Origin: Blastocatellia bacterium
Lineage (GTDB): Bacteria > Acidobacteriota > Blastocatellia > Chloracidobacteriales > Chloracidobacteriaceae
DNA length: 64,000 bases
NCBI GenBank assembly: GCA_019695185.1
Contig: JAIBAN010000041.1
Location: 1 to 64,000, forward strand
Direction of reading: 5' to 3'
Under the pieces are notes generated by a model, which was not told the DNA's origin, did no database searches, and worked only from the letters and a program-made list of their open reading frames with translations. The position numbers were made by a program, and so were the translations under genes. Of this stretch, positions 1 through 64,000 are shown one piece after another. Positions within the stretch are counted from its first letter, which is position 1. Each line of letters opens with the position of its first letter.

Positions 1-1968
1 GAAAAATTTGCCTCCACCGACAATCCTGACAGTCAAATCACGAGCGGCATTGCCTTCAGCCTCAAGTCAGGCAAATTCTACGTGGCTGGCATGGATGGAG
101 ACACCCAAAGAGGCGTTCTGCAAATCTGCGATAATAACAACGGCAACTATCGGGCCCGCGTGCTGGGCGGTTTCCAATTGCCACAAGGGACACCAACCGG
201 GATTGCCGTGGTGAATAATGCCAAGGGTGATACGGTGATTGTGGCCAGTTCCTTTTTCACGGGCGATGACTATTTCGGCACCTCCCAAACCTTTACCCTG
301 ACTGCCTATCCACCCAATGCCGAAGGCCAGCCGGATGGTAAGAATGCCAAAGTATTGGCTTCGACCTCGACGCTGATGTTGGGCGGCAGTCCCGTCAACT
401 TCAGCCTGGGAGGCTTGGCCGTTGACAGCAAAAACAATCTGTATGTCCAAGTTGGCAATGCCCAAAACAATACGGTGGGTGGTGCTATTGTGGTGTTTAC
501 CGACAGCGATGCTGACGGGGTGCCGGACAAACTGGCTTCCTCGGTTTTTGCCGCACCATCAAATACGGACCCGATTCCGAACGTGGCCTCCAGCATTTCG
601 GTGGTTCCGTTGCCAAGTGGCGGGAACCAGTTCTATGTCTACGGGCCGATTCGGATTTTTGGTGCCACCAATACAACCCGCGTGGTTGTCTACACTGACG
701 CCGACGGCGATTTGAAAGCTGACGGCGCACCCAAGAATTTCATCAGCCTGCCTTCAACTCAGGTTGGGTTTGTGTTGGATGGTTATGGCCCCACGGCCTC
801 AATCGTCACCTGCCCCAAGGCTGATTTCCAAAATGGCGTCCTGGGTTACTGCTACTTGACACTGAACGGCAATAACTTTTCCGGTGCGACCGTGTCCTTT
901 GCCAAAGACAAAGGCGATGGCACTGCCGGCCCCAGCACGGCAGTGTTTGAAGGCCCCAAAGCCGGTAACGGGTTTGGCTTCCCCACTTTTGTCAACCTGG
1001 GACCGACCAGCGGTGATACCACTCCGCCAACTGTCAAAGTGACGGCCCCCAATGGTGGTGAAACCGCCAAGAGCGGTACGCAATTGGCGATTACCTGGCA
1101 GTCGAGTGACGACAAAGCGCTGGCTTCGCATGATGTCAGTCTGTCAAATGACGGCGGCAGCAGCTTCCCGTTTGTGGTTGCCACCGGTCTGGCTGCGACA
1201 GCCCAATCATTCAACTATTCCATTCCGGGTGCCCTTGAAACCCCCAATGCCCGAGTCCGGGTGACGGCCAAAGACAGTGGCGGAAATTCAGCTTCCGACA
1301 CCAGCGATGCAGACTTCACCATTGTCAAGAGCGATAACGTGGACAGCGTGGCCCCAACCGTTTCCGTGACGGCCCCGACGGCAGGCACCAGCCTGACCGG
1401 CGGAACCAAATCAACTGCCCGCTTTACGTCCACTGACAATGTGGGCGTGGTTTCCCATGCGATTGCTTTTGCCAGCGATGGCACGAACTTCACCACGACC
1501 TTGGCTTCAGGGTTGCCGGGAACGGCCAATTCCTTTGAATTCACCGTGCCGAGTGTGGCCACCACCAACGGAGCGATTCGGGTGCAGGCTGCGGACGCAG
1601 CCGGAAACGTGGGCAGCGCCACGTCGGGCCGGTTCACGGTGACAGTGCCAGACAGCGAAAAACCGACGGTCACAGTCACTTCGCCCGGTGCCTCAACCAC
1701 CAAAATCACCGGCGGATCGGCCTTTAACGTGACCTGGACCTCCCGCGACAACATCGGCATTGCTTCACACCAAATCCTGTTGTCCAAGGATGATGGAGCC
1801 ACCTTCCCGACCACTTTGGCGGCCTCGGTGGCCGGAACGGCCCAATCGTTCAGCGTGACCATCCCGAACGAAAAAATCAAAAAAGGCAAGATTAAAGTTA
1901 CGGCGCGGGATGCCGCCGGTAATACTGGTGAAGGAGTTTCGACCACCTTCAAAGTCAAACAGAAGTAA
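1..1968 (+). CDS. Secreted protein with propeller-like N-terminal part and three Ig-like repeats (5' partial)
   Basis: The reading frame is open from the first base, so the start and any signal peptide lie outside the window; 655 residues are visible. Roughly bases 1-1010 encode a region rich in Gly, Asp and Asn with calcium-loop-like stretches (DSDADGVPD, TDADGDLKADG) and a propeller-like pattern. Three repeats of about 100 residues follow (about 1018-1326, 1330-1645 and 1650-1965). Each opens with a P-T-V-x-V-T-x-P motif, has a central I/V-T-W, and ends in R-V-x-A-x-D-x-x-G-N, as in Kre9/KNH-like Ig-fold domains. The last repeat is almost identical in protein sequence to the last repeat of the next gene. 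No catalytic motif is visible. Probably an extracellular or surface protein; function unknown. Confidence 0.8.
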   Translation, partial: EKFASTDNPDSQITSGIAFSLKSGKFYVAGMDGDTQRGVLQICDNNNGNYRARVLGGFQLPQGTPTGIAVVNNAKGDTVIVASSFFTGDDYFGTSQTFTLTAYPPNAEGQPDGKNAKVLASTSTLMLGGSPVNFSLGGLAVDSKNNLYVQVGNAQNNTVGGAIVVFTDSDADGVPDKLASSVFAAPSNTDPIPNVASSISVVPLPSGGNQFYVYGPIRIFGATNTTRVVVYTDADGDLKADGAPKNFISLPSTQVGFVLDGYGPTASIVTCPKADFQNGVLGYCYLTLNGNNFSGATVSFAKDKGDGTAGPSTAVFEGPKAGNGFGFPTFVNLGPTSGDTTPPTVKVTAPNGGETAKSGTQLAITWQSSDDKALASHDVSLSNDGGSSFPFVVATGLAATAQSFNYSIPGALETPNARVRVTAKDSGGNSASDTSDADFTIVKSDNVDSVAPTVSVTAPTAGTSLTGGTKSTARFTSTDNVGVVSHAIAFASDGTNFTTTLASGLPGTANSFEFTVPSVATTNGAIRVQAADAAGNVGSATSGRFTVTVPDSEKPTVTVTSPGASTTKITGGSAFNVTWTSRDNIGIASHQILLSKDDGATFPTTLAASVAGTAQSFSVTIPNEKIKKGKIKVTARDAAGNTGEGVSTTFKVKQK

Positions 1969-1986
1969 GCTTCCTTGAGAAGCGTG

Positions 1987-2029
1987 GAAAAAGGCGGCGA
2001 GTGCGGTTAGCTCACCGCCTTTTTCTTTA
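1987..2029 (+). terminator. Rho-independent terminator after the first CDS
   Basis: A 15-bp stem with one mismatch pairs 1987-2001 with 2011-2025 around a 9-nt loop. The right arm ends in a T-rich run (CCGCCTTTTTC). It lies 18 bases after the stop codon of the upstream gene. Confidence 0.8.
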
Positions 2030-2102
2030 TCATTTGGCAGTTTGGTGGCAAGCCAATCGACTGCCATTTTCGGCTCAGCCGAATGAGGGAGACCAAGGTG
2101 CC

Positions 2103-4547
2103 ATGCAGCGCTTTTTGAAAACCAGATATGTGACGTTCATAACTTTGCTGACAGCCGTCCTGTTGTCATACAGCCAGATTTCCACCACCCAGGCAGCCCG
2201 TTCCTTACAGGAACCGCAATCATCTGATTCCGCTCAAGCCACTGCCATACCGGATGCCGATATTTTTATTCTCACTGCCAATGAACGCGGGCGCACCTGT
2301 CGGACCGCCACGCCGGCGGAAGCCGCATACATCAAACGTGCCGATTTCAGCCTGGCCCGTTATGTTGACCAGCCTCGGTTTCAAACCAACCAGACGACGG
2401 GTTTAAAAATCATCCTGCGCGGAACGGCTGCGTTTGAAAGCAACCCCACCGCCAAGGCTGCCTTTCAGAAAGCTGCCGCAGTGTGGGAAGCCCGGATTAA
2501 AACCCCGGTTACGGTTTTAATTGACGTGGATTTTGGCTCCACGTTTTTTGGTCAACCGTATGGAAGTCCGAATGTGATTGGGGCGACCGGAGCCCCGACG
2601 ACTTCCATCGCCTATGAACGGGTTCGGGCAGCCTTGATTGCCACGTCTTCGACCGCCGCAGAGCGAACGATGATGAATGCCCTGCCCACCGGGTCGGTCC
2701 CAACCGATGTCAACCCCGGCACCACCACCACCGTCCGGATTCCCAACTCCGTTCAACGGGCCTTGGGACTGCTGCCACCAGTGGCGACTCAATCGGACGC
2801 GGTGATGGGATTCAACTCCGCTTTCCCCTTTGACTTTGACCCCTCGAACGGGATTGACCGGGATAAAATTGATTTTGATGCCACGGTGGTCCATGAACTG
2901 GGACACGCACTCGGATTTCTTTCCGATGCTGGGGAAACCGAGCGAATTCCAGGCCGTCCGGCAACCGTTTCGGTTTGGGATATTTTCCGGTTCCGTCCGG
3001 GTACCACACTGTCGAACTTCTCAACCGCCAAGCGAATTCTCTCCACCGGCGACCCGCAACGGTTTCTGACACAGGATATTCGGGAACTGGGCCTTTCCAC
3101 CGGACGCGTGGATGGCGTAGGCGGTGACGGGGAACAATCCTCGCACTGGAAGGCAAACGAAAAGTCCGGTACCTACATTGGCATCATGGACCCCACCGGT
3201 GACTTTGGTGATCGTGATGAAATCACAGCCAACGACCTGACGGCCATGGATTCGTTTGGGTACACCCTGACCAGTACCCAAAGCGACGATACGACCCCGC
3301 CCACAGTGACGGTCACCGCACCCAAAGGTGGTGAATCTCTGACCGGTGCCAGCAATACTCAGATTACCTGGACCTCCAGCGACACCAACGGGGTTTTGCG
3401 GCATGATATTCTGCTTTCAACCGATAGCGGAGCCACCTTCCCCACCACCATTACCTCCGGAGTGGCCGGCACAGCCCAAAGCTTTACCTGGTCGGTGCCC
3501 TTGGATGTGACCACGACCACGGCCCGGATTCGGGTGGCAGCTTTTGACGGAGCCTTTAATGTTGGGAACGGAACCAGTGCTGGTGATTTTGCCATCAAAC
3601 TGCCCCAGATTGCCCCGCCGCAAAATCTGACCGCCTCCCTCAACGGTGCCTTTGTGCGGTTAAGCTGGACGGCTCCGCCACCGATTCCGACGGCCTTTCT
3701 GAAGAACTACAATATCTATCGGACCCGCACCTCTCCGGTTGAATTAAGCGCCGGAAACCGGCTCGGAACCTTTGATATTTCCATCACGACCTTTTCCGAC
3801 CGGCCTTCACCACAGGATGGAAAACCCTTCTTTTATGCGGTCACAGCCGTGTATGACACGGGTGAAAGTCCGGCATCCAATGAGGCGATGGCCACCCCCG
3901 GCGGAAACAGCGATACGGTTGCTCCAACGGTGCGGGTGCTGACCCCAAATGGCGGTGAAACCGTGGCCAGCGGCGATAAACTCAATATCACCTGGACCTC
4001 CACCGATAACGTAGGCGTGGCTTCCCAAAGTATTGACCTGTCCACCGACAACGGCGGCAGTTTCGGCACCGCAGTCACCGCAGGGCTGGCCGGCAACGTG
4101 CAGGCGTTCACCTTTGACCTGCCGGCTACACTGACCACCAACGCCGCCCGCATTCGGGTGACGGCCCGCGATGCAGCCGGCAACAACGGGCAGGATGCCT
4201 CGGACGCCTCCTTTACCATCAAGTCCAACGATACGGAAAAACCCACCGTGACGGTGACTTCACCAGGGGCCTCCACCGCCAAACTCACCGGTGGCGCAGC
4301 CTTTACCGTCACCTGGACCTCGCGGGACAACGTGGGAATTGCCTCGCATCAAATCCTGCTCTCGAAGGATGACGGGGCAACCTTCCCCACCACCCTGGCA
4401 GCTTCGGTGGCCGGAACCGCTCAATCATTCAGCGTGACCATTCCGAACGAAAAAATCAAAAAAGGGAAAATCAAGGTCACCGCAAATGATGCGGCAGGCA
4501 ATACAGGCGAAGGGGTTTCGACCACCTTCAAGGTGAAACAAAAGTAA
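2103..4547 (+). CDS. Secreted zinc metalloprotease with Ig-like and fibronectin type III repeats
   Basis: 814 residues. The ATG at 2103 is chosen because a signal peptide follows at once (MQRFLKTRYVTFITLLTAVL, cleaved near TTQAA) and AAGG sits just upstream; the longer frame from GTG 2001 would start inside the preceding terminator. The N-terminal half is a metzincin-like protease. The zinc motif HELGHALGF is at residues 264-272, and a candidate Met-turn Met in GIMDP is at about 362. After it come one Kre9-like Ig repeat (3300-3595), an FN3 domain (3600-3900) and two more Ig repeats ending in EGVSTTFKVKQK. It resembles the secreted metalloproteases that are common in Acidobacteria. The substrate cannot be told. 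The C-terminal repeats probably serve attachment or secretion. Confidence 0.88.
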   Translation: MQRFLKTRYVTFITLLTAVLLSYSQISTTQAARSLQEPQSSDSAQATAIPDADIFILTANERGRTCRTATPAEAAYIKRADFSLARYVDQPRFQTNQTTGLKIILRGTAAFESNPTAKAAFQKAAAVWEARIKTPVTVLIDVDFGSTFFGQPYGSPNVIGATGAPTTSIAYERVRAALIATSSTAAERTMMNALPTGSVPTDVNPGTTTTVRIPNSVQRALGLLPPVATQSDAVMGFNSAFPFDFDPSNGIDRDKIDFDATVVHELGHALGFLSDAGETERIPGRPATVSVWDIFRFRPGTTLSNFSTAKRILSTGDPQRFLTQDIRELGLSTGRVDGVGGDGEQSSHWKANEKSGTYIGIMDPTGDFGDRDEITANDLTAMDSFGYTLTSTQSDDTTPPTVTVTAPKGGESLTGASNTQITWTSSDTNGVLRHDILLSTDSGATFPTTITSGVAGTAQSFTWSVPLDVTTTTARIRVAAFDGAFNVGNGTSAGDFAIKLPQIAPPQNLTASLNGAFVRLSWTAPPPIPTAFLKNYNIYRTRTSPVELSAGNRLGTFDISITTFSDRPSPQDGKPFFYAVTAVYDTGESPASNEAMATPGGNSDTVAPTVRVLTPNGGETVASGDKLNITWTSTDNVGVASQSIDLSTDNGGSFGTAVTAGLAGNVQAFTFDLPATLTTNAARIRVTARDAAGNNGQDASDASFTIKSNDTEKPTVTVTSPGASTAKLTGGAAFTVTWTSRDNVGIASHQILLSKDDGATFPTTLAASVAGTAQSFSVTIPNEKIKKGKIKVTANDAAGNTGEGVSTTFKVKQK

Positions 4548-4575
4548 GTTGACCTTTCCCCCCAGGCTTCAAACC

Positions 4576-4630
4576 GCAAAAGACGCGAAAAACAAACCAT
4601 GCTTCCCGTTGTTTTTCGCGTCTTTTGCAA
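4576..4630 (+). terminator. Terminator with a perfect 20-bp stem
   Basis: Bases 4576-4595 are the exact reverse complement of 4609-4628, with a 13-nt loop. The right arm contains TTTTT and ends TCTTTTGC. It lies 28 bases after the metalloprotease stop and is symmetric enough to act on both strands. Confidence 0.8.
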
Positions 4631-4689
4631 TTTGACAACCACCATTCCGGATTTGATCTCGACCGTCTGGCACCCTTTCCGAAGATTAT

Positions 4690-7584
4690 ATGAAACATCC
4701 GTTTTTTCTTCCGTTTTTGCTGATTGGCGTTGCCGTTACCACGCTTTTTCTGACCACCCCATTTCCATCTTTCAATAAGGTGGCCCAAGCCTCGGCACCA
4801 ACCGCACTTGATCCCAAAAACAAACCGCGCAAACGGGTTACCGGTACGGCAGGGGTCTCAACCCAGTCTGCCGTGGTCAACTTTTTGTTGCTGGCTCAGG
4901 AGGAAAAACTCTCCAAACGGCCTCAAAGACCCAAAGACCCGGAACATCCGCATGACCCGGTACCGTTGCTTGACCCGGCGGCAGCCGCTGAAAGCTTTGA
5001 AGCCCCGGCAGCCAAAATCATCACACCCAGAGATGAAACCCCACGGGCCCCTTCGCCCGCAACCTCTGCTTCCTTTCTGGGACTGGATGACAATAACGGC
5101 TCTATTCCGCCCGACACGCATGGTGCTGTCGGTCCCAACCATGTCATGGTGACACTCAACACCCAGATTCGGATTTTAAGCCGGACGGGCACAGCCATCA
5201 GTACGGTTTCCCTTGATTCGTTTTGGTCACGGGTGGGCGGCGATGCGTTTGACCCCAAAGTGCTGTATGACCCGTTTGAAAACCGGTGGATGATAACCTC
5301 GACCGCTGATGGATTTGACCCCATGTCGGCTGTCCTCATTGGAGTTTCCCAAACCAGTGACCCAACCGGAAACTGGAACCTGTACCGCATTGATGCCGAT
5401 AAAAATGATGTGGTCTGGGCCGATTACCCCAGCTTTGGATTCAATAAAGACTGGATTGTAGTCACCTGTAACATGTTCGGAATTTCCACCCCCAGTTTTC
5501 GCGGCACCAACCTTTACATCTTTAACAAAGCCGATTTGTATGCCAAAGGGACGGGGAAATTTACGCTGATTCAAAGCACCGGCATTGGTGGAACGGTGGT
5601 CCCGGCCATCACCTATGACAATTCTTTATCAACGCTGTATCTGGTCCAGGGCCAAAGTTCGGGATTGGGTACCTATACCATTTCAGGGCCGGTGGGGCAG
5701 GAAGTTTTGACGGTGGGGCCGACCGTGCGTGTGACCGATGGCTGGTCTTTTGGACCACCGAATGGCGACGATTTTGCCCCTCAACAAGGAACCCCGCTGA
5801 AAATCAGCAATGGAGATGCCCGGATTCAGAACGTTTTCTATCGCAATCAGGCTCTGTGGTGCGCGCACACTGTTTTTACCCCGGCAGGTGCCGCAACCCG
5901 CAGTGCTGCCCAAATCTGGCAGATTCGACCAGAAGGGTCGGTCGTCCAGCGGATGCGGTTGGAAGACCCCACCAGCAAAATCTTTTATGCGTATCCCACG
6001 CTAGCCGTCAATAAGGACAATGACCTGCTGGTGGGCTATTCCCGGTTTTCCGCCAGCCAGTTTGCCAGCGCCAACTATGCCTTTCGGGCCGGGAGCGACC
6101 CGCTCAACACCCTGCGCGACGATACGGTTCTGAAAGAGGGTGAAGACACCTATTTCAAGCGGTTTGGCGGCGAAGACAATCGTTGGGGTGATTACAGCAG
6201 CACCATTGTGGACCCGGTCAACGATACGGCTTTGTGGACGGTGCAGGAATATGCCGGGAAGTCAAACCGGTGGGGCGTCTGGGTTGGCCAAATCACCCCG
6301 CCTGCGGGGGAACCGCTCGACCAGACACCACCCACTGTCAAACTTGGGTTTCCGGTGGGTGGGGAAACGTTCAAGTCCTTTGATGAACTCAATCTGACCT
6401 GGACGGCCTCCGACAATAAAGGGGTTTTCCAGCATGACCTGGCGTTTTCAACCGATGGTGGAGCCACGTTCCCAACTCAGATAGCTGTGGGCCTGCCCGG
6501 CACCGCCACCAGTTTCAAATGGAGCATTCCCCAAGTGGAAACCACTCAGGGGCGAATCCAGATTACCACCCTGGACACCGTTTTGAACCGGTCAGTCAGC
6601 AGCAATGCCACCAATTTCATAATTGTGGCTCCGTCGTTGCCGATTCCCCGTAATCTGAGCGCCACGGTCAATGGAGCCCTGGTCCGACTCAACTGGGATG
6701 AACCGGCTTCAATTCCAACCGCGTCTTTGCGCAACTATAACCTCTATCGGTCGCGGACTTCGCCGGTTGAATTGAGCGGCGGCAACCGGCTGGGAACCTT
6801 TACCACTGATATTCGGGCTTTCTCTGACCGTCCGACACCCGCCGATGGGAAAACCAAATACTTTTACGTGCTCACCGGAGTTTATGAATCGGGTGAAAGC
6901 GCGGCTTCGAACGAAATCACGGTCACGCCGGACGCCAGTAGCGGCGACCCGACAGCCCCAACGGTCCGGGTCCTGACTCCGAATGGAGGGGAAACTGTTA
7001 CTGCCGGAGATGTGCTCTCAATCACCTGGACTTCGACGGATAATGTGGGAGTGGTCAGCCATGCGGTGGACCTTTCCACTGACAATGGAAATTCCTTTAC
7101 CATTCCGGTTGCGACCGGACTGGCGGGAACCGTCAAGCAATTCAGCTACACCACTCCAACCACAGTTTTTTCCACCAGCGCCCGCATACGGGTCCAGGCC
7201 CGTGACGCCGCCGGAAATACCGGACAGGACAGCTCCGATGGCAGCTTTACCTTGAAATCCAATGACACCGAAAAACCGACCGTCACAGTGACCAGCCCAG
7301 GGGCTTCAACCAAAAAGCTGGTGGGCGGGGCAGGTTTCTCCGTGACCTGGACTTCAGGTGATAATGTGGGGGTGGTGTCTCATCAAATCCTGCTTTCCCG
7401 GGATGATGGCGCAACTTTCCCGGTCACGTTGGCGGATTCCATTTCCGGCAGTGCCCAGTCGGTGAGTATTGTGATTCCCAACGAAAAAATTGCCAAAGGA
7501 AAAATCAAAGTGGTGGCGCGCGATACGGCGGGCAACGTGGGCGAGGGTGTTTCCTCTACGTTTAAGGTGAAGCAGAAAAAATAA
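4690..7584 (+). CDS. Secreted propeller-like protein with Ig-like and FN3 repeats
   Basis: 964 residues with a signal peptide (MKHPFFLPFLLIGVAVTTLF). Residues about 125-540 form a Trp- and Gly-rich, probably propeller-like region starting at a GLDDNNGSIPPDTHGAVGP motif. Next come a Kre9-like Ig repeat (6320-6630), an FN3 domain (6640-6935) closely similar to that of the metalloprotease gene, and two further Ig repeats (6955-7581), the last ending in FKVKQKK. No catalytic motif is recognised. It is the third of three neighbouring genes with the same C-terminal repeat architecture, so they probably arose by duplication and reshuffling of the N-terminal module. The upstream gap holds a strong terminator, so it is likely to have its own promoter. 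No clear Shine-Dalgarno precedes the ATG. Confidence 0.82.
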   Translation: MKHPFFLPFLLIGVAVTTLFLTTPFPSFNKVAQASAPTALDPKNKPRKRVTGTAGVSTQSAVVNFLLLAQEEKLSKRPQRPKDPEHPHDPVPLLDPAAAAESFEAPAAKIITPRDETPRAPSPATSASFLGLDDNNGSIPPDTHGAVGPNHVMVTLNTQIRILSRTGTAISTVSLDSFWSRVGGDAFDPKVLYDPFENRWMITSTADGFDPMSAVLIGVSQTSDPTGNWNLYRIDADKNDVVWADYPSFGFNKDWIVVTCNMFGISTPSFRGTNLYIFNKADLYAKGTGKFTLIQSTGIGGTVVPAITYDNSLSTLYLVQGQSSGLGTYTISGPVGQEVLTVGPTVRVTDGWSFGPPNGDDFAPQQGTPLKISNGDARIQNVFYRNQALWCAHTVFTPAGAATRSAAQIWQIRPEGSVVQRMRLEDPTSKIFYAYPTLAVNKDNDLLVGYSRFSASQFASANYAFRAGSDPLNTLRDDTVLKEGEDTYFKRFGGEDNRWGDYSSTIVDPVNDTALWTVQEYAGKSNRWGVWVGQITPPAGEPLDQTPPTVKLGFPVGGETFKSFDELNLTWTASDNKGVFQHDLAFSTDGGATFPTQIAVGLPGTATSFKWSIPQVETTQGRIQITTLDTVLNRSVSSNATNFIIVAPSLPIPRNLSATVNGALVRLNWDEPASIPTASLRNYNLYRSRTSPVELSGGNRLGTFTTDIRAFSDRPTPADGKTKYFYVLTGVYESGESAASNEITVTPDASSGDPTAPTVRVLTPNGGETVTAGDVLSITWTSTDNVGVVSHAVDLSTDNGNSFTIPVATGLAGTVKQFSYTTPTTVFSTSARIRVQARDAAGNTGQDSSDGSFTLKSNDTEKPTVTVTSPGASTKKLVGGAGFSVTWTSGDNVGVVSHQILLSRDDGATFPVTLADSISGSAQSVSIVIPNEKIAKGKIKVVARDTAGNVGEGVSSTFKVKQKK

Positions 7585-7585
7585 T

Positions 7586-7740
7586 TAAGAATTGAGAATT
7601 GAGAATTGAGAATTGAGGATTGAGAATGCACAATTCGATTGCCTAAATGTAACAATCTGAACGTTGTGTTGCCGTACGCGCTGTGAACCATTCAGCTCAA
7701 CTCAGAATTGTTCAATTCTCAATTCTCAATTCTCAATTCT
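7586..7740. repeat. Inverted pair of GAATTGA heptamer arrays
   Basis: The left array (7586-7627) has about six tandem copies of GAATTGA. The right array (7711-7740) has about four copies of the reverse complement. The 80-nt spacer is unrelated. The same motif pair recurs at 58731-58860. It fills the gap between two genes on the same strand. Confidence 0.9.
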
Positions 7741-7757
7741 AAAAAGGCGGCTCAACC

Positions 7758-8687
7758 ATGTTTTGTCCCAAATGCGGAACTTCACAGCCGGAAGGTGCGG
7801 CAACCTGTATTTTGTGTGGAGCAGTCATCCCCCCACCGGCACCCCGGACCAACCCATTGGATAAGCCGCAACGCACCAGGGAAACCCAGGAAGCCTCAAC
7901 CAAAATCATGCACCCGCCCGCCCAGCCACCGGCCCAAGGTGCCCCCTTGCCACCGTCGCAAATCCCGACAGTGATGGGTCCGCCACCGTCGCAAATCCCG
8001 ACGGTGATGGGTCCGCCACCGTCGCAGGTACCCACTGAAGAAATAACCCGGTTTATGAGTGGTGCGGCAGGCAACTCCCCAGGCGGACCGGTTGAAGCAA
8101 CCCGGTTATCCGGCAGTCAGCCAATCCAGCCGGAAGGGGAGAACCGTCCCTATAAATTTCCGGCCAATCCTTATGAAGCAGGCGGTCAGCCACCTCGGCC
8201 TCAGCCACCTCAGCCCCAATCACCATTTGGGACGCCTTACAATACCCAATTTCCTTCCCCTTTGACTCCGCCACCGCCAGCCAGTCCTTACGCCGCTCCC
8301 GGATTTCCCCCGCAACCCAATCCCATGCTGCCCCCAACGCCCAATCCAGCCAACCTGCCGGGACCATACAGTGGCGGCGGGTATCCGGGCATGCGACCGC
8401 CGGGAGGACCTCAATATGGCTATGGCCAGCCTGCCAGAACCGGTGTCAGTGGCCGGGCCTTGTCTGGTTTGATTCTGGGAATTGCCTCATTTGTCGCATG
8501 CTTTGGCCCCCTGTGCAGTATTCCCGGATTGATTTTATGTCGGACTGAAATCACGGCAGCCCGTCGGGGTGAATCCAATTCATCAAGTGAAACTTGTGCC
8601 AACGTTGGATTTTGGATCAATGTCCTTAATCTGGGACTGGCGGCACTGTGGATTCTGGCCGTAATTTTTGCTGGAATTTTTGGCTGA
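7758..8687 (+). CDS. Zinc-ribbon, proline-rich, DUF4190 membrane protein
   Basis: 309 residues. The N-terminus is a zinc ribbon with two CxxC knuckles (FCPKCGTSQPEGAATCILCG). A long Pro/Gln-rich segment follows, containing an 11-residue tandem repeat (PPSQIPTVMGP). The last 80 residues carry two hydrophobic segments around a conserved turn (LCSIPGLILCRTEITAARRG), the pattern of DUF4190. No enzyme motif is seen. It is the first of two tandem paralogues, the second at 8766-9233. The role is unknown; zinc-ribbon/DUF4190 proteins are generally small membrane proteins of unknown function. Confidence 0.85.
   Translation: MFCPKCGTSQPEGAATCILCGAVIPPPAPRTNPLDKPQRTRETQEASTKIMHPPAQPPAQGAPLPPSQIPTVMGPPPSQIPTVMGPPPSQVPTEEITRFMSGAAGNSPGGPVEATRLSGSQPIQPEGENRPYKFPANPYEAGGQPPRPQPPQPQSPFGTPYNTQFPSPLTPPPPASPYAAPGFPPQPNPMLPPTPNPANLPGPYSGGGYPGMRPPGGPQYGYGQPARTGVSGRALSGLILGIASFVACFGPLCSIPGLILCRTEITAARRGESNSSSETCANVGFWINVLNLGLAALWILAVIFAGIFG
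7949..8026 (+). repeat. 33-bp in-frame tandem repeat inside the zinc-ribbon gene
   Basis: A 33-bp unit is repeated about 2.4 times, with starts 33 bases apart (7951, 7984, 8017). Two copies differ by one base. It encodes the 11-residue unit PPSQIPTVMGP and so could vary in copy number without breaking the frame. Confidence 0.9.
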
Positions 8688-8765
8688 ACCTGGCTTAACG
8701 GGTTCACACCTGCTTAATCCGTTTTACCCGACCCGGTAGCAATCATGCTGCCATCCTCCAACCTT

Positions 8766-9233
8766 ATGACCATTTACTGCCCCAAGTGCGGAACAGCACA
8801 AGCTCCAGGTGGAACGTCCTGTGTCAAATGTGGAGCAATGATTCCACCCCAACAGCCCGCTCAATTTCCCGGCCCGGAAGTTGGCTATCAAACTTTTCCG
8901 CCTCCCTCACAACCCCAATTCCCCCCTTATCCGCCACCGGGTTTTGGCGCTTACCCAATGCCTCCGCAGGTTCGCCAGGGAGCTGGCGGCAAGGCTATCG
9001 CCTCGCTGGTTTTGGGGATTTGCTCGTTTGCTCTGGGGTTGGGGCCGGTACTGAGTATTCCAGGGGTGATTTTGGGAAAAATGGAGATGAACGCCATTCG
9101 CCGGGGCGAAGCCTCGCCTGACGGTGAAACAATTGCCAAAGTCGGGTTTTATGTCAGCCTGTTGAATATCATTTTGACCGGCATCCTCTTACTGGTCATT
9201 CTCACATTTTGTGCCGCCCTGATTAAAGGATAA
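8766..9233 (+). CDS. Zinc-ribbon DUF4190 membrane protein, short paralogue
   Basis: 155 residues from ATG 8766. An in-frame ATG at 8745 would add seven residues, and neither start has a clear ribosome-binding site. The later one is chosen because it places the zinc ribbon (MTIYCPKCGTAQAPGGTSC) at the same distance from the start as in the upstream paralogue. The order is zinc ribbon, a short Pro/Phe-rich linker, then the DUF4190 two-helix membrane region (LSIPGVILGKMEMNAIRRGE). The linker is much shorter than in the 309-residue neighbour. Function unknown. Confidence 0.8.
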   Translation: MTIYCPKCGTAQAPGGTSCVKCGAMIPPQQPAQFPGPEVGYQTFPPPSQPQFPPYPPPGFGAYPMPPQVRQGAGGKAIASLVLGICSFALGLGPVLSIPGVILGKMEMNAIRRGEASPDGETIAKVGFYVSLLNIILTGILLLVILTFCAALIKG

Positions 9234-9265
9234 CCTCCGCGCAGTTTCGTGGCGGGTTTTTTCCT

Positions 9266-9288
9266 GGCAGAAAGCCCTGCCGCTTTTT
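9266..9288 (+). terminator. Possible terminator after the short DUF4190 gene
   Basis: A 5-bp stem (GGCAG 9266-9270 with CTGCC 9277-9281) is followed by GCTTTTT. It is short but in the right place, 33 bases after the stop. Confidence 0.35.
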
Positions 9289-9340
9289 ACCGGTTTACCG
9301 GAAACATTGAATGTTCCTTTCCCATCCAAGGAGTCACCTC

Positions 9341-9823
9341 ATGAAACAAGCGTTTTGGCTGGCCTGTTGTCTGTTCGTTCTGACCGGTTTTTCCATCAGT
9401 AACCCTGCTTCTGTTTGTGCTGCTACGCGAATGGATCCATCCACAACCCTTCATGCCAGTCTCACTGATGATGATTGGCAGGACGAGGTAAAACCACTTT
9501 TTTTGCAGTTTACGGCAGCCATCAAGTCAGGGGTAGCCGAATTGGGCAAGGCGGAATCAGCCAAGGAAGCAGCGGCGGCCTTTCGTAAAATGACCAAAGA
9601 AGCCGGGCCTCCTGCTGCCAAACTGACTGAGATGGAAAAAGTACATCCTGAAATCAAAGACAAGGAAAAAATGAAAGGGATTGTGGGAGCCGACACCTAT
9701 GCCGAATTGGACAAGGCAATGGAAGCCCTTTTTGATGTAGGGGGAAAAGCTGAGGACAAGTTCAAGGATGATGCTGACTTTATGGCAGCATACAAGGAAT
9801 TTACCAAAATCCTGAGTAACTGA
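9341..9823 (+). CDS. Small secreted helical protein of unknown function
   Basis: 160 residues. ATG 9341 is chosen because AAGGAG (9328-9333) lies seven bases upstream and a signal peptide follows (MKQAFWLACCLFVLTGFSIS, cleaved near VCAA). The mature part is rich in Lys, Glu and Ala, has no Cys, and is likely to be an all-helical periplasmic domain, with acidic stretches such as DDDW and FKDDADF. I do not recognise a family. It stands alone between the DUF4190 pair and a repeat element, followed by a gene on the opposite strand. Confidence 0.8.
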   Translation: MKQAFWLACCLFVLTGFSISNPASVCAATRMDPSTTLHASLTDDDWQDEVKPLFLQFTAAIKSGVAELGKAESAKEAAAAFRKMTKEAGPPAAKLTEMEKVHPEIKDKEKMKGIVGADTYAELDKAMEALFDVGGKAEDKFKDDADFMAAYKEFTKILSN

Positions 9824-9846
9824 AAAATCCGGTTTGGGACAAATCT

Positions 9847-9957
9847 GGGAGGCTGGGGAGGCAAACCCCTGACAGGGTGACAGGGTGACAGGGTGACAGG
9901 GTGACAGGAATTTCTCGACTCCCCAGACTCCCAAAACTCCCAAGGCTTCCAAGACTG
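9847..9957. repeat. 8-nt tandem array (GACAGGGT) beside a CTCCCAA-type array
   Basis: The left part (9870-9908) is about five copies of GACAGGGT. The right part (9919-9957) is a degenerate array of ACTCCCAA-like units. A partial complement of the right part (GGGAGGCTGGGGAGG) lies at 9847-9862. It fills the gap between two convergent genes. Confidence 0.8.
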
Positions 9958-9961
9958 TCCG

Positions 9962-11377
9962 TTACAGCATATACCCCAAATCCGCCAACTGTTTCCGGAG
10001 CAGTTCGGTTTCAGATTCGGTCAGGTGGCGGTCATTGTCCCGCAGGCGCACGCCGGGGTCTATTTGAGCCAGTTCAGCAGTCAGAGCACGAACGACTTCC
10101 GGGTTTTGCTCGGCCACATTGCACATTTCCCCTGGGTCCTTCCGCAAATCGTATAATTCGACAAACGACTCACGGTGTAAAATGTCCTGCATGCCCGCCA
10201 GCCGGACTTCATCCTTGAGTGGCCATTGCATCTTGGTGCGGATTCGTTTTTCAAACAGGTCTATTTCCCGTTGGGTGCATTCATTGAAAATAAGTTTCCA
10301 GTCTCGCGTGCGAACGCCCCGCAAAAACGGTCGGTCGGCTTCATAGTCGTAGGTGAAGCAACAAAAGAAGGCTGGGAGTTCGGGCAGGCTTTCTCCATTC
10401 AAAAACGGCACCAACGAGCGACCGTCAGAAGGTTCCCGCCCGGTTTCGGAGACAGCCGGAACGCCAAGTAACCCAAGTATGGTGGGAACGATGTCAATCG
10501 TGCGGACCACATCCGAAACGGTTCGCCCTCCCTGGAGTGAGCGCGGGTGGTGGAAAATCAACGGGACCCGAATGACCTCTTCCAAACCACCATTGACGGC
10601 TCCGTGCATCGGCACCCGGCGGTTGAGTCCTTCGCCATGGTCGGCGGTCAGAACAATCAAGGTGTCGTCCAACTGTCCGGTTTGCTCCAGCACTTTCAAC
10701 AAGTTGGCAATCTGGGCATCCACCCGGTTGGCGTTTTCCACATAAGTGGTGCGCACCTGCTGCCAATCATTGGTCGCCCAGGCATCCGCCAGTTGCCGGT
10801 CAAAATCCTCCGGGGTCGTGCCATAAGGCCAATGGACGTTGAAGGTGTGAAAAAAGAGGTACCAGGGTCGTTTGGCACGGGCAAACTTCCGAATGGTTTC
10901 CTCTTGCAGTTCAGCGGCAAAAACCGATTGTTTGTATCCCCGGCGCAGCCCTGTGTGTTTGCTTTCGAACATGGCTCCTTCACCCAGGGCCCGCCCGGCA
11001 TTTTGCAGCGTCAGAAAGTGATGGCGGTCCAGAATTTCAGCTATGGGCCGGACCTGCTTGCTCATGGGTGATTCAAACTGGTGAAAAACCCGGTGTTTAG
11101 GCCAGTAGGTTCCGGTAAACATCGCCGCGTGCGAAGGCGTGGTCAGCGGACAGGCGGAAATGCAGTGCGAGAACCGCACCCCTTCGGCAGCCAGCCGGTC
11201 AATGGCCGGGGTCCGTACCAAGTCGGCTTGTTTTCCCAGAAAAGAACGGCGTTGTTCGGCACTGATGGCATCATGGCGCAGCGTATCCAGGCTGATTAAC
11301 ACGACATTGCGCGGAGCCTGGGCAGGCGCTTCAAAGGTTGGTTGGGTTTTGGTCAGACGACGCAGAATTTCAAACAT
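9962..11377 (-). CDS. Sulfatase-like hydrolase of the alkaline phosphatase superfamily
   Basis: 471 residues from ATG 11377. A longer frame from 11440 would read through a repeat array, so the internal start before MFEILRRL is preferred. The N-terminal metal motif is VVLISLDTLRHD. The nucleophile region reads TTPSHAAMFTG, and later metal ligands are in LTADHGEGL and MHGAVNGG. Classical sulfatases have Cys or Ser (converted to formylglycine) in C/S-x-P-x-R. Here the position is Thr and Arg is replaced by His, so a formylglycine sulfatase is unlikely. A Thr nucleophile is found in phosphodiesterases and phosphoethanolamine transferases of this superfamily. No signal peptide is seen, so it is probably cytoplasmic. 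The substrate is unknown. Confidence 0.85.
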   Translation of the reverse strand: MFEILRRLTKTQPTFEAPAQAPRNVVLISLDTLRHDAISAEQRRSFLGKQADLVRTPAIDRLAAEGVRFSHCISACPLTTPSHAAMFTGTYWPKHRVFHQFESPMSKQVRPIAEILDRHHFLTLQNAGRALGEGAMFESKHTGLRRGYKQSVFAAELQEETIRKFARAKRPWYLFFHTFNVHWPYGTTPEDFDRQLADAWATNDWQQVRTTYVENANRVDAQIANLLKVLEQTGQLDDTLIVLTADHGEGLNRRVPMHGAVNGGLEEVIRVPLIFHHPRSLQGGRTVSDVVRTIDIVPTILGLLGVPAVSETGREPSDGRSLVPFLNGESLPELPAFFCCFTYDYEADRPFLRGVRTRDWKLIFNECTQREIDLFEKRIRTKMQWPLKDEVRLAGMQDILHRESFVELYDLRKDPGEMCNVAEQNPEVVRALTAELAQIDPGVRLRDNDRHLTESETELLRKQLADLGYML

Positions 11378-11387
11378 ATCCAATGTG

Positions 11388-11536
11388 CAGAACTGAGGAC
11401 TGCGGACTGCGAATGGTGATTCAATTTTGACCCCCATCACTTGAAAGGGCCTGGTCTGATGGTAAACACCAAAAAATAAAAGCTCAGAACTCGACTGTCT
11501 GGTATTACTTTCACAGTCCTCAGTCCTCGGTTCTTG
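11388..11536. repeat. Inverted pair of GGACTGA-type heptamer arrays
   Basis: The left arm (11388-11413) holds degenerate units AACTGAGGACTGCGGACTGC. The right arm (11514-11536) is CAGTCCTCAGTCCTC. The 100-nt spacer is unrelated. It lies between two minus-strand genes. Confidence 0.75.
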
Positions 11537-11547
11537 TTATTCCCTTC

Positions 11548-12183
11548 TCAATCCCGAAATAAAGCCGGCGGTGTAATGAAATAGCGGGCGGAAAACCGCC
11601 CGGCCCGGAGTTCCTCCAGGAATTCGGCCTCGTTGGTGATAGGGCGTTCAAACGCAGTAACGCAACTTCCGACCTGAGCCAACGTAGCTGCTTCGCTTCC
11701 GCCAATGGTCTTGAGTCCTGCTCCGCAGGCAAAATCACAGGCTTGCTGATTATGAAGGCGTGAACATTGCCCATTCAAACCTTCAATCACAAAGATTCCG
11801 GGCAATGTGGCGATTTTATCACCCAGGCTACGCCGGTCGGGGTCAAACGGATGGGCCGGAATACAAACGGCCCCGTGCTCACCGGTATATTCCAACAACC
11901 GGAGCATCGGCAACCCTTTTTTTCCTTCCAAGCCAAGGGCTTCCTTTTCCGGAAGTCCAAAAATCAGGACGCCACCCCAATCGGTTTCAATTTCCAGCCC
12001 CCGAATTACGCATAAACCCGTTCCTTCGGCAAACTCACTGCACACAGCCGAAGCCGCATAATGATTGTGCTCGACCACCCCAATGCCACCCAGTCCCAAA
12101 TCAAGGGCCTGGTCAATCAATTCTTCGGGTGCAAGCAAGGAATTTCCGGAAAGGACGGTGGAGAGATGAAGGTCAAAAAGCAT
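11548..12183 (-). CDS. PHP-domain protein with incomplete metal-site motifs
   Basis: 211 residues. The frame follows the PHP phosphoesterase order: DLHLST at the N-terminus where DxHxH is usual, VVEHNHY where TDHN is usual, a conserved E in GLEIE, PAHPF, and GGSEA where GSDAH is usual. The second His of the first motif and the Asp/His of the last are missing, so the metal site is reduced or altered. PHP domains hydrolyse phosphoesters, and a shortened site may mean a different metal number or a non-catalytic role. The ATG directly abuts a repeat array, so no Shine-Dalgarno can be seen. Confidence 0.78.
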   Translation of the reverse strand: MLFDLHLSTVLSGNSLLAPEELIDQALDLGLGGIGVVEHNHYAASAVCSEFAEGTGLCVIRGLEIETDWGGVLIFGLPEKEALGLEGKKGLPMLRLLEYTGEHGAVCIPAHPFDPDRRSLGDKIATLPGIFVIEGLNGQCSRLHNQQACDFACGAGLKTIGGSEAATLAQVGSCVTAFERPITNEAEFLEELRAGRFSARYFITPPALFRD

Positions 12184-12320
12184 AGGGTTCAGGGTTCAGG
12201 GTTCAGGGTTCAGAGTCCAGGATTCAGGATTTTCGAATACCGAAAATTTGAAAGTCCGATACAGGTTTCAAAACTCAAAACTCAAAACTCAACGAAAAGA
12301 CCCTGAACCCTGAACCCTGG
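12184..12320. repeat. Inverted CAGGGTT arrays with an inner CAAAACT array
   Basis: The left arm (12184-12230) is about five units of CAGGGTT. The right arm (12297-12320) is about three units of AACCCTG. The spacer contains an inner heptamer array (CAAAACT, 12268-12292) and a TTTCGAATACCGAAAATTTG stretch. The spacer read on the other strand matches most of the spacer at 15797-15942. Confidence 0.9.
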
Positions 12321-12323
12321 TTG

Positions 12324-12749
12324 TTAAACCATTTCTTTCAAGAGTTTCCAATAATGGTGGTATTTCTCGACGCGGCGCAAATCGCGTTCGGTGAGATTTT
12401 TAATGCGACGAAAATCCATGTTGTCTTCAATATCGGCCAGTTTGACCCGCATGGCGATGTGATTGGAACGAATCCGCTCAATGAATTCGCTATAAGGCTC
12501 ATCCGGGCGATGGGAAAGACAATCCACCGCCGCCACCACTTCTTCGGAAAAACCTTCGGCCTGGAGTTGTTCCAAGGTCCAGGGAGTATCCTCAATCACG
12601 TCATGCAACACCGCGGCCATCATTTCGACCTCGGTGTTCATGCGGAGCATCATTCGAATCGGGTGCAACACGTAGGGAGCACCAGCTTTGTCTCGTTGCT
12701 CCTGGTGGGCGGTGGCAGCAATGGCAATGGCACGGGCAAGGTTGGACAC
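12324..12749 (-). CDS. HD-domain hydrolase, SpoT/MESH1-like
   Basis: 141 residues from a GTG start with AGAGG five bases upstream. The motifs are those of the (p)ppGpp hydrolase half of RelA/SpoT and of the single-domain MESH1 proteins: R-x-K-A-G-x-P-Y-V-L-H-P near residue 19, the HD pair plus ED in AVLHDVIEDT near residue 47, and VKLADIEDN near residue 103. There is no synthetase, TGS or ACT domain, so it is a small stand-alone hydrolase. Alarmone hydrolysis is plausible from family knowledge but other nucleotide substrates are possible. Repeat arrays flank it on both sides. Confidence 0.82.
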   Translation of the reverse strand: MSNLARAIAIAATAHQEQRDKAGAPYVLHPIRMMLRMNTEVEMMAAVLHDVIEDTPWTLEQLQAEGFSEEVVAAVDCLSHRPDEPYSEFIERIRSNHIAMRVKLADIEDNMDFRRIKNLTERDLRRVEKYHHYWKLLKEMV

Positions 12750-12763
12750 AAAGACCTCTTTTG

Positions 12764-12923
12764 TTCAGAGTTCCGCCTTCAGGCGGCGGTTTTGAGTTCC
12801 GCCTTCAGGCGGCAGTTTGGAAAACAAACTTCAGGTTGTTTTCTTAAAATCATCAGAAGGTAACAAGTCCAGCCGCGTAAACGCGGAACTCAGAACTGCC
12901 GCCTGAAGGCGGAACTCAAAACC
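12764..12923. repeat. Inverted copies of the CCGCCTGAAGGCGG palindrome unit
   Basis: Two left units read GAGTTCCGCCTTCAGGCGGC. The right side has CGCGTAAACGCGGAACTC and GCCGCCTGAAGGCGGAACTC in the complementary sense. Each unit contains its own palindrome, and the two sides also pair with each other. It ends at the stop codon of the next gene. Confidence 0.9.
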
Positions 12924-13688
12924 TTACTTTTGGAGCAGAACGTCGCTCATGGCGGTGTGAAGCAACCCGTTGGTCGCCAGAATTTCAGGAATGTAGTTGT
13001 CAAACGGGCTGCCGTCAAACTTGGTCACCTGTCCCCCGGCTTCCGTTACAATCAGACTTCCTGCGGCCATGTCCCAGGCAGATAAATTGAGTTCCCAAAA
13101 CCCGTCAAACCGCCCGGCAGCCACATAACACAAGTCAATGGCGGCAGAACCATCACGGCGCACGGCCTGGGCCACATCCAGAAAGCGGCTGAAATGATTG
13201 AGGTTTTTCTGCGGTGAAGTCCGCACGTTATAAGGGAATCCGGTACAAAGCAAAGCCCGCTCCAGCGAAGGAATGGTCGAAACCTGGATCGCGCGTTCGT
13301 TCAATGTCGCGCCCTGGCCGCGTTCGGCAGCAAAAAGTTCATCCCGCGTTGGGTCGTATATCGCTCCGACAATAACGGTGCCCTCATGTTCCAGGGCAAC
13401 TGAAACACAAAAACAAGGGTATCCGTGGGCATAATTGGTGGTCCCGTCAAGCGGGTCCACAATCCACCGGTAAGCGGAGGTCTGTTCGCTCAACCCGCCT
13501 TCCTCACCCAAAATCTGGTGCTTGGGAAAACGGTTGTTGATTTGCTCGCGGATGAATTTTTCCGACAGCAAATCCACTTCCGTCACGAGGTCAATCTGCC
13601 CCTTGTGACGAACATCAAGCTGGCGTCCCATGTGTTCGCGGAGAATCCTTCCGGCATCACGGGCGAGTTGTTTGGCAAAGTTCAGCAT
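12924..13688 (-). CDS. suhB: Inositol monophosphatase family protein
   Basis: 254 residues, the usual length for the family. The metal- and substrate-binding motifs are complete: DLVTEVDLLSE, GEEGG near residue 62, the hallmark DPLDGTTNYAHG near residue 79, and the C-terminal LSAWDMAAGSLIVTEAGG. These enzymes remove phosphate from inositol monophosphate or related sugars in a Mg-dependent reaction; SuhB homologues can also act in rRNA transcription. The exact substrate is not determined by sequence. It starts at an ATG with only a weak purine run upstream, next to a repeat array. Confidence 0.92.
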   Translation of the reverse strand: MLNFAKQLARDAGRILREHMGRQLDVRHKGQIDLVTEVDLLSEKFIREQINNRFPKHQILGEEGGLSEQTSAYRWIVDPLDGTTNYAHGYPCFCVSVALEHEGTVIVGAIYDPTRDELFAAERGQGATLNERAIQVSTIPSLERALLCTGFPYNVRTSPQKNLNHFSRFLDVAQAVRRDGSAAIDLCYVAAGRFDGFWELNLSAWDMAAGSLIVTEAGGQVTKFDGSPFDNYIPEILATNGLLHTAMSDVLLQK

Positions 13689-13693
13689 CTTTT

Positions 13694-13841
13694 TCAGGGT
13701 TCAGAGTTCAGAGTTCAGAGTTCGGGGTTCGGGGTTCGGGGTTTTCGAATATCAGCAGATTTGAAGCTCTGGATGGGGCTTTCATTGTCAATTGTCCATT
13801 GTCAATTATCCATTCAAAAGACCCTGAACCCTGAACCCTGG
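13694..13841. repeat. Inverted CAGGGTT-type arrays with an inner TGTCAAT array
   Basis: The left arm (13694-13742) drifts from CAGGGTT through CAGAGTT to CGGGGTT units. The right arm (13822-13841) is ACCCTGA-type. The spacer starts with TTTTCGAATATCAGCAGATT and holds a degenerate ATTGTCA/ATTGTCC heptamer array. Its two ends match the element at 12184-12320 while the inner array differs. Confidence 0.88.
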
Positions 13842-13843
13842 TT

Positions 13844-15685
13844 TTAATGCGTTTCCGTCATGTCCATCAAAAAATCAAGTGCCGTGGTCGGCATCTGCTG
13901 GGTTTGCAGGTAATGTTGCTCAATTTCCTCAATCCGGAACCGGTCCAGGCCGCTGTTTTCCAGAAAATCCTCACGCAGCCGCCGGTCCCGCGACGACAGG
14001 ATTTGCGGCAGCAATTCGTTCAGATAGAGACATTCCTCGCGGATGGTCAACAAAACCGAATTGAAGAGTTCCTCCGGGATGTTTTCCGTAATGACGCCAT
14101 CCTGCAACATCTGCCGGTTAACCGTGTTCCGCAGGAACACATGTTCGGATTTATCGAGCGGGTTTTTATAAATATCACGCACCAACCGCCGGACGTGTCC
14201 ATCAATCGTGCGCCGTAAATAAAGCTGTTGATTGACGACGGCAATGGCCTCAATCACTGGTTTCGGATTGCCCTCGCCATGCACGATTTCCTTGATTCCG
14301 TGGGAAAGTGCCTCCAGGCGCTGTCGTCCGTAAGCATTAAGGTAGCGATTGTTTTTGATAGGCTCGAAAAACAATTCGGTAAAGAGATTTTCCCTGATAT
14401 TTTCAAAAATGACCTGATTGCGGGCCAGGGTATACAACCGCTCTTCGGTCAATTCAAAGTCATCAATGAAAGCCACCCCGTTGATAATCGCGCTCAAGGT
14501 GTCAAAGCGGTCAAAGTTGGCAATGACCCCATGAAATGCCTCAATGGCCGCTTCGTTGGAAGTCTGAAACTGCCAGCCTTCGGAATCACGGGTCAGTTCA
14601 GCCAGCGCGTTTTCAAACTGCAACGAGCGGTTTTCCACCGCCTGCCGTTTGTAGTGCATCAACCTGACAAGCAAATCGGGAGTCGCATCCGGGGCACCAT
14701 CCACAAAAAACGACTGGAGAATCCGGCGCACCTCCCGCACATATTCGGGTTCGACCTTCGGCTGGTCGGATTGTTTGTGCAGGAGCATCTTGTCCAGTTG
14801 GTCAAAAATGCGTGGTGGCAGCATCCGCCGGGCACCGAGTGCCCGCAGGCGGGTCAATTTGGGGAGGGTCATTTTGTCGGAAAGATTGTGCGTGTAATGA
14901 GCCACCAGAATTTCTTCATACTGTGAAATAATTCCGGCGCTTTCGCCAAACTCACTGGCCACACTGATTTCAATCCGCTCCTGTTGCGACCAACTGATAC
15001 CCCGCTGTTTGGCTTCCTGGTCAAGCCGACTGCGGTCCGAGGCTTTCAGCGGTTTGCCTGTCCGGTGCAAATCACGAAACAATGTGGCGTAGGAATTGGC
15101 CGCCAAATCGGTCAGCCGGACCAGAAACAGGCTCCATTTGGGAATCCCCAACTCAGCATAGAGTTCCTTGGCCAGTTTCGCCCCAGTCGCCTCGGTCGTC
15201 AGGTCATAGCGTTTCAAAAACTTCCCGGCCAGCCGCAGAATCATTTCCTGCGCTCCCCGCACTCCCCCCTGAACGTCGCCCGAAATGAAGAAAAAATAAT
15301 TGGTCAGGACGTGACCTTCGCGGAAAATCCGTTCATAAGACTCTGCCCCGTCGGCTTCGCCGGTAAAACCCAACCGGCCTTCCATATCGCCAATCCGCGC
15401 GCCGTACATGACCAGGCGGTTGCAGACATCGCGCTTGAGCAAGTCTTTGAGGGGGCGTTCAACCCCATACATGTAGGGACAAAACGAACCTCCCGTCCCC
15501 CGGTGTGCCAGTCGGTTGTCATGCAGGCAGATTTCATTTCCACCGGAGAAAAAGCGGTCACGTGGGAATTCCTGTTCGGTGTCGTACTCGTAAAAAAACC
15601 GCACATTCAGGTTTGTTCCGATCACCGTTGTGTAAAACTCATAACGATCACCGACCGTCCCGTGCAGACAAATGTCGTGAATCAC
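13844..15685 (-). CDS. Large conserved-looking protein of unknown function
   Basis: 613 residues from a GTG start with a good GAGGTGA sequence seven bases upstream; no competing ATG nearby. No signal peptide or membrane segment is obvious. The N-terminal 150 residues are rich in aromatic residues (YEFYTT, NLNVRFFYEYD, NYFFFISGD); the rest is mostly helical and charged. It looks cytoplasmic. From memory it may belong to an uncharacterised family found in deltaproteobacteria and Acidobacteria (possibly TIGR04442), which I cannot verify here. No nucleotide-binding or catalytic motif is evident. It lies in a run of minus-strand genes separated by repeat elements, so its neighbours give little functional context. 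Confidence 0.75.
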   Translation of the reverse strand: MIHDICLHGTVGDRYEFYTTVIGTNLNVRFFYEYDTEQEFPRDRFFSGGNEICLHDNRLAHRGTGGSFCPYMYGVERPLKDLLKRDVCNRLVMYGARIGDMEGRLGFTGEADGAESYERIFREGHVLTNYFFFISGDVQGGVRGAQEMILRLAGKFLKRYDLTTEATGAKLAKELYAELGIPKWSLFLVRLTDLAANSYATLFRDLHRTGKPLKASDRSRLDQEAKQRGISWSQQERIEISVASEFGESAGIISQYEEILVAHYTHNLSDKMTLPKLTRLRALGARRMLPPRIFDQLDKMLLHKQSDQPKVEPEYVREVRRILQSFFVDGAPDATPDLLVRLMHYKRQAVENRSLQFENALAELTRDSEGWQFQTSNEAAIEAFHGVIANFDRFDTLSAIINGVAFIDDFELTEERLYTLARNQVIFENIRENLFTELFFEPIKNNRYLNAYGRQRLEALSHGIKEIVHGEGNPKPVIEAIAVVNQQLYLRRTIDGHVRRLVRDIYKNPLDKSEHVFLRNTVNRQMLQDGVITENIPEELFNSVLLTIREECLYLNELLPQILSSRDRRLREDFLENSGLDRFRIEEIEQHYLQTQQMPTTALDFLMDMTETH

Positions 15686-15796
15686 GCTTTCACCTCTGTT
15701 CTTTGTGGCTGTTGGCTGGGTGTGTACGTGCGATTGAATATAAGGAAGCCGCAGGAATGAATGCTGGTGGGTTTTAGCACGATGGGGCTTGGTGGG

Positions 15797-15942
15797 TCCA
15801 GGGTTCAGGGTTCAGGGTTCAGGGTTCAGGGTTCAGGGTCTTTCTGTTGAGTTTTGAGTTTTGAGTTTTGAAACCTGGATCAGACTTTCGAATTTTCGGG
15901 ATTCGAAAGCCCCGGACCCTGAACCCTGGACCCTGAACCCTG
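15797..15942. repeat. Inverted CAGGGTT arrays with an inner GAGTTTT array
   Basis: The left arm has six units of CAGGGTT (15799-15840). The right arm (15914-15942) has AACCCTG units with a one-base variant. The spacer has three GAGTTTT units, then AACCTGGATCAGACTTTCGA and a CGAATTTTCGGGATTCG palindrome. Read on the opposite strand it is the same element as 12184-12320 with scattered differences. Confidence 0.9.
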
Positions 15943-15945
15943 CTT

Positions 15946-16629
15946 TTAGGGCTGTTTTTCCAACGTCACGGCAATATTGCGGGCCTCGTTTTTTTGAACA
16001 TCCACATCCTGGATTTTGGTCACAAACCCTTTCATGGTAGCAGTAACCCGATAATTGGCGGCGGCTCCCGGCAGCCGGAAGGCAAATTCACCGCCGGTGC
16101 TGGTCACATATTCACCCACTTTCCCGGTTACCGCCTTTCCGTCTTTGGAAAGATTTTCAAGCACGATTTTGACTCCCGGCAACGAAAACCCTTTGCTGTC
16201 AAAAACCGCTCCCCGAATGATCGAAAGCGCCCGTTCAGGTTCCAGTTTGATCGGTTCCCGGATGACAGTGGTTTTCCCGGCAGTCACAAGGGGAAGGGTT
16301 GTCAGGCGCGAAGGCTCGTATTTCTCGGCGCTCACGCTGACCACATAGGTTCCCGGACGCAAGCCCGTCACCTGAAAAGCTCCATTTTCATTGGTGGTGA
16401 CTTCGGTTTCCTTGCCGGTGCCTTGGGATTTGGCTTTGACCACGGCCCCCACCACCGGTTTTCCGCCCTCGCGGGTAACGACCCGGCCCGAAATCGAGCC
16501 TTCGAATTCATCTGCTTTGGTCGGAACAGCCGCCAGCCCCAGGCTGACGACAAGCAACAGGATGCCCATAACTCCCAGCCGCACCGCGCGGCCTGAGGCA
16601 ACAAACAGGAAAGGCAAACAGTTTTTCAT
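15946..16629 (-). CDS. Secreted carboxypeptidase-regulatory-like domain protein
   Basis: 227 residues with a long signal peptide (hydrophobic stretch GILLLVVSLGLAAVPTKA). Two carboxypeptidase-regulatory-like beta-sandwich domains follow: residues about 47-125 (SGRVVTREGGKPVVGAVVKA...GLRPGTYVVSVSAEKYEPS) and about 137-225 (IRGAVFDSKGFSLPGVKIVL...ANYRVTATMKGF). Such domains are usually accessory modules in secreted or surface proteins and have no activity of their own. Its start overlaps the stop of the CapA-like gene by four bases (ATGA), so the two are translationally coupled and probably act together. Confidence 0.85.
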   Translation of the reverse strand: MKNCLPFLFVASGRAVRLGVMGILLLVVSLGLAAVPTKADEFEGSISGRVVTREGGKPVVGAVVKAKSQGTGKETEVTTNENGAFQVTGLRPGTYVVSVSAEKYEPSRLTTLPLVTAGKTTVIREPIKLEPERALSIIRGAVFDSKGFSLPGVKIVLENLSKDGKAVTGKVGEYVTSTGGEFAFRLPGAAANYRVTATMKGFVTKIQDVDVQKNEARNIAVTLEKQP

Positions 16630-17690
16630 AATGACAACGTTCCATCAGTGGCGATTTTCACGCCGTTGGCTCCGAAATCGGCCTGCGTCAGGCTTTGCAT
16701 GAGCGGAATAATCGCGTTTGAGGAATCCACCTGTGGGCCGCCGGGTTTGATTTGTTTGAAAGGATGAATTTTTCCGCCCCGAAATGCCCCGTCTTTGGGG
16801 TCCAGATGGGCTTCCAAAACCATTGTTACACCCAATTCCGCCGTCAGATTGAATTTTCCATAAGTCGCAAAATTGCCCAGCGAATAGGCAATCAAACGAT
16901 TTTTATACACTTCCATCCCCCGGCAGACGTGCGGTCCGTGCCCAATCACCAAATCCGCTCCGGCATCCACTACGGCATGAGTGAATTTGCGCAGGTGTCC
17001 ACGGGTTTCGCCCAGATAGATTTCCATTTTGTCCGGAACATGGAGGTTGGCGGTGCCTTCTGCGCCTCCGTGGAAGGAAACCACCACGATGTCAGCCTTG
17101 GCATTGGTTTCGGCCACCACGCGGCGGGCGGTTTCGATGTCGTTCAGATTGTACGAAACGGGATTGGTGGCAAAACCGATGACCGCGACTTTTCGGCCTT
17201 TGATAGTAAGCCAGGCGATGTCGCCGGTTTCGGCGGCATGGGCGATGCCAAGGCCGTCCAGCACCTTTTTGGAACTAATCATGCCCTCCGTGCCAAAATC
17301 GCTGGCGTGGTTGTTGGCCAGACTCATCACATCAATTCCCGCATCCTTGAGGTATTTCCCGTATCGGGTCGGCACGCGAAACGCATAACAGTTGCGCGAG
17401 TTCGGCCCGCATTTGCCGCTCGAACCGCCTTCGAGCATCGGCCCTTCGAGGTTTCCAAAGGCAACATCGGCGCGGGTCAGCACCGGCGCAGCCTCTTTCA
17501 TCATTTCGGCCCCGTCATTGGGCGGGAGGCCGCTTTCGTCCGGAAAAGACGACCCCAGCATAATGTCACCGACACCCATAAAGACTATCGGCTGATTGTT
17601 TGGCTTTTGCGGCGGAGTGGCCTGCACGCTCCAGCCCGTGATGAGTGAAAAACACAACAACGCAGTTAAAAAAGAAAGTCGAAGTTTCAT
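16626..17690 (-). CDS. CapA-like metallophosphatase family protein
   Basis: 354 residues from ATG 17690; an upstream TTG at 17702 is rejected because AAAGG and a signal peptide (MKLRLSFLTALLCFSLITGW) fit the ATG. The PGA_cap/CapA motifs are present: GVGDIMLGS at the N-terminus, AFGNLEGP, SLANNHASDFG, VSFHGG and GHGPHV, matching the metal-binding residues of calcineurin-like phosphoesterases. CapA-family proteins occur in poly-gamma-glutamate capsule loci, but no capB/capC genes are nearby, so a capsule role is not supported here. It overlaps the next gene by four bases. Probably periplasmic. Confidence 0.88.
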   Translation of the reverse strand: MKLRLSFLTALLCFSLITGWSVQATPPQKPNNQPIVFMGVGDIMLGSSFPDESGLPPNDGAEMMKEAAPVLTRADVAFGNLEGPMLEGGSSGKCGPNSRNCYAFRVPTRYGKYLKDAGIDVMSLANNHASDFGTEGMISSKKVLDGLGIAHAAETGDIAWLTIKGRKVAVIGFATNPVSYNLNDIETARRVVAETNAKADIVVVSFHGGAEGTANLHVPDKMEIYLGETRGHLRKFTHAVVDAGADLVIGHGPHVCRGMEVYKNRLIAYSLGNFATYGKFNLTAELGVTMVLEAHLDPKDGAFRGGKIHPFKQIKPGGPQVDSSNAIIPLMQSLTQADFGANGVKIATDGTLSL

Positions 17691-17923
17691 AGAACCTTTC
17701 AATGTTGTTCAGGGGGCTGAAAAATTGAACCCACAGCTTGAGAAAGCAAAAGATTTGTCACAATGCGAAATGAATTATGACCTGCTCTCAGAAACGAAAA
17801 CAAGACAACCGGTTGCAAATCGGGGTTCGGCTTCAAACTTCCTGCCGCAAATGGTAAGCTGCGGCCCTTCAGCAATTCGCACTTTTTTGACTCCCAGCCG
17901 GATTTTTCGGAAAGACTCTTTCA

Positions 17924-19825
17924 ATGCTCACACCCGACGCATTGCTCCAAAACCGCTATCGAATTGTGACCCTGATTGGCCAGGGCGGGATGGGTGCGGT
18001 CTATCAGGCCGTTGACCAGCGGCTGAAAAGTCAGGTGGCGGTCAAGCAGACGCTGTGTTCAGATGATGAACTGCGGCAGGCGTTTGAACAGGAAGCCCGG
18101 ATTCTGGCCAACCTGCGGCACAAGGCGCTCCCCAAGGTAATTGACCATTTCACCGAAGGCGATGAACAGTTTCTGGTCATGGAATTCATTCCCGGCAGCG
18201 ATTTGGGCGACCTGCTCAAAGCCCGTTCCTCGCCCTTTCCGCTGGGGAAAGTGCTGTATTGGGCCGACCAGTTGCTGGATGCCCTTGAATATCTGCATGA
18301 CCAGTCACCTCCGATTATTCACCGCGACATCAAGCCGCAAAACCTGAAACTGACCGAACGCAGCGAAATCATCCTGATTGATTTTGGTCTGGCCAAGGGC
18401 GTGCCCTCGCATAGCACCACGGGCAGCAAAAACAAAAGTGTGTTCGGTTATACGCCCAACTATGCGCCCCCCGAACAAATGCAGGCCGCCGGAACCGATG
18501 CCCGGAGCGACCTCTATGCCCTGGCTGCCACCCTGTTTCACCTGGCAACCGGGAAAAAACCGGTGGATGCCCTGACACGGGCCATGAACCTCATCAGCGG
18601 CGGAACCGACCCCATGCAACCGGCCAACCAGCTCAACCCCCAGGTTCCGGCTGAAATTGCCGCCGTTTTTCACAAATCCCTGGCCCTGCCCCGCGAACAA
18701 CGCCATGCTTCGGCGACGGAAATGCGGCAGGCGCTCCACAGCGCAGGACGTTCGGCACGGATTTCAGCCAGCCCCAACGAACCGGTTCCCGTTCTGTCGA
18801 GTGAGTCGGCAACCGTCATCCAAACCCCTCCCGGACCTTCAATTCCGGAAACCCAGGCGTTACGGCCTTCGGACGGGTTTCCAACCCTGCTGGTCGAAGC
18901 ACCTCATTCCGGCAACCGGACGCCGGTTTCCAGCCGGCAGGTGAAGGTGCTGGTCGGTCATGGCGGAGGCGTCAACGACGTGGTTTTCTCGCCCAGCGGG
19001 GCGCAGGTGCTCTCAGCCAGCCAGGACACCACCCTGATTTTGTGGGATGTCCGGAGCGGGCGTGAAATCCGGCGGTTTTCAACCATGACCCGGCATACCT
19101 ACTCGGTCGAATGCGCCACGTTTTCCCCCGACGGGAATCAGGTTTTATCCGGCAGCCGCGACGGAACCGTGCGCCTGTGGGATGCCAACAGCGGGCAGGA
19201 ACTGGCCCGGCTGACCGGCCACACCGGCGTGGTGCATGACGTGACCTACACGCCGGACGGGCGGTTTGCCCTCTCTTCGAGCGGCGACAAAACCGTGCGC
19301 CTGTGGGATGTTGAAACCGGCAAGGAACAGCGCCGTCTGGTCGGACATCAGAACTCCGTCATGAGCGTCGTGGTTTCGCCCGACGGAAAACGGGTTTTGA
19401 CCGGCGGTCACGATGATACGGCACGGCTCTGGGACCTTGAAAACGGCCAGGAATTGCGGGTTTTCCGGCAGTGGGGCGGCGTCTGGAGCCTCTTCTTTTT
19501 TCCTGACGGGCGGCGGGCAGCGTCAGGCAGTTCAGACAAAACCATTCACTTGTGGGATGTCGAAACCGGCCAGGGCCTGCCCCGCATCGAAGGCCATACT
19601 GACGCGGTGACCAGTATTGCGCTGCTTCCGGACGGACTGCATCTGCTTTCCGGCAGTTCCGACACGACCCTCAAACTGTGGGAAATTGCTTCGGGCGAGG
19701 CGCTTTATTCCTTCGAAGGCCACAAATACGGCGTGACGAGCATTTCGCTTTCCCCCGACGGACGGTTGGGAGCCTCCAGCAGTTGGGATAAAACCGTCAG
19801 GATTTGGAAAGTGGCCACCAAATAA
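17924..19825 (+). CDS. Serine/threonine protein kinase with C-terminal WD40 propeller
   Basis: 633 residues. Residues about 12-275 are a Hanks-type kinase: Gly loop GQGGMGAVY, Lys41 in VAVK, HRD at 133-135 with KPQNL, and DFG from Asp153. All key catalytic residues are there, so it should be active. After a Pro/Ser-rich linker (about 280-340) come seven WD40 repeats from GHGGGVNDVVFSPSG to VRIWKV, enough for one closed seven-bladed propeller. No transmembrane segment is seen, so it is probably a soluble cytoplasmic kinase with the propeller as sensor or docking platform. The upstream region 17691-17923 is shared with the divergent capA-like gene. Only weak GGAAAG precedes the start. Confidence 0.93.
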   Translation: MLTPDALLQNRYRIVTLIGQGGMGAVYQAVDQRLKSQVAVKQTLCSDDELRQAFEQEARILANLRHKALPKVIDHFTEGDEQFLVMEFIPGSDLGDLLKARSSPFPLGKVLYWADQLLDALEYLHDQSPPIIHRDIKPQNLKLTERSEIILIDFGLAKGVPSHSTTGSKNKSVFGYTPNYAPPEQMQAAGTDARSDLYALAATLFHLATGKKPVDALTRAMNLISGGTDPMQPANQLNPQVPAEIAAVFHKSLALPREQRHASATEMRQALHSAGRSARISASPNEPVPVLSSESATVIQTPPGPSIPETQALRPSDGFPTLLVEAPHSGNRTPVSSRQVKVLVGHGGGVNDVVFSPSGAQVLSASQDTTLILWDVRSGREIRRFSTMTRHTYSVECATFSPDGNQVLSGSRDGTVRLWDANSGQELARLTGHTGVVHDVTYTPDGRFALSSSGDKTVRLWDVETGKEQRRLVGHQNSVMSVVVSPDGKRVLTGGHDDTARLWDLENGQELRVFRQWGGVWSLFFFPDGRRAASGSSDKTIHLWDVETGQGLPRIEGHTDAVTSIALLPDGLHLLSGSSDTTLKLWEIASGEALYSFEGHKYGVTSISLSPDGRLGASSSWDKTVRIWKVATK

Positions 19826-19954
19826 TTGGAAACCAGACCGAGGACTTCCATTTGAGCGGAACGAATGCTGGCGGATGCCAACAGTCCGCCGCTAGAATGA
19901 AATATCTGCGCGGTTCTGCGCGGATAACAGATTCTTCAGGACTCATTATTTTTT

Positions 19955-20989
19955 ATGTCAGACCTTACCAATTTTGACCCCAATGCCGCAGCCGCAGCCG
20001 GTTCCGGTGTCTATGGGCTGCCCTTTTCACATGACAACAGCCGGGTGATTCTGGTTCCGGTGCCGTATGAGGCCACCACCTCGTATGGGGGCGGCACCTC
20101 GCGCGGCCCCGGAGCCATCCGCGAGGCCAGCCACCAAGTAGACCTCTATGATTTGGGAACCGGGAAACCCTACGAAGCCGGAATTTTCATGCTCGACGAG
20201 TCGGAGGAAATCTGGCAACACAACGAGGAAGCCAAACATCTGGCGACGGTTGTCATTCACGAAAGCGACAGCGTTGACGCCCCTACCCTTGCCCACTATC
20301 TGGCGCAGGTCAACGAGCACAGCGCCGCCGTCAATCAGTGGGTGTATCAGACAACCGCCCGGATTCTGGCGGAAAACCGGATTGCCGGTATCGTTGGCGG
20401 AGACCATTCCGTTCCTTTTGGAGCCATCCAGGCATATGCGGAAAAATATCCGGGGCTGGGAATTCTGCATATTGATGCCCACGCCGATTTGCGTGACAGC
20501 TACGAAGGGTTCACCTGGTCGCACGCCTCGATTATGCACAATGTGATGACCCGGATTCCGGCAGTCGGAAAACTGGTCCAGGTGGGCATCCGTGACTTTT
20601 GCGAAGCCGAAAAAGACATGATTGACCAGTCAAACGGGCGAATTGTGACTTTTTTCGACGAACAACTGGCCGCCCGCAAGTTCGAAGGCACGTCCTGGGG
20701 CAAGCTCGTCGCGGAAATGGTCGCCGCCCTGCCCCAACAGGTCTATCTGTCCTTCGACATTGACGGATTGGACCCCACGCTCTGCCCCAATACGGGAACT
20801 CCGGTTCCCGGCGGGCTTTCTTTTCAGGAAGCGGTGGCTTTGATTGCTGCGGTTGCCCATTCGGGCCGCACAATTGTCGGGTTTGACCTGAATGAAGTCG
20901 CCCCCGGCGCGGATGACGAATGGGATGCCAATGTGGGGGCGCGAATGCTGTATAAAATGATTGGCTACACGCTGCTCTCGCAAGGCTAA
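19955..20989 (+). CDS. speB: Agmatinase/arginase family ureohydrolase
   Basis: 344 residues. All manganese-binding motifs of the ureohydrolase fold are present: GGDHS near residue 149, DAHADLRDSYEG near residue 175, and SFDIDGLDP near residue 269. VPVPYEATTSYGGGTSRGP near the N-terminus and the PVPGGLS segment fit agmatinases better than arginases. Agmatinase splits agmatine into putrescine and urea, leading to polyamines; formiminoglutamase or guanidinobutyrase activity cannot be excluded. The gene symbol is therefore tentative. No polyamine genes are adjacent. The 345-base gap downstream is filled by palindromic repeats. Confidence 0.88.
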   Translation: MSDLTNFDPNAAAAAGSGVYGLPFSHDNSRVILVPVPYEATTSYGGGTSRGPGAIREASHQVDLYDLGTGKPYEAGIFMLDESEEIWQHNEEAKHLATVVIHESDSVDAPTLAHYLAQVNEHSAAVNQWVYQTTARILAENRIAGIVGGDHSVPFGAIQAYAEKYPGLGILHIDAHADLRDSYEGFTWSHASIMHNVMTRIPAVGKLVQVGIRDFCEAEKDMIDQSNGRIVTFFDEQLAARKFEGTSWGKLVAEMVAALPQQVYLSFDIDGLDPTLCPNTGTPVPGGLSFQEAVALIAAVAHSGRTIVGFDLNEVAPGADDEWDANVGARMLYKMIGYTLLSQG

Positions 20990-20990
20990 A

Positions 20991-21329
20991 GTTCAGAGTT
21001 CCACCTTCAGGCGGCAGTTCAGAGTTCCGCGTTTACGCGGCGGTTTTGAGTTCCGCCTTCAGGCGGCTGTTGGAGTTCCGTCTTCAGGCGGCTGTCCTTG
21101 ATTTTTCTTAAAAGGAGTGTTCCCGTTTATTCACGGCCAAAAGCAGCAAAACTGTTTCCGAATGGCCCCCTGACACGTTATAAAGAAAGACTTGAAAGGG
21201 TTCCGCCTGAAGGCGGAACTCAAACTGCCGCCTGAAGGCGGAACTCAAACTGCCGCCTAAAGGCGGAACTCAAACTGCCGCCTAAAGGCGGAACTCTGAA
21301 CTGCCGCCTGAAGGCGGAACTCATAACTC
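20991..21329. repeat. Large cluster of CCGCCTGAAGGCGG palindrome units in inverted halves
   Basis: Bases 20991-21090 hold four units in the sense GAGTTCCGCCTTCAGGCGGC (one variant is CGCGTTTACGCGG). Bases 21200-21329 hold five units in the opposite sense, GCCGCCTGAAGGCGGAACTC, with some CTAAAG variants where both sides of the palindrome do not match fully. The middle 100 bases are unrelated. It stops just before the next start codon. Confidence 0.92.
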
Positions 21330-21334
21330 TAAAG

Positions 21335-21871
21335 ATGCCTTCCGGAAAAACCCACGATTTAATTACTTATGTGTTGGCTGTGCCCACGGGTGCAGTTTTG
21401 TTTCTCCTGACCCGGAATCCGGGCCTGACGGCTTTGGGCACGGGGGCAATGCTCTTTGGCGGGCTGATGTTTGGACCCGACCTGGATGTCAAAAGCAAGC
21501 AATACACCCGCTGGGGGGTCCTGCGCTGGATTTGGTGGCCCTACCAAAAATTCTGCTCGCATCGGTCCCGACTCTCACATGGAATATTGTTTTCGACTTT
21601 TTTCCGGGTATTTTACTTTCTGGCCATTGTCACGCTGTTTCTGGCGACAGTGTTGTACATTCAAAACGTTGTCGTGCTGGGAATGCCCTCCACGGGGGAA
21701 CAGGTCATTGGGGTATTTCAGGAATCCCTGCGCCGGATGTTGACGCTGATCCACAGTCTGGACCGCCGGATGGTTCTAATGCTGCTCATCGGGTTGTGGT
21801 GGGGTGCCACCACCCACACCATTAGTGATTTTGTGGTGACGACCTTTAAGAATGCTTCCCGTTCCTTGTAA
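21335..21871 (+). CDS. DUF2227 family membrane protein (putative metal-binding)
   Basis: 178 residues. The N-terminal half has the DUF2227 signature: MPSGKTHDLITY, GGLMFGPDLDVKSKQYTRWG, LRWIWWPYQKFCSHRSRLSHG. The conserved His and Asp residues suggest a metal site. Hydrophobic segments at about 15-30, 85-115 and 145-160 point to a membrane protein. DUF2227 proteins have no established function; the pattern is reminiscent of membrane-bound metal-dependent hydrolases. The start follows a palindromic repeat cluster by five bases, and no ribosome-binding site can be recognised in CATAACTCTAAAG. Confidence 0.85.
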   Translation: MPSGKTHDLITYVLAVPTGAVLFLLTRNPGLTALGTGAMLFGGLMFGPDLDVKSKQYTRWGVLRWIWWPYQKFCSHRSRLSHGILFSTFFRVFYFLAIVTLFLATVLYIQNVVVLGMPSTGEQVIGVFQESLRRMLTLIHSLDRRMVLMLLIGLWWGATTHTISDFVVTTFKNASRSL

Positions 21872-22192
21872 ATGACAACCAGGTTCGGCCCAGGTTTTCG
21901 AGTCTGCTTTGTTCGAACCTCGGTGGAACAGAGACTGGAATCTGAATTTGCACTTCAGTGGGACCTCACGACAGTTTCTCAAGTGTTTCCGAATTGTCCG
22001 CCTTGGTTCATTTTTTCCGACAGAACAAATTTTCCACATTTGTATCTACGGCAGTTGAGAGGTAGAATGCTCCACCCGTAGTTCAAAACGGTTTTTTTGA
22101 AATTCCCCCAACAACACACATCACAAACACAGGATTGCAACCGGCGGCAGTCTTGAATACAAGCCGGGTCATTGGTTGCGGCGGTTTACAGT
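21872..22192. other. Gap upstream of the histidine kinase gene
   Basis: 321 bases without a supported gene or repeat array. Presumably it contains the promoter of the histidine kinase, but I see no convincing -35/-10 pair. Confidence 0.4.
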
Positions 22193-25100
22193 ATGCGCAT
22201 TCGGACGGGTGTTTCCCCAACCGAAGGATTGTCCCGCTCTCGCAGCAGGCGTGCAGGCCATTTGCGCTGGGTAAGGGGATGGTGTTGCCGGCGGATGCTG
22301 ACTTGCTTCGGTCTGGCGGTTTGGCTGCTGGCCACCCCGGCGGGTCAGGCCCAAAGTCCCCGTCACGAACATCCTGCCGGTGCCCCCACAACTCCGCCCG
22401 GAACTGAAATCACAGGAAAAACACTGGGCGATACCTCTCGCATCACCCGTCCGGCCTTTCGAATTTTCAACAACAAAAACGGTTTGCCCCATAACCGGGT
22501 GGATGCCGTGGCCTTTGACCCCAAAGGGTATTTGTGGGTTGGCACCCAGGATGGACCAGCCTATTTCAACGGGCGCGTCTGGACGGTCGTCCCGTTGCCG
22601 CAACGCACGGTTTCAAATTTTATCCGGTCGCTGCTGGTCGGAGCCGATGGAAGCGTCTGGTTTGGCAGTGATGGGGGCGGGCTTTCCCGATTGAAACCGG
22701 ATGGAGAGTGGGAAACCTACGACCGGCAGGGCGGTCTGCCCGACAATGTGGTGCGGTGTTTGTTTGAAACGGTTTCGCCGGATGGAACCCGCATTCTGTG
22801 GGCTGGTACCGACGCAGGTCTGGGTCGGTTCGCGGCTGGCCAATGGACTTCATTCACCGTGGCTTCAGGACTGCCAAACAATGTCGTTTGGGATGTGGCC
22901 GAAGACCGTCTGCCGGACGGCACGCCCCGGCTGTGGGTGGCGACCGAAGGCGGGCTGGCCTGTTTGACCAATGGCCGCTGGACCACGTACACGACGGGAA
23001 ACGGGTTGCCCAACAATATTGTCTATGCCGTGCGACCGGTCCGCACTGCCAATGGCAGCATGGCGCTCTGGGTTGGTACCGAAGGCGGGCTGGCCCGATT
23101 GGAGGCCGACCGTTGGACCAGCTATGACACGAAATCGTCAGGACTGCCGAACAATGTCGTCATGAACGTCTTGGAGAGCGTGGGCCCCAACGGGAACCGG
23201 ACCGTCTGGGTGGCCACCTATGGCGGCGGGCTGGCCCGTTTTGCCAATGACATCTGGACCGTCTATGACCAGCGGTCCGGATTTCCCAGCAATCAGGTCC
23301 GGTTCCTGCGGGAAACAGTTTCAACCAGCGGCATCCGTACCTTGTGGGTGGGAACCTATGGCGGCGGACTGGTTCGCATGGAAGACACCAAATGGCAGGT
23401 GGTGGATTCCCCGGCCCTGAACAACAAGATTGCCCTCAGTTTCCTGGAAACAACCGAATCCGATGGCACGCACACGCTCTGGATGGGAACCAACGGCGGC
23501 GGGCTGGCCTGCTTTGCCAACAACCGCTGGACCATTTTTGATACAGCTTCCGGGTTACCGGCGAATGTGGTTTCCAGCCTGCTGGAAACCACGGACGAGC
23601 AAGGCAACCGGATTCTGTGGGCTGCCACCTTTGGCGGAGGACTGGCCCGATTGGAAAAAGGCCGCTGGAGCGTCATTGACAATCGGTCGGGCCTGCCCAG
23701 CAACTGGGTCACCAGTTTGCTTGAAACCAAGGCACCGGACGGCACCCGCACGCTCTGGGTGGGAACGTATGGCGGAGGACTGGCCCGGCTGGAAAAAGGC
23801 CACTGGGATGTGGTGGACGCCTCGTCCGGATTGGCCAACAACTGGGTGCTCTGCCTGCTTGAAACCGTCACTCCTGGGGGAAAACAGACCATTTGGGTCG
23901 GAACCCGTTCGGGTGGCCTTTCCCGCTTTGAAAACGGCCTCTGGTCCGTGCTCAATGTCAATTCGGGCTTGCCCAACAACTGGGTCTGGAGCCTTTATGA
24001 ACAGGTTGGCGCAGATGGCAACCGGACCCTTTGGGTCGGCACCATGGGCGGGGTCACCCGTTTTTCCTTAACCGCAGCCCAGCCCAAACCCGAAACCTTT
24101 AACGAAACAACCGTTCCCGCCCTGCCCAACAAAGTCGTTCACCGGATTCTGGAGGATTCCCGGCACCGGCTCTATCTCTGCACCAACAAAGGAGTCACCC
24201 GCCTGACCCCGCGTGCGCCAACGGCTGACAACAGGGCTGAATTTGACCTGTACACCTACACCACCGAAGACGGGCTGCCTGACAACGAAAGTATCAATCT
24301 GGCCGGTAAAAACCTGACCGACAGCCGGGGCCGGATGTGGGTCGGAACCGTCGAGGGGGGGGCCATGCTCGACCTGACCCTGGAAGTGCCGGACCGCACG
24401 CCCAAACCGCTCTATCTGGAACGGGCTGTGACTGTTGCAGACCGGGCAGCCACCGAAGTCAACCTGCCGGTGACCGATGGCGCAACGCTCGCCTATGACC
24501 AGAACCGGCTGGTGTTTCAATATGCCCTGCTGTCGTTTTTCCGCGAGTCTGAAACCCTCTATCGCACCCAAATGGTGGGACTTGACCGTGAACCTTCGGC
24601 CTGGAATACGGACTGGAAGCGCGAATTTACCACTCTGCCTGCCGGAGATTATGTCTTTCGGGTGTGGGGGCGCGATTATGCGGGCAATGTTTCCGGACCG
24701 GTTCAGATGGCCTTTACCATCCGTCCCGCTCCCTGGCGCACGATTCCGGCCTATGTGCTGTATGCCGTGTTGATGGCCGGTGCCGGTTATGGTGTTTTCA
24801 ACTGGCGGGTCCGGGAATTCAAACGGCGGCAGTTGGAACGGGTCGAACACCTGCGCCAACTGCAACAACAACGCCTGGAAACCCTGGGCCATTTGCTGGA
24901 AAGCACCAGGGTCATCAATTCCCAGCTTGATTTGACCACCGTGCTGCAAAACATTGCCGAAGAAGGAGCCCGGCTGATTGATGGCGAACCGGGCGGCATC
25001 GGGCTGGTCGAAGCAGGCGAGGTGGTTTTCAAACGAGTCTGGAAAAAAGACCGCTGGGACGAGACGCCCCTTGCGTTCCGGCTGGGCGAAGGCGTTGCCG

Positions 25101-26230
25101 GACAGGTGGCAGCCAACGGGCAGGCCCTCATCATCAATGACCCGGCTCAGGTGCCCAACCTCCGGTTTCCCGAAAAACTGGCCGACTACGAAGTTCACGG
25201 CTGGATGGACGTTCCGATTCGTTCCCGCAAAGGGAAAATCGTTGGGGTGCTGGACGTGCGGTTACGACCTGAACGCGGGCCGTTTACCGAACTGGACCGG
25301 CAGGTGATGGAATCGTTTGCCAATCAGGCGGCGGTGGCGATTGAAAATGCCGCCCTCTATGGCGAGGTGGAAAACCAGAACCTGGAACTGGAAGAGAAAA
25401 ATCTGGTCATCAGCGAATCATTGGTTGAGTTGAAGCGGCTTTATCAGCAGGAGCAGGAAGTCATTCGCACCTTGCAGGACCTCAACCGCATGAAGACCAA
25501 TTTTATCGTCGTCACTTCGCACGAAATGCGAACCCCGTTGACAGTCCTCAAGGGATATACCGAGGCACTGCTGGATGAGTTTTTCGGCCCCTTGACCGAA
25601 CCGCAACGCCATTCACTGGTTTCCTGCCGCCGCATGGTGGAGCGCATGATTAAGAGCTTCAACGACATTCTGGAAATGCTCAAAATCAACGAGGAACGCA
25701 GCCCTTTGAATCCGGTGGCGGTCAATCTTTCCGAAACCGTGCAAAATGTGATTCAGGAACTTCAGGCATTTGCCGAACAGCGGCGGCAGCGGATTCGGTT
25801 TGACGGGCCGGAACAGGTGGACCTGCTGGCCGATTCCGAAAAACTGCAATTGGTGTTTGTCAACCTGATTCAGAATGCCATCAAGTTTACCTACGATGAT
25901 GGGGAAATCCGGATTGGCATCGTGCCGGAAACGGATGTGGTCCATATTACCGTGCGGGACAGCGGCATTGGCCTCGCCGATTCGGAATTGGACCGGGTTT
26001 TTGAAAAGTTTTACACCAGCCCCGACCCCTCCACCCACACGTCAGGGCTCTATGAATTTTCCGCCCGTGGGGCCGGATTGGGGTTGGCTATCGCCAAAAA
26101 CTACGTTGAAGCCCACGGAGGGCGGATTTGGGCGGAGTCCGCCGGCCCCGGTCAGGGAAGCTGTTTTCATGTGATGCTGCCGCTGGTCAAAGTTGAGGCT
26201 GAACTTTCCTGCCTGGAAACCAAACTCTAA
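22193..26230 (+). CDS. Two-component-regulator-propeller sensor histidine kinase with GAF domain
   Basis: 1345 residues from ATG 22193; TTG 22172 and ATG 22295 are alternatives. A signal anchor follows (LTCFGLAVWLLATPAGQAQ). About fourteen propeller repeats of the type LWVGT-x-GGLARL...SGLPNNVV span 22500-24390, enough for two seven-bladed propellers. Then come a Y_Y_Y domain (24440-24720), a transmembrane helix (YVLYAVLMAGAGYGVF), a short coiled coil and a GAF domain (24930-25360). The HisKA domain has its phosphorylated His at about residue 1110 in SHEMRTP, and HATPase_c has QNAIKF, DSGIGL and GLGLAIAK. It resembles the polysaccharide-sensing hybrid kinases of Bacteroidetes but lacks their receiver and AraC parts and has a GAF domain instead. 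The response regulator is not adjacent. The next gene is a TonB receptor, whose expression it might control. Confidence 0.93.
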   Translation: MRIRTGVSPTEGLSRSRSRRAGHLRWVRGWCCRRMLTCFGLAVWLLATPAGQAQSPRHEHPAGAPTTPPGTEITGKTLGDTSRITRPAFRIFNNKNGLPHNRVDAVAFDPKGYLWVGTQDGPAYFNGRVWTVVPLPQRTVSNFIRSLLVGADGSVWFGSDGGGLSRLKPDGEWETYDRQGGLPDNVVRCLFETVSPDGTRILWAGTDAGLGRFAAGQWTSFTVASGLPNNVVWDVAEDRLPDGTPRLWVATEGGLACLTNGRWTTYTTGNGLPNNIVYAVRPVRTANGSMALWVGTEGGLARLEADRWTSYDTKSSGLPNNVVMNVLESVGPNGNRTVWVATYGGGLARFANDIWTVYDQRSGFPSNQVRFLRETVSTSGIRTLWVGTYGGGLVRMEDTKWQVVDSPALNNKIALSFLETTESDGTHTLWMGTNGGGLACFANNRWTIFDTASGLPANVVSSLLETTDEQGNRILWAATFGGGLARLEKGRWSVIDNRSGLPSNWVTSLLETKAPDGTRTLWVGTYGGGLARLEKGHWDVVDASSGLANNWVLCLLETVTPGGKQTIWVGTRSGGLSRFENGLWSVLNVNSGLPNNWVWSLYEQVGADGNRTLWVGTMGGVTRFSLTAAQPKPETFNETTVPALPNKVVHRILEDSRHRLYLCTNKGVTRLTPRAPTADNRAEFDLYTYTTEDGLPDNESINLAGKNLTDSRGRMWVGTVEGGAMLDLTLEVPDRTPKPLYLERAVTVADRAATEVNLPVTDGATLAYDQNRLVFQYALLSFFRESETLYRTQMVGLDREPSAWNTDWKREFTTLPAGDYVFRVWGRDYAGNVSGPVQMAFTIRPAPWRTIPAYVLYAVLMAGAGYGVFNWRVREFKRRQLERVEHLRQLQQQRLETLGHLLESTRVINSQLDLTTVLQNIAEEGARLIDGEPGGIGLVEAGEVVFKRVWKKDRWDETPLAFRLGEGVAGQVAANGQALIINDPAQVPNLRFPEKLADYEVHGWMDVPIRSRKGKIVGVLDVRLRPERGPFTELDRQVMESFANQAAVAIENAALYGEVENQNLELEEKNLVISESLVELKRLYQQEQEVIRTLQDLNRMKTNFIVVTSHEMRTPLTVLKGYTEALLDEFFGPLTEPQRHSLVSCRRMVERMIKSFNDILEMLKINEERSPLNPVAVNLSETVQNVIQELQAFAEQRRQRIRFDGPEQVDLLADSEKLQLVFVNLIQNAIKFTYDDGEIRIGIVPETDVVHITVRDSGIGLADSELDRVFEKFYTSPDPSTHTSGLYEFSARGAGLGLAIAKNYVEAHGGRIWAESAGPGQGSCFHVMLPLVKVEAELSCLETKL

Positions 26231-26360
26231 GTGTGTGTTTGGGAAACCTGGCACGATTGGTTTCATCGCGCCACATTTCCCAGCTACGCTCTCAAGAAAA
26301 CACCTTGCACCCACGTTCCGCAAAACAAAGTCTGAACTTTCATAAAGGGGAATGGGATTT

Positions 26361-29300
26361 ATGACGGCACACTTCAAAAAACTTTTGTTGTGGGGAATTC
26401 TGCCGCTCTGCTTTACCGGTTTGACACTGGCCCAATCCACCTTCAGCACGATTGTCGGAACCGCCCGCGATACAAGCGGGGCCGTCATTGGCGGAGCCAC
26501 CGTGACGGTCAAACTGGAAAATGCCGGGTTCTCCCGGACGGCAACCACCGACGAAACCGGTGATTTTACCGTGCCGGGACTCCCGCCGGGCCGTTATCGG
26601 GTGAAAGTCACGGCGGAAGGGTTCAAACAATCGGTCGCCGCCGGAATTGAAGTCAAAAGCAATCTGGTGGTGCGGGTCAATCTGGCGCTGGAGGTTGGAC
26701 CGAGTGCCGAGATTGTCAATGTGAACGCCACCGGTTCCCTGCTGCAAAGCGGCAACGGCATTGTTTCCCATGCCCGGAGCGGGAGCGACCTGACGACCCT
26801 GCCCCAGAATTTCCGGGCGGCCAACGGCAGCATCATCAACTTTTTTGCGCTGGTGCCAGGGGTCATTCTGGATGATGGAAATCAGGGGCTTTCCATCAAC
26901 GGCAGCCGCCGGTCCCAAAACGAAATTTCCCTGGACGGCATTCAGGTCGTTTCAACCCGGTTCAACAATACGATTCCGTCATTTTTCCCTTCGGCGGAAA
27001 TCGTCGGCGAAGTCCGCATTTCCACCAACAATGCGGCTGAATTCGGCGCGCCCGGAACGGTGGTCACCACTTCGCAAAGCGGAACCAACCTTTTTCACGG
27101 AGGCGTGTTTGAATATCATCAAAACAGCGCCACCAACGCCCGCGACTTTTTTGCCCGTTCCAGGCCGTTTTTAATTGCCCACACATTTGGCGGGGTTTTC
27201 AGCGGCCCTTTGCGCAAAGACAAAACCCATTTTTTTGTGGACGGTGAATTCAACCGCATCACCAATCAAGCGGTTTTTAACACCAACGTGCCCAGCGATG
27301 CCTTTCGCACCGGGGATTTTTCCGCCCTGTCCAGCCAGCTCAAAAATCCGTTTACCGGCAGTCCCTTTCCCGGTAACCGGATTCCGGCCAACCTGCTCAA
27401 TGCCACCACGCTGGCGGTGCAAAATCAGTTTTATCCGCGTGCCAACCAGACCGGAACCGCCAATTTTGCCGCCTTGGGTCCGCAAAAACTGGGCTATGAC
27501 GGCTTCGATGTGCGCCTTGACCAGAATTTCAGCGCCCGGCATTTTCTGTTTGGGCGGTTTACCTTCAAAAACGGGTTTGACCATACCCAATCAGGTCGTC
27601 TGCCCACGATTGGCCAGAATAACAACCAGGACAAGGTGCGGGGCCTGACGGTTTCCGACACCTACACGTTTTCGCCGCGCTTCCTGAATGAATTCCGGTT
27701 TGGCATTTCCTCGCACGAAGCCGTCTTTGCGGGACCTTTCATCGGAGCCGAGGCGGTTTCCCGGCTGGGCATCCAAGGGCTGTTTTTCAGCCAGACGGAC
27801 AAGCCGGGCCTGCCCGCCTTCACCGTCGTTGGATTTGAGGATATTTCACAGGTGGCGGCGGAACGTATCCGCGAAGGAAATCTGCAATTTTCCGATTTTG
27901 TGACCTGGACCAAAGGCAAACATACCGTCAAAGGCGGGGTTGATTTTCGCCGGTACCGTTCGGCGGATGTGCCGATTTTTTCCATTGGCGGTGAGGATTT
28001 TGGGACTTTCAGTTTTGACGGTCGCTTTACCGGCAATGCCTATGCCGATTTTTTGCTGGGGCTGCCCAATCGTTCGACCCGCCTCACGCTGCCACCCGAT
28101 TACAAAGGGCACGGCCATGAAGTTTCAGCCTTTGTGCAGGATGATTGGCGGCTGACCCCCCGTTTGACGGTCAATGTCGGATTGCGCTACGGCTATGTCG
28201 GTCCGTTTCGGCTTTCGGCAGGTTCCCTGACCAACTTCAATCCGGCCACCGGCCACGTGGTGGTGGTGGATACCGCTTCCCTGGCTCAGACTTCGCCGGT
28301 TTTCAAGGCGTCCATTGGAAACACCCAGATTGTCACGGCGGACCAGGAAGGGCTGTCGGATGCGCTCCGCAACAGCGACAAAAACGACTTTGCGCCCCGC
28401 CTGGGGTTTGCCTACCGGTTTTCCGATACTGGCAGGACGGTGCTGCGCGGTGGTTTTGGCGTCTTTCACAATCGGGTGCTGGGCCGGGTGTTCCATTCCC
28501 TGACCGGCGTGCACTCATCCTCGGCGGAAGTGTTTAACAATTCGATTTCAGGCGGGAAACCGGCATTCAGCTTTCCCCGTCCGTTTCCGGCAGGATTCCA
28601 GACCGGTTCCCTGGATTACCGAACGGCAGTTGCCACAAACCTGCGCACCCCCTACACAATGCAGTGGAATGTGAGTCTGGAACGGGAACTGGTTCCTGAT
28701 TTGGCGGTGCGCGTGAGCTACATTGGAAACCGGAGCAACAAGCTGATTGTCAGCCCGAATATCAACCAGATTGCTCCCAGCACCTTACCGTTCAGCCTGA
28801 CGCGGGCCCCGTTTCCGAATTTCCAGCGGGTGTTTATCCGGGACAACGGTGCCATTGCGGCGTATCACTCGCTCCAGGTCGAACTGGAACAACGGCTCCG
28901 TCACGGGCTGGCTTTTCAGACCAGCTATGTCTGGGCCAGAAACCTGACGGACGGAGGCGACACGGATGAAGCCGGGCCGCGTTTGGAAAACTATTTCAGC
29001 CGGGCCAGTGAAAAAAGCGATGTCACCTTTTCGCGGCGGCACCGGTTTCTGACCACCCTCACCTATGAGTTGCCCTTCGGAGCCAACCGGCGCTATTTCA
29101 CCACCGGAATTGCCAAACATGTGCTGGGCGGCTGGAGCGTTGCCACCGTGCTGATTTTCCAGACCGGACGATTTTTCACCCCGACTTTTTCCGGTTCCGA
29201 CCCATCAAACACAAACACGTTTGGCGGACGGGCCGACCGTTTGGCCAATGGCAATCTGGATGGGGCTGCGCGGACCATCTTCCGCTGGTTTGACACCAGA

Positions 29301-29588
29301 GCGTTTGCCGCTCCACCAGCCGGAAGTGGCCGGTTCGGCACCTCGGCCCCGAATGTGCTGGTTGGGCCTCCGACCAAAGTGGTCAATCTGGGCCTTCGCA
29401 AAATCATTTTCAGCCGGGAACATGTCCGCATACAGTTTCAGGCCACGGCCACCAACGTCATCAATACCGCCAATTTTGACGTGCCGAACGCCAACATCTC
29501 TTCCCCCTTGGCCGGGCAAATCACCCGCACCCAAGGCGGAGACGCCGGGCCACGCACGTGGCAGTTTGCGTTCAGAGTGGATTTTTAG
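26361..29588 (+). CDS. TonB-dependent receptor, Oar-like, with carboxypeptidase regulatory domain
   Basis: 1075 residues. ATG 26361 is chosen over ATG 26352 because AAAGGGG lies ten bases upstream of the former and too close to the latter. A signal peptide (LLLWGILPLCFTGLTLAQ) is followed by a carboxypeptidase-regulatory domain (residues about 30-110), a plug region with LPQNFRAANG and the SINGSRRSQNEISLDG motif, then a long beta-barrel rich in aromatic strands. The protein ends in WQFAFRVDF with a C-terminal Phe, as expected for outer-membrane insertion. This architecture is the common Acidobacteria type of receptor, usually thought to import large or complex substrates such as oligosaccharides. 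The substrate is unknown. It follows the propeller histidine kinase on the same strand. Confidence 0.92.
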   Translation: MTAHFKKLLLWGILPLCFTGLTLAQSTFSTIVGTARDTSGAVIGGATVTVKLENAGFSRTATTDETGDFTVPGLPPGRYRVKVTAEGFKQSVAAGIEVKSNLVVRVNLALEVGPSAEIVNVNATGSLLQSGNGIVSHARSGSDLTTLPQNFRAANGSIINFFALVPGVILDDGNQGLSINGSRRSQNEISLDGIQVVSTRFNNTIPSFFPSAEIVGEVRISTNNAAEFGAPGTVVTTSQSGTNLFHGGVFEYHQNSATNARDFFARSRPFLIAHTFGGVFSGPLRKDKTHFFVDGEFNRITNQAVFNTNVPSDAFRTGDFSALSSQLKNPFTGSPFPGNRIPANLLNATTLAVQNQFYPRANQTGTANFAALGPQKLGYDGFDVRLDQNFSARHFLFGRFTFKNGFDHTQSGRLPTIGQNNNQDKVRGLTVSDTYTFSPRFLNEFRFGISSHEAVFAGPFIGAEAVSRLGIQGLFFSQTDKPGLPAFTVVGFEDISQVAAERIREGNLQFSDFVTWTKGKHTVKGGVDFRRYRSADVPIFSIGGEDFGTFSFDGRFTGNAYADFLLGLPNRSTRLTLPPDYKGHGHEVSAFVQDDWRLTPRLTVNVGLRYGYVGPFRLSAGSLTNFNPATGHVVVVDTASLAQTSPVFKASIGNTQIVTADQEGLSDALRNSDKNDFAPRLGFAYRFSDTGRTVLRGGFGVFHNRVLGRVFHSLTGVHSSSAEVFNNSISGGKPAFSFPRPFPAGFQTGSLDYRTAVATNLRTPYTMQWNVSLERELVPDLAVRVSYIGNRSNKLIVSPNINQIAPSTLPFSLTRAPFPNFQRVFIRDNGAIAAYHSLQVELEQRLRHGLAFQTSYVWARNLTDGGDTDEAGPRLENYFSRASEKSDVTFSRRHRFLTTLTYELPFGANRRYFTTGIAKHVLGGWSVATVLIFQTGRFFTPTFSGSDPSNTNTFGGRADRLANGNLDGAARTIFRWFDTRAFAAPPAGSGRFGTSAPNVLVGPPTKVVNLGLRKIIFSREHVRIQFQATATNVINTANFDVPNANISSPLAGQITRTQGGDAGPRTWQFAFRVDF

Positions 29589-29616
29589 AAACCGGTTCAA
29601 TCAAATGTGGCAAACG

Positions 29617-29650
29617 TTCACCACAATTGTGGTGAAAAATGCTTTTTCTG
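29617..29650. terminator. Palindrome between convergent genes, possible terminator
   Basis: Bases 29617-29636 form a perfect 20-base palindrome (eight-pair stem with AATT loop), followed on the plus strand by AAAAATGCTTTTTC. It lies between the TonB receptor and the VWFA gene, which converge here. Confidence 0.45.
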
Positions 29651-29661
29651 TTGTGGAACGC

Positions 29662-30570
29662 TCAAGGCTTGATGAATGTGGGTGAATACCCTTTGCGCGC
29701 CCGCACCGCCAGCTTCGGCAGCCCTTTGGGTGGCGTCAGCTTGACGGTGATGTTGTTCCAGTTCCGTTTCAGGGAATCTTCCGAGGGAACATAGCTCAAG
29801 GTATATTGCCGCCGTAAATCAAAAGCCACCTGCCGGAGGGCATGTTCGAAATCCGGGTCGTTCAGCGTGGAACTGGCCGCTCCGGTCAGTTCCGACAGTC
29901 CCGGCATCCAATAGACTTTGATGTCCAATTCCCGGACCAGTTTTTTCAACTCTCCCCAGGAATATCGGCTGCTGTTTTCCATCTGGTCACTGATGACAAT
30001 CAAGGCACGGCGGTCATGGTGACTGGTGCGGAGTTTTTCAAGCCCGAAATAAACGGCGTCATACAAAGAGGTCGAGCCTTTTCCTTCAGTTGTGGCGGCA
30101 GCCGAGGCGATGGCTTCGGCATCGCGGGTGAAATCGCAGGCGAGATGCACCTTGTTGTTAAAGGTCACCAGAAAAAACTCGTCCTGCTCCAGACAGGAAT
30201 CAATAAACCGGCGCAAAATATCGCGGGACTGATTGAGCGCGTTTTTCATGCTGCCCGAAGTATCAAAGACGATGCCGACCGAAATCGGAACATCAAGGTC
30301 GTTGAAAAACTCGATGTCCTGTTTGACACCGTTTTCAAAAAGCTGGAAGTGCTGCTTTTCCAGCCCAACCACAAAGCGGCCATAGGGGTCGCTCACCGAG
30401 ACATTGACCGTCACCAAATCAGACCGGCTTTTGATAACCGGGTCGTTCTGGGGCGGTGTCTGGGCCATGCCCTGATTCCCGCACCAAACACATAAAACCA
30501 ATATGCCAATCACCTGCCAGCCAAAGCGGACAAACAATAATTCTTTCAACAAAACTGTCATTCGGTTCAT
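29662..30570 (-). CDS. VWFA-related domain protein of the Acidobacteria type
   Basis: 302 residues. The start at 30570 (MNRMTVLLKELLFVRFGWQV) has GGAGG nine bases upstream and begins a signal peptide that ends near GMAQT; the longer frame to 30789 has no such support. The VWA domain shows the MIDAS motif FDTSGSMKNA, the TFNNKVH and VISDQMENSSRYS segments, and the N-terminal sequence VNVSVSDPYGRFVVGLEKQH that is typical of the Acidobacteria VWFA-related family (TIGR03436). The role of this family is unknown; the domain suggests metal-dependent protein binding outside the cytoplasm. This is one of the best indicators of the host phylum in the window. Confidence 0.92.
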   Translation of the reverse strand: MNRMTVLLKELLFVRFGWQVIGILVLCVWCGNQGMAQTPPQNDPVIKSRSDLVTVNVSVSDPYGRFVVGLEKQHFQLFENGVKQDIEFFNDLDVPISVGIVFDTSGSMKNALNQSRDILRRFIDSCLEQDEFFLVTFNNKVHLACDFTRDAEAIASAAATTEGKGSTSLYDAVYFGLEKLRTSHHDRRALIVISDQMENSSRYSWGELKKLVRELDIKVYWMPGLSELTGAASSTLNDPDFEHALRQVAFDLRRQYTLSYVPSEDSLKRNWNNITVKLTPPKGLPKLAVRARKGYSPTFIKP

Positions 30571-30801
30571 ATTCCTGAACCTCCGAAATAAAATCAGAAA
30601 TCTGAAAACACACTTGCAATGGTCATCGGCAAGAACCACCTGAGCATTTGATACATGAAGGTCCGGTCTTGCAATTTTGGCATAACTCCAGGTTTCTGAC
30701 CGTGAATAATTGTTAACGAGGATTGCATGCCCCGCCTTTACTGTTATCTGGGACAGCCGGAACTTTTGGCAGGTATCAACAAGGTACAAGCTGAGGAGAG
30801 T

Positions 30802-31266
30802 TTACGGGGCGCTGGAAACCAAAAACTCCGGGGTCACAATCATGGGAGCAAAAAAACCGCTGGAGGTATTAAACAGGCGAATCCGGGCCTGCCGATGAAC
30901 GTTGGCCAGATGGCCAAAATTCCAGGTCACCAAAAAATCGGTTTTGTGGATTGAGGCGAGTGCAACATGCAGGGCGTCACCGATGTATTTCCGATGAAAA
31001 ATGCCGCGACTGATATAACCGTCCGCCAAAATGGCAGCTTCGTCCGGCATCTCAAGACGCGGCACATCCCGTATCAGATTGAGGTAGGAAGAACGATGCG
31101 GTTCAGGAACCCGCTCCAGTTCGCGTTCGACCAGCAGGGATACAAAAGGGCGGTAGGTAAACATCTCATGTTCCCACCAACGCATTGTCAAATCACGACG
31201 AAACGGGTCGTCATTATCCAAATAGGCTCCAATCACCGAAGTCTCAAGATAGAGGCTTAACTTCAT
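30802..31266 (-). CDS. PIN-domain protein
   Basis: 154 residues. The order of conserved acidic residues fits the PIN ribonuclease fold: YLETSVIGAYL at the N-terminus (Glu in place of the usual first Asp), a Glu in SLLVERELERV, GDALHVALA near residue 97, and VTWNFGHLAN near residue 113. Many PIN proteins are toxins of VapBC-type modules, but no small antitoxin gene lies directly before or after. Instead the start overlaps by four bases (ATGA) the stop of the retropepsin-like protease gene, so it is translated together with that gene. A stand-alone nuclease or a toxin with an antitoxin elsewhere are both possible. Confidence 0.85.
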   Translation of the reverse strand: MKLSLYLETSVIGAYLDNDDPFRRDLTMRWWEHEMFTYRPFVSLLVERELERVPEPHRSSYLNLIRDVPRLEMPDEAAILADGYISRGIFHRKYIGDALHVALASIHKTDFLVTWNFGHLANVHRQARIRLFNTSSGFFAPMIVTPEFLVSSAP

Positions 31267-32924
31267 GGAACCAGAGTTTCTTTCCCAACCTGGGTGGCAC
31301 TGGCTTTGCGGAACACCTGTTTGCCAACCGGGGTGAATTGCAGGTTCTGATTGATAAAATCAATTTGAACCCGGCAGACCTGGAGGAAATCCCCACCCAA
31401 AATGCCATGTTGTTCAAACCCGGAAGATTCGTTCAGCCGAATCAGGTCCAGCACCGGCAATTTGGTATCTTCTTTGATCAAATCGGAAATTTGCACCGAT
31501 TTGGCCAGCATCAACTCGACGTTTTTGGTAATTCCGGCGGCTCCCACGATTTGAATTTTCTCTTCCGGTAAAATCTTGTGCCGCCATTGCAGCCGGGAAA
31601 CCGCCGCATCGGAAATGACTGTGGTACTGGCCCCCGAATCAAAGATGAAATTCATCTTGCGGGTATCATCCAGCAGAGTTTCAATACTGATTAAACCACT
31701 TTCGGTCAGGCGGAACGGAACAACAGAGGGATGAACGCCGTCGGCATCGGCTTCCGCCATCTGGTTGGCGGCAGCAGCTCGGCCTGGTTCCAAGCTCATC
31801 ATTTTGTTGGGATAATCAAGGGTCACCAAAAAATCAGTCAGAACCGACAACCCCAAAAAACCATCGGTTCCAGCATTGGGCGCGGCACTGCGGGACCCCT
31901 GGATTTCCCGGATATAGACTGGAATGGTGTTGATCCGAACATTGCCCATTTCCAGGCTGTTGATAACCCCATAGACAATGGGAAAGGTTCCATCACCCCC
32001 GACCGCCCGTGCAGCTCCGCCTGTGGCAACTGGTTTGAGGCCAATTTTTTCGGCTGCGGCGACGGAAATCACCGACACTCCTGCTCCGGTATCAACCACA
32101 AAATTGAGTGGGCCTTTACCGTTGATTTTGACCTGAATGTAAGGCCGCCGCCCTTTGACCGTGAGCGGAATGGAAGCCACGTGATTTCCCTGAACGACAT
32201 TGGTATGCGTATCGCCCAGGTAACTGTAAAAGCGAATCACTCCTTCGACCCGTTCCCGGCGGTCTTTGTCTGATTTGGGGCTGTAGCGCAGAAAATCCTT
32301 AAGGGCGTCAGCAGCCACCCGGTACCGCTCCAGGCGTGAGGAAATCCGGGCCAACAGCAACAGGTAATCCGGCTCTTCATGATTTTGTGAGAGCGCGTCC
32401 TTGATTAACCGGTCGGCCAAAGCCAGGCTGTTTTCATAATAGGCAATTTCCGCCAAGGTGGCCGTGGCAATTTCATCACGATTGTTGATTTTGAGAGCGG
32501 TTTTGAGATCGTCATACGCCTGACTGAACAATCCGGACCGAATCAACGCCAATCCGCGAATGGCATATCCACGCGAATCAAGCGGAGCATCAAGGGTGGC
32601 CTGGGTGGCCTCGTCAAACCCTTCCTGAAAGCGGCGTGCCCGAACCAGCATGAGGGCAAATTCGGCCCGCAGCCGGGCGTCCTGAGGGTCGGCACTCAGA
32701 GCCTGGCGATAGGTGGCTTCCGCCTCCTGGTTCTTCCCATCCTGAATGAACTTGTGGGCCTGTTTAATAATTTTTTCCGACCGCTCATTGTCCCGAACAA
32801 CAGAGCGGGGGGCGGGTACATCGGCCCAGGCCATCCCGCTCATAAAGAATACAATTCCCAACACTCCGACCCACAGATGCCGCGATGAACGGATACCGGA
32901 TTGAACATGGAGCAATCCCTGCAT
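31263..32924 (-). CDS. Secreted TPR protein with two retropepsin-like aspartic protease domains
   Basis: 553 residues from ATG 32924, which has GGGAGGGG just upstream and opens a signal peptide (LWVGVLGIVFFMSGMAWA). A helical TPR-like region (residues about 55-210) contains repeats such as GKNQEAEATYRQALSADPQD. Two retropepsin-like domains follow, each with an active-site motif: FVVDTGAGVSVIS and FIFDSGASTTVIS. Two D-T/S-G-A motifs in one chain would allow a pepsin-like paired active site without dimerisation. The substrate is unknown; export suggests a periplasmic role. It is coupled to the PIN gene by a four-base overlap. Confidence 0.88.
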   Translation of the reverse strand: MQGLLHVQSGIRSSRHLWVGVLGIVFFMSGMAWADVPAPRSVVRDNERSEKIIKQAHKFIQDGKNQEAEATYRQALSADPQDARLRAEFALMLVRARRFQEGFDEATQATLDAPLDSRGYAIRGLALIRSGLFSQAYDDLKTALKINNRDEIATATLAEIAYYENSLALADRLIKDALSQNHEEPDYLLLLARISSRLERYRVAADALKDFLRYSPKSDKDRRERVEGVIRFYSYLGDTHTNVVQGNHVASIPLTVKGRRPYIQVKINGKGPLNFVVDTGAGVSVISVAAAEKIGLKPVATGGAARAVGGDGTFPIVYGVINSLEMGNVRINTIPVYIREIQGSRSAAPNAGTDGFLGLSVLTDFLVTLDYPNKMMSLEPGRAAAANQMAEADADGVHPSVVPFRLTESGLISIETLLDDTRKMNFIFDSGASTTVISDAAVSRLQWRHKILPEEKIQIVGAAGITKNVELMLAKSVQISDLIKEDTKLPVLDLIRLNESSGFEQHGILGGDFLQVCRVQIDFINQNLQFTPVGKQVFRKASATQVGKETLVP

Positions 32925-33496
32925 AGCCCCTCCCTTTCTGACAAGAAGCCTGTGATGGTTTTGGAAAACCCAATTCAAAAATTGGGCTGACTCAAACCAC
33001 AGATTCTTTAAGGAAACCGTAAATTTTGAAAGTGGTGTGTCTGGCTTCAACGAAGCTGGCACAACCAGGGTTCAACATTTTCCGGAGTTTCAGACATAGG
33101 AGTGTCTGCCACTCCAAATTTTGTATCTCGTTCAGGCAGGTCGGCATGATTGGGCATGCCCGTCAGTTTCAGACGATGTTGTTGTGTTCTTTTTGTTTCG
33201 TTATGAAATCCTTGGGATTCGGCTGGAATTTTAAGAGTATTATGGTAGTCTGTCAAAAGATTCACGACAGATTGGCACTTCTAGGCTTCACATCCTGCAA
33301 AACCTTGGTGCAGTGCTGAATCCGTCATCAGTGAAGAGGCTCCAGTCAATTCATTTCTCTTGCCAAAGGTTAATAAAGCTCAAGCTGTTCACTGGTATGA
33401 AAGGGCTTTCCCCATCGTGCCTGACCGAATGGCAGCCCCCCGAAAACATTTCGGCTCTCGTTCCAAAATCACTTTCATTTTGTGAGGACTTTCCAC
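32925..33496. other. Divergent promoter region without genes
   Basis: 572 bases between the divergent retropepsin-like gene and the chalcone-isomerase-like gene. It must hold at least two promoters. A TATTAT at 33238-33243 is a possible -10 for the plus strand, but it has no well-spaced -35. No repeat array or supported gene is present. Confidence 0.4.
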
Positions 33497-34072
33497 ATGG
33501 CTCGAAAACTGGTCATTTCATTTGTGGGTTTGTGTTTGCTGGTGGCATTCAGTTGCCTCCCGGCAATGGCCCAAAACGTCAAAGAACCCTCAACCGGGGC
33601 CTCCTTCCCGGCTAAAGGAAGCAATTACGGACATTCGTTTGAAGTCACCCATCTTGGAGTCCGGACCAAGTTCGGGTTTAAGGTCTACGCCGCTGCGGCT
33701 TATTACGAAGCCGGCAAATATGTCAAAGGCGGTGACAACAAACAAATGCTGACCGATGGTCCGGCAAAACTCATTATCATGCACTTTGTGCGCGATGTTG
33801 AAGCCGCCAAAATCCGCGAGCAATATTCTGAAAGCCTGCATAAAACCACTCCTGGCGTGGATGGGATGAAAAAAGACCTCGATCCGTTTTTGAACGCCAT
33901 GATGGATATGAAGGCCGGTGACCGGATGGAACTCTGCTGGGGACCCGGTGGAGCCGTGACCCTGGCTGTCAAAGGCCAAGTCAAAAACCGCTTTACCAAT
34001 AAAGCTCTGGCTGTCGGTCTGTGGTCCATCTGGTTTGGCAACTCACCGATTTTCAAGTTCAATCCGCAGTAA
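33497..34072 (+). CDS. Secreted chalcone isomerase-like protein
   Basis: 191 residues. ATG 33497 is preferred to GTG 33482 because GAGG lies nine bases upstream and a signal peptide follows (ARKLVISFVGLCLLVAFSCL, cleaved after AMAQ). The mature part has the features of bacterial chalcone-isomerase-like domains: GVRTKFGFKVYAAAAYYEAG, HFVRDVEAAKIREQYSESL, and a C-terminal VGLWSIWFGNSP. Bacterial members are not known to act on flavonoids; most are periplasmic lipid- or fatty-acid-binding candidates. A FadL-type porin gene follows, which would fit a lipid-related role, though this is inference from position alone. Confidence 0.85.
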   Translation: MARKLVISFVGLCLLVAFSCLPAMAQNVKEPSTGASFPAKGSNYGHSFEVTHLGVRTKFGFKVYAAAAYYEAGKYVKGGDNKQMLTDGPAKLIIMHFVRDVEAAKIREQYSESLHKTTPGVDGMKKDLDPFLNAMMDMKAGDRMELCWGPGGAVTLAVKGQVKNRFTNKALAVGLWSIWFGNSPIFKFNPQ

Positions 34073-34182
34073 AACCAAACTTTAGGACGCTTCAAGCCCT
34101 GGCTGGTGGGCGGCAGAAATGTAAAGGGCAGCAAGGTCGCCGTTTATCCCTTTCCCCAACTGTCAGGCTTTTCTACCAGAAA

Positions 34183-34212
34183 GGGTGAAAAGAGGTTTTG
34201 TCTTTTTCACCC
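34183..34212 (+). other. Stem-loop in the gap before the FadL-type gene
   Basis: GGGTGAAAAGA (34183-34193) pairs with TCTTTTTCACCC (34201-34212), with one bulged base and a 7-nt loop. No T-run follows the stem. It could be a terminator for the upstream gene or a leader structure of the porin mRNA. Confidence 0.5.
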
Positions 34213-34240
34213 ACGAAATCAAGTAATGGAGACAAAAAGA

Positions 34241-35596
34241 ATGCGAGTAACTCATTATGCGCTCAAACAGGGTATGCGACCCTGGCTATCCCTGGTGGCA
34301 ATGTCGTTTGCCTTGATGGTCGCAACCGTTTTTTTTGGCGGGCAATCCTATGCCCAGGGAATTAACTACCCCGTAGGCAATCCGACTGGTACCAGCGGTG
34401 CTGGAAATGCCCGGACCGACCCTGATAACTTTTTCATGCGGAACAATGTGGCGGGTATGACGGAAATTCCCGTCAACGACACTGAGGAAAATACTGACCA
34501 GTTGCAGGATTCCGGCAAAGGCGGCCTCCGACTCTTTGGTGAACTGCAAGGTTCTTTTTACAAATACAAACGGGAACGCACCTATGCCGGTCCGCCCCTG
34601 CAAGGAACTGTCAGCGAAACCAACCTGATTGTGCCCGGTGCAGCCGGTGAAGTCACCTATACCAGCGGAGATCACAAATACGCGGTGGGTGTTGGGGTCT
34701 ATACCCTGTTTGGCTTCCAAAGCAAGATTGCCGACCCGAAAACCCTGGGACCGCGAGCCCTGTTTTTTGACTCCCGCGCTGTTTCAAATGACATCGCATT
34801 CGGGGGTGCAGTGCGCCTGAACAAGTTTGTGTCCGTCGGCGCTTCGTTCATTCTGGGACGTGGCTTTCTTGATATTAAAGCTCCAGTCGCCGATTTGCTG
34901 GTCCGGGGAATCAATGCCGACAGCCGTCTGGATGTGTCAAAATTCGGGGCACCTGGATACAGTGTGGGAATTCACTTCCGCCCAACCGACAAACATGCCA
35001 TCGCCTTCAACTTCAAGGGTGAGCGGAGCTATAACATGGAAGGAACATTGGCGGCCTTCGCTGCGGTTCCGGTGGCTGGGGGCATCCGGTTGGTACCCAT
35101 CAAACCGGATGTGAAGGTGAATTTCAAACTGCCGAACGTGGCCGAATTCGGCTACCAGTATCGTCCGACCCAAAAACTCTCGATGTTTGCCGATTACCGC
35201 TACTACGGTTATGCCGATGTCTTCCGGACTTTCGACGTGATTGCCAAAGCCAACGGGGCAAAACTGACGGGCATTACGATTAACGGCAAAAACGTGCATT
35301 CCGTCCGCTTTGGCACGGTCTATGAATGGAGTGAAAAGACCAAGCTCAATGCTGGTTTTGCCTTTACCTCCAACGGTTTCCGTGATCAGTTCACCAATCC
35401 GGGTCTGGTCAACACAGGCGGTGTGGACATCAGCGGTGCGATTCACAAAAAACTGCTGGGTCAATGGTTTAACGTCGGTCTGGCCGGCGTGTTTGGCCGT
35501 GACCGCAATGTGATTCCAACTGCCAACCCGGCCTTTTCGGGTGTCTACAGCGGGCGTGGCCTGCTGGTGGGCTTGGGCGTGCGGTTTCGTCACTAA
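34241..35596 (+). CDS. OmpP1/FadL-family outer-membrane porin
   Basis: 451 residues. ATG 34241 is chosen because GGAG lies nine bases upstream; an in-frame ATG at 34226 would overlap that site. The signal peptide is MRPWLSLVAMSFALMVATVF, cleaved near SYAQG. The mature N-terminus has the family hallmark of an early G-A-G-N-A-R...NNVAGMTEI segment, and the rest shows alternating strands of a beta-barrel, ending in GLGVRFRH. FadL-type porins move hydrophobic compounds such as long-chain fatty acids across the outer membrane. It follows a chalcone-isomerase-like gene and precedes a lipid acyltransferase on the other strand. Confidence 0.87.
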   Translation: MRVTHYALKQGMRPWLSLVAMSFALMVATVFFGGQSYAQGINYPVGNPTGTSGAGNARTDPDNFFMRNNVAGMTEIPVNDTEENTDQLQDSGKGGLRLFGELQGSFYKYKRERTYAGPPLQGTVSETNLIVPGAAGEVTYTSGDHKYAVGVGVYTLFGFQSKIADPKTLGPRALFFDSRAVSNDIAFGGAVRLNKFVSVGASFILGRGFLDIKAPVADLLVRGINADSRLDVSKFGAPGYSVGIHFRPTDKHAIAFNFKGERSYNMEGTLAAFAAVPVAGGIRLVPIKPDVKVNFKLPNVAEFGYQYRPTQKLSMFADYRYYGYADVFRTFDVIAKANGAKLTGITINGKNVHSVRFGTVYEWSEKTKLNAGFAFTSNGFRDQFTNPGLVNTGGVDISGAIHKKLLGQWFNVGLAGVFGRDRNVIPTANPAFSGVYSGRGLLVGLGVRFRH

Positions 35597-35602
35597 AAAC
35601 CG

Positions 35603-35715
35603 GGATTGAGGACACAATCCAGGACTGAGGACTGAGGACTGGTTCTTCAAAAGAAATAAGGTTTCGTCAAACGATAACCGTAGAATTCTTTCCTCAGTCC
35701 TCAGTCCTCAGTCCT
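35603..35715. repeat. Inverted pair of GGACTGA heptamer arrays
   Basis: The left arm (35631-35651) is three units of GGACTGA, preceded by GATTGAGGACACAATCC. The right arm (35691-35715) is three to four units of TCAGTCC. The right array runs into the convergent gene and supplies its stop codon (TGA at 35708-35710 on the minus strand). Confidence 0.92.
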
Positions 35716-36676
35716 CAGTCCTTTTTGCATATAAATCCGGTTCCCCCTCAGGCCGGGTTTTCCAGCGGCGATGAATCCACAGCCAATGATCTGGATGCCG
35801 CCGAATCATATTCTCAATCGCCTTCATAAACTGGGCCGTATTGACTTCGATATCCTGCTTTGGATCTCCTGTTTCAATCAGTTCCAGGGCCGGTTCGAAA
35901 TGCAACCGGTACTTTCCCAGCCTTTCATCCCAAATTAAAAAACCCGGCAGGACAGCCGCCTTGGTTCGCAGCGCCAGCGTTGCCAGCATCGGAGTTGAAC
36001 AAGCCGGGATGCCAAAAAAATCACAAAAAACCCCCTGATTGCGGACCATATTCAAATCCGCCAGAATGCCAACCGTTTCCCCTTTGCGAAGGGCCGTCAG
36101 AATGGCTCTGGTTGAACCCATTTTATCCAGGGTGCGGTTGCCCGAAGCCGTGCGATAGCGGTCCACCAACTGTTCCACCAATGGATTGTCAATCCGCCGG
36201 ACCACAATGCTCATCGGGTAGCCAAACAAAGCGTGGGCAAAGGCACTCAGCTCCCAAACCCCAAAATGGCCGGTGAGAAACAAAACCCCGTTCCCCTGCT
36301 CCCGCGCCTTTTGGTAATGTTCCAACCCGTCATATTCCACCAATCTTCCAATATTCCGGGAATTGAGTTTGGGCAATTGGCTGAACTCGCCCAGCAGTCG
36401 GCCTAAATTGGAACAGGCTTTGGCAGCAATGCGCTTTCGCTCAGGTTGATTTTTTTCCGGAAAAGCCAATTCCAAATTGCGATAGGCCACCCGGCGTAAC
36501 CGGGGGATGAAAGCGAATGCCAGCTTGGCAAACAGCCAGCCACAGTCCAGAGCCATCCGGCGGGGAAACCAGCCCAGCACCTTCAACAGGCTCCAAACCA
36601 CGCCATATTGCAGGTGAATCAAAAGACTGTGAGCTTTTGGCGGTGTGTTGTGAGCTTCAGCGGAGCTTTCTGACAT
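35708..36676 (-). CDS. LpxL/HtrB-family lysophospholipid acyltransferase
   Basis: 322 residues, the usual length. A single N-terminal membrane anchor region is followed by the acyltransferase core: the HX4E motif in FLTGHFGVWELSAFA near residue 137, GILADLNMVRNQGVF near residue 203, and the C-terminal WLWIHRRWKTRP. This family adds secondary acyl chains to lipid A or related glycolipids at the inner membrane. No other lipid A genes are near. The last residues KRTED and the stop are encoded by a GGACTGA repeat array, so the natural C-terminus seems to have been set or altered by that element. Confidence 0.9.
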   Translation of the reverse strand: MSESSAEAHNTPPKAHSLLIHLQYGVVWSLLKVLGWFPRRMALDCGWLFAKLAFAFIPRLRRVAYRNLELAFPEKNQPERKRIAAKACSNLGRLLGEFSQLPKLNSRNIGRLVEYDGLEHYQKAREQGNGVLFLTGHFGVWELSAFAHALFGYPMSIVVRRIDNPLVEQLVDRYRTASGNRTLDKMGSTRAILTALRKGETVGILADLNMVRNQGVFCDFFGIPACSTPMLATLALRTKAAVLPGFLIWDERLGKYRLHFEPALELIETGDPKQDIEVNTAQFMKAIENMIRRHPDHWLWIHRRWKTRPEGEPDLYAKRTED

Positions 36677-36846
36677 GAACCAGGAATATACTTTTTTCTG
36701 TGAAAATAACGTGGCTGAACTGAACAGAAACGTTTTTGTATTGGCACCTCTAACACAAAACCCAGGAAAAGCGGCCCATCCTAGTTCGAGAACCGCTTTC
36801 CGTCCACTGAAAAAGTGTTTCCCGCCTCAGGGATGGGAGGAATGAC

Positions 36847-36875
36847 TTGACAGTCCTGGGTTAGATGGGTAGCAT
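36847..36875 (+). promoter_or_regulatory. Candidate promoter of tRNA-Cys
   Basis: TTGACA at 36847-36852 and TAGCAT at 36870-36875 are separated by 17 bases. The -35 is a consensus match and the -10 matches four of six. The predicted start lies about 40 bases before the tRNA. Confidence 0.6.
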
Positions 36876-36921
36876 CGCACTCCCTCAACCAAACAACGCT
36901 TTTTGAGCGGCTTGACAATAC

Positions 36922-36996
<75 letters not shown>

Positions 36997-37091
36997 AATC
37001 TTTTCTCCCTTAAATAAAATCCGATTCTTCAGGTTCGGTGGCGGTCTTGTGTCAGGTTATGCCGGCCCGTGCGCTGCAAGCGGTCACACAG

Positions 37092-37120
37092 GTGGTGCGA
37101 GCAGTTGCCCCTCGCACCAC
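37092..37120. other. 10-bp perfect stem-loop between tRNA-Cys and the mutase gene
   Basis: GTGGTGCGAG (37092-37101) pairs exactly with CTCGCACCAC (37111-37120) around a 9-nt loop. It sits between convergent units. There is no T-run, so a Rho-independent terminator is not certain. Confidence 0.45.
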
Positions 37121-37170
37121 ACAGCTTCCGCAGGAAAAAACCAGCGCCGGTTCCAGGCTTGTCAACGAGG

Positions 37171-38784
37171 TTAAAAAACCACGGTTTCCCGGTATTCTCC
37201 AAACACCCGGCGCAGGCAATCGGAAATTTCCCCAACGGTTGCATAGGCTTCAACTGCCTTCAAAATCAACGGCATCAGGTTTTCCGTCCCTTTGGCAGCC
37301 CGCTCAATCGCATCCAACGCCCCATTGACAGTTTCCTGGTTACGGCGCGAACGAAGCGCCCGGAGCCGTTCGACCTGTTGCCGTTCAACTTCAGGGTCGA
37401 TGTGGAGAATCGGAATCGGGGCTTCCTCTTCCACGGTGAACCGGTTGACTCCAACCACAATGGATTCATTCAGTTCCACCGCCCGCTGATATTCAAACGC
37501 CGCCTGCTGAATTTCGCGTTGCGGATAGCCGCTTTCGATGGCGCTCAACATGCCGCCCATTTCATCTATTTTGCGAATGTAATCAAAGGCCCGTTGCTCC
37601 AGTTCGCTGGTCAGATACTCAATCAGGTGTGAACCGCCGAGCGGGTCGGCCACATCGGTTACGCCTGACTCGTAGCCAATCACCTGTTGCGTCCGGAGCG
37701 CCAGCCGGGCGGCCTCCTGCGTGGGAAGCCCAAGCGCTTCATCTTTGGAATTGGTATGCAGAGATTGGGTTCCGCCCAACACCGCGGCCAAAGCCTGAAT
37801 GGTCGTCCGGACCACGTTCACATCCGGTTGCTGGGCCGTCAGGGTGCTGCCGGCGGTTTGTGTGTGAAACCGGAGCATCCAGGATTTGGGGTCGGCGGCA
37901 CGGAACCGGTCACGCATGATTTGGGCCCACATGCGCCGTGCCGCCCGGAATTTGGCAACTTCCTCCAGCAGGTTATTATGAGCATTGAAGAAAAAGGAAA
38001 GGCGCGGGGCAAAGCGGTCCACCTCCAGCCCGGCAGCAATGGCAGATTCGACATAACAAATCCCGTCTGCCAGCGTAAAGGCGATTTCCTGTGCCGCCGT
38101 ACAGCCGGCCTCCCGAATGTGGTAACCGGAAATTGAAATCGTGTTCCAGTTTGGGACTTCCGCCGAGCAAAAGGCAAACAGGTCGGTAATCAATCGCAGT
38201 GAGGGCCGGGGCGGATAGATATAGGTTCCCCGTGCCATATACTCCTTTAAGATATCGTTCTGGACGGTGCCATTCAGTTGTTCCGGCCTGACGCCCTGCT
38301 TGCGGGCAACGGCGATGTAAAGTGCCAACAGCACCGGTGCCGTTGCATTGATGGTCATTGAAGTTGAAACCCGGTCCAGCGGAATCCCTTCAAAGAGCGT
38401 TTCCATGTCTTCCAACGAATCAATTGCCACGCCAACCTTCCCGACTTCCCCAAATGAAAGCGGGCTGTCGGAATCAAGGCCAATTTGGGTCGGCAGGTCA
38501 AAGGCAACAGACAGGCCGGTGGTGCCCTGGTCCAACAAATAGCGGTAACGCCGATTGGACTCGGCAGCAGTGGCAAACCCGGCGTATTGCCGCATGGTCC
38601 ATAAGCGGCCCCGGTACATCTCACCATAAATGCCCCGTGTGTAGGGGAAGGTACCGGGAACCGCGGTTCCATGCTCAGCCGGCAGCCGGTCCTGGTCCGT
38701 GTAACTGGACTTTAATTCAATACCGGAACTGGTTTTACGTTGAAGGGTTTGTTTTTTGGAGGTTGTGGTTTCGTTTTTTCCCAT
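37171..38784 (-). CDS. mcmA1: Methylmalonyl-CoA mutase large (catalytic) subunit
   Basis: 537 residues, the length of the catalytic subunit without the B12-binding domain. Characteristic sequences are present: [71 protein letters not shown] and [19 protein letters not shown]. The enzyme isomerises methylmalonyl-CoA and succinyl-CoA using adenosylcobalamin. The separate small subunit with the B12 domain is not in this window. Related isobutyryl- or ethylmalonyl-CoA mutases have similar catalytic subunits, so the exact substrate is likely but not proven, and the symbol is tentative. Confidence 0.9.
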
Positions 38785-38898
38785 AGCGACTTGTGAACCT
38801 GAAATGAATTGTGCTGCACCAAAAAAGCCTACTGGTCACGTGATATTGCCTTTGGTAGACTACCGCAGCCGTTCCAAAAAACAAATCCCGAACCGAAA

Positions 38899-39047
38899 AC
38901 TGCCAAACCATTTGCCATTTGCGATTTGCCAATTGAAACAGAGCGACCTCTGGCCAGGGCACTTTTCCGGGTTGGTTCGTTTCGACGAAACACAACCAGT
39001 CACAAACAGTTTTTCAAATGGCAAATGGCAAATCGCAAATGGCAGTT
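38899..39047. repeat. Inverted AAATGGC/AAATCGC heptamer arrays
   Basis: The left arm (38899-38930) reads AACTGCCAAACCATTTGCC and on through ATTTGCGATTTGCC. The right arm (39015-39047) has CAAATGGCAAATGGCAAATC and GCAAATGGCAGTT, largely its reverse complement. The spacer is about 85 bases. It fills the divergent gap before the GGDEF gene. Confidence 0.85.
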
Positions 39048-39085
39048 TGCCGTCTTTCCCCAAACCCAAAGGATGATGTGTTCAC

Positions 39086-41020
39086 ATGAGGAAACCATTT
39101 GAACGTACTTGGTATGGCCTGCCCTATTTGGTGTTCGTCTGGTTGTTTGGATTGGCAAGCCTGATTACCGTCTCGCTGCTGGTTGGACTTCAGGCAGTCT
39201 CGTTTCAGCAATTTACCAAAGTCGAGGCGGTTCCGGCTCTGGTGGGTCTGTTGTTGGTCATGCTTTGTGTATTCCTCCGGTACCAGCCGAAACACGCCCA
39301 TTCGCTGACTTCCGAGGATGCCCTGGCTGTTTGTATTGTACTTGTCTTTCGCACGGAAATCGCGGTGGTGGTGATGGGTATTGCAGCCATGCTGAATACC
39401 GTCAGCCAATTGACCAACCGTAAACTCCAGGAGGATGAAACCGGACCGTGGATTGCGTTTCTAGGTGAACTGCTCTTCCAGGGCGGAATGATTGCCTGCT
39501 CCACCATGGCCGGCAGCACGGTTTACAAAGCGATGAATGGGGGCGACTGGTCCCCGTTTACAATCCATGACTGGCGCAAGCTCGCCAGCATTTTGTTTGT
39601 TTATTGTACCATTCTGCTGGTTCGGTGGGCCCTCACCTTTGTCCATTCCTGGACGCGGGGCATACCGCTGGTTGAATACAGCCGGGGCGTCAGGGAACTG
39701 CAATCCTTTCAGGTATTTTTGCCTGAAGTGGCCAATGTTCTGATTTGTGTCGCCATGGCGAATGTTTATTTTGTTGATTGGCGAATCTGCATTTTTTTAG
39801 CCGTCGCCCAGATTGCTATTGTCGCCATGCTCAGTAATCAGAACCGGGTCACCCTGGAGTTGCAATCATCGGTGCTGGAACTCAAAATTGTGACCGGCAT
39901 CGGCAAGGCGCTTTCCACCGCTACTCAAACCCGCAAGGAACTGCTCAAAGCCCTCTATACCCAGGGAAAGGAACTTTTGGGAGCCGACTCGTTTGCCATT
40001 TATCTGTATCCGGAGGGAGCGGACGGCAAAGAGCGGAAAACCCTCCAACTCGCCGGGTTGGAATATGTGGTGCAGCACCGCGAGCACCGACGCCAATCCG
40101 ACCCTGGTAACACCGGACGGCTGGGCCGTTCGCCTGATGGGTCACCGTCAGGAAAATGGTCCAAGAATGACCCAATCCTTTCAAGCGGAAACTGGCCGAA
40201 AGTGACGGAAGAAGGCAAAACTGAAATTCCGGAAGAAAATGCCATTGGATTGGCTGAATGGTGTCTTGGTAAAGGCCGGGTGTTGCGCATTGACGACCTG
40301 AGTTCGCAGGCTTCTCTCTATGGATACAGTTGGTTGACCCGACAACTTCCTTTTCGGTCGTGGATGGGAGTTCCATTGGAGGCAAATAACCGCCCCCTCG
40401 GTGTCATCAGTGTTGCCAGCGAGTCCCGGCGGGCCTTTTCCGAACAAAATCAGGAGCTGCTCAAAGCCCTCAGTCAACAGGTGGTCAGCGCACTTGACAA
40501 TGCCCGGCTCTTTGAGTTGGCAACAGTAGACGGATTGACCGGACTCTTCAACTCACGTCATTTACGGCTCAAACTCGCCGAAGCATTTTCACAAGCCCAA
40601 AAAAACCAGAAACCACTCAGTATTATCATGGTTGACATTGATTATTTCAAAAAGTGCAACGACACCTATGGTCATGAAGTTGGGAATGAGGTTCTCAAAC
40701 ACGTGGCCGGAATTGTCCGAACCCGCCTGCGGGACACGGATTTAGCCGCCCGGTACGGAGGAGAGGAGTTCACCGTCCTCCTGCCCAACACACCTCCGGT
40801 GGGAGCGCTTGAAGTTGCCGAACGGCTCCGCTCGGCAGTCGAACATACTCCCGCCCCAACGGCTGCGGGGATGGTTTCAATCACCGTCAGTCTGGGCACG
40901 GCCACGTTCCCAACGATTCCAGTGGCTGACCAGGATGCCCTGCTGGCCGTGGCTGACAAAGCGCTGTATCAATCCAAACAGAACGGACGCAATCGTGTCA
41001 CCCAGACAACTGTTCTGTGA
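39086..41020 (+). CDS. Membrane GAF-GGDEF diguanylate cyclase
   Basis: 644 residues. The N-terminal 260 residues contain about seven hydrophobic helices (for example VFVWLFGLASLITVSLLVGL), so the protein sits in the inner membrane. A GAF domain follows (about 275-455), with a low-complexity, polar insert near 340-390. The GGDEF domain (about 480-640) has the active motif RYGGEEF with GGEEF at 558-562, and an inhibitory I-site RDTD five residues before it. It should make cyclic di-GMP with product inhibition. No EAL or HD-GYP domain is attached. AAAGGA lies upstream of the ATG. The signal sensed is unknown. Confidence 0.92.
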   Translation: MRKPFERTWYGLPYLVFVWLFGLASLITVSLLVGLQAVSFQQFTKVEAVPALVGLLLVMLCVFLRYQPKHAHSLTSEDALAVCIVLVFRTEIAVVVMGIAAMLNTVSQLTNRKLQEDETGPWIAFLGELLFQGGMIACSTMAGSTVYKAMNGGDWSPFTIHDWRKLASILFVYCTILLVRWALTFVHSWTRGIPLVEYSRGVRELQSFQVFLPEVANVLICVAMANVYFVDWRICIFLAVAQIAIVAMLSNQNRVTLELQSSVLELKIVTGIGKALSTATQTRKELLKALYTQGKELLGADSFAIYLYPEGADGKERKTLQLAGLEYVVQHREHRRQSDPGNTGRLGRSPDGSPSGKWSKNDPILSSGNWPKVTEEGKTEIPEENAIGLAEWCLGKGRVLRIDDLSSQASLYGYSWLTRQLPFRSWMGVPLEANNRPLGVISVASESRRAFSEQNQELLKALSQQVVSALDNARLFELATVDGLTGLFNSRHLRLKLAEAFSQAQKNQKPLSIIMVDIDYFKKCNDTYGHEVGNEVLKHVAGIVRTRLRDTDLAARYGGEEFTVLLPNTPPVGALEVAERLRSAVEHTPAPTAAGMVSITVSLGTATFPTIPVADQDALLAVADKALYQSKQNGRNRVTQTTVL

Positions 41021-41511
41021 ATGAATCATGCTCACTCCATTGCCGCTGACCGTCGGCGCGCCAGATTCCGCCCCGCCCGGCGGGTTGGGCACCATGTCCG
41101 GAAGTTGTATTATTGGTTGTATTTAGGCTTGCATATCCTTGAAAAAAGACGATATACTTGTAGGAACGGGCACTTGCGGAGTAATCCCCCAAAACAACAA
41201 TCAGTTGCACACAAAAGACCTTCTGACGATACTCCGCAACTTCAGATTTCGCGGAAACCGCATTTCAAACAGCCATTGCTTTGATTCCACACAACCATTG
41301 AATGGCCGTGTTGAGGGTTGTTCTGTTTTTCCACTCAAACGGGGATACCCGGCGGTTTTTACATTTCATAAGTACCAGGGCCTGAGTACAAACACGGGAT
41401 ATGTGCGCATTCCCGGTTTCCAACAACAATAAAATAATGTCCTACCGGACAACTGTGAATTCTCTGCTCACAGTTTGGCTTTCATGCTGATTTGCCTGAA
41501 GGAGTTTTCCA
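41021..41511. other. 491-base gap with candidate promoter and possible long leader
   Basis: No supported gene or heptamer array. Apart from the candidate promoter at 41129-41158 I see no riboswitch-like core or strong terminator. Short open frames in it lack credible starts. Confidence 0.4.
41129..41158 (+). promoter_or_regulatory. Candidate promoter upstream of the zinc-ribbon gene
   Basis: TTGCAT (41129-41134) and TATACT (41153-41158) are 18 bases apart; the -10 matches five of six. If used, the zinc-ribbon gene at 41512 would have a leader of about 345 bases. Confidence 0.45.
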
Positions 41512-42186
41512 ATGCTTAGTCGAGCAATTATGTACTGCTACAAATGCCATGCCCCGATGCAGTCCACAGCGCAAGCCTGTGAATATTGTGGGGCGTTCCG
41601 TCCGCGGAATAAACAGGAAAACCGCAACGAGCCCCGAAAAATCGTGTTGGCAGACCAATTTAACCATCGGGGACTGACGAGATGGAGCAAAAACCTGGGC
41701 CAATGGGAGGTCCGGGACCAAAAACTGATTGGCCGGGGAGGGACCCACTATTACGGTATTACTCACACCTACAGCTTTGATTCCCGAAAGGAATACACCT
41801 TTCGCGTCAATGCTCAGACCCGTGGAGCAACCGGATGTTTTGGTTTTATCAGCCCCAGCCTGGACTATGGAATTTACCTTTTCTTCCACCGGGAAGGGCA
41901 CTTTGACAAGCAGTTTGAATGCCGCTTTTGGCGCGGCGGCGACACGTACGACTTCATTACCCCACGCCATGAGGTCAACATGTCGTTTGGCGGCGAGCGT
42001 CGTTATGCCTTTAGCATCCGGCAAGGCGTGATTCGGATTTCTGTGGACAACCGGTTTCTGGAATCAGTGGATGTCACCCAGTTGTTGACTGGACGCTATC
42101 TGTTCAGCATGAGCAACTACAATCCCCCTACCAGCCAGCGTATCGCCGAACATATTTATTCGAAATTCCAGGTAACCGCCCCTTAA
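41512..42186 (+). CDS. Zinc-ribbon protein with a LamG-like beta-sandwich domain
   Basis: 224 residues. AAGGAG lies seven bases before ATG 41512, which decides the start over ATG 41530. The N-terminus is a zinc ribbon (MYCYKCHAPMQSTAQACEYC) with two CxxC pairs. Residues about 45-222 form a beta-rich domain with alternating aromatic strands (YTFRVNAQTRGATGCFGFIS, YGIYLFFHREGHFDKQFECR) that looks like a concanavalin/LamG-type sandwich. This is a fold guess from strand pattern. No catalytic residues are identified. No signal peptide or membrane helix. Function unknown. Confidence 0.8.
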   Translation: MLSRAIMYCYKCHAPMQSTAQACEYCGAFRPRNKQENRNEPRKIVLADQFNHRGLTRWSKNLGQWEVRDQKLIGRGGTHYYGITHTYSFDSRKEYTFRVNAQTRGATGCFGFISPSLDYGIYLFFHREGHFDKQFECRFWRGGDTYDFITPRHEVNMSFGGERRYAFSIRQGVIRISVDNRFLESVDVTQLLTGRYLFSMSNYNPPTSQRIAEHIYSKFQVTAP

Positions 42187-42295
42187 AGGACTGAGAACGG
42201 AAAAACAGAACTGAGGACTGAGGGCTGAGGAAAAGCCATTCTTTTCTGACATTACTCGCTGAAGGTTTTTTTCTCAGTCCTCAGTCCTCAGTCCT
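42187..42295. repeat. Inverted pair of GGACTGA heptamer arrays
   Basis: The left arm (about 42187-42230) has GGACTGA units interrupted by GAACGGAAAAACAGAACT. The right arm (42273-42295) is three units of TCAGTCC. It lies between convergent genes, and the right array abuts the stop codon of the glycine dehydrogenase gene. Confidence 0.9.
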
Positions 42296-43808
42296 ATTTC
42301 CCAGCTTTCCACCGCAGCACCGGATTCCGCGCCGCACTGACCTCATCCAACCGGGTCAAGCGGGCCCAGTGCGGAGCTGATTTGACCAGTTCCGGATCCT
42401 CGGCGCATTCGGCGGAAATGGACTTCATGGCATCAATAAACAAATCCAGTTCCTCCCGGCTCTCGCTTTCGGTTGGTTCAATCATAATGGCACCGGGTGC
42501 AATCAAAGGGAACGACATGGTTGGCGGATGAAACCCATAGTCAATCAGACGCTTGGCAATATCCGCGTTTTTGACTCCGTGCTGCTGCTGTCGTTTGTCC
42601 GAGAAAACGACTTCATGCAAAATCGGCCCGTCAAATGACATGTCATAGGCTTCGCTCAGATGATGCCGGACATAGTTGGCATTCAAAACCGCAGTTTCAG
42701 TGGCCATGCGCAGGCCATCCGGACCATGGGCGCGAATATATCCCAGGGCCCGGACCATCATGCCGAAATTTCCCAGGAAAAACCGTACTCGGCCAATTGA
42801 TTGGGGCCGGTCGTAATCAAGCCGAATTTGACCGTCAGCTTCCTGTTTCAGAACCGGATACGGCAAAAATGGCTCCAGCCCTTTCGCCACCAGCACCGGA
42901 CCGCAACCAGGACCGCCGCCGCCATGCGGGGTTGAAAAGGTTTTGTGCAGGTTGAGGTGCATCACATCAATGCCCATATCCCCTGGCCGGGTCACCCCGC
43001 ACATGGCGTTCATATTGGCCCCGTCCATATAGACATACCCGCCGCGCTCATGCACCAGGGCACAGATTTTTTCAATGTTTTCCTCAAACATCCCCAGAGT
43101 ATTGGGATTGGTCAACATGATAGCGGCCACCGAATCGTCCATCCGTTTTTCCAGCACCGCCATATCCGTCAGGCCACGCTCGTTTGAGGGAATCGTATCC
43201 ACTGAGAATCCGCATAAAACTGCGCTGGCCGGGTTGGTTCCATGGGCTGAATCCGGAATCAGCACCCGTTTCCGACCGGGTTCATTCCGGGCGGCTAAAG
43301 CAGCCCGAATCATCATCACCCCGGTCATTTCCCCATGAGCGCCGGCCGCCGGTTGCAGGGAAATGGCCGCCAAGCCGGTGATTTCCAGCAACTCTTCCTC
43401 CAGTTGGCGAATCAGGCGCAAATTCCCCTGGGTCAGCACCTCCGGAGCCAATGGATGGGTGCGGGCAAATCCGTCGAGCCGGGCGGCCCATTCGTTAAAC
43501 TTGGGATTGTATTTCATGGTACAGGAACCAAGGGGGAACATTCCGGTATCAGTTCCATAATTCCACGTTGAAATCCGGGTGTAATGGCGGACAACTTCCG
43601 GTTCCGCGACTTCAGGCATTCCTTCCAGGTCATCCGTCCGGAGCAAAGCAGCCGGCAATAATTCTTGAACCGGGATTTCCGGAACATCGCTCGGCGGCAA
43701 GTCAAAAGCCCGGCTTCCCGGACGGGACTTTTCAAAGATCAGACCTTCATTTTGGCTGATGTGAGTTCGGACTTTTCGAATCCGATGGTGTTTTGACGTT
43801 TCTGACAT
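42294..43808 (-). CDS. gcvPB: Glycine dehydrogenase (decarboxylating) subunit 2
   Basis: 504 residues, the length of the split-type P-protein beta subunit. The pyridoxal-phosphate lysine is in NLHKTFSTPHGGGGPGCGPV, with PDSAHGTNPASA and YMDGANMNAMCG upstream and the N-terminal TRISTWNYGTDTGMFPLGSC. Together with subunit 1 it forms the P-protein of the glycine cleavage system, which decarboxylates glycine and passes the aminomethyl group to the H-protein. Subunit 1, H and T genes are not adjacent here, so the system is probably spread or encoded upstream outside the window. GAGG lies seven bases before the ATG. Confidence 0.95.
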   Translation of the reverse strand: MSETSKHHRIRKVRTHISQNEGLIFEKSRPGSRAFDLPPSDVPEIPVQELLPAALLRTDDLEGMPEVAEPEVVRHYTRISTWNYGTDTGMFPLGSCTMKYNPKFNEWAARLDGFARTHPLAPEVLTQGNLRLIRQLEEELLEITGLAAISLQPAAGAHGEMTGVMMIRAALAARNEPGRKRVLIPDSAHGTNPASAVLCGFSVDTIPSNERGLTDMAVLEKRMDDSVAAIMLTNPNTLGMFEENIEKICALVHERGGYVYMDGANMNAMCGVTRPGDMGIDVMHLNLHKTFSTPHGGGGPGCGPVLVAKGLEPFLPYPVLKQEADGQIRLDYDRPQSIGRVRFFLGNFGMMVRALGYIRAHGPDGLRMATETAVLNANYVRHHLSEAYDMSFDGPILHEVVFSDKRQQQHGVKNADIAKRLIDYGFHPPTMSFPLIAPGAIMIEPTESESREELDLFIDAMKSISAECAEDPELVKSAPHWARLTRLDEVSAARNPVLRWKAGK

Positions 43809-43823
43809 GAAGACCTCAATGTA

Positions 43824-43911
43824 GGGGTTCAGAGTTTGAGAGTTCAGGGTTCAGGGTCTTTGCGAGGCCTGGGAGACTTGGGAGGCTTGAGCGGCTTGGA
43901 AGCCTTGAGCG
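43824..43911. repeat. Single-armed CAGGGTT and CTTGGGAGG-type array
   Basis: Degenerate CAGAGTT/CAGGGTT units (43825-43857) run into 9-nt type units (TTGGGAGGCTTGAGCGGCTT). No matching reverse-complement array was found near it, so it looks like half of an element or a fusion of two types. Confidence 0.7.
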
Positions 43912-44009
43912 TAAAACAGACGCCCAATGCTCAATTGAAAAGGCCAGCACCCCAAAGCCCGCCTATTCTGCCCTGATTCAGGCTGCCCTTTCAATCTCTT
44001 TTGCAGGAA

Positions 44010-44046
44010 GAAAAAAAGAGAGATTTCAATTTGCACTGAAATCTCC
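44010..44046 (-). terminator. Rho-independent terminator of the CtpA-type protease gene
   Basis: Read on the minus strand, GAGATTTCA pairs with TGAAATCTC (nine pairs, 8-nt loop) and is followed by TCTTTTTTTC. It lies 50 bases past the protease stop. Stem at 44020-44028 and 44037-44045. Confidence 0.88.
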
Positions 44047-44095
44047 CTTGGTTTTGTTACCAGACTGTTTTTTCAGCAGGAATCCTTGGTAGCCG

Positions 44096-45778
44096 TTACC
44101 GGGTTACTTTGCGCTCGCTCACACTCTCCGGCTGAGCCTTTCTGGATTTCTCAAGCAAAGCATGCGCGTTTGGCAACTCGGCAATCCCGCGTAAAACCTG
44201 GGCGTCGCTGGCAATGGCAATCTCAGTTGCGGTTTCGGAGCCGTAAGCGGCAGTCACCACTTCCGTGCGCAACTGCTGTTTTACAAAAGCCAGATTTTCC
44301 TCAATCATGGCCGAAGTAACTCCGAAATCATTCCCTTTTTCCGCCACAAACTTTTTGAACGCCTGAACCAGCTTGTCCGAAACCGGATACTCCGCGTCAT
44401 TGAGCGTATGCTGGAATGTCGTTCCTTCCACTTTGTAGTCCGAAAATCCGGCAATCTGTCCATTGACCAGCAACCGCCCAAAAGCAAAGGTCGCGTCAAG
44501 CAACCGAATTTGATTCAAGGTAAAGAGGGTTGGTGCCACCTTGACATCAGGCTCGATTCCGGAACCGCCCTGCACGACCCGCTTGGAGTCCGTTTGAAAC
44601 TCATTGTTTTTACCGGTGGGGCGCGCACCCGTACCGGTAAAACCCTGCTTTTCGTAATCGTACTTTGACACCCCGTCGTAATTGCGCTGAATCAGCCGCC
44701 CGCTGGGTGTAAAGTATTTGGCTGAGGTCAGCGTCAGGCCATAACCACCGGGAACCATATAAATGGTCTGAACCAACCCCTTTCCAAAGGTCGTCTCGCC
44801 AACCAGAATTCCCCGGTCATGGTCCTGAATTGCGCCGGAAACAATCTCTGAAGCACTGGCTGACCCATTGTTGACCAGCACCACCAAATCCGATTGATCC
44901 GGGTCGAGGTTGGTAGCCAGGAAATTGCGCTCCACCGGCAGCCCGCTTGGACCACGCCCTTTGTAGGAAAAGATTTTTTGCCCTTTTCCAATAAACTGAT
45001 CCACCACCACGCGGGCCGACTCGACCAATCCTCCCGGATTGCCCCGCAAATCCAAAAGGATGGCTTTTGCCCCTTTGGCCTTGAGGTCTTTTAAGGCTGC
45101 AATCACCTCTTCGCCCGTGGTGCGCTGAAATTCGCGGCGCAACCCGATATATCCAATTCCCGGCTTCACCAAAAAGCTGTTGGTGACTGAAGGAAACTCA
45201 ACCGAGTCACGCACCACCCGAAAGGTCAATGGGTCTGGGACACCCGGACGTTCCACCGTGACATTGACCGGTGTGCCACGCAGTCCCCGCAGGTTATTTC
45301 GCACTTTATCCACATTCCACCCTTGGGTGGATTGCCCATCAATGGCCGTAATGTGGTCGCCATAGCGTAAGCCGGCCCGCAAGGCAGGAGTATTCTCAAA
45401 CGGGGCCAGAATATAGATTTTTCCATTATGTGGAACAATCGTGGCTCCAACGCCGGAATATTGGCTGGCCTGACGATTGCGAAACTCGGTGAATTCTTCT
45501 TTGTTCCAAAAATGGGAATGTGGGTCCAGAGTGGTCAGCATGGAGTCAATCGATGCTTCAACGGCCCGCTCATAATCAATCGAACCAGCGTAGTTGTCTT
45601 CAACCACAGCCAGTGCTTCAACCAGCGATGCAGTCACCCGTTTTTCAATTTCCGGATCGCCGTTAGGGGAAATCTGCGGTGCGGCAAAGGTCAGCCCCTG
45701 ACAGGCAAGCGAACCAGCCACCACCATCGAGAGCATCATTGCCCGTGGCCGCTGTAAAAATCGGTACGGTTTATTCAT
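44096..45778 (-). CDS. S41-family C-terminal processing peptidase
   Basis: 560 residues from ATG 45778, where AGGA and a signal peptide (MMLSMVVAGSLACQGLTFAA) support the start; a longer frame to 45931 has neither. The order is an N-terminal helical region, a PDZ domain (YSGVGATIVPHNGKIYILAP...GDHITAIDG), and the S41 protease core with the catalytic Ser in NNGSASASEIVSGA and Lys in GETTFGKGLVQT, a Ser-Lys dyad. CtpA-type proteases cleave C-termini of periplasmic or secreted proteins. A long C-terminal part (about 420-560) is less conserved. It ends at a strong terminator. Confidence 0.92.
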   Translation of the reverse strand: MNKPYRFLQRPRAMMLSMVVAGSLACQGLTFAAPQISPNGDPEIEKRVTASLVEALAVVEDNYAGSIDYERAVEASIDSMLTTLDPHSHFWNKEEFTEFRNRQASQYSGVGATIVPHNGKIYILAPFENTPALRAGLRYGDHITAIDGQSTQGWNVDKVRNNLRGLRGTPVNVTVERPGVPDPLTFRVVRDSVEFPSVTNSFLVKPGIGYIGLRREFQRTTGEEVIAALKDLKAKGAKAILLDLRGNPGGLVESARVVVDQFIGKGQKIFSYKGRGPSGLPVERNFLATNLDPDQSDLVVLVNNGSASASEIVSGAIQDHDRGILVGETTFGKGLVQTIYMVPGGYGLTLTSAKYFTPSGRLIQRNYDGVSKYDYEKQGFTGTGARPTGKNNEFQTDSKRVVQGGSGIEPDVKVAPTLFTLNQIRLLDATFAFGRLLVNGQIAGFSDYKVEGTTFQHTLNDAEYPVSDKLVQAFKKFVAEKGNDFGVTSAMIEENLAFVKQQLRTEVVTAAYGSETATEIAIASDAQVLRGIAELPNAHALLEKSRKAQPESVSERKVTR

Positions 45779-45948
45779 GGAACAATTCCTAATTTGGTGT
45801 GGGGATATGTGTTTGTGACGAGTCTCAGGTTGAAACGCCGTTCCCAGGTGGAAGGTTTCACCCAACAACGCTTTGGAGCCGTGTCGGATTCTCCGCCTCA
45901 TGGTTTCCTTCGTCAAGCCATATCTCCCCAAAGCATCACTTTCAAAAC

Positions 45949-45988
45949 AAAAAGAGCATGACGCTGCCAGATCGCCATGCTCTTTTTA
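45949..45988 (-). terminator. Terminator with a 12-bp perfect stem
   Basis: AAAAAGAGCATG (45949-45960) pairs exactly with CATGCTCTTTTT (45976-45987), with a 15-nt loop. The A/T runs at both ends make it usable on both strands. It most likely ends the minus-strand propeller gene at 46129-50274. Confidence 0.8.
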
Positions 45989-45998
45989 AGTTCTGAAG

Positions 45999-46113
45999 CT
46001 TGAGTTTTGAGTTTTGAGTTGAGGAATGGTTTTTTGAAGTACCGTCAGCAGTTGGGTATAAACCTTAACAGCAGCGGCATTTAACCTGCAAAACTCAAAA
46101 CCCGAACCTCAAT
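45999..46113. repeat. Inverted GAGTTTT heptamer arrays
   Basis: The left arm (45999-46022) has three GAGTTTT units. The right arm (46088-46113) has CAAAACTCAAAAC followed by CCGAACCTCAATC. It lies between the terminator at 45949 and the next gene's stop. The same heptamer is the inner array of the elements at 12184 and 15797. Confidence 0.85.
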
Positions 46114-46128
46114 CATCACATCCAGGGA

Positions 46129-49100
46129 TTACTTCTTTGGTCCGCCCAGGTATTCACCCAGCACGCTGCCAAAAATATCTTCCGAACCATTGCGCAAATC
46201 AGTCCAGACCACAATTGGAGCAGCTTTGGTTTGGGCAACCCCCAGGCGATATCCCAGGTTAAAGAGATAATCCCGGTTGGAGTTGGTCACCGAAGCATTG
46301 GATGGCAGATTGCTGATGCGTTCAGCCGAAGTACCAAAACTCTTTCCGCCATCACTAGAACGAACCACAAACACATCGCCCCGTGCATTGTCGGCACTCG
46401 TTGAGGTGCTCACAAACGCCACCGTGATCAACCCGTCGGTGCTGACCGAAATGGCCGGGTTAAATTGGTCGCCAATGGCTTCCTGGCTCAAACGGTTGAC
46501 TGCCCAGGTGGAGCCGGCATCTTCGGTCATGGCAAAAAACACATCCATTCCGGCTCCCACGCCGGTTAAAACTCCATAGACCCGTTTGGAGTTCTTTGGA
46601 TCCACAGCCAAGGTCAAGCCCGGCCCAACTCCGGCATCCGGCATAGCCGGAATTTTGGTTCCCAGCCCCAGACCCGTACTTGCAATCCGCACAGGCGGGT
46701 TGAAGACTACGCGAGGTTCCGTTACCCGGCTGGAGGCAACCTCCAGCGACTTGGTGGAAAGATTATTCCATCCCACAAAAACCTGACCACCGGGTGTCAC
46801 CACCATGGTCGGGTTGAAAACCTGTCCGTAAGCAACTGTTGCAGGCAGGCCCCCATTCACTTCCCGCACCTGAATCATGCTGGTCCGCGCCAGGGTACTG
46901 TAGGTTTCCCATGCCAGATACGTATTTCCGCCAGCGCCCGCAGCCAAAACCGGGCGTCGGGCAAATACATTGTTGCCGGCGGGATAAGCAGCCATAACGA
47001 TGGGGTCAGAGAACCGGCCATTTGCATAGCGATACAGAACCAACGAGTTTGCATCCGACTCAGGATTGTTCAGAACGGAGGAAACAAGCAACTCACCTTT
47101 GGCTGAGAACGCCAAAGCCGGCATTTCTCCGCCGAAATAGGAAGTTCCGTTGGCAGTTGTGGGCAGGGTCAGTGTCCGCCAGGTGTTTCCGCTGTCTTCC
47201 GTCAGGGTCACTTCCACATTGTGGGTCGTATAGTTTGTGGCAGCCACGGCAACCCGGTTGGGGTTGGTTGGATCCGAAGCCGTGACCGGTGAAGTCTGGC
47301 GGCCGGACCCTGCAAGCAGCGGCTGATTTGAAGCTGCATTGCCTCCCAAAGTCAGGTTCTTCACCCCACCGGTTCCGGAACCGTTCTGGGCCCGGAGTGA
47401 TTCAAGGTATTCCTTCGTCACGTCAACCTTCAGTGAACCAAGCAGACCGGGACGTGGTGAAGCCGGTTGGGTGCCATACAAATCCACATAAAACTGTAAC
47501 AAGGCCGCTCCGCCAGTGTAGCAAACCACAAACTGGGTCTGGTCGGTTCCTAACACCGGGAAGTTGGTCAGCGGCAGGCCGGAGACGTCATTCAGGACGG
47601 TCTGGATATCACCTTCCACCCCCGCCAGATTATCTGCTGTGGTCAGTGTAAAACCACAAGCCGGGCAGGGCGTGGCTGACCGCTGGGTATTCACCCGGAA
47701 ATAAATCGGTCCGGTAATGGTTGGCCCCGTCAAATTGGTCGCGGTGACATCCAACGTCAGAAATTGTGGGGTACAGAAAGCCGTGCTGAACGTGGCATTG
47801 TTGACAACCAGCCCAGCCTGCGAATTGGACAAGGTTGCCGGACTGAGTTTGCAGTAAAAGGCATCCTGAGCACCGCCGCCATAAGCAGGTTGAAACGAAT
47901 TGGGAGGTTCGGTCGCCTCAAGCGGTGTTCCACTGGTAAAGTTGGTATTGGTGGGAAATCCATTCCCGCTGGGTCCAGCTCCGCCTGACCGGGTATAACC
48001 GGTGAACACCACGTCGGTGGCTCCGCTGAAGGATCCTTGCGTGGGAGCCGTGGCAATCCCATACCCTTCTTCATTATTGCCGTTGCCGCCAATTTGGGTG
48101 GAGTAACCCAGCGAAGCAGCACCGGAACCAGTGGTAATAAACCGCGCCACAAAAGCGTTTGAAAAAGCGGGGGTGCCGCCGTTGAAACCGGTTACCTGCA
48201 CATCAAACTTGGCCGGAAAGTTGGTTGAATTGGTGGTGCCCACCACGTAGGCACTGGCACCTGAAACTGCAATCCCGTTGCCTGCATCACCCGCAGTTCC
48301 ACCCAGGAAACTGGAATAGAAGAGTGAGGCGGCCCCGGCAGTGGCCGTATTGATCCGGGCCATAAAAGCATCGGTGGTCCCCCCCCCGTAGGTGGTCTGA
48401 AAGGCACTGGGGGTGGTGGGGAACCCTCCACCGGTGGTGGTCCCGGTTACAAAAGCGGTGGTTCCGGCCACCGCAACACCAAACACGCGGTCCACTCCCG
48501 TTCCCCCCAGATAGGTTGAATACTGCAAAGCCGATGCTGGAGGATTCGCTGTATTGAGGCGCGTAACAAACCCATCCGTGCCGCCGTTGAAGGTGGTGTC
48601 AAAGGGAGCAGTGGTACCTGCTGTGGGAAAATTGTTTGACCCTGTGTCACCGCCGACATAGGCAATGGTGGTCGAGGCTGCGATTGAACGACCGGAATCA
48701 GTGCTGGAACCACCCAGATAGGTCGAATATCCGAGCGAAGTGGCACCACTGTTGGCTGTATCAAGCCGGGTTAGAAAGGCATCGCTGCTGCCATTGAGAG
48801 TGTTTTGGAAGGGGGTTGCCGACAAGGGAAAGGGAACGGTGGCCCCAAATCCAAGTTGAGCACTGGCAGTATCTCCCGTGATAAAAGCGTTGGTCCCAAC
48901 CACCGCCACGCTAAAACAGTTTTCGTCGGAATCGCCGCCCAGGTAGGTGGAATAGACCAGGGAAGCAAGGTCAAAGTCAAATCGGGTCAGGTAGGCATCC
49001 GAAGTAACCGTTCCCAAACCGTCGTTGGATAGTGTGGTTTGAAATGCATTTCCAGCAGTAACGGGAAAATCCGTCGCATTCGTGGTGCCACACAGATAGA

Positions 49101-50274
49101 CGTTATTTGAGTTGACCACTGCAATCCCGGTTCCGGAATTGGTGGCGGCTGCCGCACTGACATCCACACTACCCCCAAAGAAAAAGGAGGCATCAACTTG
49201 CCGCCCATCGCTGGAAACCCGGCTGACAAACCCATATTGACCACCACCAGCAGGGCCAAAATTCAAGGTTGAGCCAACCGGCGGAAAACTGGCCAGCGCA
49301 CTGCCTGCCGTATTTCCTGCGACATAATACTGCCCAGTGGCTTGGTCCACGGCAATGGCATTCCCCTGGTCAGAGCCGGTTCCGCCCAAATAGGAAGAAG
49401 CCAGCAGGATGGGGTCAATCACCAACGGCTTGGTTGCATCGTAAGCCCCGACCTTGAAACCGATGTCACGGCCATTGATCGTGTAGGCTACTTCAACTGG
49501 CTGCCGCAGTTTGTTCACCAGTTGATAGGCAACCGGTTTTTGTTGACAGACCACGCCATGCGCGGTGGTCAGTTCCAGTTCCCCGTTTTGGTTGAGGCGC
49601 ATGTTTTTGACACCGCCGAAATTCAGCCGCACGGTTTTCGGATCGGCTCCGGCAGCCACAATCACGTCATATTCCAGTTTTTTGTCGTGGCCGTAATACA
49701 CCACATCCACCCCGGGATAGACTTTTTCATAGCGGACGTTGTGGTAGGTGGTGATATTCCGCAACCATTTCGCCGGATCGTTTCCAACAAAGTAATGGGC
49801 TTTGCCCATCATCCGGTCACCGTAAATCCGGGCGGAAGGGTTTCCTCCCTTAAATTGCAGGCTGACGGTATCGGCCACCGGGGCGGTTGATTTGGCTGCC
49901 GATTTTCCCTTCCCGGTCTTTTTCACCGGAGGGGTGGCGTCCATTGTCAAAAGAACTTCATTGTTTGTGAATAAAACATTGTAACCACTGCTGTGTGATA
50001 AATACTTAACCTTGGAATGAGCCTGTCCTTGATTGACTTCAAAACTCATTGGAAGTTTTTGATAGTCTTCCCGCAACTCGTTCAATTTATCGGAGCTGAC
50101 GGCTGAAGCAGGAGGCAGGGCTGAGGCAAGAGGGGCAGATGGGGCACTTGAATGGGCACTGGTTGTGGAAACCGGCAGGGCAGCCGGCCAAACAAGCAGG
50201 CTGCTCAGGGCGGCCATCCCCAGCACCTTCAGATTGCGCGGTCTGAAATACGCTCGCGTTGGTGTAAGTGGCAT
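46129..50274 (-). CDS. Giant secreted SBBP beta-propeller protein
   Basis: 1381 residues. The ATG at 50274 has AAAGGAG eight bases upstream and begins a signal peptide (VLGMAALSSLLVWPAALPVS). The N-terminal 260 residues match the domain that precedes SBBP propellers (FEVNQGQAHSKVKYLSHSSG, YPGVDVVYYGHDKKLEYDVI). Seven SBBP-type repeats follow, each with a Y-S-T-Y-L-G-G-like motif (for example YSTYLGGDSDENCFSVAV), giving one seven-bladed propeller. Residues about 1000-1381 look like a sialidase/BNR-type propeller (EDSGNTWRTL, EDAGSTWAVNR, SSDGGKSFG) with a short Cys pair segment CPACGF earlier. No catalytic site is evident. Probably a large extracellular adhesive or binding protein. Confidence 0.87.
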   Translation of the reverse strand: MPLTPTRAYFRPRNLKVLGMAALSSLLVWPAALPVSTTSAHSSAPSAPLASALPPASAVSSDKLNELREDYQKLPMSFEVNQGQAHSKVKYLSHSSGYNVLFTNNEVLLTMDATPPVKKTGKGKSAAKSTAPVADTVSLQFKGGNPSARIYGDRMMGKAHYFVGNDPAKWLRNITTYHNVRYEKVYPGVDVVYYGHDKKLEYDVIVAAGADPKTVRLNFGGVKNMRLNQNGELELTTAHGVVCQQKPVAYQLVNKLRQPVEVAYTINGRDIGFKVGAYDATKPLVIDPILLASSYLGGTGSDQGNAIAVDQATGQYYVAGNTAGSALASFPPVGSTLNFGPAGGGQYGFVSRVSSDGRQVDASFFFGGSVDVSAAAATNSGTGIAVVNSNNVYLCGTTNATDFPVTAGNAFQTTLSNDGLGTVTSDAYLTRFDFDLASLVYSTYLGGDSDENCFSVAVVGTNAFITGDTASAQLGFGATVPFPLSATPFQNTLNGSSDAFLTRLDTANSGATSLGYSTYLGGSSTDSGRSIAASTTIAYVGGDTGSNNFPTAGTTAPFDTTFNGGTDGFVTRLNTANPPASALQYSTYLGGTGVDRVFGVAVAGTTAFVTGTTTGGGFPTTPSAFQTTYGGGTTDAFMARINTATAGAASLFYSSFLGGTAGDAGNGIAVSGASAYVVGTTNSTNFPAKFDVQVTGFNGGTPAFSNAFVARFITTGSGAASLGYSTQIGGNGNNEEGYGIATAPTQGSFSGATDVVFTGYTRSGGAGPSGNGFPTNTNFTSGTPLEATEPPNSFQPAYGGGAQDAFYCKLSPATLSNSQAGLVVNNATFSTAFCTPQFLTLDVTATNLTGPTITGPIYFRVNTQRSATPCPACGFTLTTADNLAGVEGDIQTVLNDVSGLPLTNFPVLGTDQTQFVVCYTGGAALLQFYVDLYGTQPASPRPGLLGSLKVDVTKEYLESLRAQNGSGTGGVKNLTLGGNAASNQPLLAGSGRQTSPVTASDPTNPNRVAVAATNYTTHNVEVTLTEDSGNTWRTLTLPTTANGTSYFGGEMPALAFSAKGELLVSSVLNNPESDANSLVLYRYANGRFSDPIVMAAYPAGNNVFARRPVLAAGAGGNTYLAWETYSTLARTSMIQVREVNGGLPATVAYGQVFNPTMVVTPGGQVFVGWNNLSTKSLEVASSRVTEPRVVFNPPVRIASTGLGLGTKIPAMPDAGVGPGLTLAVDPKNSKRVYGVLTGVGAGMDVFFAMTEDAGSTWAVNRLSQEAIGDQFNPAISVSTDGLITVAFVSTSTSADNARGDVFVVRSSDGGKSFGTSAERISNLPSNASVTNSNRDYLFNLGYRLGVAQTKAAPIVVWTDLRNGSEDIFGSVLGEYLGGPKK

Positions 50275-50778
50275 GGGTGTACTCCTTTGAGACTGTAGGG
50301 TCGAAAGCAATTCCAGGTTAGAAATCTGGATTGCGGAACCTCTGTTTGAGAGCTCCGCTTTCGAACAAAAACTGTTTCCGGTTGAAGAAAGCAGGTCAAA
50401 GAGCAGTGTGTTCGGTTTATCCCAGCCGAAACAATAGCCTTGAAAAACCAAACCGAGGCAAGAAAATCAAAGAAAAACCTGGGATGAGTGCGTGAAAGGT
50501 ACTTCCCTTTCGGGATTGAAGTTGATACCCGGTATATCCGAACAAGGTTGGAAAGGAAAGGCAACCCTGTCACGGATCCAAATCAAGAATGAGGATGACT
50601 GCCGCTGGTTCGGTTATCCAGTCGCTCATCAATTGAAAAAGCGACTTTGTTGAAATGATTGCAATTGAGTTGAAGGTTTGCGCTCTGAAACAGCCCTGTC
50701 ATCTTGGCATAAATACTGTCTTTTGGCAAAGGTACAGGAAAGAATTGTAAAGTCACGTTAAGCACCAGGGACCGGAAA
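50275..50778. other. Gap between two propeller genes
   Basis: 504 bases with no supported gene. It must hold the promoter for the giant propeller gene on the minus strand, but no clear -35/-10 pair is seen. Confidence 0.35.
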
Positions 50779-50893
50779 CCGAGGGCTGAGGGCTGAAACA
50801 GGAACAAGCGCCTCCTGCCCGCTTTTTCCCAAACAAAATCAAAGGAAAAGCCTGGCTGTCAGCGCTTGGTCCCCAGTCCTCAGTCTTTGGTCA
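50779..50893. repeat. Inverted GGGCTGA/GGACTGA heptamer arrays
   Basis: The left arm (50779-50795) is CCGAGGGCTGAGGGCTGA. The right arm (50872-50893) is CCCCAGTCCTCAGTC-type. It ends five bases before the stop codon of the NHL protein gene. Confidence 0.75.
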
Positions 50894-50897
50894 GGGG

Positions 50898-52934
50898 TTA
50901 CCTGATTTTACCTGGACTGCGAAACTGTCCCGTTCCGGTGCCGGCACCATTGGGGGTTCCCACCAGTTGCCAGGGGCCGGGTGTGGTAACCGGGTTGACC
51001 GCTCCCTGGAGGCGATGGCTTTGGGTGTCAGCCACCACGATGGCCGGCTGCCCCACAGTGCCGCCAATCAAACCCGCATCCACGATGGCTACACCTTCCG
51101 CACCGCGCACCTGCCCCAACGGAGGGGCGGTCAGGCTTGTACTTAACGAACAGAGGACCGGTGACGACCCGCTGTTTCCACCGATAAAGCGGGTGACCCG
51201 ATTATTTCCCGTGTCGGCCACATAAAGATTTCCCGTATCATCCACGGCCACCCCTTCCGGGGCATTGACTTGACCAAATGGCACTGAACCAACCCCTCTT
51301 CCGGCCACCTGAACCGTGGTTCCCGGTGTCGCGTTGGCACTGGGAATCCGTAAAATCCGGCTGTTGCCCCGGTCGGCAATAAAGAGCCGGTTGTTGGTAT
51401 CAATCGCCAAACCGCGCGGGTCGGTCACCTGCCCGGCTCCCGTCCCGCCGGAAGCCAACACGGTGGGGGCTCCGAGCGGGCTGCTTTCATCATAGCGGAG
51501 CACCTGATTGGCTCCGGTGTTGGAAACATAGAGGTGTCCGCTCAAATCGAGCGCCAGTCCCTGCGGTCCGACCAGCCCGGCAGTGGCAAAGTCGGCCCAG
51601 GTTCCGCCGCCGTTGACCGAGTAAATCACTTTGTTGTGGCCGGTGTCCGCCACATAAATCCGCTGGCCGTCAATCGAAGCCGTCACGGCTTCCGGCAGCG
51701 AAAGGGTGGGTGTTGTCAGCACTGTCCAGGCACCGCTCTCATATTTTTGCACCCGGTTGTTATAGGTGTCGGCCACAAACAGCCGGGTCGCCTGTACCGT
51801 CAGCACGGTCAAGGAAGCGTTGTTTGAGGTGGCGCTGCCGCAACTGTTGGTCACCACACAATTGTAGTTGGAGGCGGCATCCCCACTTCCAACCGGATTG
51901 ATGGTTAAAGTGGCGGTGGTGGCCCCGGAAATATTGCCACCGTTGGTCAGGTTGGTCGTTCCCTTGCGCCATTGGAAACCGAGCGGGGCGGTTCCGGAAG
52001 CAGCCACCGTAAACGAGGCCGAACCGCCCGGTGAAGCCGTGGCGTTGCCTGGGTGGGTGGTGATGGCGGGCGCAGTGCAGGAGCCAACCAGTTCCCAACC
52101 AAAGTTGGCAACCGGAGCACCTCCGAAGTTCTGCTGGGTTCCTGCCGGGTTATTGACGAGAAATGAACCAGCCGCCGTTGTCAGGAAAAAGGTGTCGGTG
52201 CTGCTGCCGATATCTACCGGGTTAAAAATCCCCATGCCGAAATTATCCAATTGGGTCTGGGTCGCGCCGGTCGCACCTGTGTTGTTATCAAAGGTTATTC
52301 CCGCCCAGATGGTCCCGCTCGGCACTGTCAGACTCGTCCCCAAATTCCCGTTCACAGTAACTACTGACGAAGCACCAAAAGATATGGCGTTGAAGGTAAA
52401 CCCGGCAATAATTGTGCCAGGGCCTCCGCCAGAGCCGTTGTTTTGGTAAAAACGAATCCGTGGCCGCACGGAAACAGCAATTGCATTCAGGTTCGACACT
52501 ACAAACCGAACCGTCGGAATAGTCCCTCCGGCAGTGAGCGTCAAATTATCCGTAGCCATTCTGGTAATGAGGTTGCCTGATTGATTGGCGGTGCCTCCGT
52601 TTGAAAACGCCTGCCCGGAAAACGTGGTGACGTTGGAATAAACCGCCGCCGGGTCAACCACACGGGGCGCAAATCTGCTTTTTTGTTTCAAAGAGACGGT
52701 TTGAGTAGTAATTTGACTGGCGGGAACTTCAATCTCAGGGCCGTCAAAAGATTCAGCCGGAAGCACGATTGGCCCCTGATGCGGCCCAGCTTGTGGTGTC
52801 GTTATTTGTGTTGATTGTACTTGTGGGTGTGGGTTGGCCACTGCTCCCTGCGACACCAGGAGTGACTGCCCTCCGACCAAAAGAAAACACAAGACACTCA
52901 GGAGCAACCGATAGGATGGTTTTATAGACATCAT
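50898..52934 (-). CDS. Secreted Ig-like and NHL-repeat beta-propeller protein
   Basis: 678 residues with a signal peptide (YRLLLSVLCFLLVGGQSLLV). Residues about 70-290 form a beta-rich domain with VSNLNAIAVSVRPRIRFYQN. Residues about 290-375 are an Ig-like domain with GSASFTVAASGTAPLGFQW and a Cys pair (YNCVVTNSCG). Residues about 380-678 are NHL-type propeller repeats, each with motifs such as LFVADTYNNRVQ, IYVADTGHNKV and LYVADTGNNRVTR. NHL propellers bind ligands and often have no enzyme activity. GAGG lies ten bases before the ATG. It is followed downstream by the giant propeller protein on the same strand. Confidence 0.87.
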   Translation of the reverse strand: MMSIKPSYRLLLSVLCFLLVGGQSLLVSQGAVANPHPQVQSTQITTPQAGPHQGPIVLPAESFDGPEIEVPASQITTQTVSLKQKSRFAPRVVDPAAVYSNVTTFSGQAFSNGGTANQSGNLITRMATDNLTLTAGGTIPTVRFVVSNLNAIAVSVRPRIRFYQNNGSGGGPGTIIAGFTFNAISFGASSVVTVNGNLGTSLTVPSGTIWAGITFDNNTGATGATQTQLDNFGMGIFNPVDIGSSTDTFFLTTAAGSFLVNNPAGTQQNFGGAPVANFGWELVGSCTAPAITTHPGNATASPGGSASFTVAASGTAPLGFQWRKGTTNLTNGGNISGATTATLTINPVGSGDAASNYNCVVTNSCGSATSNNASLTVLTVQATRLFVADTYNNRVQKYESGAWTVLTTPTLSLPEAVTASIDGQRIYVADTGHNKVIYSVNGGGTWADFATAGLVGPQGLALDLSGHLYVSNTGANQVLRYDESSPLGAPTVLASGGTGAGQVTDPRGLAIDTNNRLFIADRGNSRILRIPSANATPGTTVQVAGRGVGSVPFGQVNAPEGVAVDDTGNLYVADTGNNRVTRFIGGNSGSSPVLCSLSTSLTAPPLGQVRGAEGVAIVDAGLIGGTVGQPAIVVADTQSHRLQGAVNPVTTPGPWQLVGTPNGAGTGTGQFRSPGKIR

Positions 52935-53190
52935 AAACGTTAAACCTCGCTTAAACCTCTCCGAACTGAATCGGGCTGATTGTGTGGTAAATCAAAACAA
53001 ATGAAGATTTTGCAAGCCAAAATCATCACAACCCAGACTGAACATGCAGGATCGAAAGTGAACCAGTGGGATGGTTCCAGGGATGGCTTATGCTTGAAAA
53101 TTTGAAGAGGGGAACTGGATTTCTACTGAATCAGGATTGTATCCCGCCTGGAATATTTGTCAATTAAATGGATAAACCCGGCAAATCAAA
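52935..53190. other. Gap upstream of the NHL protein gene
   Basis: 256 bases without gene or array; probably the promoter of the minus-strand NHL gene. No convincing promoter pair seen. Confidence 0.3.
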
Positions 53191-53355
53191 GTCTTGAGGG
53201 TCTTAGGAGTCTTGGGAGTCTTGGGAGTCTTGGGAGTCTTGGGAGTCTTGGGAGTCTTGGGAGTCTTGGGAGTCTTGGGAGTTTGAAGCAATAAACAATG
53301 ACAAGTACTTATAGTGACAGGATTTTTTCTTGTCACTTGTCACCTGTCACCTGTT
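53191..53355. repeat. 9-nt CTTGGGAGT array plus inverted GTGACAG units
   Basis: Bases 53192-53281 are about ten tandem copies of CTTGGGAGT (the first two degenerate), the longest uninterrupted array in the window. It is followed by TGACAAG and GTGACAG (53299-53321) and the complementary CTTGTCACTTGTCACCTGTC (53329-53353). Confidence 0.93.
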
Positions 53356-53375
53356 TTTGACTCCCCAAACTATCC

Positions 53376-55871
53376 TCAGGCAGCCGGTAGCGGCGGAATT
53401 TCCCCGGTTTTGGAGGGTGGACGGGTTACAGCACGGGCAGCAGCGGCCCGCACCGGCACCGGTTTCGGTTCTTTGGAAGGTTCGACCTCAGCCGGGTCGA
53501 AAACCGGAATTGTATTGGAGGAACACAGGCCCATTTCTTCCGAATCCGCTCCGGGCGTATTGAATCCCGGATAAGTCACCCGATGGTGATAGATATTGCA
53601 CAGGGTTTTGACCAGGGTTTCGCGGATAATCACGATTTCGCGCATCGTCAGCGGACATTCATCCAGTTGGCCGTCAGCAATGATGTCATCAATGATTTTC
53701 TTGACAATGGTGAAAATGCTCTCGTGGGTCGGTTCGTCCAGGGAACGGGCAGCGGCTTCGGCACTGTCGGCCAGCATCACCACAGCGGCCTCGCGGGTCT
53801 GGGGTTTGGGTCCGGGATAGCGGTAATCGTTTTCGTCCACGGTATCCCCCGTTTCAAGCGACTGCTCCAGTGCCTTGTTGTAGAAATAGTGAAGTTTACG
53901 GGTTCCGTGGTGTTGCGGAATCAAATCAATGATTTCCTTGGGCAGGTGGGCTTCGCGGCCCATGATAATGCCTTTGCGGACGTGACCGGTAATGACACTG
54001 GAACTCCGGCGCGGATCCATCGTGTCGTGGGGGTTGGGTCCCGAACCCTGGTTTTCAATAAACATTTCCGGAGCCAGCAGTTTGCCAATGTCGTGGTAAT
54101 AGCAGCCAATCCGGACGAGCAACGCGTTGGCGTTGATGGCCTCGGCTGATTCGCTGGCGAGGCTGCTGACCATAACCGAATGCTGTTGCGTACCGGGAGC
54201 CCGCATGGCCAGTTCGCGCAGGAGCGGCAAATCGGCGTTGGAAAGCTCCAGCAGCTTTACATCCGTCAGAATGTCAAACAGGGATTCGCTTACCGGAACG
54301 GCAAAACTGGCATAGGCAGCCGTAATCAGTCCGCCAACCAGCCCGCTTAACCAGGTCATGACATAGATTTTGAAGGTTGGAGTGGCGTCCCCGATGGAAA
54401 TCACCGTTGTGACGGCCAAAATGTTCACCAGTCCGACAAAGGCTCCGGCTCGGATAATCACATTGCGCTGCCGATACTGCCCCACGCTGTAGGCTGCCGC
54501 GCACCCGCTGAGAATGGCATAAATGCAGATTTCAATCCGGCCACCCGTCATCAAGCCCGCCAGCAATCCGACAATCAGGGTACAGAGCAAGGCCAGATTT
54601 TCGTCCAGCAGAAGGGCAACAATCAGGGTGGCTGCCGCAAATGGAACCGAAAATTCATAGGGCGACAGGTCACCGGCCAGTCCGGCATTGAAACCAAACC
54701 GCTGACTCATCTCCACTCCGAGCCAGATGAGCAGGGTTTGTGCCACCAGGGTGACACAAATCAAGGCAAACGCCCGCTCCGGCGGCAAGGCCAAATCCCG
54801 CCGGGCGTGAACGGTAAATTTGTACAAGGCCAGCAAAATGATGGCGACAATGCCAAACAGCCCCAAGACCCGCCGACCGGGATTGCGTTGGTGCTGCTGC
54901 CGGGTCAACTGTTCCACCACGGCCTGAATATGCGGCGTGACCGGGTCACCCACCCGCGCGATGATTTGGTTGCGCCGATAGGCCGTGCTGATTTCCGGCA
55001 CTCCCTGCGCTGCTTTTTCGCGTGCCTCTTCGGTCAACAACGGACTGAAACGCAAATTGGGTTGCACCAGTGGAATCAGCATGCGACCGATGATTTCCCG
55101 CTCTGCTTCGTTCAGGCGGCGCAGAATTCCCAGCGATTCAAACAGCCTGGACTGTGCCATGGATTGTGAAATCACAGCTCGCCCCCGAATTTCATGTTGG
55201 GTGCGGGTGACCGTATCCTGATAGAGAATTCGCCGCGAACGGGCATTGGTGGCATTGGTATCCGGATAAATAAAATCCTTCAAAACCAGGGTCATCACCT
55301 GAGCCACATCTCGTTCCAATTCCTGGTCAAATTCCCGTTCGGCCAGAAACCGAACCACCATGGGGTCTGATGAAAGCGCAAAAAACGGGGTCTGACCTGT
55401 CGTCAGGGATTCCAGAAATTGCTGGTAATCTTTGGATTTTTTTTGCTTGACGGTCAGCTCAGTGGTTTCAAATTGGGCTTGCAGGCGGTCAATGAAAGCG
55501 GTGCGGGCCTCTTCGAAAGCTGAGTTGATGCGGTTTTGGGTATGCTCCCGCAGCGCCGAGTCATATTCAAAAATCGGAGGAACCTGCTCAACGGCTTCCT
55601 GCCGAAGCTTGTTGGTCGCCTCCGTATCCACCACGACAAAGTCTTCCGGTGCAATCAAATCCGCCCGAACCACTCCGTCACTTAATTTGTTTTCAAGCGA
55701 TGTAAACGAATACCCTGATGCCAAAAAGGTGATGAAACAGACGGTCAGGAAAAACCCGAAGATGCGAATTGGTGGATTGGCCAGGTATTGGTTCCAACTG
55801 GAAAGACGACGGGTGAACCGTCGCCATTTACCTCGCATCTGGTCACTCAGGGATTGCGGAGACCGTTTCAT
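53376..55871 (-). CDS. PgpH-like 7TM-HD c-di-AMP phosphodiesterase
   Basis: 831 residues from ATG 55871, which has GGAGG ten bases upstream; ATG 55892 and GTG 55925 are alternatives. A first membrane helix (FGFFLTVCFITFLASGYSF) is followed by a large extracytoplasmic domain (about 60-350), then seven membrane helices (about 350-550) and a cytoplasmic HD domain. The metal site is in CYYHDIGKLLAPEMF with further His in SVITGHVRKG and PQHHGTRK. This is the 7TMR-HD architecture of PgpH, which degrades cyclic di-AMP. The C-terminal tail is charged and variable. It lies 78 bases after hflX on the same strand and may share its transcript. Confidence 0.9.
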   Translation of the reverse strand: MKRSPQSLSDQMRGKWRRFTRRLSSWNQYLANPPIRIFGFFLTVCFITFLASGYSFTSLENKLSDGVVRADLIAPEDFVVVDTEATNKLRQEAVEQVPPIFEYDSALREHTQNRINSAFEEARTAFIDRLQAQFETTELTVKQKKSKDYQQFLESLTTGQTPFFALSSDPMVVRFLAEREFDQELERDVAQVMTLVLKDFIYPDTNATNARSRRILYQDTVTRTQHEIRGRAVISQSMAQSRLFESLGILRRLNEAEREIIGRMLIPLVQPNLRFSPLLTEEAREKAAQGVPEISTAYRRNQIIARVGDPVTPHIQAVVEQLTRQQHQRNPGRRVLGLFGIVAIILLALYKFTVHARRDLALPPERAFALICVTLVAQTLLIWLGVEMSQRFGFNAGLAGDLSPYEFSVPFAAATLIVALLLDENLALLCTLIVGLLAGLMTGGRIEICIYAILSGCAAAYSVGQYRQRNVIIRAGAFVGLVNILAVTTVISIGDATPTFKIYVMTWLSGLVGGLITAAYASFAVPVSESLFDILTDVKLLELSNADLPLLRELAMRAPGTQQHSVMVSSLASESAEAINANALLVRIGCYYHDIGKLLAPEMFIENQGSGPNPHDTMDPRRSSSVITGHVRKGIIMGREAHLPKEIIDLIPQHHGTRKLHYFYNKALEQSLETGDTVDENDYRYPGPKPQTREAAVVMLADSAEAAARSLDEPTHESIFTIVKKIIDDIIADGQLDECPLTMREIVIIRETLVKTLCNIYHHRVTYPGFNTPGADSEEMGLCSSNTIPVFDPAEVEPSKEPKPVPVRAAAARAVTRPPSKTGEIPPLPAA

Positions 55872-55949
55872 TGCCTCGTGCCCTCCTGCCATCCTTCCTG
55901 ATGAAGGAGTGGTGGCCTGGGGCACTGAGGACTCGGAGGCCGCAAAATC

Positions 55950-57764
<1,815 letters not shown>

Positions 57765-57767
<3 letters not shown>

Positions 57768-57779
57768 AGGAAAACTCCT
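57765..57779 (-). promoter_or_regulatory. Ribosome-binding site and ATT start of hflX
   Basis: On the minus strand AGGAG (57775-57779) is followed by seven bases and then ATT (57765-57767). The next upstream in-frame codons include a TGA, so the frame cannot extend further. Confidence 0.7.
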
Positions 57780-57780
57780 C

Positions 57781-58116
57781 GAATTTCAAGCATCCACAAG
57801 CTGAAGTCTACGCCCCTACGACAACCAGCGGCTGTTTTGCGCATGGCTGAAGGAAGCCTCCGATTTATTTGAGGCTCGACGGGAATCAATATGTTTTAAG
57901 CGGGCCGCAGCAAACAGTTGTGTTTGGAAATCCAGGCTCACTGGAATAATTGTGAGCGAGCGCGAGAATAAAATCGCCTGGCAAACGAGAAATAACCGGT
58001 TTCGATCATACTCCCGGTTTGCCAATCGAGCAAGCCTCGACCGAAATCTAATGGCGGGAATCAATTTTCCGGATTGCGAACCACCCAAAAGCGAATGTAT
58101 AAACGGGTTTCCTTTC
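57781..58116. other. Divergent gap between hflX and the ACT-domain gene
   Basis: About 335 bases before the repeat element, with no gene. It should contain the hflX promoter on the minus strand and possibly the ACT gene promoter. No clear promoter pair is identified. Confidence 0.35.
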
Positions 58117-58250
58117 CAGGGTTCAGGGTTCAGGGTTTTTCACAACTTGCGATTTCCGGGCTTCCTTCGTACTACGTTTGTCCAAAATCTTTAGAAGCAC
58201 AGCCAAATCCCTTGAACCCTGAACCCTGAACCCTGAACCCTGAACCCTGG
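58117..58250. repeat. Inverted CAGGGTT heptamer arrays
   Basis: The left arm (58117-58138) has three CAGGGTT units. The right arm (58210-58250) has five to six AACCCTG units. The spacer differs from those at 12184 and 15797. Confidence 0.9.
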
Positions 58251-58270
58251 TTTCCAAAAGGTGCTGTCAC

Positions 58271-58729
58271 ATGAACGACGAAGAAATCATTTATCAAATT
58301 ACCCGTGCGGTTTATCGCAAACTGGGACAGTTTGCCGACCGTTCCCTGGTTGAAGACCTTGTGACTGACATTTTCCGTTCCATTCAGCCTGCGCTGGGAG
58401 ATATCAGTCCGCCGTCAATCCCGACAACGGACCTGACTGCCACACCGGGTTCCAGCAGCAACCGGGCTGTGATTTCCATTTTTGGGCAGGACGGTCCCGG
58501 GATTATGGCCGCCGTCACGCACGTACTGGCTGAAGCCCGCTGCAGTATTGTGGATATTAACCAAACGGTGTTGCGCGGGAAGTTTGCCATGCTGCTCGTG
58601 GCGGATTTGTCGAACCTCAACGGCACGCTGGCGGACCTGCAACTGCGGCTCAAAACCGAAGCGTCACACCTGGGCGTGCGGGCATTTGTTCAGCGCGAGG
58701 ACCTGTTTCACTCAATGCACCGTGTTTAA
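58271..58729 (+). CDS. ACT-domain regulatory protein
   Basis: 152 residues. The C-terminal 85 residues are an ACT domain (RAVISIFGQDGPGIMAAVTH, ...SIVDINQTVLRGKFAMLLVAD), close to the UPF0237 type. The N-terminal 65 residues are a charged helical extension (MNDEEIIYQITRAVYRKLGQ) not found in the shortest UPF0237 proteins. ACT domains bind small ligands such as amino acids. It precedes the UPF0210 gene on the same strand, the pairing seen in many bacteria for these two families, so the two products probably work together. AAAGGTG lies upstream of the ATG. Confidence 0.88.
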   Translation: MNDEEIIYQITRAVYRKLGQFADRSLVEDLVTDIFRSIQPALGDISPPSIPTTDLTATPGSSSNRAVISIFGQDGPGIMAAVTHVLAEARCSIVDINQTVLRGKFAMLLVADLSNLNGTLADLQLRLKTEASHLGVRAFVQREDLFHSMHRV

Positions 58730-58730
58730 T

Positions 58731-58860
58731 TGAGAATTGAGAATTGAGAATTGAGAATTGAAAGAAGGTTCCTGGCTGTATCAGTCGTCCAGCTTTCTGA
58801 AACCTCCTGGCAGTTTTCTCAATTCTCAATTCTCAATTCTCAATTCTCAATTCTCAATTC
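58731..58860. repeat. Inverted GAATTGA heptamer arrays between the ACT and UPF0210 genes
   Basis: The left arm (58731-58761) has four GAATTGA units. The right arm (58816-58860) has six TCAATTC units. The spacer is 54 bases. It ends five bases before the UPF0210 start. Same type as 7586-7740. Confidence 0.93.
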
Positions 58861-58865
58861 TTTCT

Positions 58866-60227
58866 ATGGACTATTCAATTTACGAAATCCTCCAAACCAT
58901 CCGTATGACCGAGATGGAAAATCTCGACATCCGGACGGTCACCATGGGAGTTTCCCTGACGGATTGTGCTGACCGTGACATCAACCGGGTTTGCGACAAC
59001 GTACAGAAAAAACTGCTCGGCTACGCAGCCAAACTGGTGCCCACAGTCAACGAAATCAGCGCTGAATACGGGATTCCAGTGGCCAACAAGCGGCTCTCCG
59101 TCACCCCCTTGGCTCAGGTCGGTGCCGCCTGCGAAAACCGGGACTATGTGAAACTGGCACGGGCTGTGGATGCAGTGGCCCAGGAAATCGGCGTGGATTT
59201 CGTCGGTGGCTTTTCGGCTTTGGTTCACAAAGGCACAACCAAAGCCGAAGATGCCTATTTTGAAGCCCTGCCGGAAGCTCTGGCTGTCACCAACCGCTTA
59301 TGCGGGTCGGTTTCGGTGGCCACCACCCGGGTTGGCATCAATATGGATGCGATTAAACGGCTGGGGCATACCTTGCGCGAAATGGCAGCCAAAACCGCGC
59401 ACAAGCAAGGGTTGGGCTGTGCCAAGTTTGTCATTTTTGCCAATCCGGTTGAAGACAATCCCTTCATGGCCGGAGCGTTTTTTGGTGCCGGTGAACCCGA
59501 AGTCACCGTCAACGTCGGGGTCAGTGGTCCGGGTGTGGTGGCTCACGCCGTCAAACAGGCAGGCGATTGTGACCTGGGCGAACTTGCCGAAGTCATCAAA
59601 CGGATGGCGTTCAAAATCACCCGTGCTGGCGAACTGATTGGCCGCGAAGCCGCCAAACGGCTGAATGCCCCTTTTGGCATTATTGATTTAAGTCTGGCTC
59701 CGACTCCGCTCGTGGGTGATAGCGTGGGTGAAATCCTGCAATACATGGGGCTGGAATTCCCTGGTGCTCACGGCTCAACCGCCGCCCTGGCACTCCTCAC
59801 CGATGCCGTCAAAAAAGGTGGGGTGATGGCTTCAAGCTACGTCGGAGGGTTGAGCGGGGCCTTCATCCCGGTTTCCGAAGACCATGTCATGATTACCGCC
59901 GCCCACAATGGCGCGCTGACTTTTGACAAGCTCGAAGCCATGACCTCGGTCTGTTCAGTCGGGCTGGATATGGTGGTTATTCCGGGCGATACTCCGCCGG
60001 AAACCATCTCTGGCATTATCGCCGACGAAGTGGCCATCGGGGTCATGAATTCCAAAACCACGGCAATTCGCATTATTCCGGCACCCGGCAAAAAAGTGGG
60101 TGAAATGGTGGAATTCGGCGGTTTGCTCGGTCGGGCCCCGGTAATGGCGGTCAATACCTTCAAATGTGCTGATTTCATTCGTCGCGGAGGCCGGATTCCG
60201 GCACCGATTCAAGGACTGCGCAACTAA
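58866..60227 (+). CDS. UPF0210 / PFL-like family protein
   Basis: 453 residues from ATG 58866; the longer frame from 58758 would translate the repeat array and is rejected. The protein matches UPF0210 along its length: MDYSIYEILQTIRMTEMENL, DIRTVTMGVSLTDC, GVDFVGGFSALVHKG, FANPVEDNPFMAGAFFGAGE, FGIIDLSLAPTPLVGDSVGE and GGRIPAPIQGLRN. Structurally the family resembles pyruvate formate-lyase-type barrels, but no glycyl radical loop is recognised and the reaction is unknown. It follows the ACT-domain gene. There is no Shine-Dalgarno: the TCAATTC array ends five bases before the start. Confidence 0.9.
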   Translation: MDYSIYEILQTIRMTEMENLDIRTVTMGVSLTDCADRDINRVCDNVQKKLLGYAAKLVPTVNEISAEYGIPVANKRLSVTPLAQVGAACENRDYVKLARAVDAVAQEIGVDFVGGFSALVHKGTTKAEDAYFEALPEALAVTNRLCGSVSVATTRVGINMDAIKRLGHTLREMAAKTAHKQGLGCAKFVIFANPVEDNPFMAGAFFGAGEPEVTVNVGVSGPGVVAHAVKQAGDCDLGELAEVIKRMAFKITRAGELIGREAAKRLNAPFGIIDLSLAPTPLVGDSVGEILQYMGLEFPGAHGSTAALALLTDAVKKGGVMASSYVGGLSGAFIPVSEDHVMITAAHNGALTFDKLEAMTSVCSVGLDMVVIPGDTPPETISGIIADEVAIGVMNSKTTAIRIIPAPGKKVGEMVEFGGLLGRAPVMAVNTFKCADFIRRGGRIPAPIQGLRN

Positions 60228-60233
60228 CTATTC

Positions 60234-60385
60234 TGAGTTCCGCCTTCAGGTGACCAAAAGAAAGGCAGAGGTCAAAAATAGAAGGTTGTAGGTGGTTTTT
60301 CCGCCTTTTTCCTTTTTCCTTTTTCTTGAAAGCAGCCGCCTGAAGGCGGAACTCCAAACCGCCGCCTGAAGGCGGAACTCCAAAC
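60234..60385. repeat. Inverted CCGCCTGAAGGCGG palindrome units
   Basis: One left unit (GAGTTCCGCCTTCAGGTGAC, 60235-60254) and two right units in the opposite sense (60336-60385). It lies between UPF0210 and the response regulator and stops six bases before the next start. Confidence 0.9.
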
Positions 60386-60390
60386 CCCAG

Positions 60391-61023
60391 ATGTCATTTG
60401 AAACACCCACCATCCGCATTCTGATTGCTGATGACCACGAAGTGGTTCGGGCCGGTGTCTCGGCGATTTTACAACGCCAGTCCGATATGAAGGTGGTTGA
60501 TGAGGCTGAAAACGGACGGCAGGCGGTTGAAAAATTCCGCCTCCACAAACCGGATGTGGCCATTTTTGATCTGAATATGCCTGTCATGAGCGGCATCGAA
60601 GCAACCGCCGCCATCATGGCCGAATTTCCCAACAGCCGGATTATTGTGCTCACAGTGGCAGCCGGAGACGAAAACATCTTCCAGGCGCTTCATGCCGGGG
60701 CCCGGTCCTATTTACTCAAAGACACACTCGGAAAAGACCTGGTGGGAACGGTGCGGGCTGTCTACACGGGGGAAATCCGTATCCCGTCGGAAGTTGCCAT
60801 GCAACTCTCCCAGCGGGCGACTGTCACCGACTTGACCCCACGCGAACTGGATGTGCTCCGCCTGATTGCCAAAGGCCATAGCAACAAGGAAATCGCCACC
60901 ATCCTGGATTTGACCGAAGGCACCGTGAAAGGCTACGTGAGCGTGATGCTCAGTAAGTTGCAGGTCAACGACCGCACTCAAGCAGTGACCAAAGCCTTTC
61001 AACGCGGACTGATTCAACTCTAA
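60391..61023 (+). CDS. NarL/LuxR-family response regulator
   Basis: 210 residues. The receiver domain (about 6-120) has the acidic pocket IADDHE, the phosphorylated Asp in VAIFDLNMP near residue 57, and the conserved Lys in YLLKDT near residue 110. The C-terminal LuxR-type helix-turn-helix is LTPRELDVLRLIAKGHSNKEI...TEGTVKGYVSVMLSKLQV. No sensor kinase gene is adjacent; the large kinase at 22193 lacks a neighbouring regulator, but a link is only a guess. The start follows a palindromic repeat element by six bases without a visible Shine-Dalgarno. Confidence 0.93.
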   Translation: MSFETPTIRILIADDHEVVRAGVSAILQRQSDMKVVDEAENGRQAVEKFRLHKPDVAIFDLNMPVMSGIEATAAIMAEFPNSRIIVLTVAAGDENIFQALHAGARSYLLKDTLGKDLVGTVRAVYTGEIRIPSEVAMQLSQRATVTDLTPRELDVLRLIAKGHSNKEIATILDLTEGTVKGYVSVMLSKLQVNDRTQAVTKAFQRGLIQL

Positions 61024-61033
61024 ATCAACCGTT

Positions 61034-61210
61034 CAAGAAGTCTTGGGAGTCTGGGGAGTCTGGGGAGTCTGGGGGGTCCAAGAAAGCCAGAAGTCAGAAG
61101 TCAGAAGTCAAGAATGAAGGAAATGTTTTTTGAGTCTCAAGACTCCCAAGACTCCCCAGACTCCCAAGACTCCCAAGACTCCCCAGACTCCCAGGACTCC
61201 CAAGACTTCC
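61034..61210. repeat. Inverted CTTGGGAGT/CTGGGGAGT arrays with an inner AGTCAGA array
   Basis: The left arm (61036-61075) has 9-nt units TCTTGGGAG, TCTGGGGAG. The centre (61086-61111) has three AGTCAGA heptamers. The right arm (61137-61208) has about eight units of ACTCCCAAG/ACTCCCCAG. The right arm ends just before the hemD start. Confidence 0.92.
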
Positions 61211-61212
61211 CT

Positions 61213-62019
61213 ATGCCTCTCCCGCTTCACGGAAAAAGAATCGTTGTCACCCGTGCCGAACAGCAAGCCGGAGATTTTGCCCGGCATCTGACCGAATTGG
61301 GAGCGGAAGTCCTGACCTTTCCGACCATCCAAACCGTTGCCCCGGCTTCCTGGGAGTCGCTTGACCGGGCATTGGCACAATTGCACCGGTTCGATTGGAT
61401 TTTTTTCACCAGTGCCAATGCCGTGACCTTCTTTTTTCAAAGATGGCGGGAACTCCACCAAGCGATTCCCTTCTCTGCTCCCGCCCGTGTGTGCGCAATT
61501 GGCAAAGCCACGGCTGCCGCGTTGGAAAAACAGCATCTGGCGGTTGACCTGATTCCCGCCGAGTCCAAAGCGGAAGGTGTGCTTGAGGCGTTCTGCCATT
61601 TTTATGGAGGGAGCGAACAGGTATCCGGCCTGCGGGTCCTGCTTCCCAGAGCCGAAACGGCACGGGAAATCCTGCCGGAGGAACTGCCCAAAATCGGTGT
61701 TTCGGTCGAGGTGGCAACCACCTACCGGACCATCCGCCCGCAAGGTGATTTTTCCGAACTGGCCCAACAGTTTTTGAACCGAAAGATTGATGTCGTGACC
61801 TTTACCAGCCCCTCGACCTTTCATCATTTCGGGGAAATGTTTTCCGACGTTGCCGTGAGCGACTTGCTGCAATTCACCGCCATTGCCTGCATTGGCCCCG
61901 TCACGGCTGAAGCAGTCCGGCAAGCCGGCCTTGCCGTAGCAATTCAGCCGGCTGCCTATACCGTAGCGGCTTTGGCTGCTGCCATTGGGGATTTTTTCCA
62001 GCAGCCAAAGCAGACATAA
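61213..62019 (+). CDS. hemD: Uroporphyrinogen-III synthase
   Basis: 268 residues from ATG 61213. An open frame to 61114 would translate the repeat array into an SQDSPDSQD-type tail; ATG 61126 has AAGGAA just before it, so a longer form is not excluded. The two-domain HemD fold is seen in HGKRIVVTRAEQQAGDFARH, TFPTIQTVAP, WIFFTSANAVTFFFQRW, CAIGKATAAALE, VTFTSPSTFHHF and ACIGPVTAEAVRQAGL. The enzyme closes the tetrapyrrole ring with inversion of ring D, on the path to haem and cobalamin. It follows the response regulator and converges with the propeller gene at 62054. Confidence 0.9.
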   Translation: MPLPLHGKRIVVTRAEQQAGDFARHLTELGAEVLTFPTIQTVAPASWESLDRALAQLHRFDWIFFTSANAVTFFFQRWRELHQAIPFSAPARVCAIGKATAAALEKQHLAVDLIPAESKAEGVLEAFCHFYGGSEQVSGLRVLLPRAETAREILPEELPKIGVSVEVATTYRTIRPQGDFSELAQQFLNRKIDVVTFTSPSTFHHFGEMFSDVAVSDLLQFTAIACIGPVTAEAVRQAGLAVAIQPAAYTVAALAAAIGDFFQQPKQT

Positions 62020-62053
62020 CCAGCGGTCCCGGTCATGACTCTTGGGTTCCGGG

Positions 62054-64000
62054 TCATTTTGTCCGCACGACCGTAAAGACCGGTCCGGTGGCTGAACCAC
62101 CTGCACCACTGATTGAAATCGGCCCGGTGGTGGCTCCCGGAGGAACCGTAGCCGTAATCTGGGTAGCGGAATCCGCTTGGAAGAGAGCCTCCCGGCCATT
62201 AAACCGAAGGCTGGTCACCGTATCAAGTTTGCTTCCGGTAATGGTTATCTGAATGCCAACCGGGCCGCTTTGCGGAGAAAAAGAAAAAATTTGCGGTCCT
62301 TTTTCAAAAGGAGGGGTGTCATCCACCACCACGATTCGGTCATGTGCATTATCAGTAACATAGACACGATTTGTCGTTGAGTTCACAGTCAAACCATTCA
62401 CCTGCTCATCAAAACGATAAAAGGCTGGGGCCGGAAGGCGGACTGAAACTTGAGAAATGGGTGAGTTGGTTCTTCCATCATAAATTCTGAGGGTTCCGTC
62501 GGTACCAATGACATAGAACCGATTGAGGAGCGGGTTGACCTCGACACGAACCAGCTCCAGGTCGGCTGCCTCTTCAATGATGGGGATAGTCCCTGTAATC
62601 GTATTTGAAACTCCGTCAATGATGGTGATGAAAGACCGGGAACCGGGTGCCGTTTCGCGCCTGGGAACATAAATCCGGTTGGTGAGGGGGTTGACCGTCA
62701 GGTCACGTCCGAAAAAACCAGAAGCAATCGTGGCCACCAGAGTGTTGTTGTTTCCGTCCAAAACCACCAGATTTGCCTCGCCCCCAGTGAAAGGACGCAC
62801 GGTTGCATAGACCCGGTTGGTCGGTGCATTCACCTCAATCGAAGTAACGGTTCCGCCGACTGGGACTGATTGCACAACAGTGCCAAGGGCACCATCAATT
62901 ACAAAAAGCCGATTCCCACCCACATACACCCGATTGGTCATCGAGTTGACGGCGACACAATTCAAGTACGAGGCGGTTTGACCATCCAAAACGTTTATTG
63001 TAGTTGTCATGTTGGTCGTTGGATCAAACACAAAGAGCTTGCCAGGTTCACCCGGAACCTGGCTATCGCTCACGGAATAGACCCGTCCCGTTACAGCCTG
63101 CACGGCGATCTCGGACTTCCCGCCAAAGGCCACTGTCTCCTGAACCGCATGAGTTTGCGTATCAATCACAGTACCACCTTCAAACCGATTCAAGACATAC
63201 AGTTGGTTGGAGGTTGAAGCAAGCGCCACCTTGGTTGGCCCACGGCGGAGGATGGTGCGATTGACGATTGTGTTGTTCAGCGTTGAAAGCACCTTGAGCG
63301 AAGTGCCGGCCACCAGCAATTGATGGTTCGCAGGGTTAAGGGCAATTCCATCGCCTTCACTTTGTAGAATATTCCCGCCAATGGTATTGGTATTCCCATC
63401 CAAAATTCTGAGCGGAACCCCATAGCGGTTGAGATAAACCTGATTGGTGGTTGGATTCGCAACCAACGTATCAAGCGAACCCGGATCCCCAATGGCTGCC
63501 ACAAATGAATTGGTGCCTCCGTCAATCACATAGATCGGACAATCTCCAAAACTGTGACTGGTTGCATATATCCGGTTGGTTTCGGGGTTGACTGCAATGA
63601 CATCAACTGAAAAAGAAGGGGCAATCGTTCCCACCAGGGTGTTGGTTCCCCCATCAATCACCCGGATGCTCCCAAGGGCGGCATAAACTTGATTTGTATG
63701 GGGGTTGACGGCCAGCGCACCTCCGCTGTTTGTGATAACACCCAAATTGGCGTGAGTATCCCCATCAAACACGGTGATATCTGACACGGTTGAAACATAA
63801 AGCCGGTTGGTTATGGGGTTGATAGCCAAATCAAGGACACCGGAGACAGGCAGTTCTCCCAAAAAGGCGGAGGTGTTTCCATCAAGCACACAAATGACCT
63901 GAGCAGTGAGAGCCCTGATGTAAATCCGATTTGTGGCGGCGTTGACCCAGACTTTATCAACCAGAGAATCGCTTTGTAGCGGGATTTTCTCAATCATTCG
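62054..64000 (-). CDS. YVTN beta-propeller protein with C-terminal IPT/TIG domain (5' partial)
   Basis: The frame runs to the window edge, so the true start and probably a signal peptide lie beyond it; an ATG at 63997 is the first visible one but need not be the start. About 647 residues are visible. They are built of repeats with VNPxTNRIYV and VIDGxTNTLVGTI motifs (for example VNPETNRIYATSHSF), the YVTN-type propeller, in enough copies for two propellers. Residues about 565-645 from the visible ATG are an IPT/TIG Ig-fold domain (FSPQSGPVGIQITITGSKL). Probably secreted; function unknown. Confidence 0.85.
   Translation of the reverse strand, partial: RMIEKIPLQSDSLVDKVWVNAATNRIYIRALTAQVICVLDGNTSAFLGELPVSGVLDLAINPITNRLYVSTVSDITVFDGDTHANLGVITNSGGALAVNPHTNQVYAALGSIRVIDGGTNTLVGTIAPSFSVDVIAVNPETNRIYATSHSFGDCPIYVIDGGTNSFVAAIGDPGSLDTLVANPTTNQVYLNRYGVPLRILDGNTNTIGGNILQSEGDGIALNPANHQLLVAGTSLKVLSTLNNTIVNRTILRRGPTKVALASTSNQLYVLNRFEGGTVIDTQTHAVQETVAFGGKSEIAVQAVTGRVYSVSDSQVPGEPGKLFVFDPTTNMTTTINVLDGQTASYLNCVAVNSMTNRVYVGGNRLFVIDGALGTVVQSVPVGGTVTSIEVNAPTNRVYATVRPFTGGEANLVVLDGNNNTLVATIASGFFGRDLTVNPLTNRIYVPRRETAPGSRSFITIIDGVSNTITGTIPIIEEAADLELVRVEVNPLLNRFYVIGTDGTLRIYDGRTNSPISQVSVRLPAPAFYRFDEQVNGLTVNSTTNRVYVTDNAHDRIVVVDDTPPFEKGPQIFSFSPQSGPVGIQITITGSKLDTVTSLRFNGREALFQADSATQITATVPPGATTGPISISGAGGSATGPVFTVVRTK

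What the first reader, a model, noticed from the sequence alone, without database searches (positions are those of the whole stretch)
7586..61210. About twenty intergenic inverted pairs of short tandem arrays
Arrays of 7-9-nt units, or of a palindromic ~20-nt unit, occur at 7586, 9847, 11388, 12184, 12764, 13694, 15797, 20991, 35603, 38899, 42187, 43824, 45999, 50779, 53191, 58117, 58731, 60234, 61034 and inside hflX at 57237. In most cases a left array is matched by its reverse complement about 50-120 bases away, so each gap could form one long hairpin in DNA or RNA. Several different unit sequences are used in the same layout. Heptanucleotide STRR repeats are known in cyanobacteria, but I know of no description of paired inverted heptamer arrays in Acidobacteriota. 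The layout implies selection or a mechanism that makes arrays in matched pairs.
Basis: partly seen in the sequence, partly recalled or inferred. Interest (0 to 1): 0.9.

Follow-up and report, generated by a model that had tools for sequence, protein, structure and literature searches.

The report
Inserted hairpins with tandem-heptamer arms
This large Blastocatellia genome carries what we extrapolate to be over a thousand short hairpin-shaped insertions squeezed between genes, each ending in two mirror-image stacks of the same 7-9-letter word, which look like a very active kind of miniature mobile DNA resembling REPIN elements.

Summary
13 of the 20 listed places are clear inverted pairs of tandem arrays, 4 have a degraded partner, 3 none. 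In 400 kb from elsewhere in this genome 136 of 249 7/9-mer arrays have an inverted same-unit partner within 300 bp (permutation mean 17, maximum 30). Polarity is absolute: 110 of 110 pairs of five units, in 784 kb, have the same strand facing inward. Arms have class-specific end phases and often one exact length, and most lie flush against stop or start codons. One gap shows arm-core-arm where a relative has 11 bp. One class shares its core at 40 scored places; three classes have almost unrelated cores, and two of those have the cleanest arms. Orthologous gaps in another genus mostly carry such pairs with different units; at the gcvH-gcvPA gap 7 of 30 genomes examined carry a pair. Best reading: non-autonomous REPIN/MITE-like mobile hairpins whose ends are ~4 tandem heptamers, with fast turnover and an unknown enzyme. 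It fails a defining feature of REPIN proper. Convergent heptamer pairs were described in Xanthomonas (PMC4692102) as quadruplex repeats, so this is a new variant. Why clean arms enclose unrelated cores is unexplained.

The parts
7583..7743 (.). element, arms AATTGAG (left 7583-7635, right 7712-7743); core 7632-7709 has one 71% relative elsewhere in the genome
9847..9956 (.). element, degraded 9-mer arms (GGAGTCTTG type), inner single TGACAGGG array 9870-9908
11392..11528 (.). element, arms ACTGAGG (GGACTGA), 2-3 units each
12184..12319 (.). element, arms GGGTTCA, inner TCAAAAC array, shared core
12763..12923 (.). REP-like 26-nt palindromic unit, two copies in each inverted arm
13693..13840 (.). 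element, arms GGGTTCA, inner ATTGTCA-type array, shared core
15794..15942 (.). element, arms GGGTTCA, inner TTGAGTT array; query that found the dispersed family
20987..21331 (.). REP-like 25-26-nt palindromic units, 4 left and 5 right, inverted
35621..35722 (.). element, arms GGACTGA
38908..39044 (.). element, arms CCATTTG / CAAATGG
42210..42295 (.). element, arms GGACTGA; the orthologous G003 gap carries other units
43825..43907 (.). unpaired GGGTTCA array followed by a degenerate 9-mer array
45984..46112 (.). element, degraded arms TTTTGAG
50781..50796 (.). short unpaired GAGGGCT array
53190..53375 (.). 9-mer AGTCTTGGG array of 10 units, inner TGTCACC array, degraded right arm
57240..57276 (-). 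single in-frame array inside hflX (SPQPSALSPQSS linker)
58117..58249 (.). element, arms GGGTTCA, core unlike the shared one
58728..58861 (.). element, arms AATTGAG; left arm overlaps the TAA (58727-58729) of the upstream ORF, right arm ends 4 nt before ATG 58866
60235..60386 (.). REP-like 26-nt unit: one degraded left copy, two right copies
61039..61211 (.). element, arms 9-mer AGTCTTGGG type, inner AAGTCAG array

Best explanation
Each pair is the two ends of one short inserted element: left arm (about 4 tandem 7-9-mers with fixed first and last base), a core of mostly 40-130 nt, and the inverted right arm. The elements are non-autonomous, REPIN/MITE-like mobile hairpins. They land throughout the genome; those in the few bases between a stop codon and the next gene's start are kept, which is why arms touch codons. 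Copies are lost and replaced fast, so relatives carry different unit families at the same gaps. Shown: pairing, polarity, end phases, one arm-core-arm against a short gap in a relative, a class with copied cores at unlinked loci, different units at the same gaps between and within genera. Inferred: spread by a trans-acting enzyme through a single-stranded hairpin intermediate, and selection against insertions in genes. Not shown: which enzyme, and why arms stay far cleaner than cores.
For: Dispersed homologues: 40 places (the query included; 40 of 559 first-look candidates were scored) each match at least 90 of the 149 bases of the 15794 element. 110 of 110 pairs of five units have one polarity. 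Fixed arms: exactly 30 nt in 24 of 56 GGACTGA arms, 40 nt in 9 of 26 AGTCTTGGG arms, with recurrent end phases. gcvH-gcvPA gap: 11 bp in G003, against arm + 84-bp core + arm then 11 bp in G000. Shared cores: GGGTTCA 75 of 351 core pairs score >=30 (shuffled 0), AGTCTTGGG 17 of 78. Copies whose similarity ends with the element: window core 7632-7709 and C69, both inside AATTGAG arms; the L076 pair, 1.4 kb apart, inverted. 80 arm ends beside stop codons: median distance 2.5 nt. 8 of 17 orthologous gaps hold arrays in both genera, with different units in all 8.
Against: Cores of GAATTGA (4 of 496 pairs >=30, one of them the same locus counted twice), GGACTGA (1 of 378) and GTTTTGA (0 of 45) show almost no homology, yet GAATTGA and GGACTGA arms are the cleanest (0.9% and 1.9% mismatches against 4.7% and 5.7% in the core-sharing classes); plain copying and ageing predicts the reverse. 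GTTTTGA (7.2%) does fit ageing. The short-gap evidence is weaker than it looks: seven Chloracidobacterium-like genomes of the family have array-free gcvH-gcvPA gaps of 61-90 bp, so G003 could have lost spacer. No clear target-site duplication. No enzyme identified; five of 11 Y1 transposase loci inspected, none flanked by heptamer arms; Y1 counts do not follow array density. In one gap both genera have GGGTTCA (window 12184 and L046:7640).
Confidence: 0.63

Rival explanations
1. The arrays grow in place by replication slippage, and the second arm is made by hairpin template switching (quasipalindrome copying), so pairs form at each gap on their own around the existing spacer.
For: Locus-specific cores in three classes. 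Convergent gaps are 58 bp without arrays and 124.5 bp with (medians, n 24 and 26), about two arms longer. Arms of heterogeneous arrays mirror each other's unit order more than shuffled orders (combined p 1e-5 for 26 pairs in G000, 6e-5 for 11 in G003, 4e-4 for 8 in G021; 0.59 for 3 pairs elsewhere), although composite and REP-like arms drive part of this. G037 and G050 share the right arm of the gcv gap but hardly the core. Arm lengths correlate in G021 (r 0.74, 17 pairs).
Against: The same unit, polarity, end phases and exact length recur at unlinked loci. Arm lengths do not correlate in G000 (r 0.12, 78 pairs) or G003 (r -0.04, 43 pairs). Cores are copied in the GGGTTCA class.
Confidence: 0.18
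2. The hairpins are cis-acting functional parts (terminators, insulators, translation couplers, quadruplexes) kept by selection.
For: Arms vary far less than cores. 8 of the 11 orthologous gaps with an array in G000 also have one in G003. Most arms lie flush with codons.
Against: Flanking orientation is like background: 24/30/13/8 for ++/--/+-/-+ against 108/107/51/51. Units differ in all 8 doubly occupied gaps. Three of five classes have no GGG runs, so no canonical quadruplex. Family members such as G002 show none. Shine-Dalgarno-like motifs are about equally common beside arrays (18 of 52) and away from them (65 of 163).
Confidence: 0.1
3. They are REPINs proper, moved by the genome's RAYT (Y1) transposases.
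For: Inverted doublets at 50-80-nt spacing with the spacer less conserved than the ends, as in REPINs. Eleven Y1_Tnp matches in the genome.
Against: Arms are tandem heptamers, not REP palindromes. The five Y1 loci inspected by eye are flanked by other palindromes or by nothing evidently repeated. Y1_Tnp is also frequent in genomes whose samples hold no array pairs.
Confidence: 0.12

Closest known systems
GGGAATC repeats of Xanthomonas, Rehm et al. 2015 (PMC4692102; sections 10, 13, 16 and search passages read)
   Different: One G-rich unit per organism there, read as a simple repeat/G-quadruplex and stated to be generally not associated with mobile elements. Here many units in one genome, three of the five main ones not quadruplex-capable, copied cores, fixed arm ends, a short gap in a relative.
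REPINs (PMC3116915, Bertels and Rainey 2011; abstract and passages read)
   Same: Two inverted end sequences with a 71- or 110-bp spacing in which the spacer is less conserved; dispersed in extragenic space; hairpin.
   Different: REPIN ends are REP palindromes tied to a RAYT gene; here ends are tandem 7-9-mers with no linked RAYT seen.
TAACTGA heptamer repeats of Beggiatoaceae (PMC4679880, abstract and outline read)
   Same: Intergenic heptamer arrays close to start codons, patchy distribution across distant lineages.
   Different: Direct repeats, 169 sets with a single indirect one; not paired hairpins.
STRR heptanucleotides of cyanobacteria (recalled; one search gave only listings)
   Same: Dispersed intergenic heptanucleotide arrays.
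   Different: Inverted pairing and fixed polarity not known to me as a feature.

Membership tests
REPIN | Two inverted copies of one end sequence with a spacer | tested here: met
   110 of 110 pairs inverted with one polarity
REPIN | Spacer less conserved than ends | tested here: met
REPIN | Ends are REP palindromes | tested here: not met
   Ends are tandem 7-9-mers; only the 26-nt class at 12763, 20987 and 60235 is palindromic
REPIN | Linked to a RAYT (Y1) transposase gene | tested here: inconclusive
   5 of 11 Y1_Tnp loci inspected by eye, none flanked by heptamer arms
MITE | Terminal inverted repeats | tested here: met
MITE | Target-site duplication | tested here: not met
   Direct repeats >=5 nt at 7.3% of 109 elements against 4.3% in shuffled pairs, >=6 nt 2.8% against 1.5%; array edges are fuzzy
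MITE | Shared internal sequence among copies | tested here: inconclusive
   Yes for many GGGTTCA and AGTCTTGGG elements; almost none for GAATTGA, GGACTGA, GTTTTGA
MITE | Autonomous partner with the same ends | tested here: inconclusive
   Three candidate arm pairs around longer stretches; ORFs of two were listed, none analysed further
Xanthomonas-type convergent heptamer pairs | Convergent pairs near ORF ends, about four units | tested here: met
Xanthomonas-type convergent heptamer pairs | Quadruplex-capable G runs | tested here: not met
   Units AATTGAG, ACTGAGG, TTTTGAG lack GGG (sequence); GGGTTCA and AGTCTTGGG have it

The most novel reading that the evidence does not exclude
The arms, not the cores, are the heritable unit. 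A trans-acting activity puts class-specific arms of set phase and about four units on both inward 3' ends around an arbitrary 40-130-nt core (for example templated repeat addition at a break, telomerase-like in outcome), or keeps overwriting arms in place. That would explain absolute polarity, fixed end phases, independent arm lengths in G000, clean arms on unrelated cores, and a different unit set in each genome. No reverse transcriptase or other templating enzyme was searched for, and the copied cores of the GGGTTCA class speak against it as the only route.
Probability: 0.13. Interest if true: 0.88.

Novelty: new variant of a known kind. Interest (0 to 1): 0.62.

Why it matters
Bacterial heptamer arrays have been catalogued as slipped simple repeats of unknown use. 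This genome suggests that many are the ends of inserted hairpins that fill intergenic space (extrapolated from 110 pairs in 784 kb of five contigs: roughly 1,200 of five units genome-wide; apart from the window's, the contigs were picked for length among those with hits). That gives a concrete, testable link between simple-repeat, REPIN and MITE literature, and a genome where insertion, turnover and end recognition can be studied. The clean-arm/unrelated-core mismatch is a sharp puzzle about how such ends are maintained.

Tried and rejected
Rejected or left weak: MITE with a conserved core for all classes (cores of three classes unrelated). Arms flanking ancestral spacer: convergent gaps suggest it (58 bp without arrays, 124.5 with); against it, the gcvH-gcvPA gap is 11 bp in G003 and 1-7 bp in six other relatives, and in one gap a promoter-like motif shared with G003 lies outside the element (by eye); but 17 array-free relatives in all, G003 included, have 11-224 bp there, so it is not excluded everywhere. 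Structured cores: folding z-scores have medians -0.23 to -0.34. Core ends inverted beyond the arms: no. Source of cores: 64 cores against 784 kb plus fetched loci gave, besides array hits and the few related elements, one 51-nt 90% match not followed up (L085 core to L078:1776-1826, both strands); two cores searched singly in the whole genome gave one 71% relative and none beyond 16-17-nt matches. Rfam: only a tRNA. RAYT link. A birth-death population of copies could give clean arms and diverged cores, but then most elements should have a close sister; I did not simulate it. TRF misses degenerate arrays, so undercounts; one gap scored empty for G003 (L046:8527-8589) shows a short array by eye. 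One search used too conserved a protein and gave mostly Bacillota. Gap readings are by eye.
Full report
WHAT IS THERE. Tandem-repeat and inverted-repeat scans confirm arrays at every listed coordinate. By my reading 13 of 20 have a clear inverted partner, four a degraded one (9847, 45984, 53190, 60235), three none (43825, 50781, 57240). The last is a real in-frame array in a variable linker of HflX. TRF arrays occur at 75 per 100 kb in the window, 83 in 400 kb elsewhere in the genome (331 against 31 in a dinucleotide shuffle), 80 and 96 in two G003 sets (other genus, same family), 38 in G021 (other family) and 30 in G002 (same family), the last with no period-7 row though with four of period 14 or 21. 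Pairing is far above chance: 136 of 249 arrays of period 7/9 in G000 have an inverted same-unit partner within 300 bp (permuted mean 17, maximum 30), 31 of 109 and 48 of 130 in the two G003 sets (nulls 7.6 and 9.0), 34 of 61 in G021 (null 5.2), 0 of 19 in G002.

ANATOMY. In 784 kb of G000 I found 110 pairs of five units (GGGTTCA 27, GAATTGA 32, GGACTGA 28, GTTTTGA 10, AGTCTTGGG 13); all 110 have the named strand reading inward, none the opposite. The TRF-based set of 78 G000, 43 G003 and 17 G021 pairs also shows one polarity per unit, many units being seen once only. Solitary arrays outside ORFs mostly obey the rule (42 inward, 11 outward, 13 more in ORFs, in 464 kb). Arms tend to begin and end at class-specific bases: for example AGGACTGAGGACTGAGGACTGAGGACTGAG at many loci with different flanks; 24 of 56 GGACTGA arms are exactly 30 nt and 9 of 26 AGTCTTGGG arms exactly 40 nt. 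Lengths of the two arms are uncorrelated in G000 (r 0.12) and G003 (-0.04) but correlated in G021 (0.74); within G000 classes r runs from -0.56 to 0.44 for 7 to 24 elements. Sharing of unit variants between the two arms exceeds chance in GAATTGA (p 0.0005) and weakly in AGTCTTGGG (0.03), not in profile similarity in the other three. Core length has quartiles 52-78 nt in G000. Outer ends press on codons: in G000 60 of 80 ends lie within -10 to +15 nt of a stop codon, median 2.5; the first in-frame start codon lies a median 11 nt beyond the arm in 70 cases. In G003 and G021 51% of 43 and 56% of 18 stop-side ends fall in that range. Of 76 classified G000 pairs, 75 lie in gaps and 1 inside an ORF; gene orientation is like background. 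Some elements carry an inner, usually unpaired array of another unit. The 26-nt palindromic class (12763, 20987, 60235) is REP-like and separate.

INSERTION. In the gcvH-gcvPA gap, G003 has TAA, 11 bp, ATG; G000 has TAA directly followed by an AATTGAG arm, an 84-bp core, the right arm, then 11 bp and ATG. I read the same gap in 30 genomes, the 30 with loci of 56 with a gcvPA match (by eye): a paired heptamer array in 7 (G000, G001, G022, G034, G037, G047, G050), with differing units; 1-7 bp in six; 11-224 bp without arrays in 17, among them seven Chloracidobacterium-like members of the same family with 61-90 bp. So a short ancestral gap is likely but not certain. In two neighbouring gaps a promoter-like or Shine-Dalgarno-like motif shared with G003 lies outside the G000 element (by eye). 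Of 17 orthologous adjacent gene pairs of G000 and G003, arrays are in both in 8 (units different in all 8), in G000 only in 3 (one of these may carry a short array by eye), in G003 only in 0, in neither in 6. An exception outside that table is window 12184, where both genera have GGGTTCA. Within genus g16, G037 and G050 share the right arm of the gcv gap (one mismatch and one 8-nt gap) while their cores align poorly and flanking genes are 84-85% identical; G022, the closest to G050 in gcvH (90%), has another unit. So arms and occupancy persist or recur while units and cores turn over.

COPYING AND THE PUZZLE. The 15794 element has relatives at 40 scored places (559 first-look candidates) and its class often shares cores (75 of 351 core pairs score 30 or more, shuffled 0), as does AGTCTTGGG (17 of 78). 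GAATTGA (4 of 496, one a double count of one locus), GGACTGA (1 of 378) and GTTTTGA (0 of 45) do not. Yet the cleanest arms are those of GAATTGA (0.9% mismatches) and GGACTGA (1.9%), against 4.7% and 5.7% in the core-sharing classes; GTTTTGA has 7.2%. Where cores of unique-core classes do have relatives they are 71-80% identical, sometimes over part of the core, inside near-identical arms. Hence arms are protected, overwritten or re-made relative to cores, or cores are new at each event. Solitary GAATTGA arrays are dirtier than paired ones (8.0% against 0.9%, p < 0.0005); the other four classes show no significant difference.

MECHANISM. Best supported: non-autonomous mobile hairpins whose recognised ends are about four tandem heptamers, inserted widely, kept where they fall between stop and start. 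No clear target-site duplication, which I recall is usual for single-strand Y1-type transposition, but no enzyme is tied to them: Y1_Tnp genes occur in 47 of 58 genomes searched regardless of arrays and five of 11 G000 loci, inspected by eye, lack heptamer arms. Slippage with hairpin copying may tune arrays afterwards (p 1e-5, 6e-5, 4e-4 in three genomes, 0.59 for three pairs elsewhere). A cis-regulatory role is not supported by orientation or by unit differences.

PRIOR ART. PMC4692102 describes Xanthomonas GGGAATC arrays with 70 and 75 convergent pairs, four units most common and the same strand rule near ORF ends, read as G-quadruplex repeats. PMC3116915 describes REPINs with spacers less conserved than their ends (passages). 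The rows listed hold no report that, from title and abstract start, joins heptamer arrays with mobile hairpins or places them in Acidobacteriota; lists were capped and the library holds only open-licence PMC papers.

DISTRIBUTION. GGGTTCA matches at E <= 1e-8 occur in 5 of 58 genomes, own genome included. Periodic inverted pairs per 100 kb in samples: G000 16.3, G029 16.1 (6 kb only), G021 8.5, G003 5.9, G014 5.0, G022 and G037 2.5, none in the other 26 sampled genomes (200 kb of G002, at most 40 kb of each other). Three stretches on two IMG/VR contigs carry GGGTTCA pairs with their own shared core motif.

Noticed in passing
L289:3475-3568, L290:4477-4569, L291:1276-1383 (two IMG/VR contigs): GGGTTCA convergent pairs with a common core motif GACGCGCAAGCGG between apparent stop and start codons in GC-rich contigs of unknown host: the same heptamer in another lineage or a virus.
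   Followed up: partly
L080:5541-6660 (G000:C11): A Y1/RAYT-like gene flanked by its own inverted clusters of palindromes (TTTTGCTGCTTCGCAGCTTCC type), a classical REP-like system separate from the heptamers.
   Followed up: partly
L226 (G003 gap after gcvPA, about C97:24735-25070): In G003 the upstream gene appears to end earlier than in G000 and is followed by an ATTATGA array pair, as if the element had truncated the gene's 3' end (by eye).
   Followed up: no
L047:8150-8440 (G003): Nested hairpin: GGGCTTG-type arms enclosing an AAGGGGAC/GTCTCCTT pair with a conserved core (AAAAATATTCTCCCGCTCCC..), which recurs at two other sampled G003 loci.
   Followed up: partly
window 7949-8026: Coding tandem repeat of 33 nt (2.4 copies) in the zinc-ribbon protein gene, unrelated to the intergenic arrays.
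   Followed up: no
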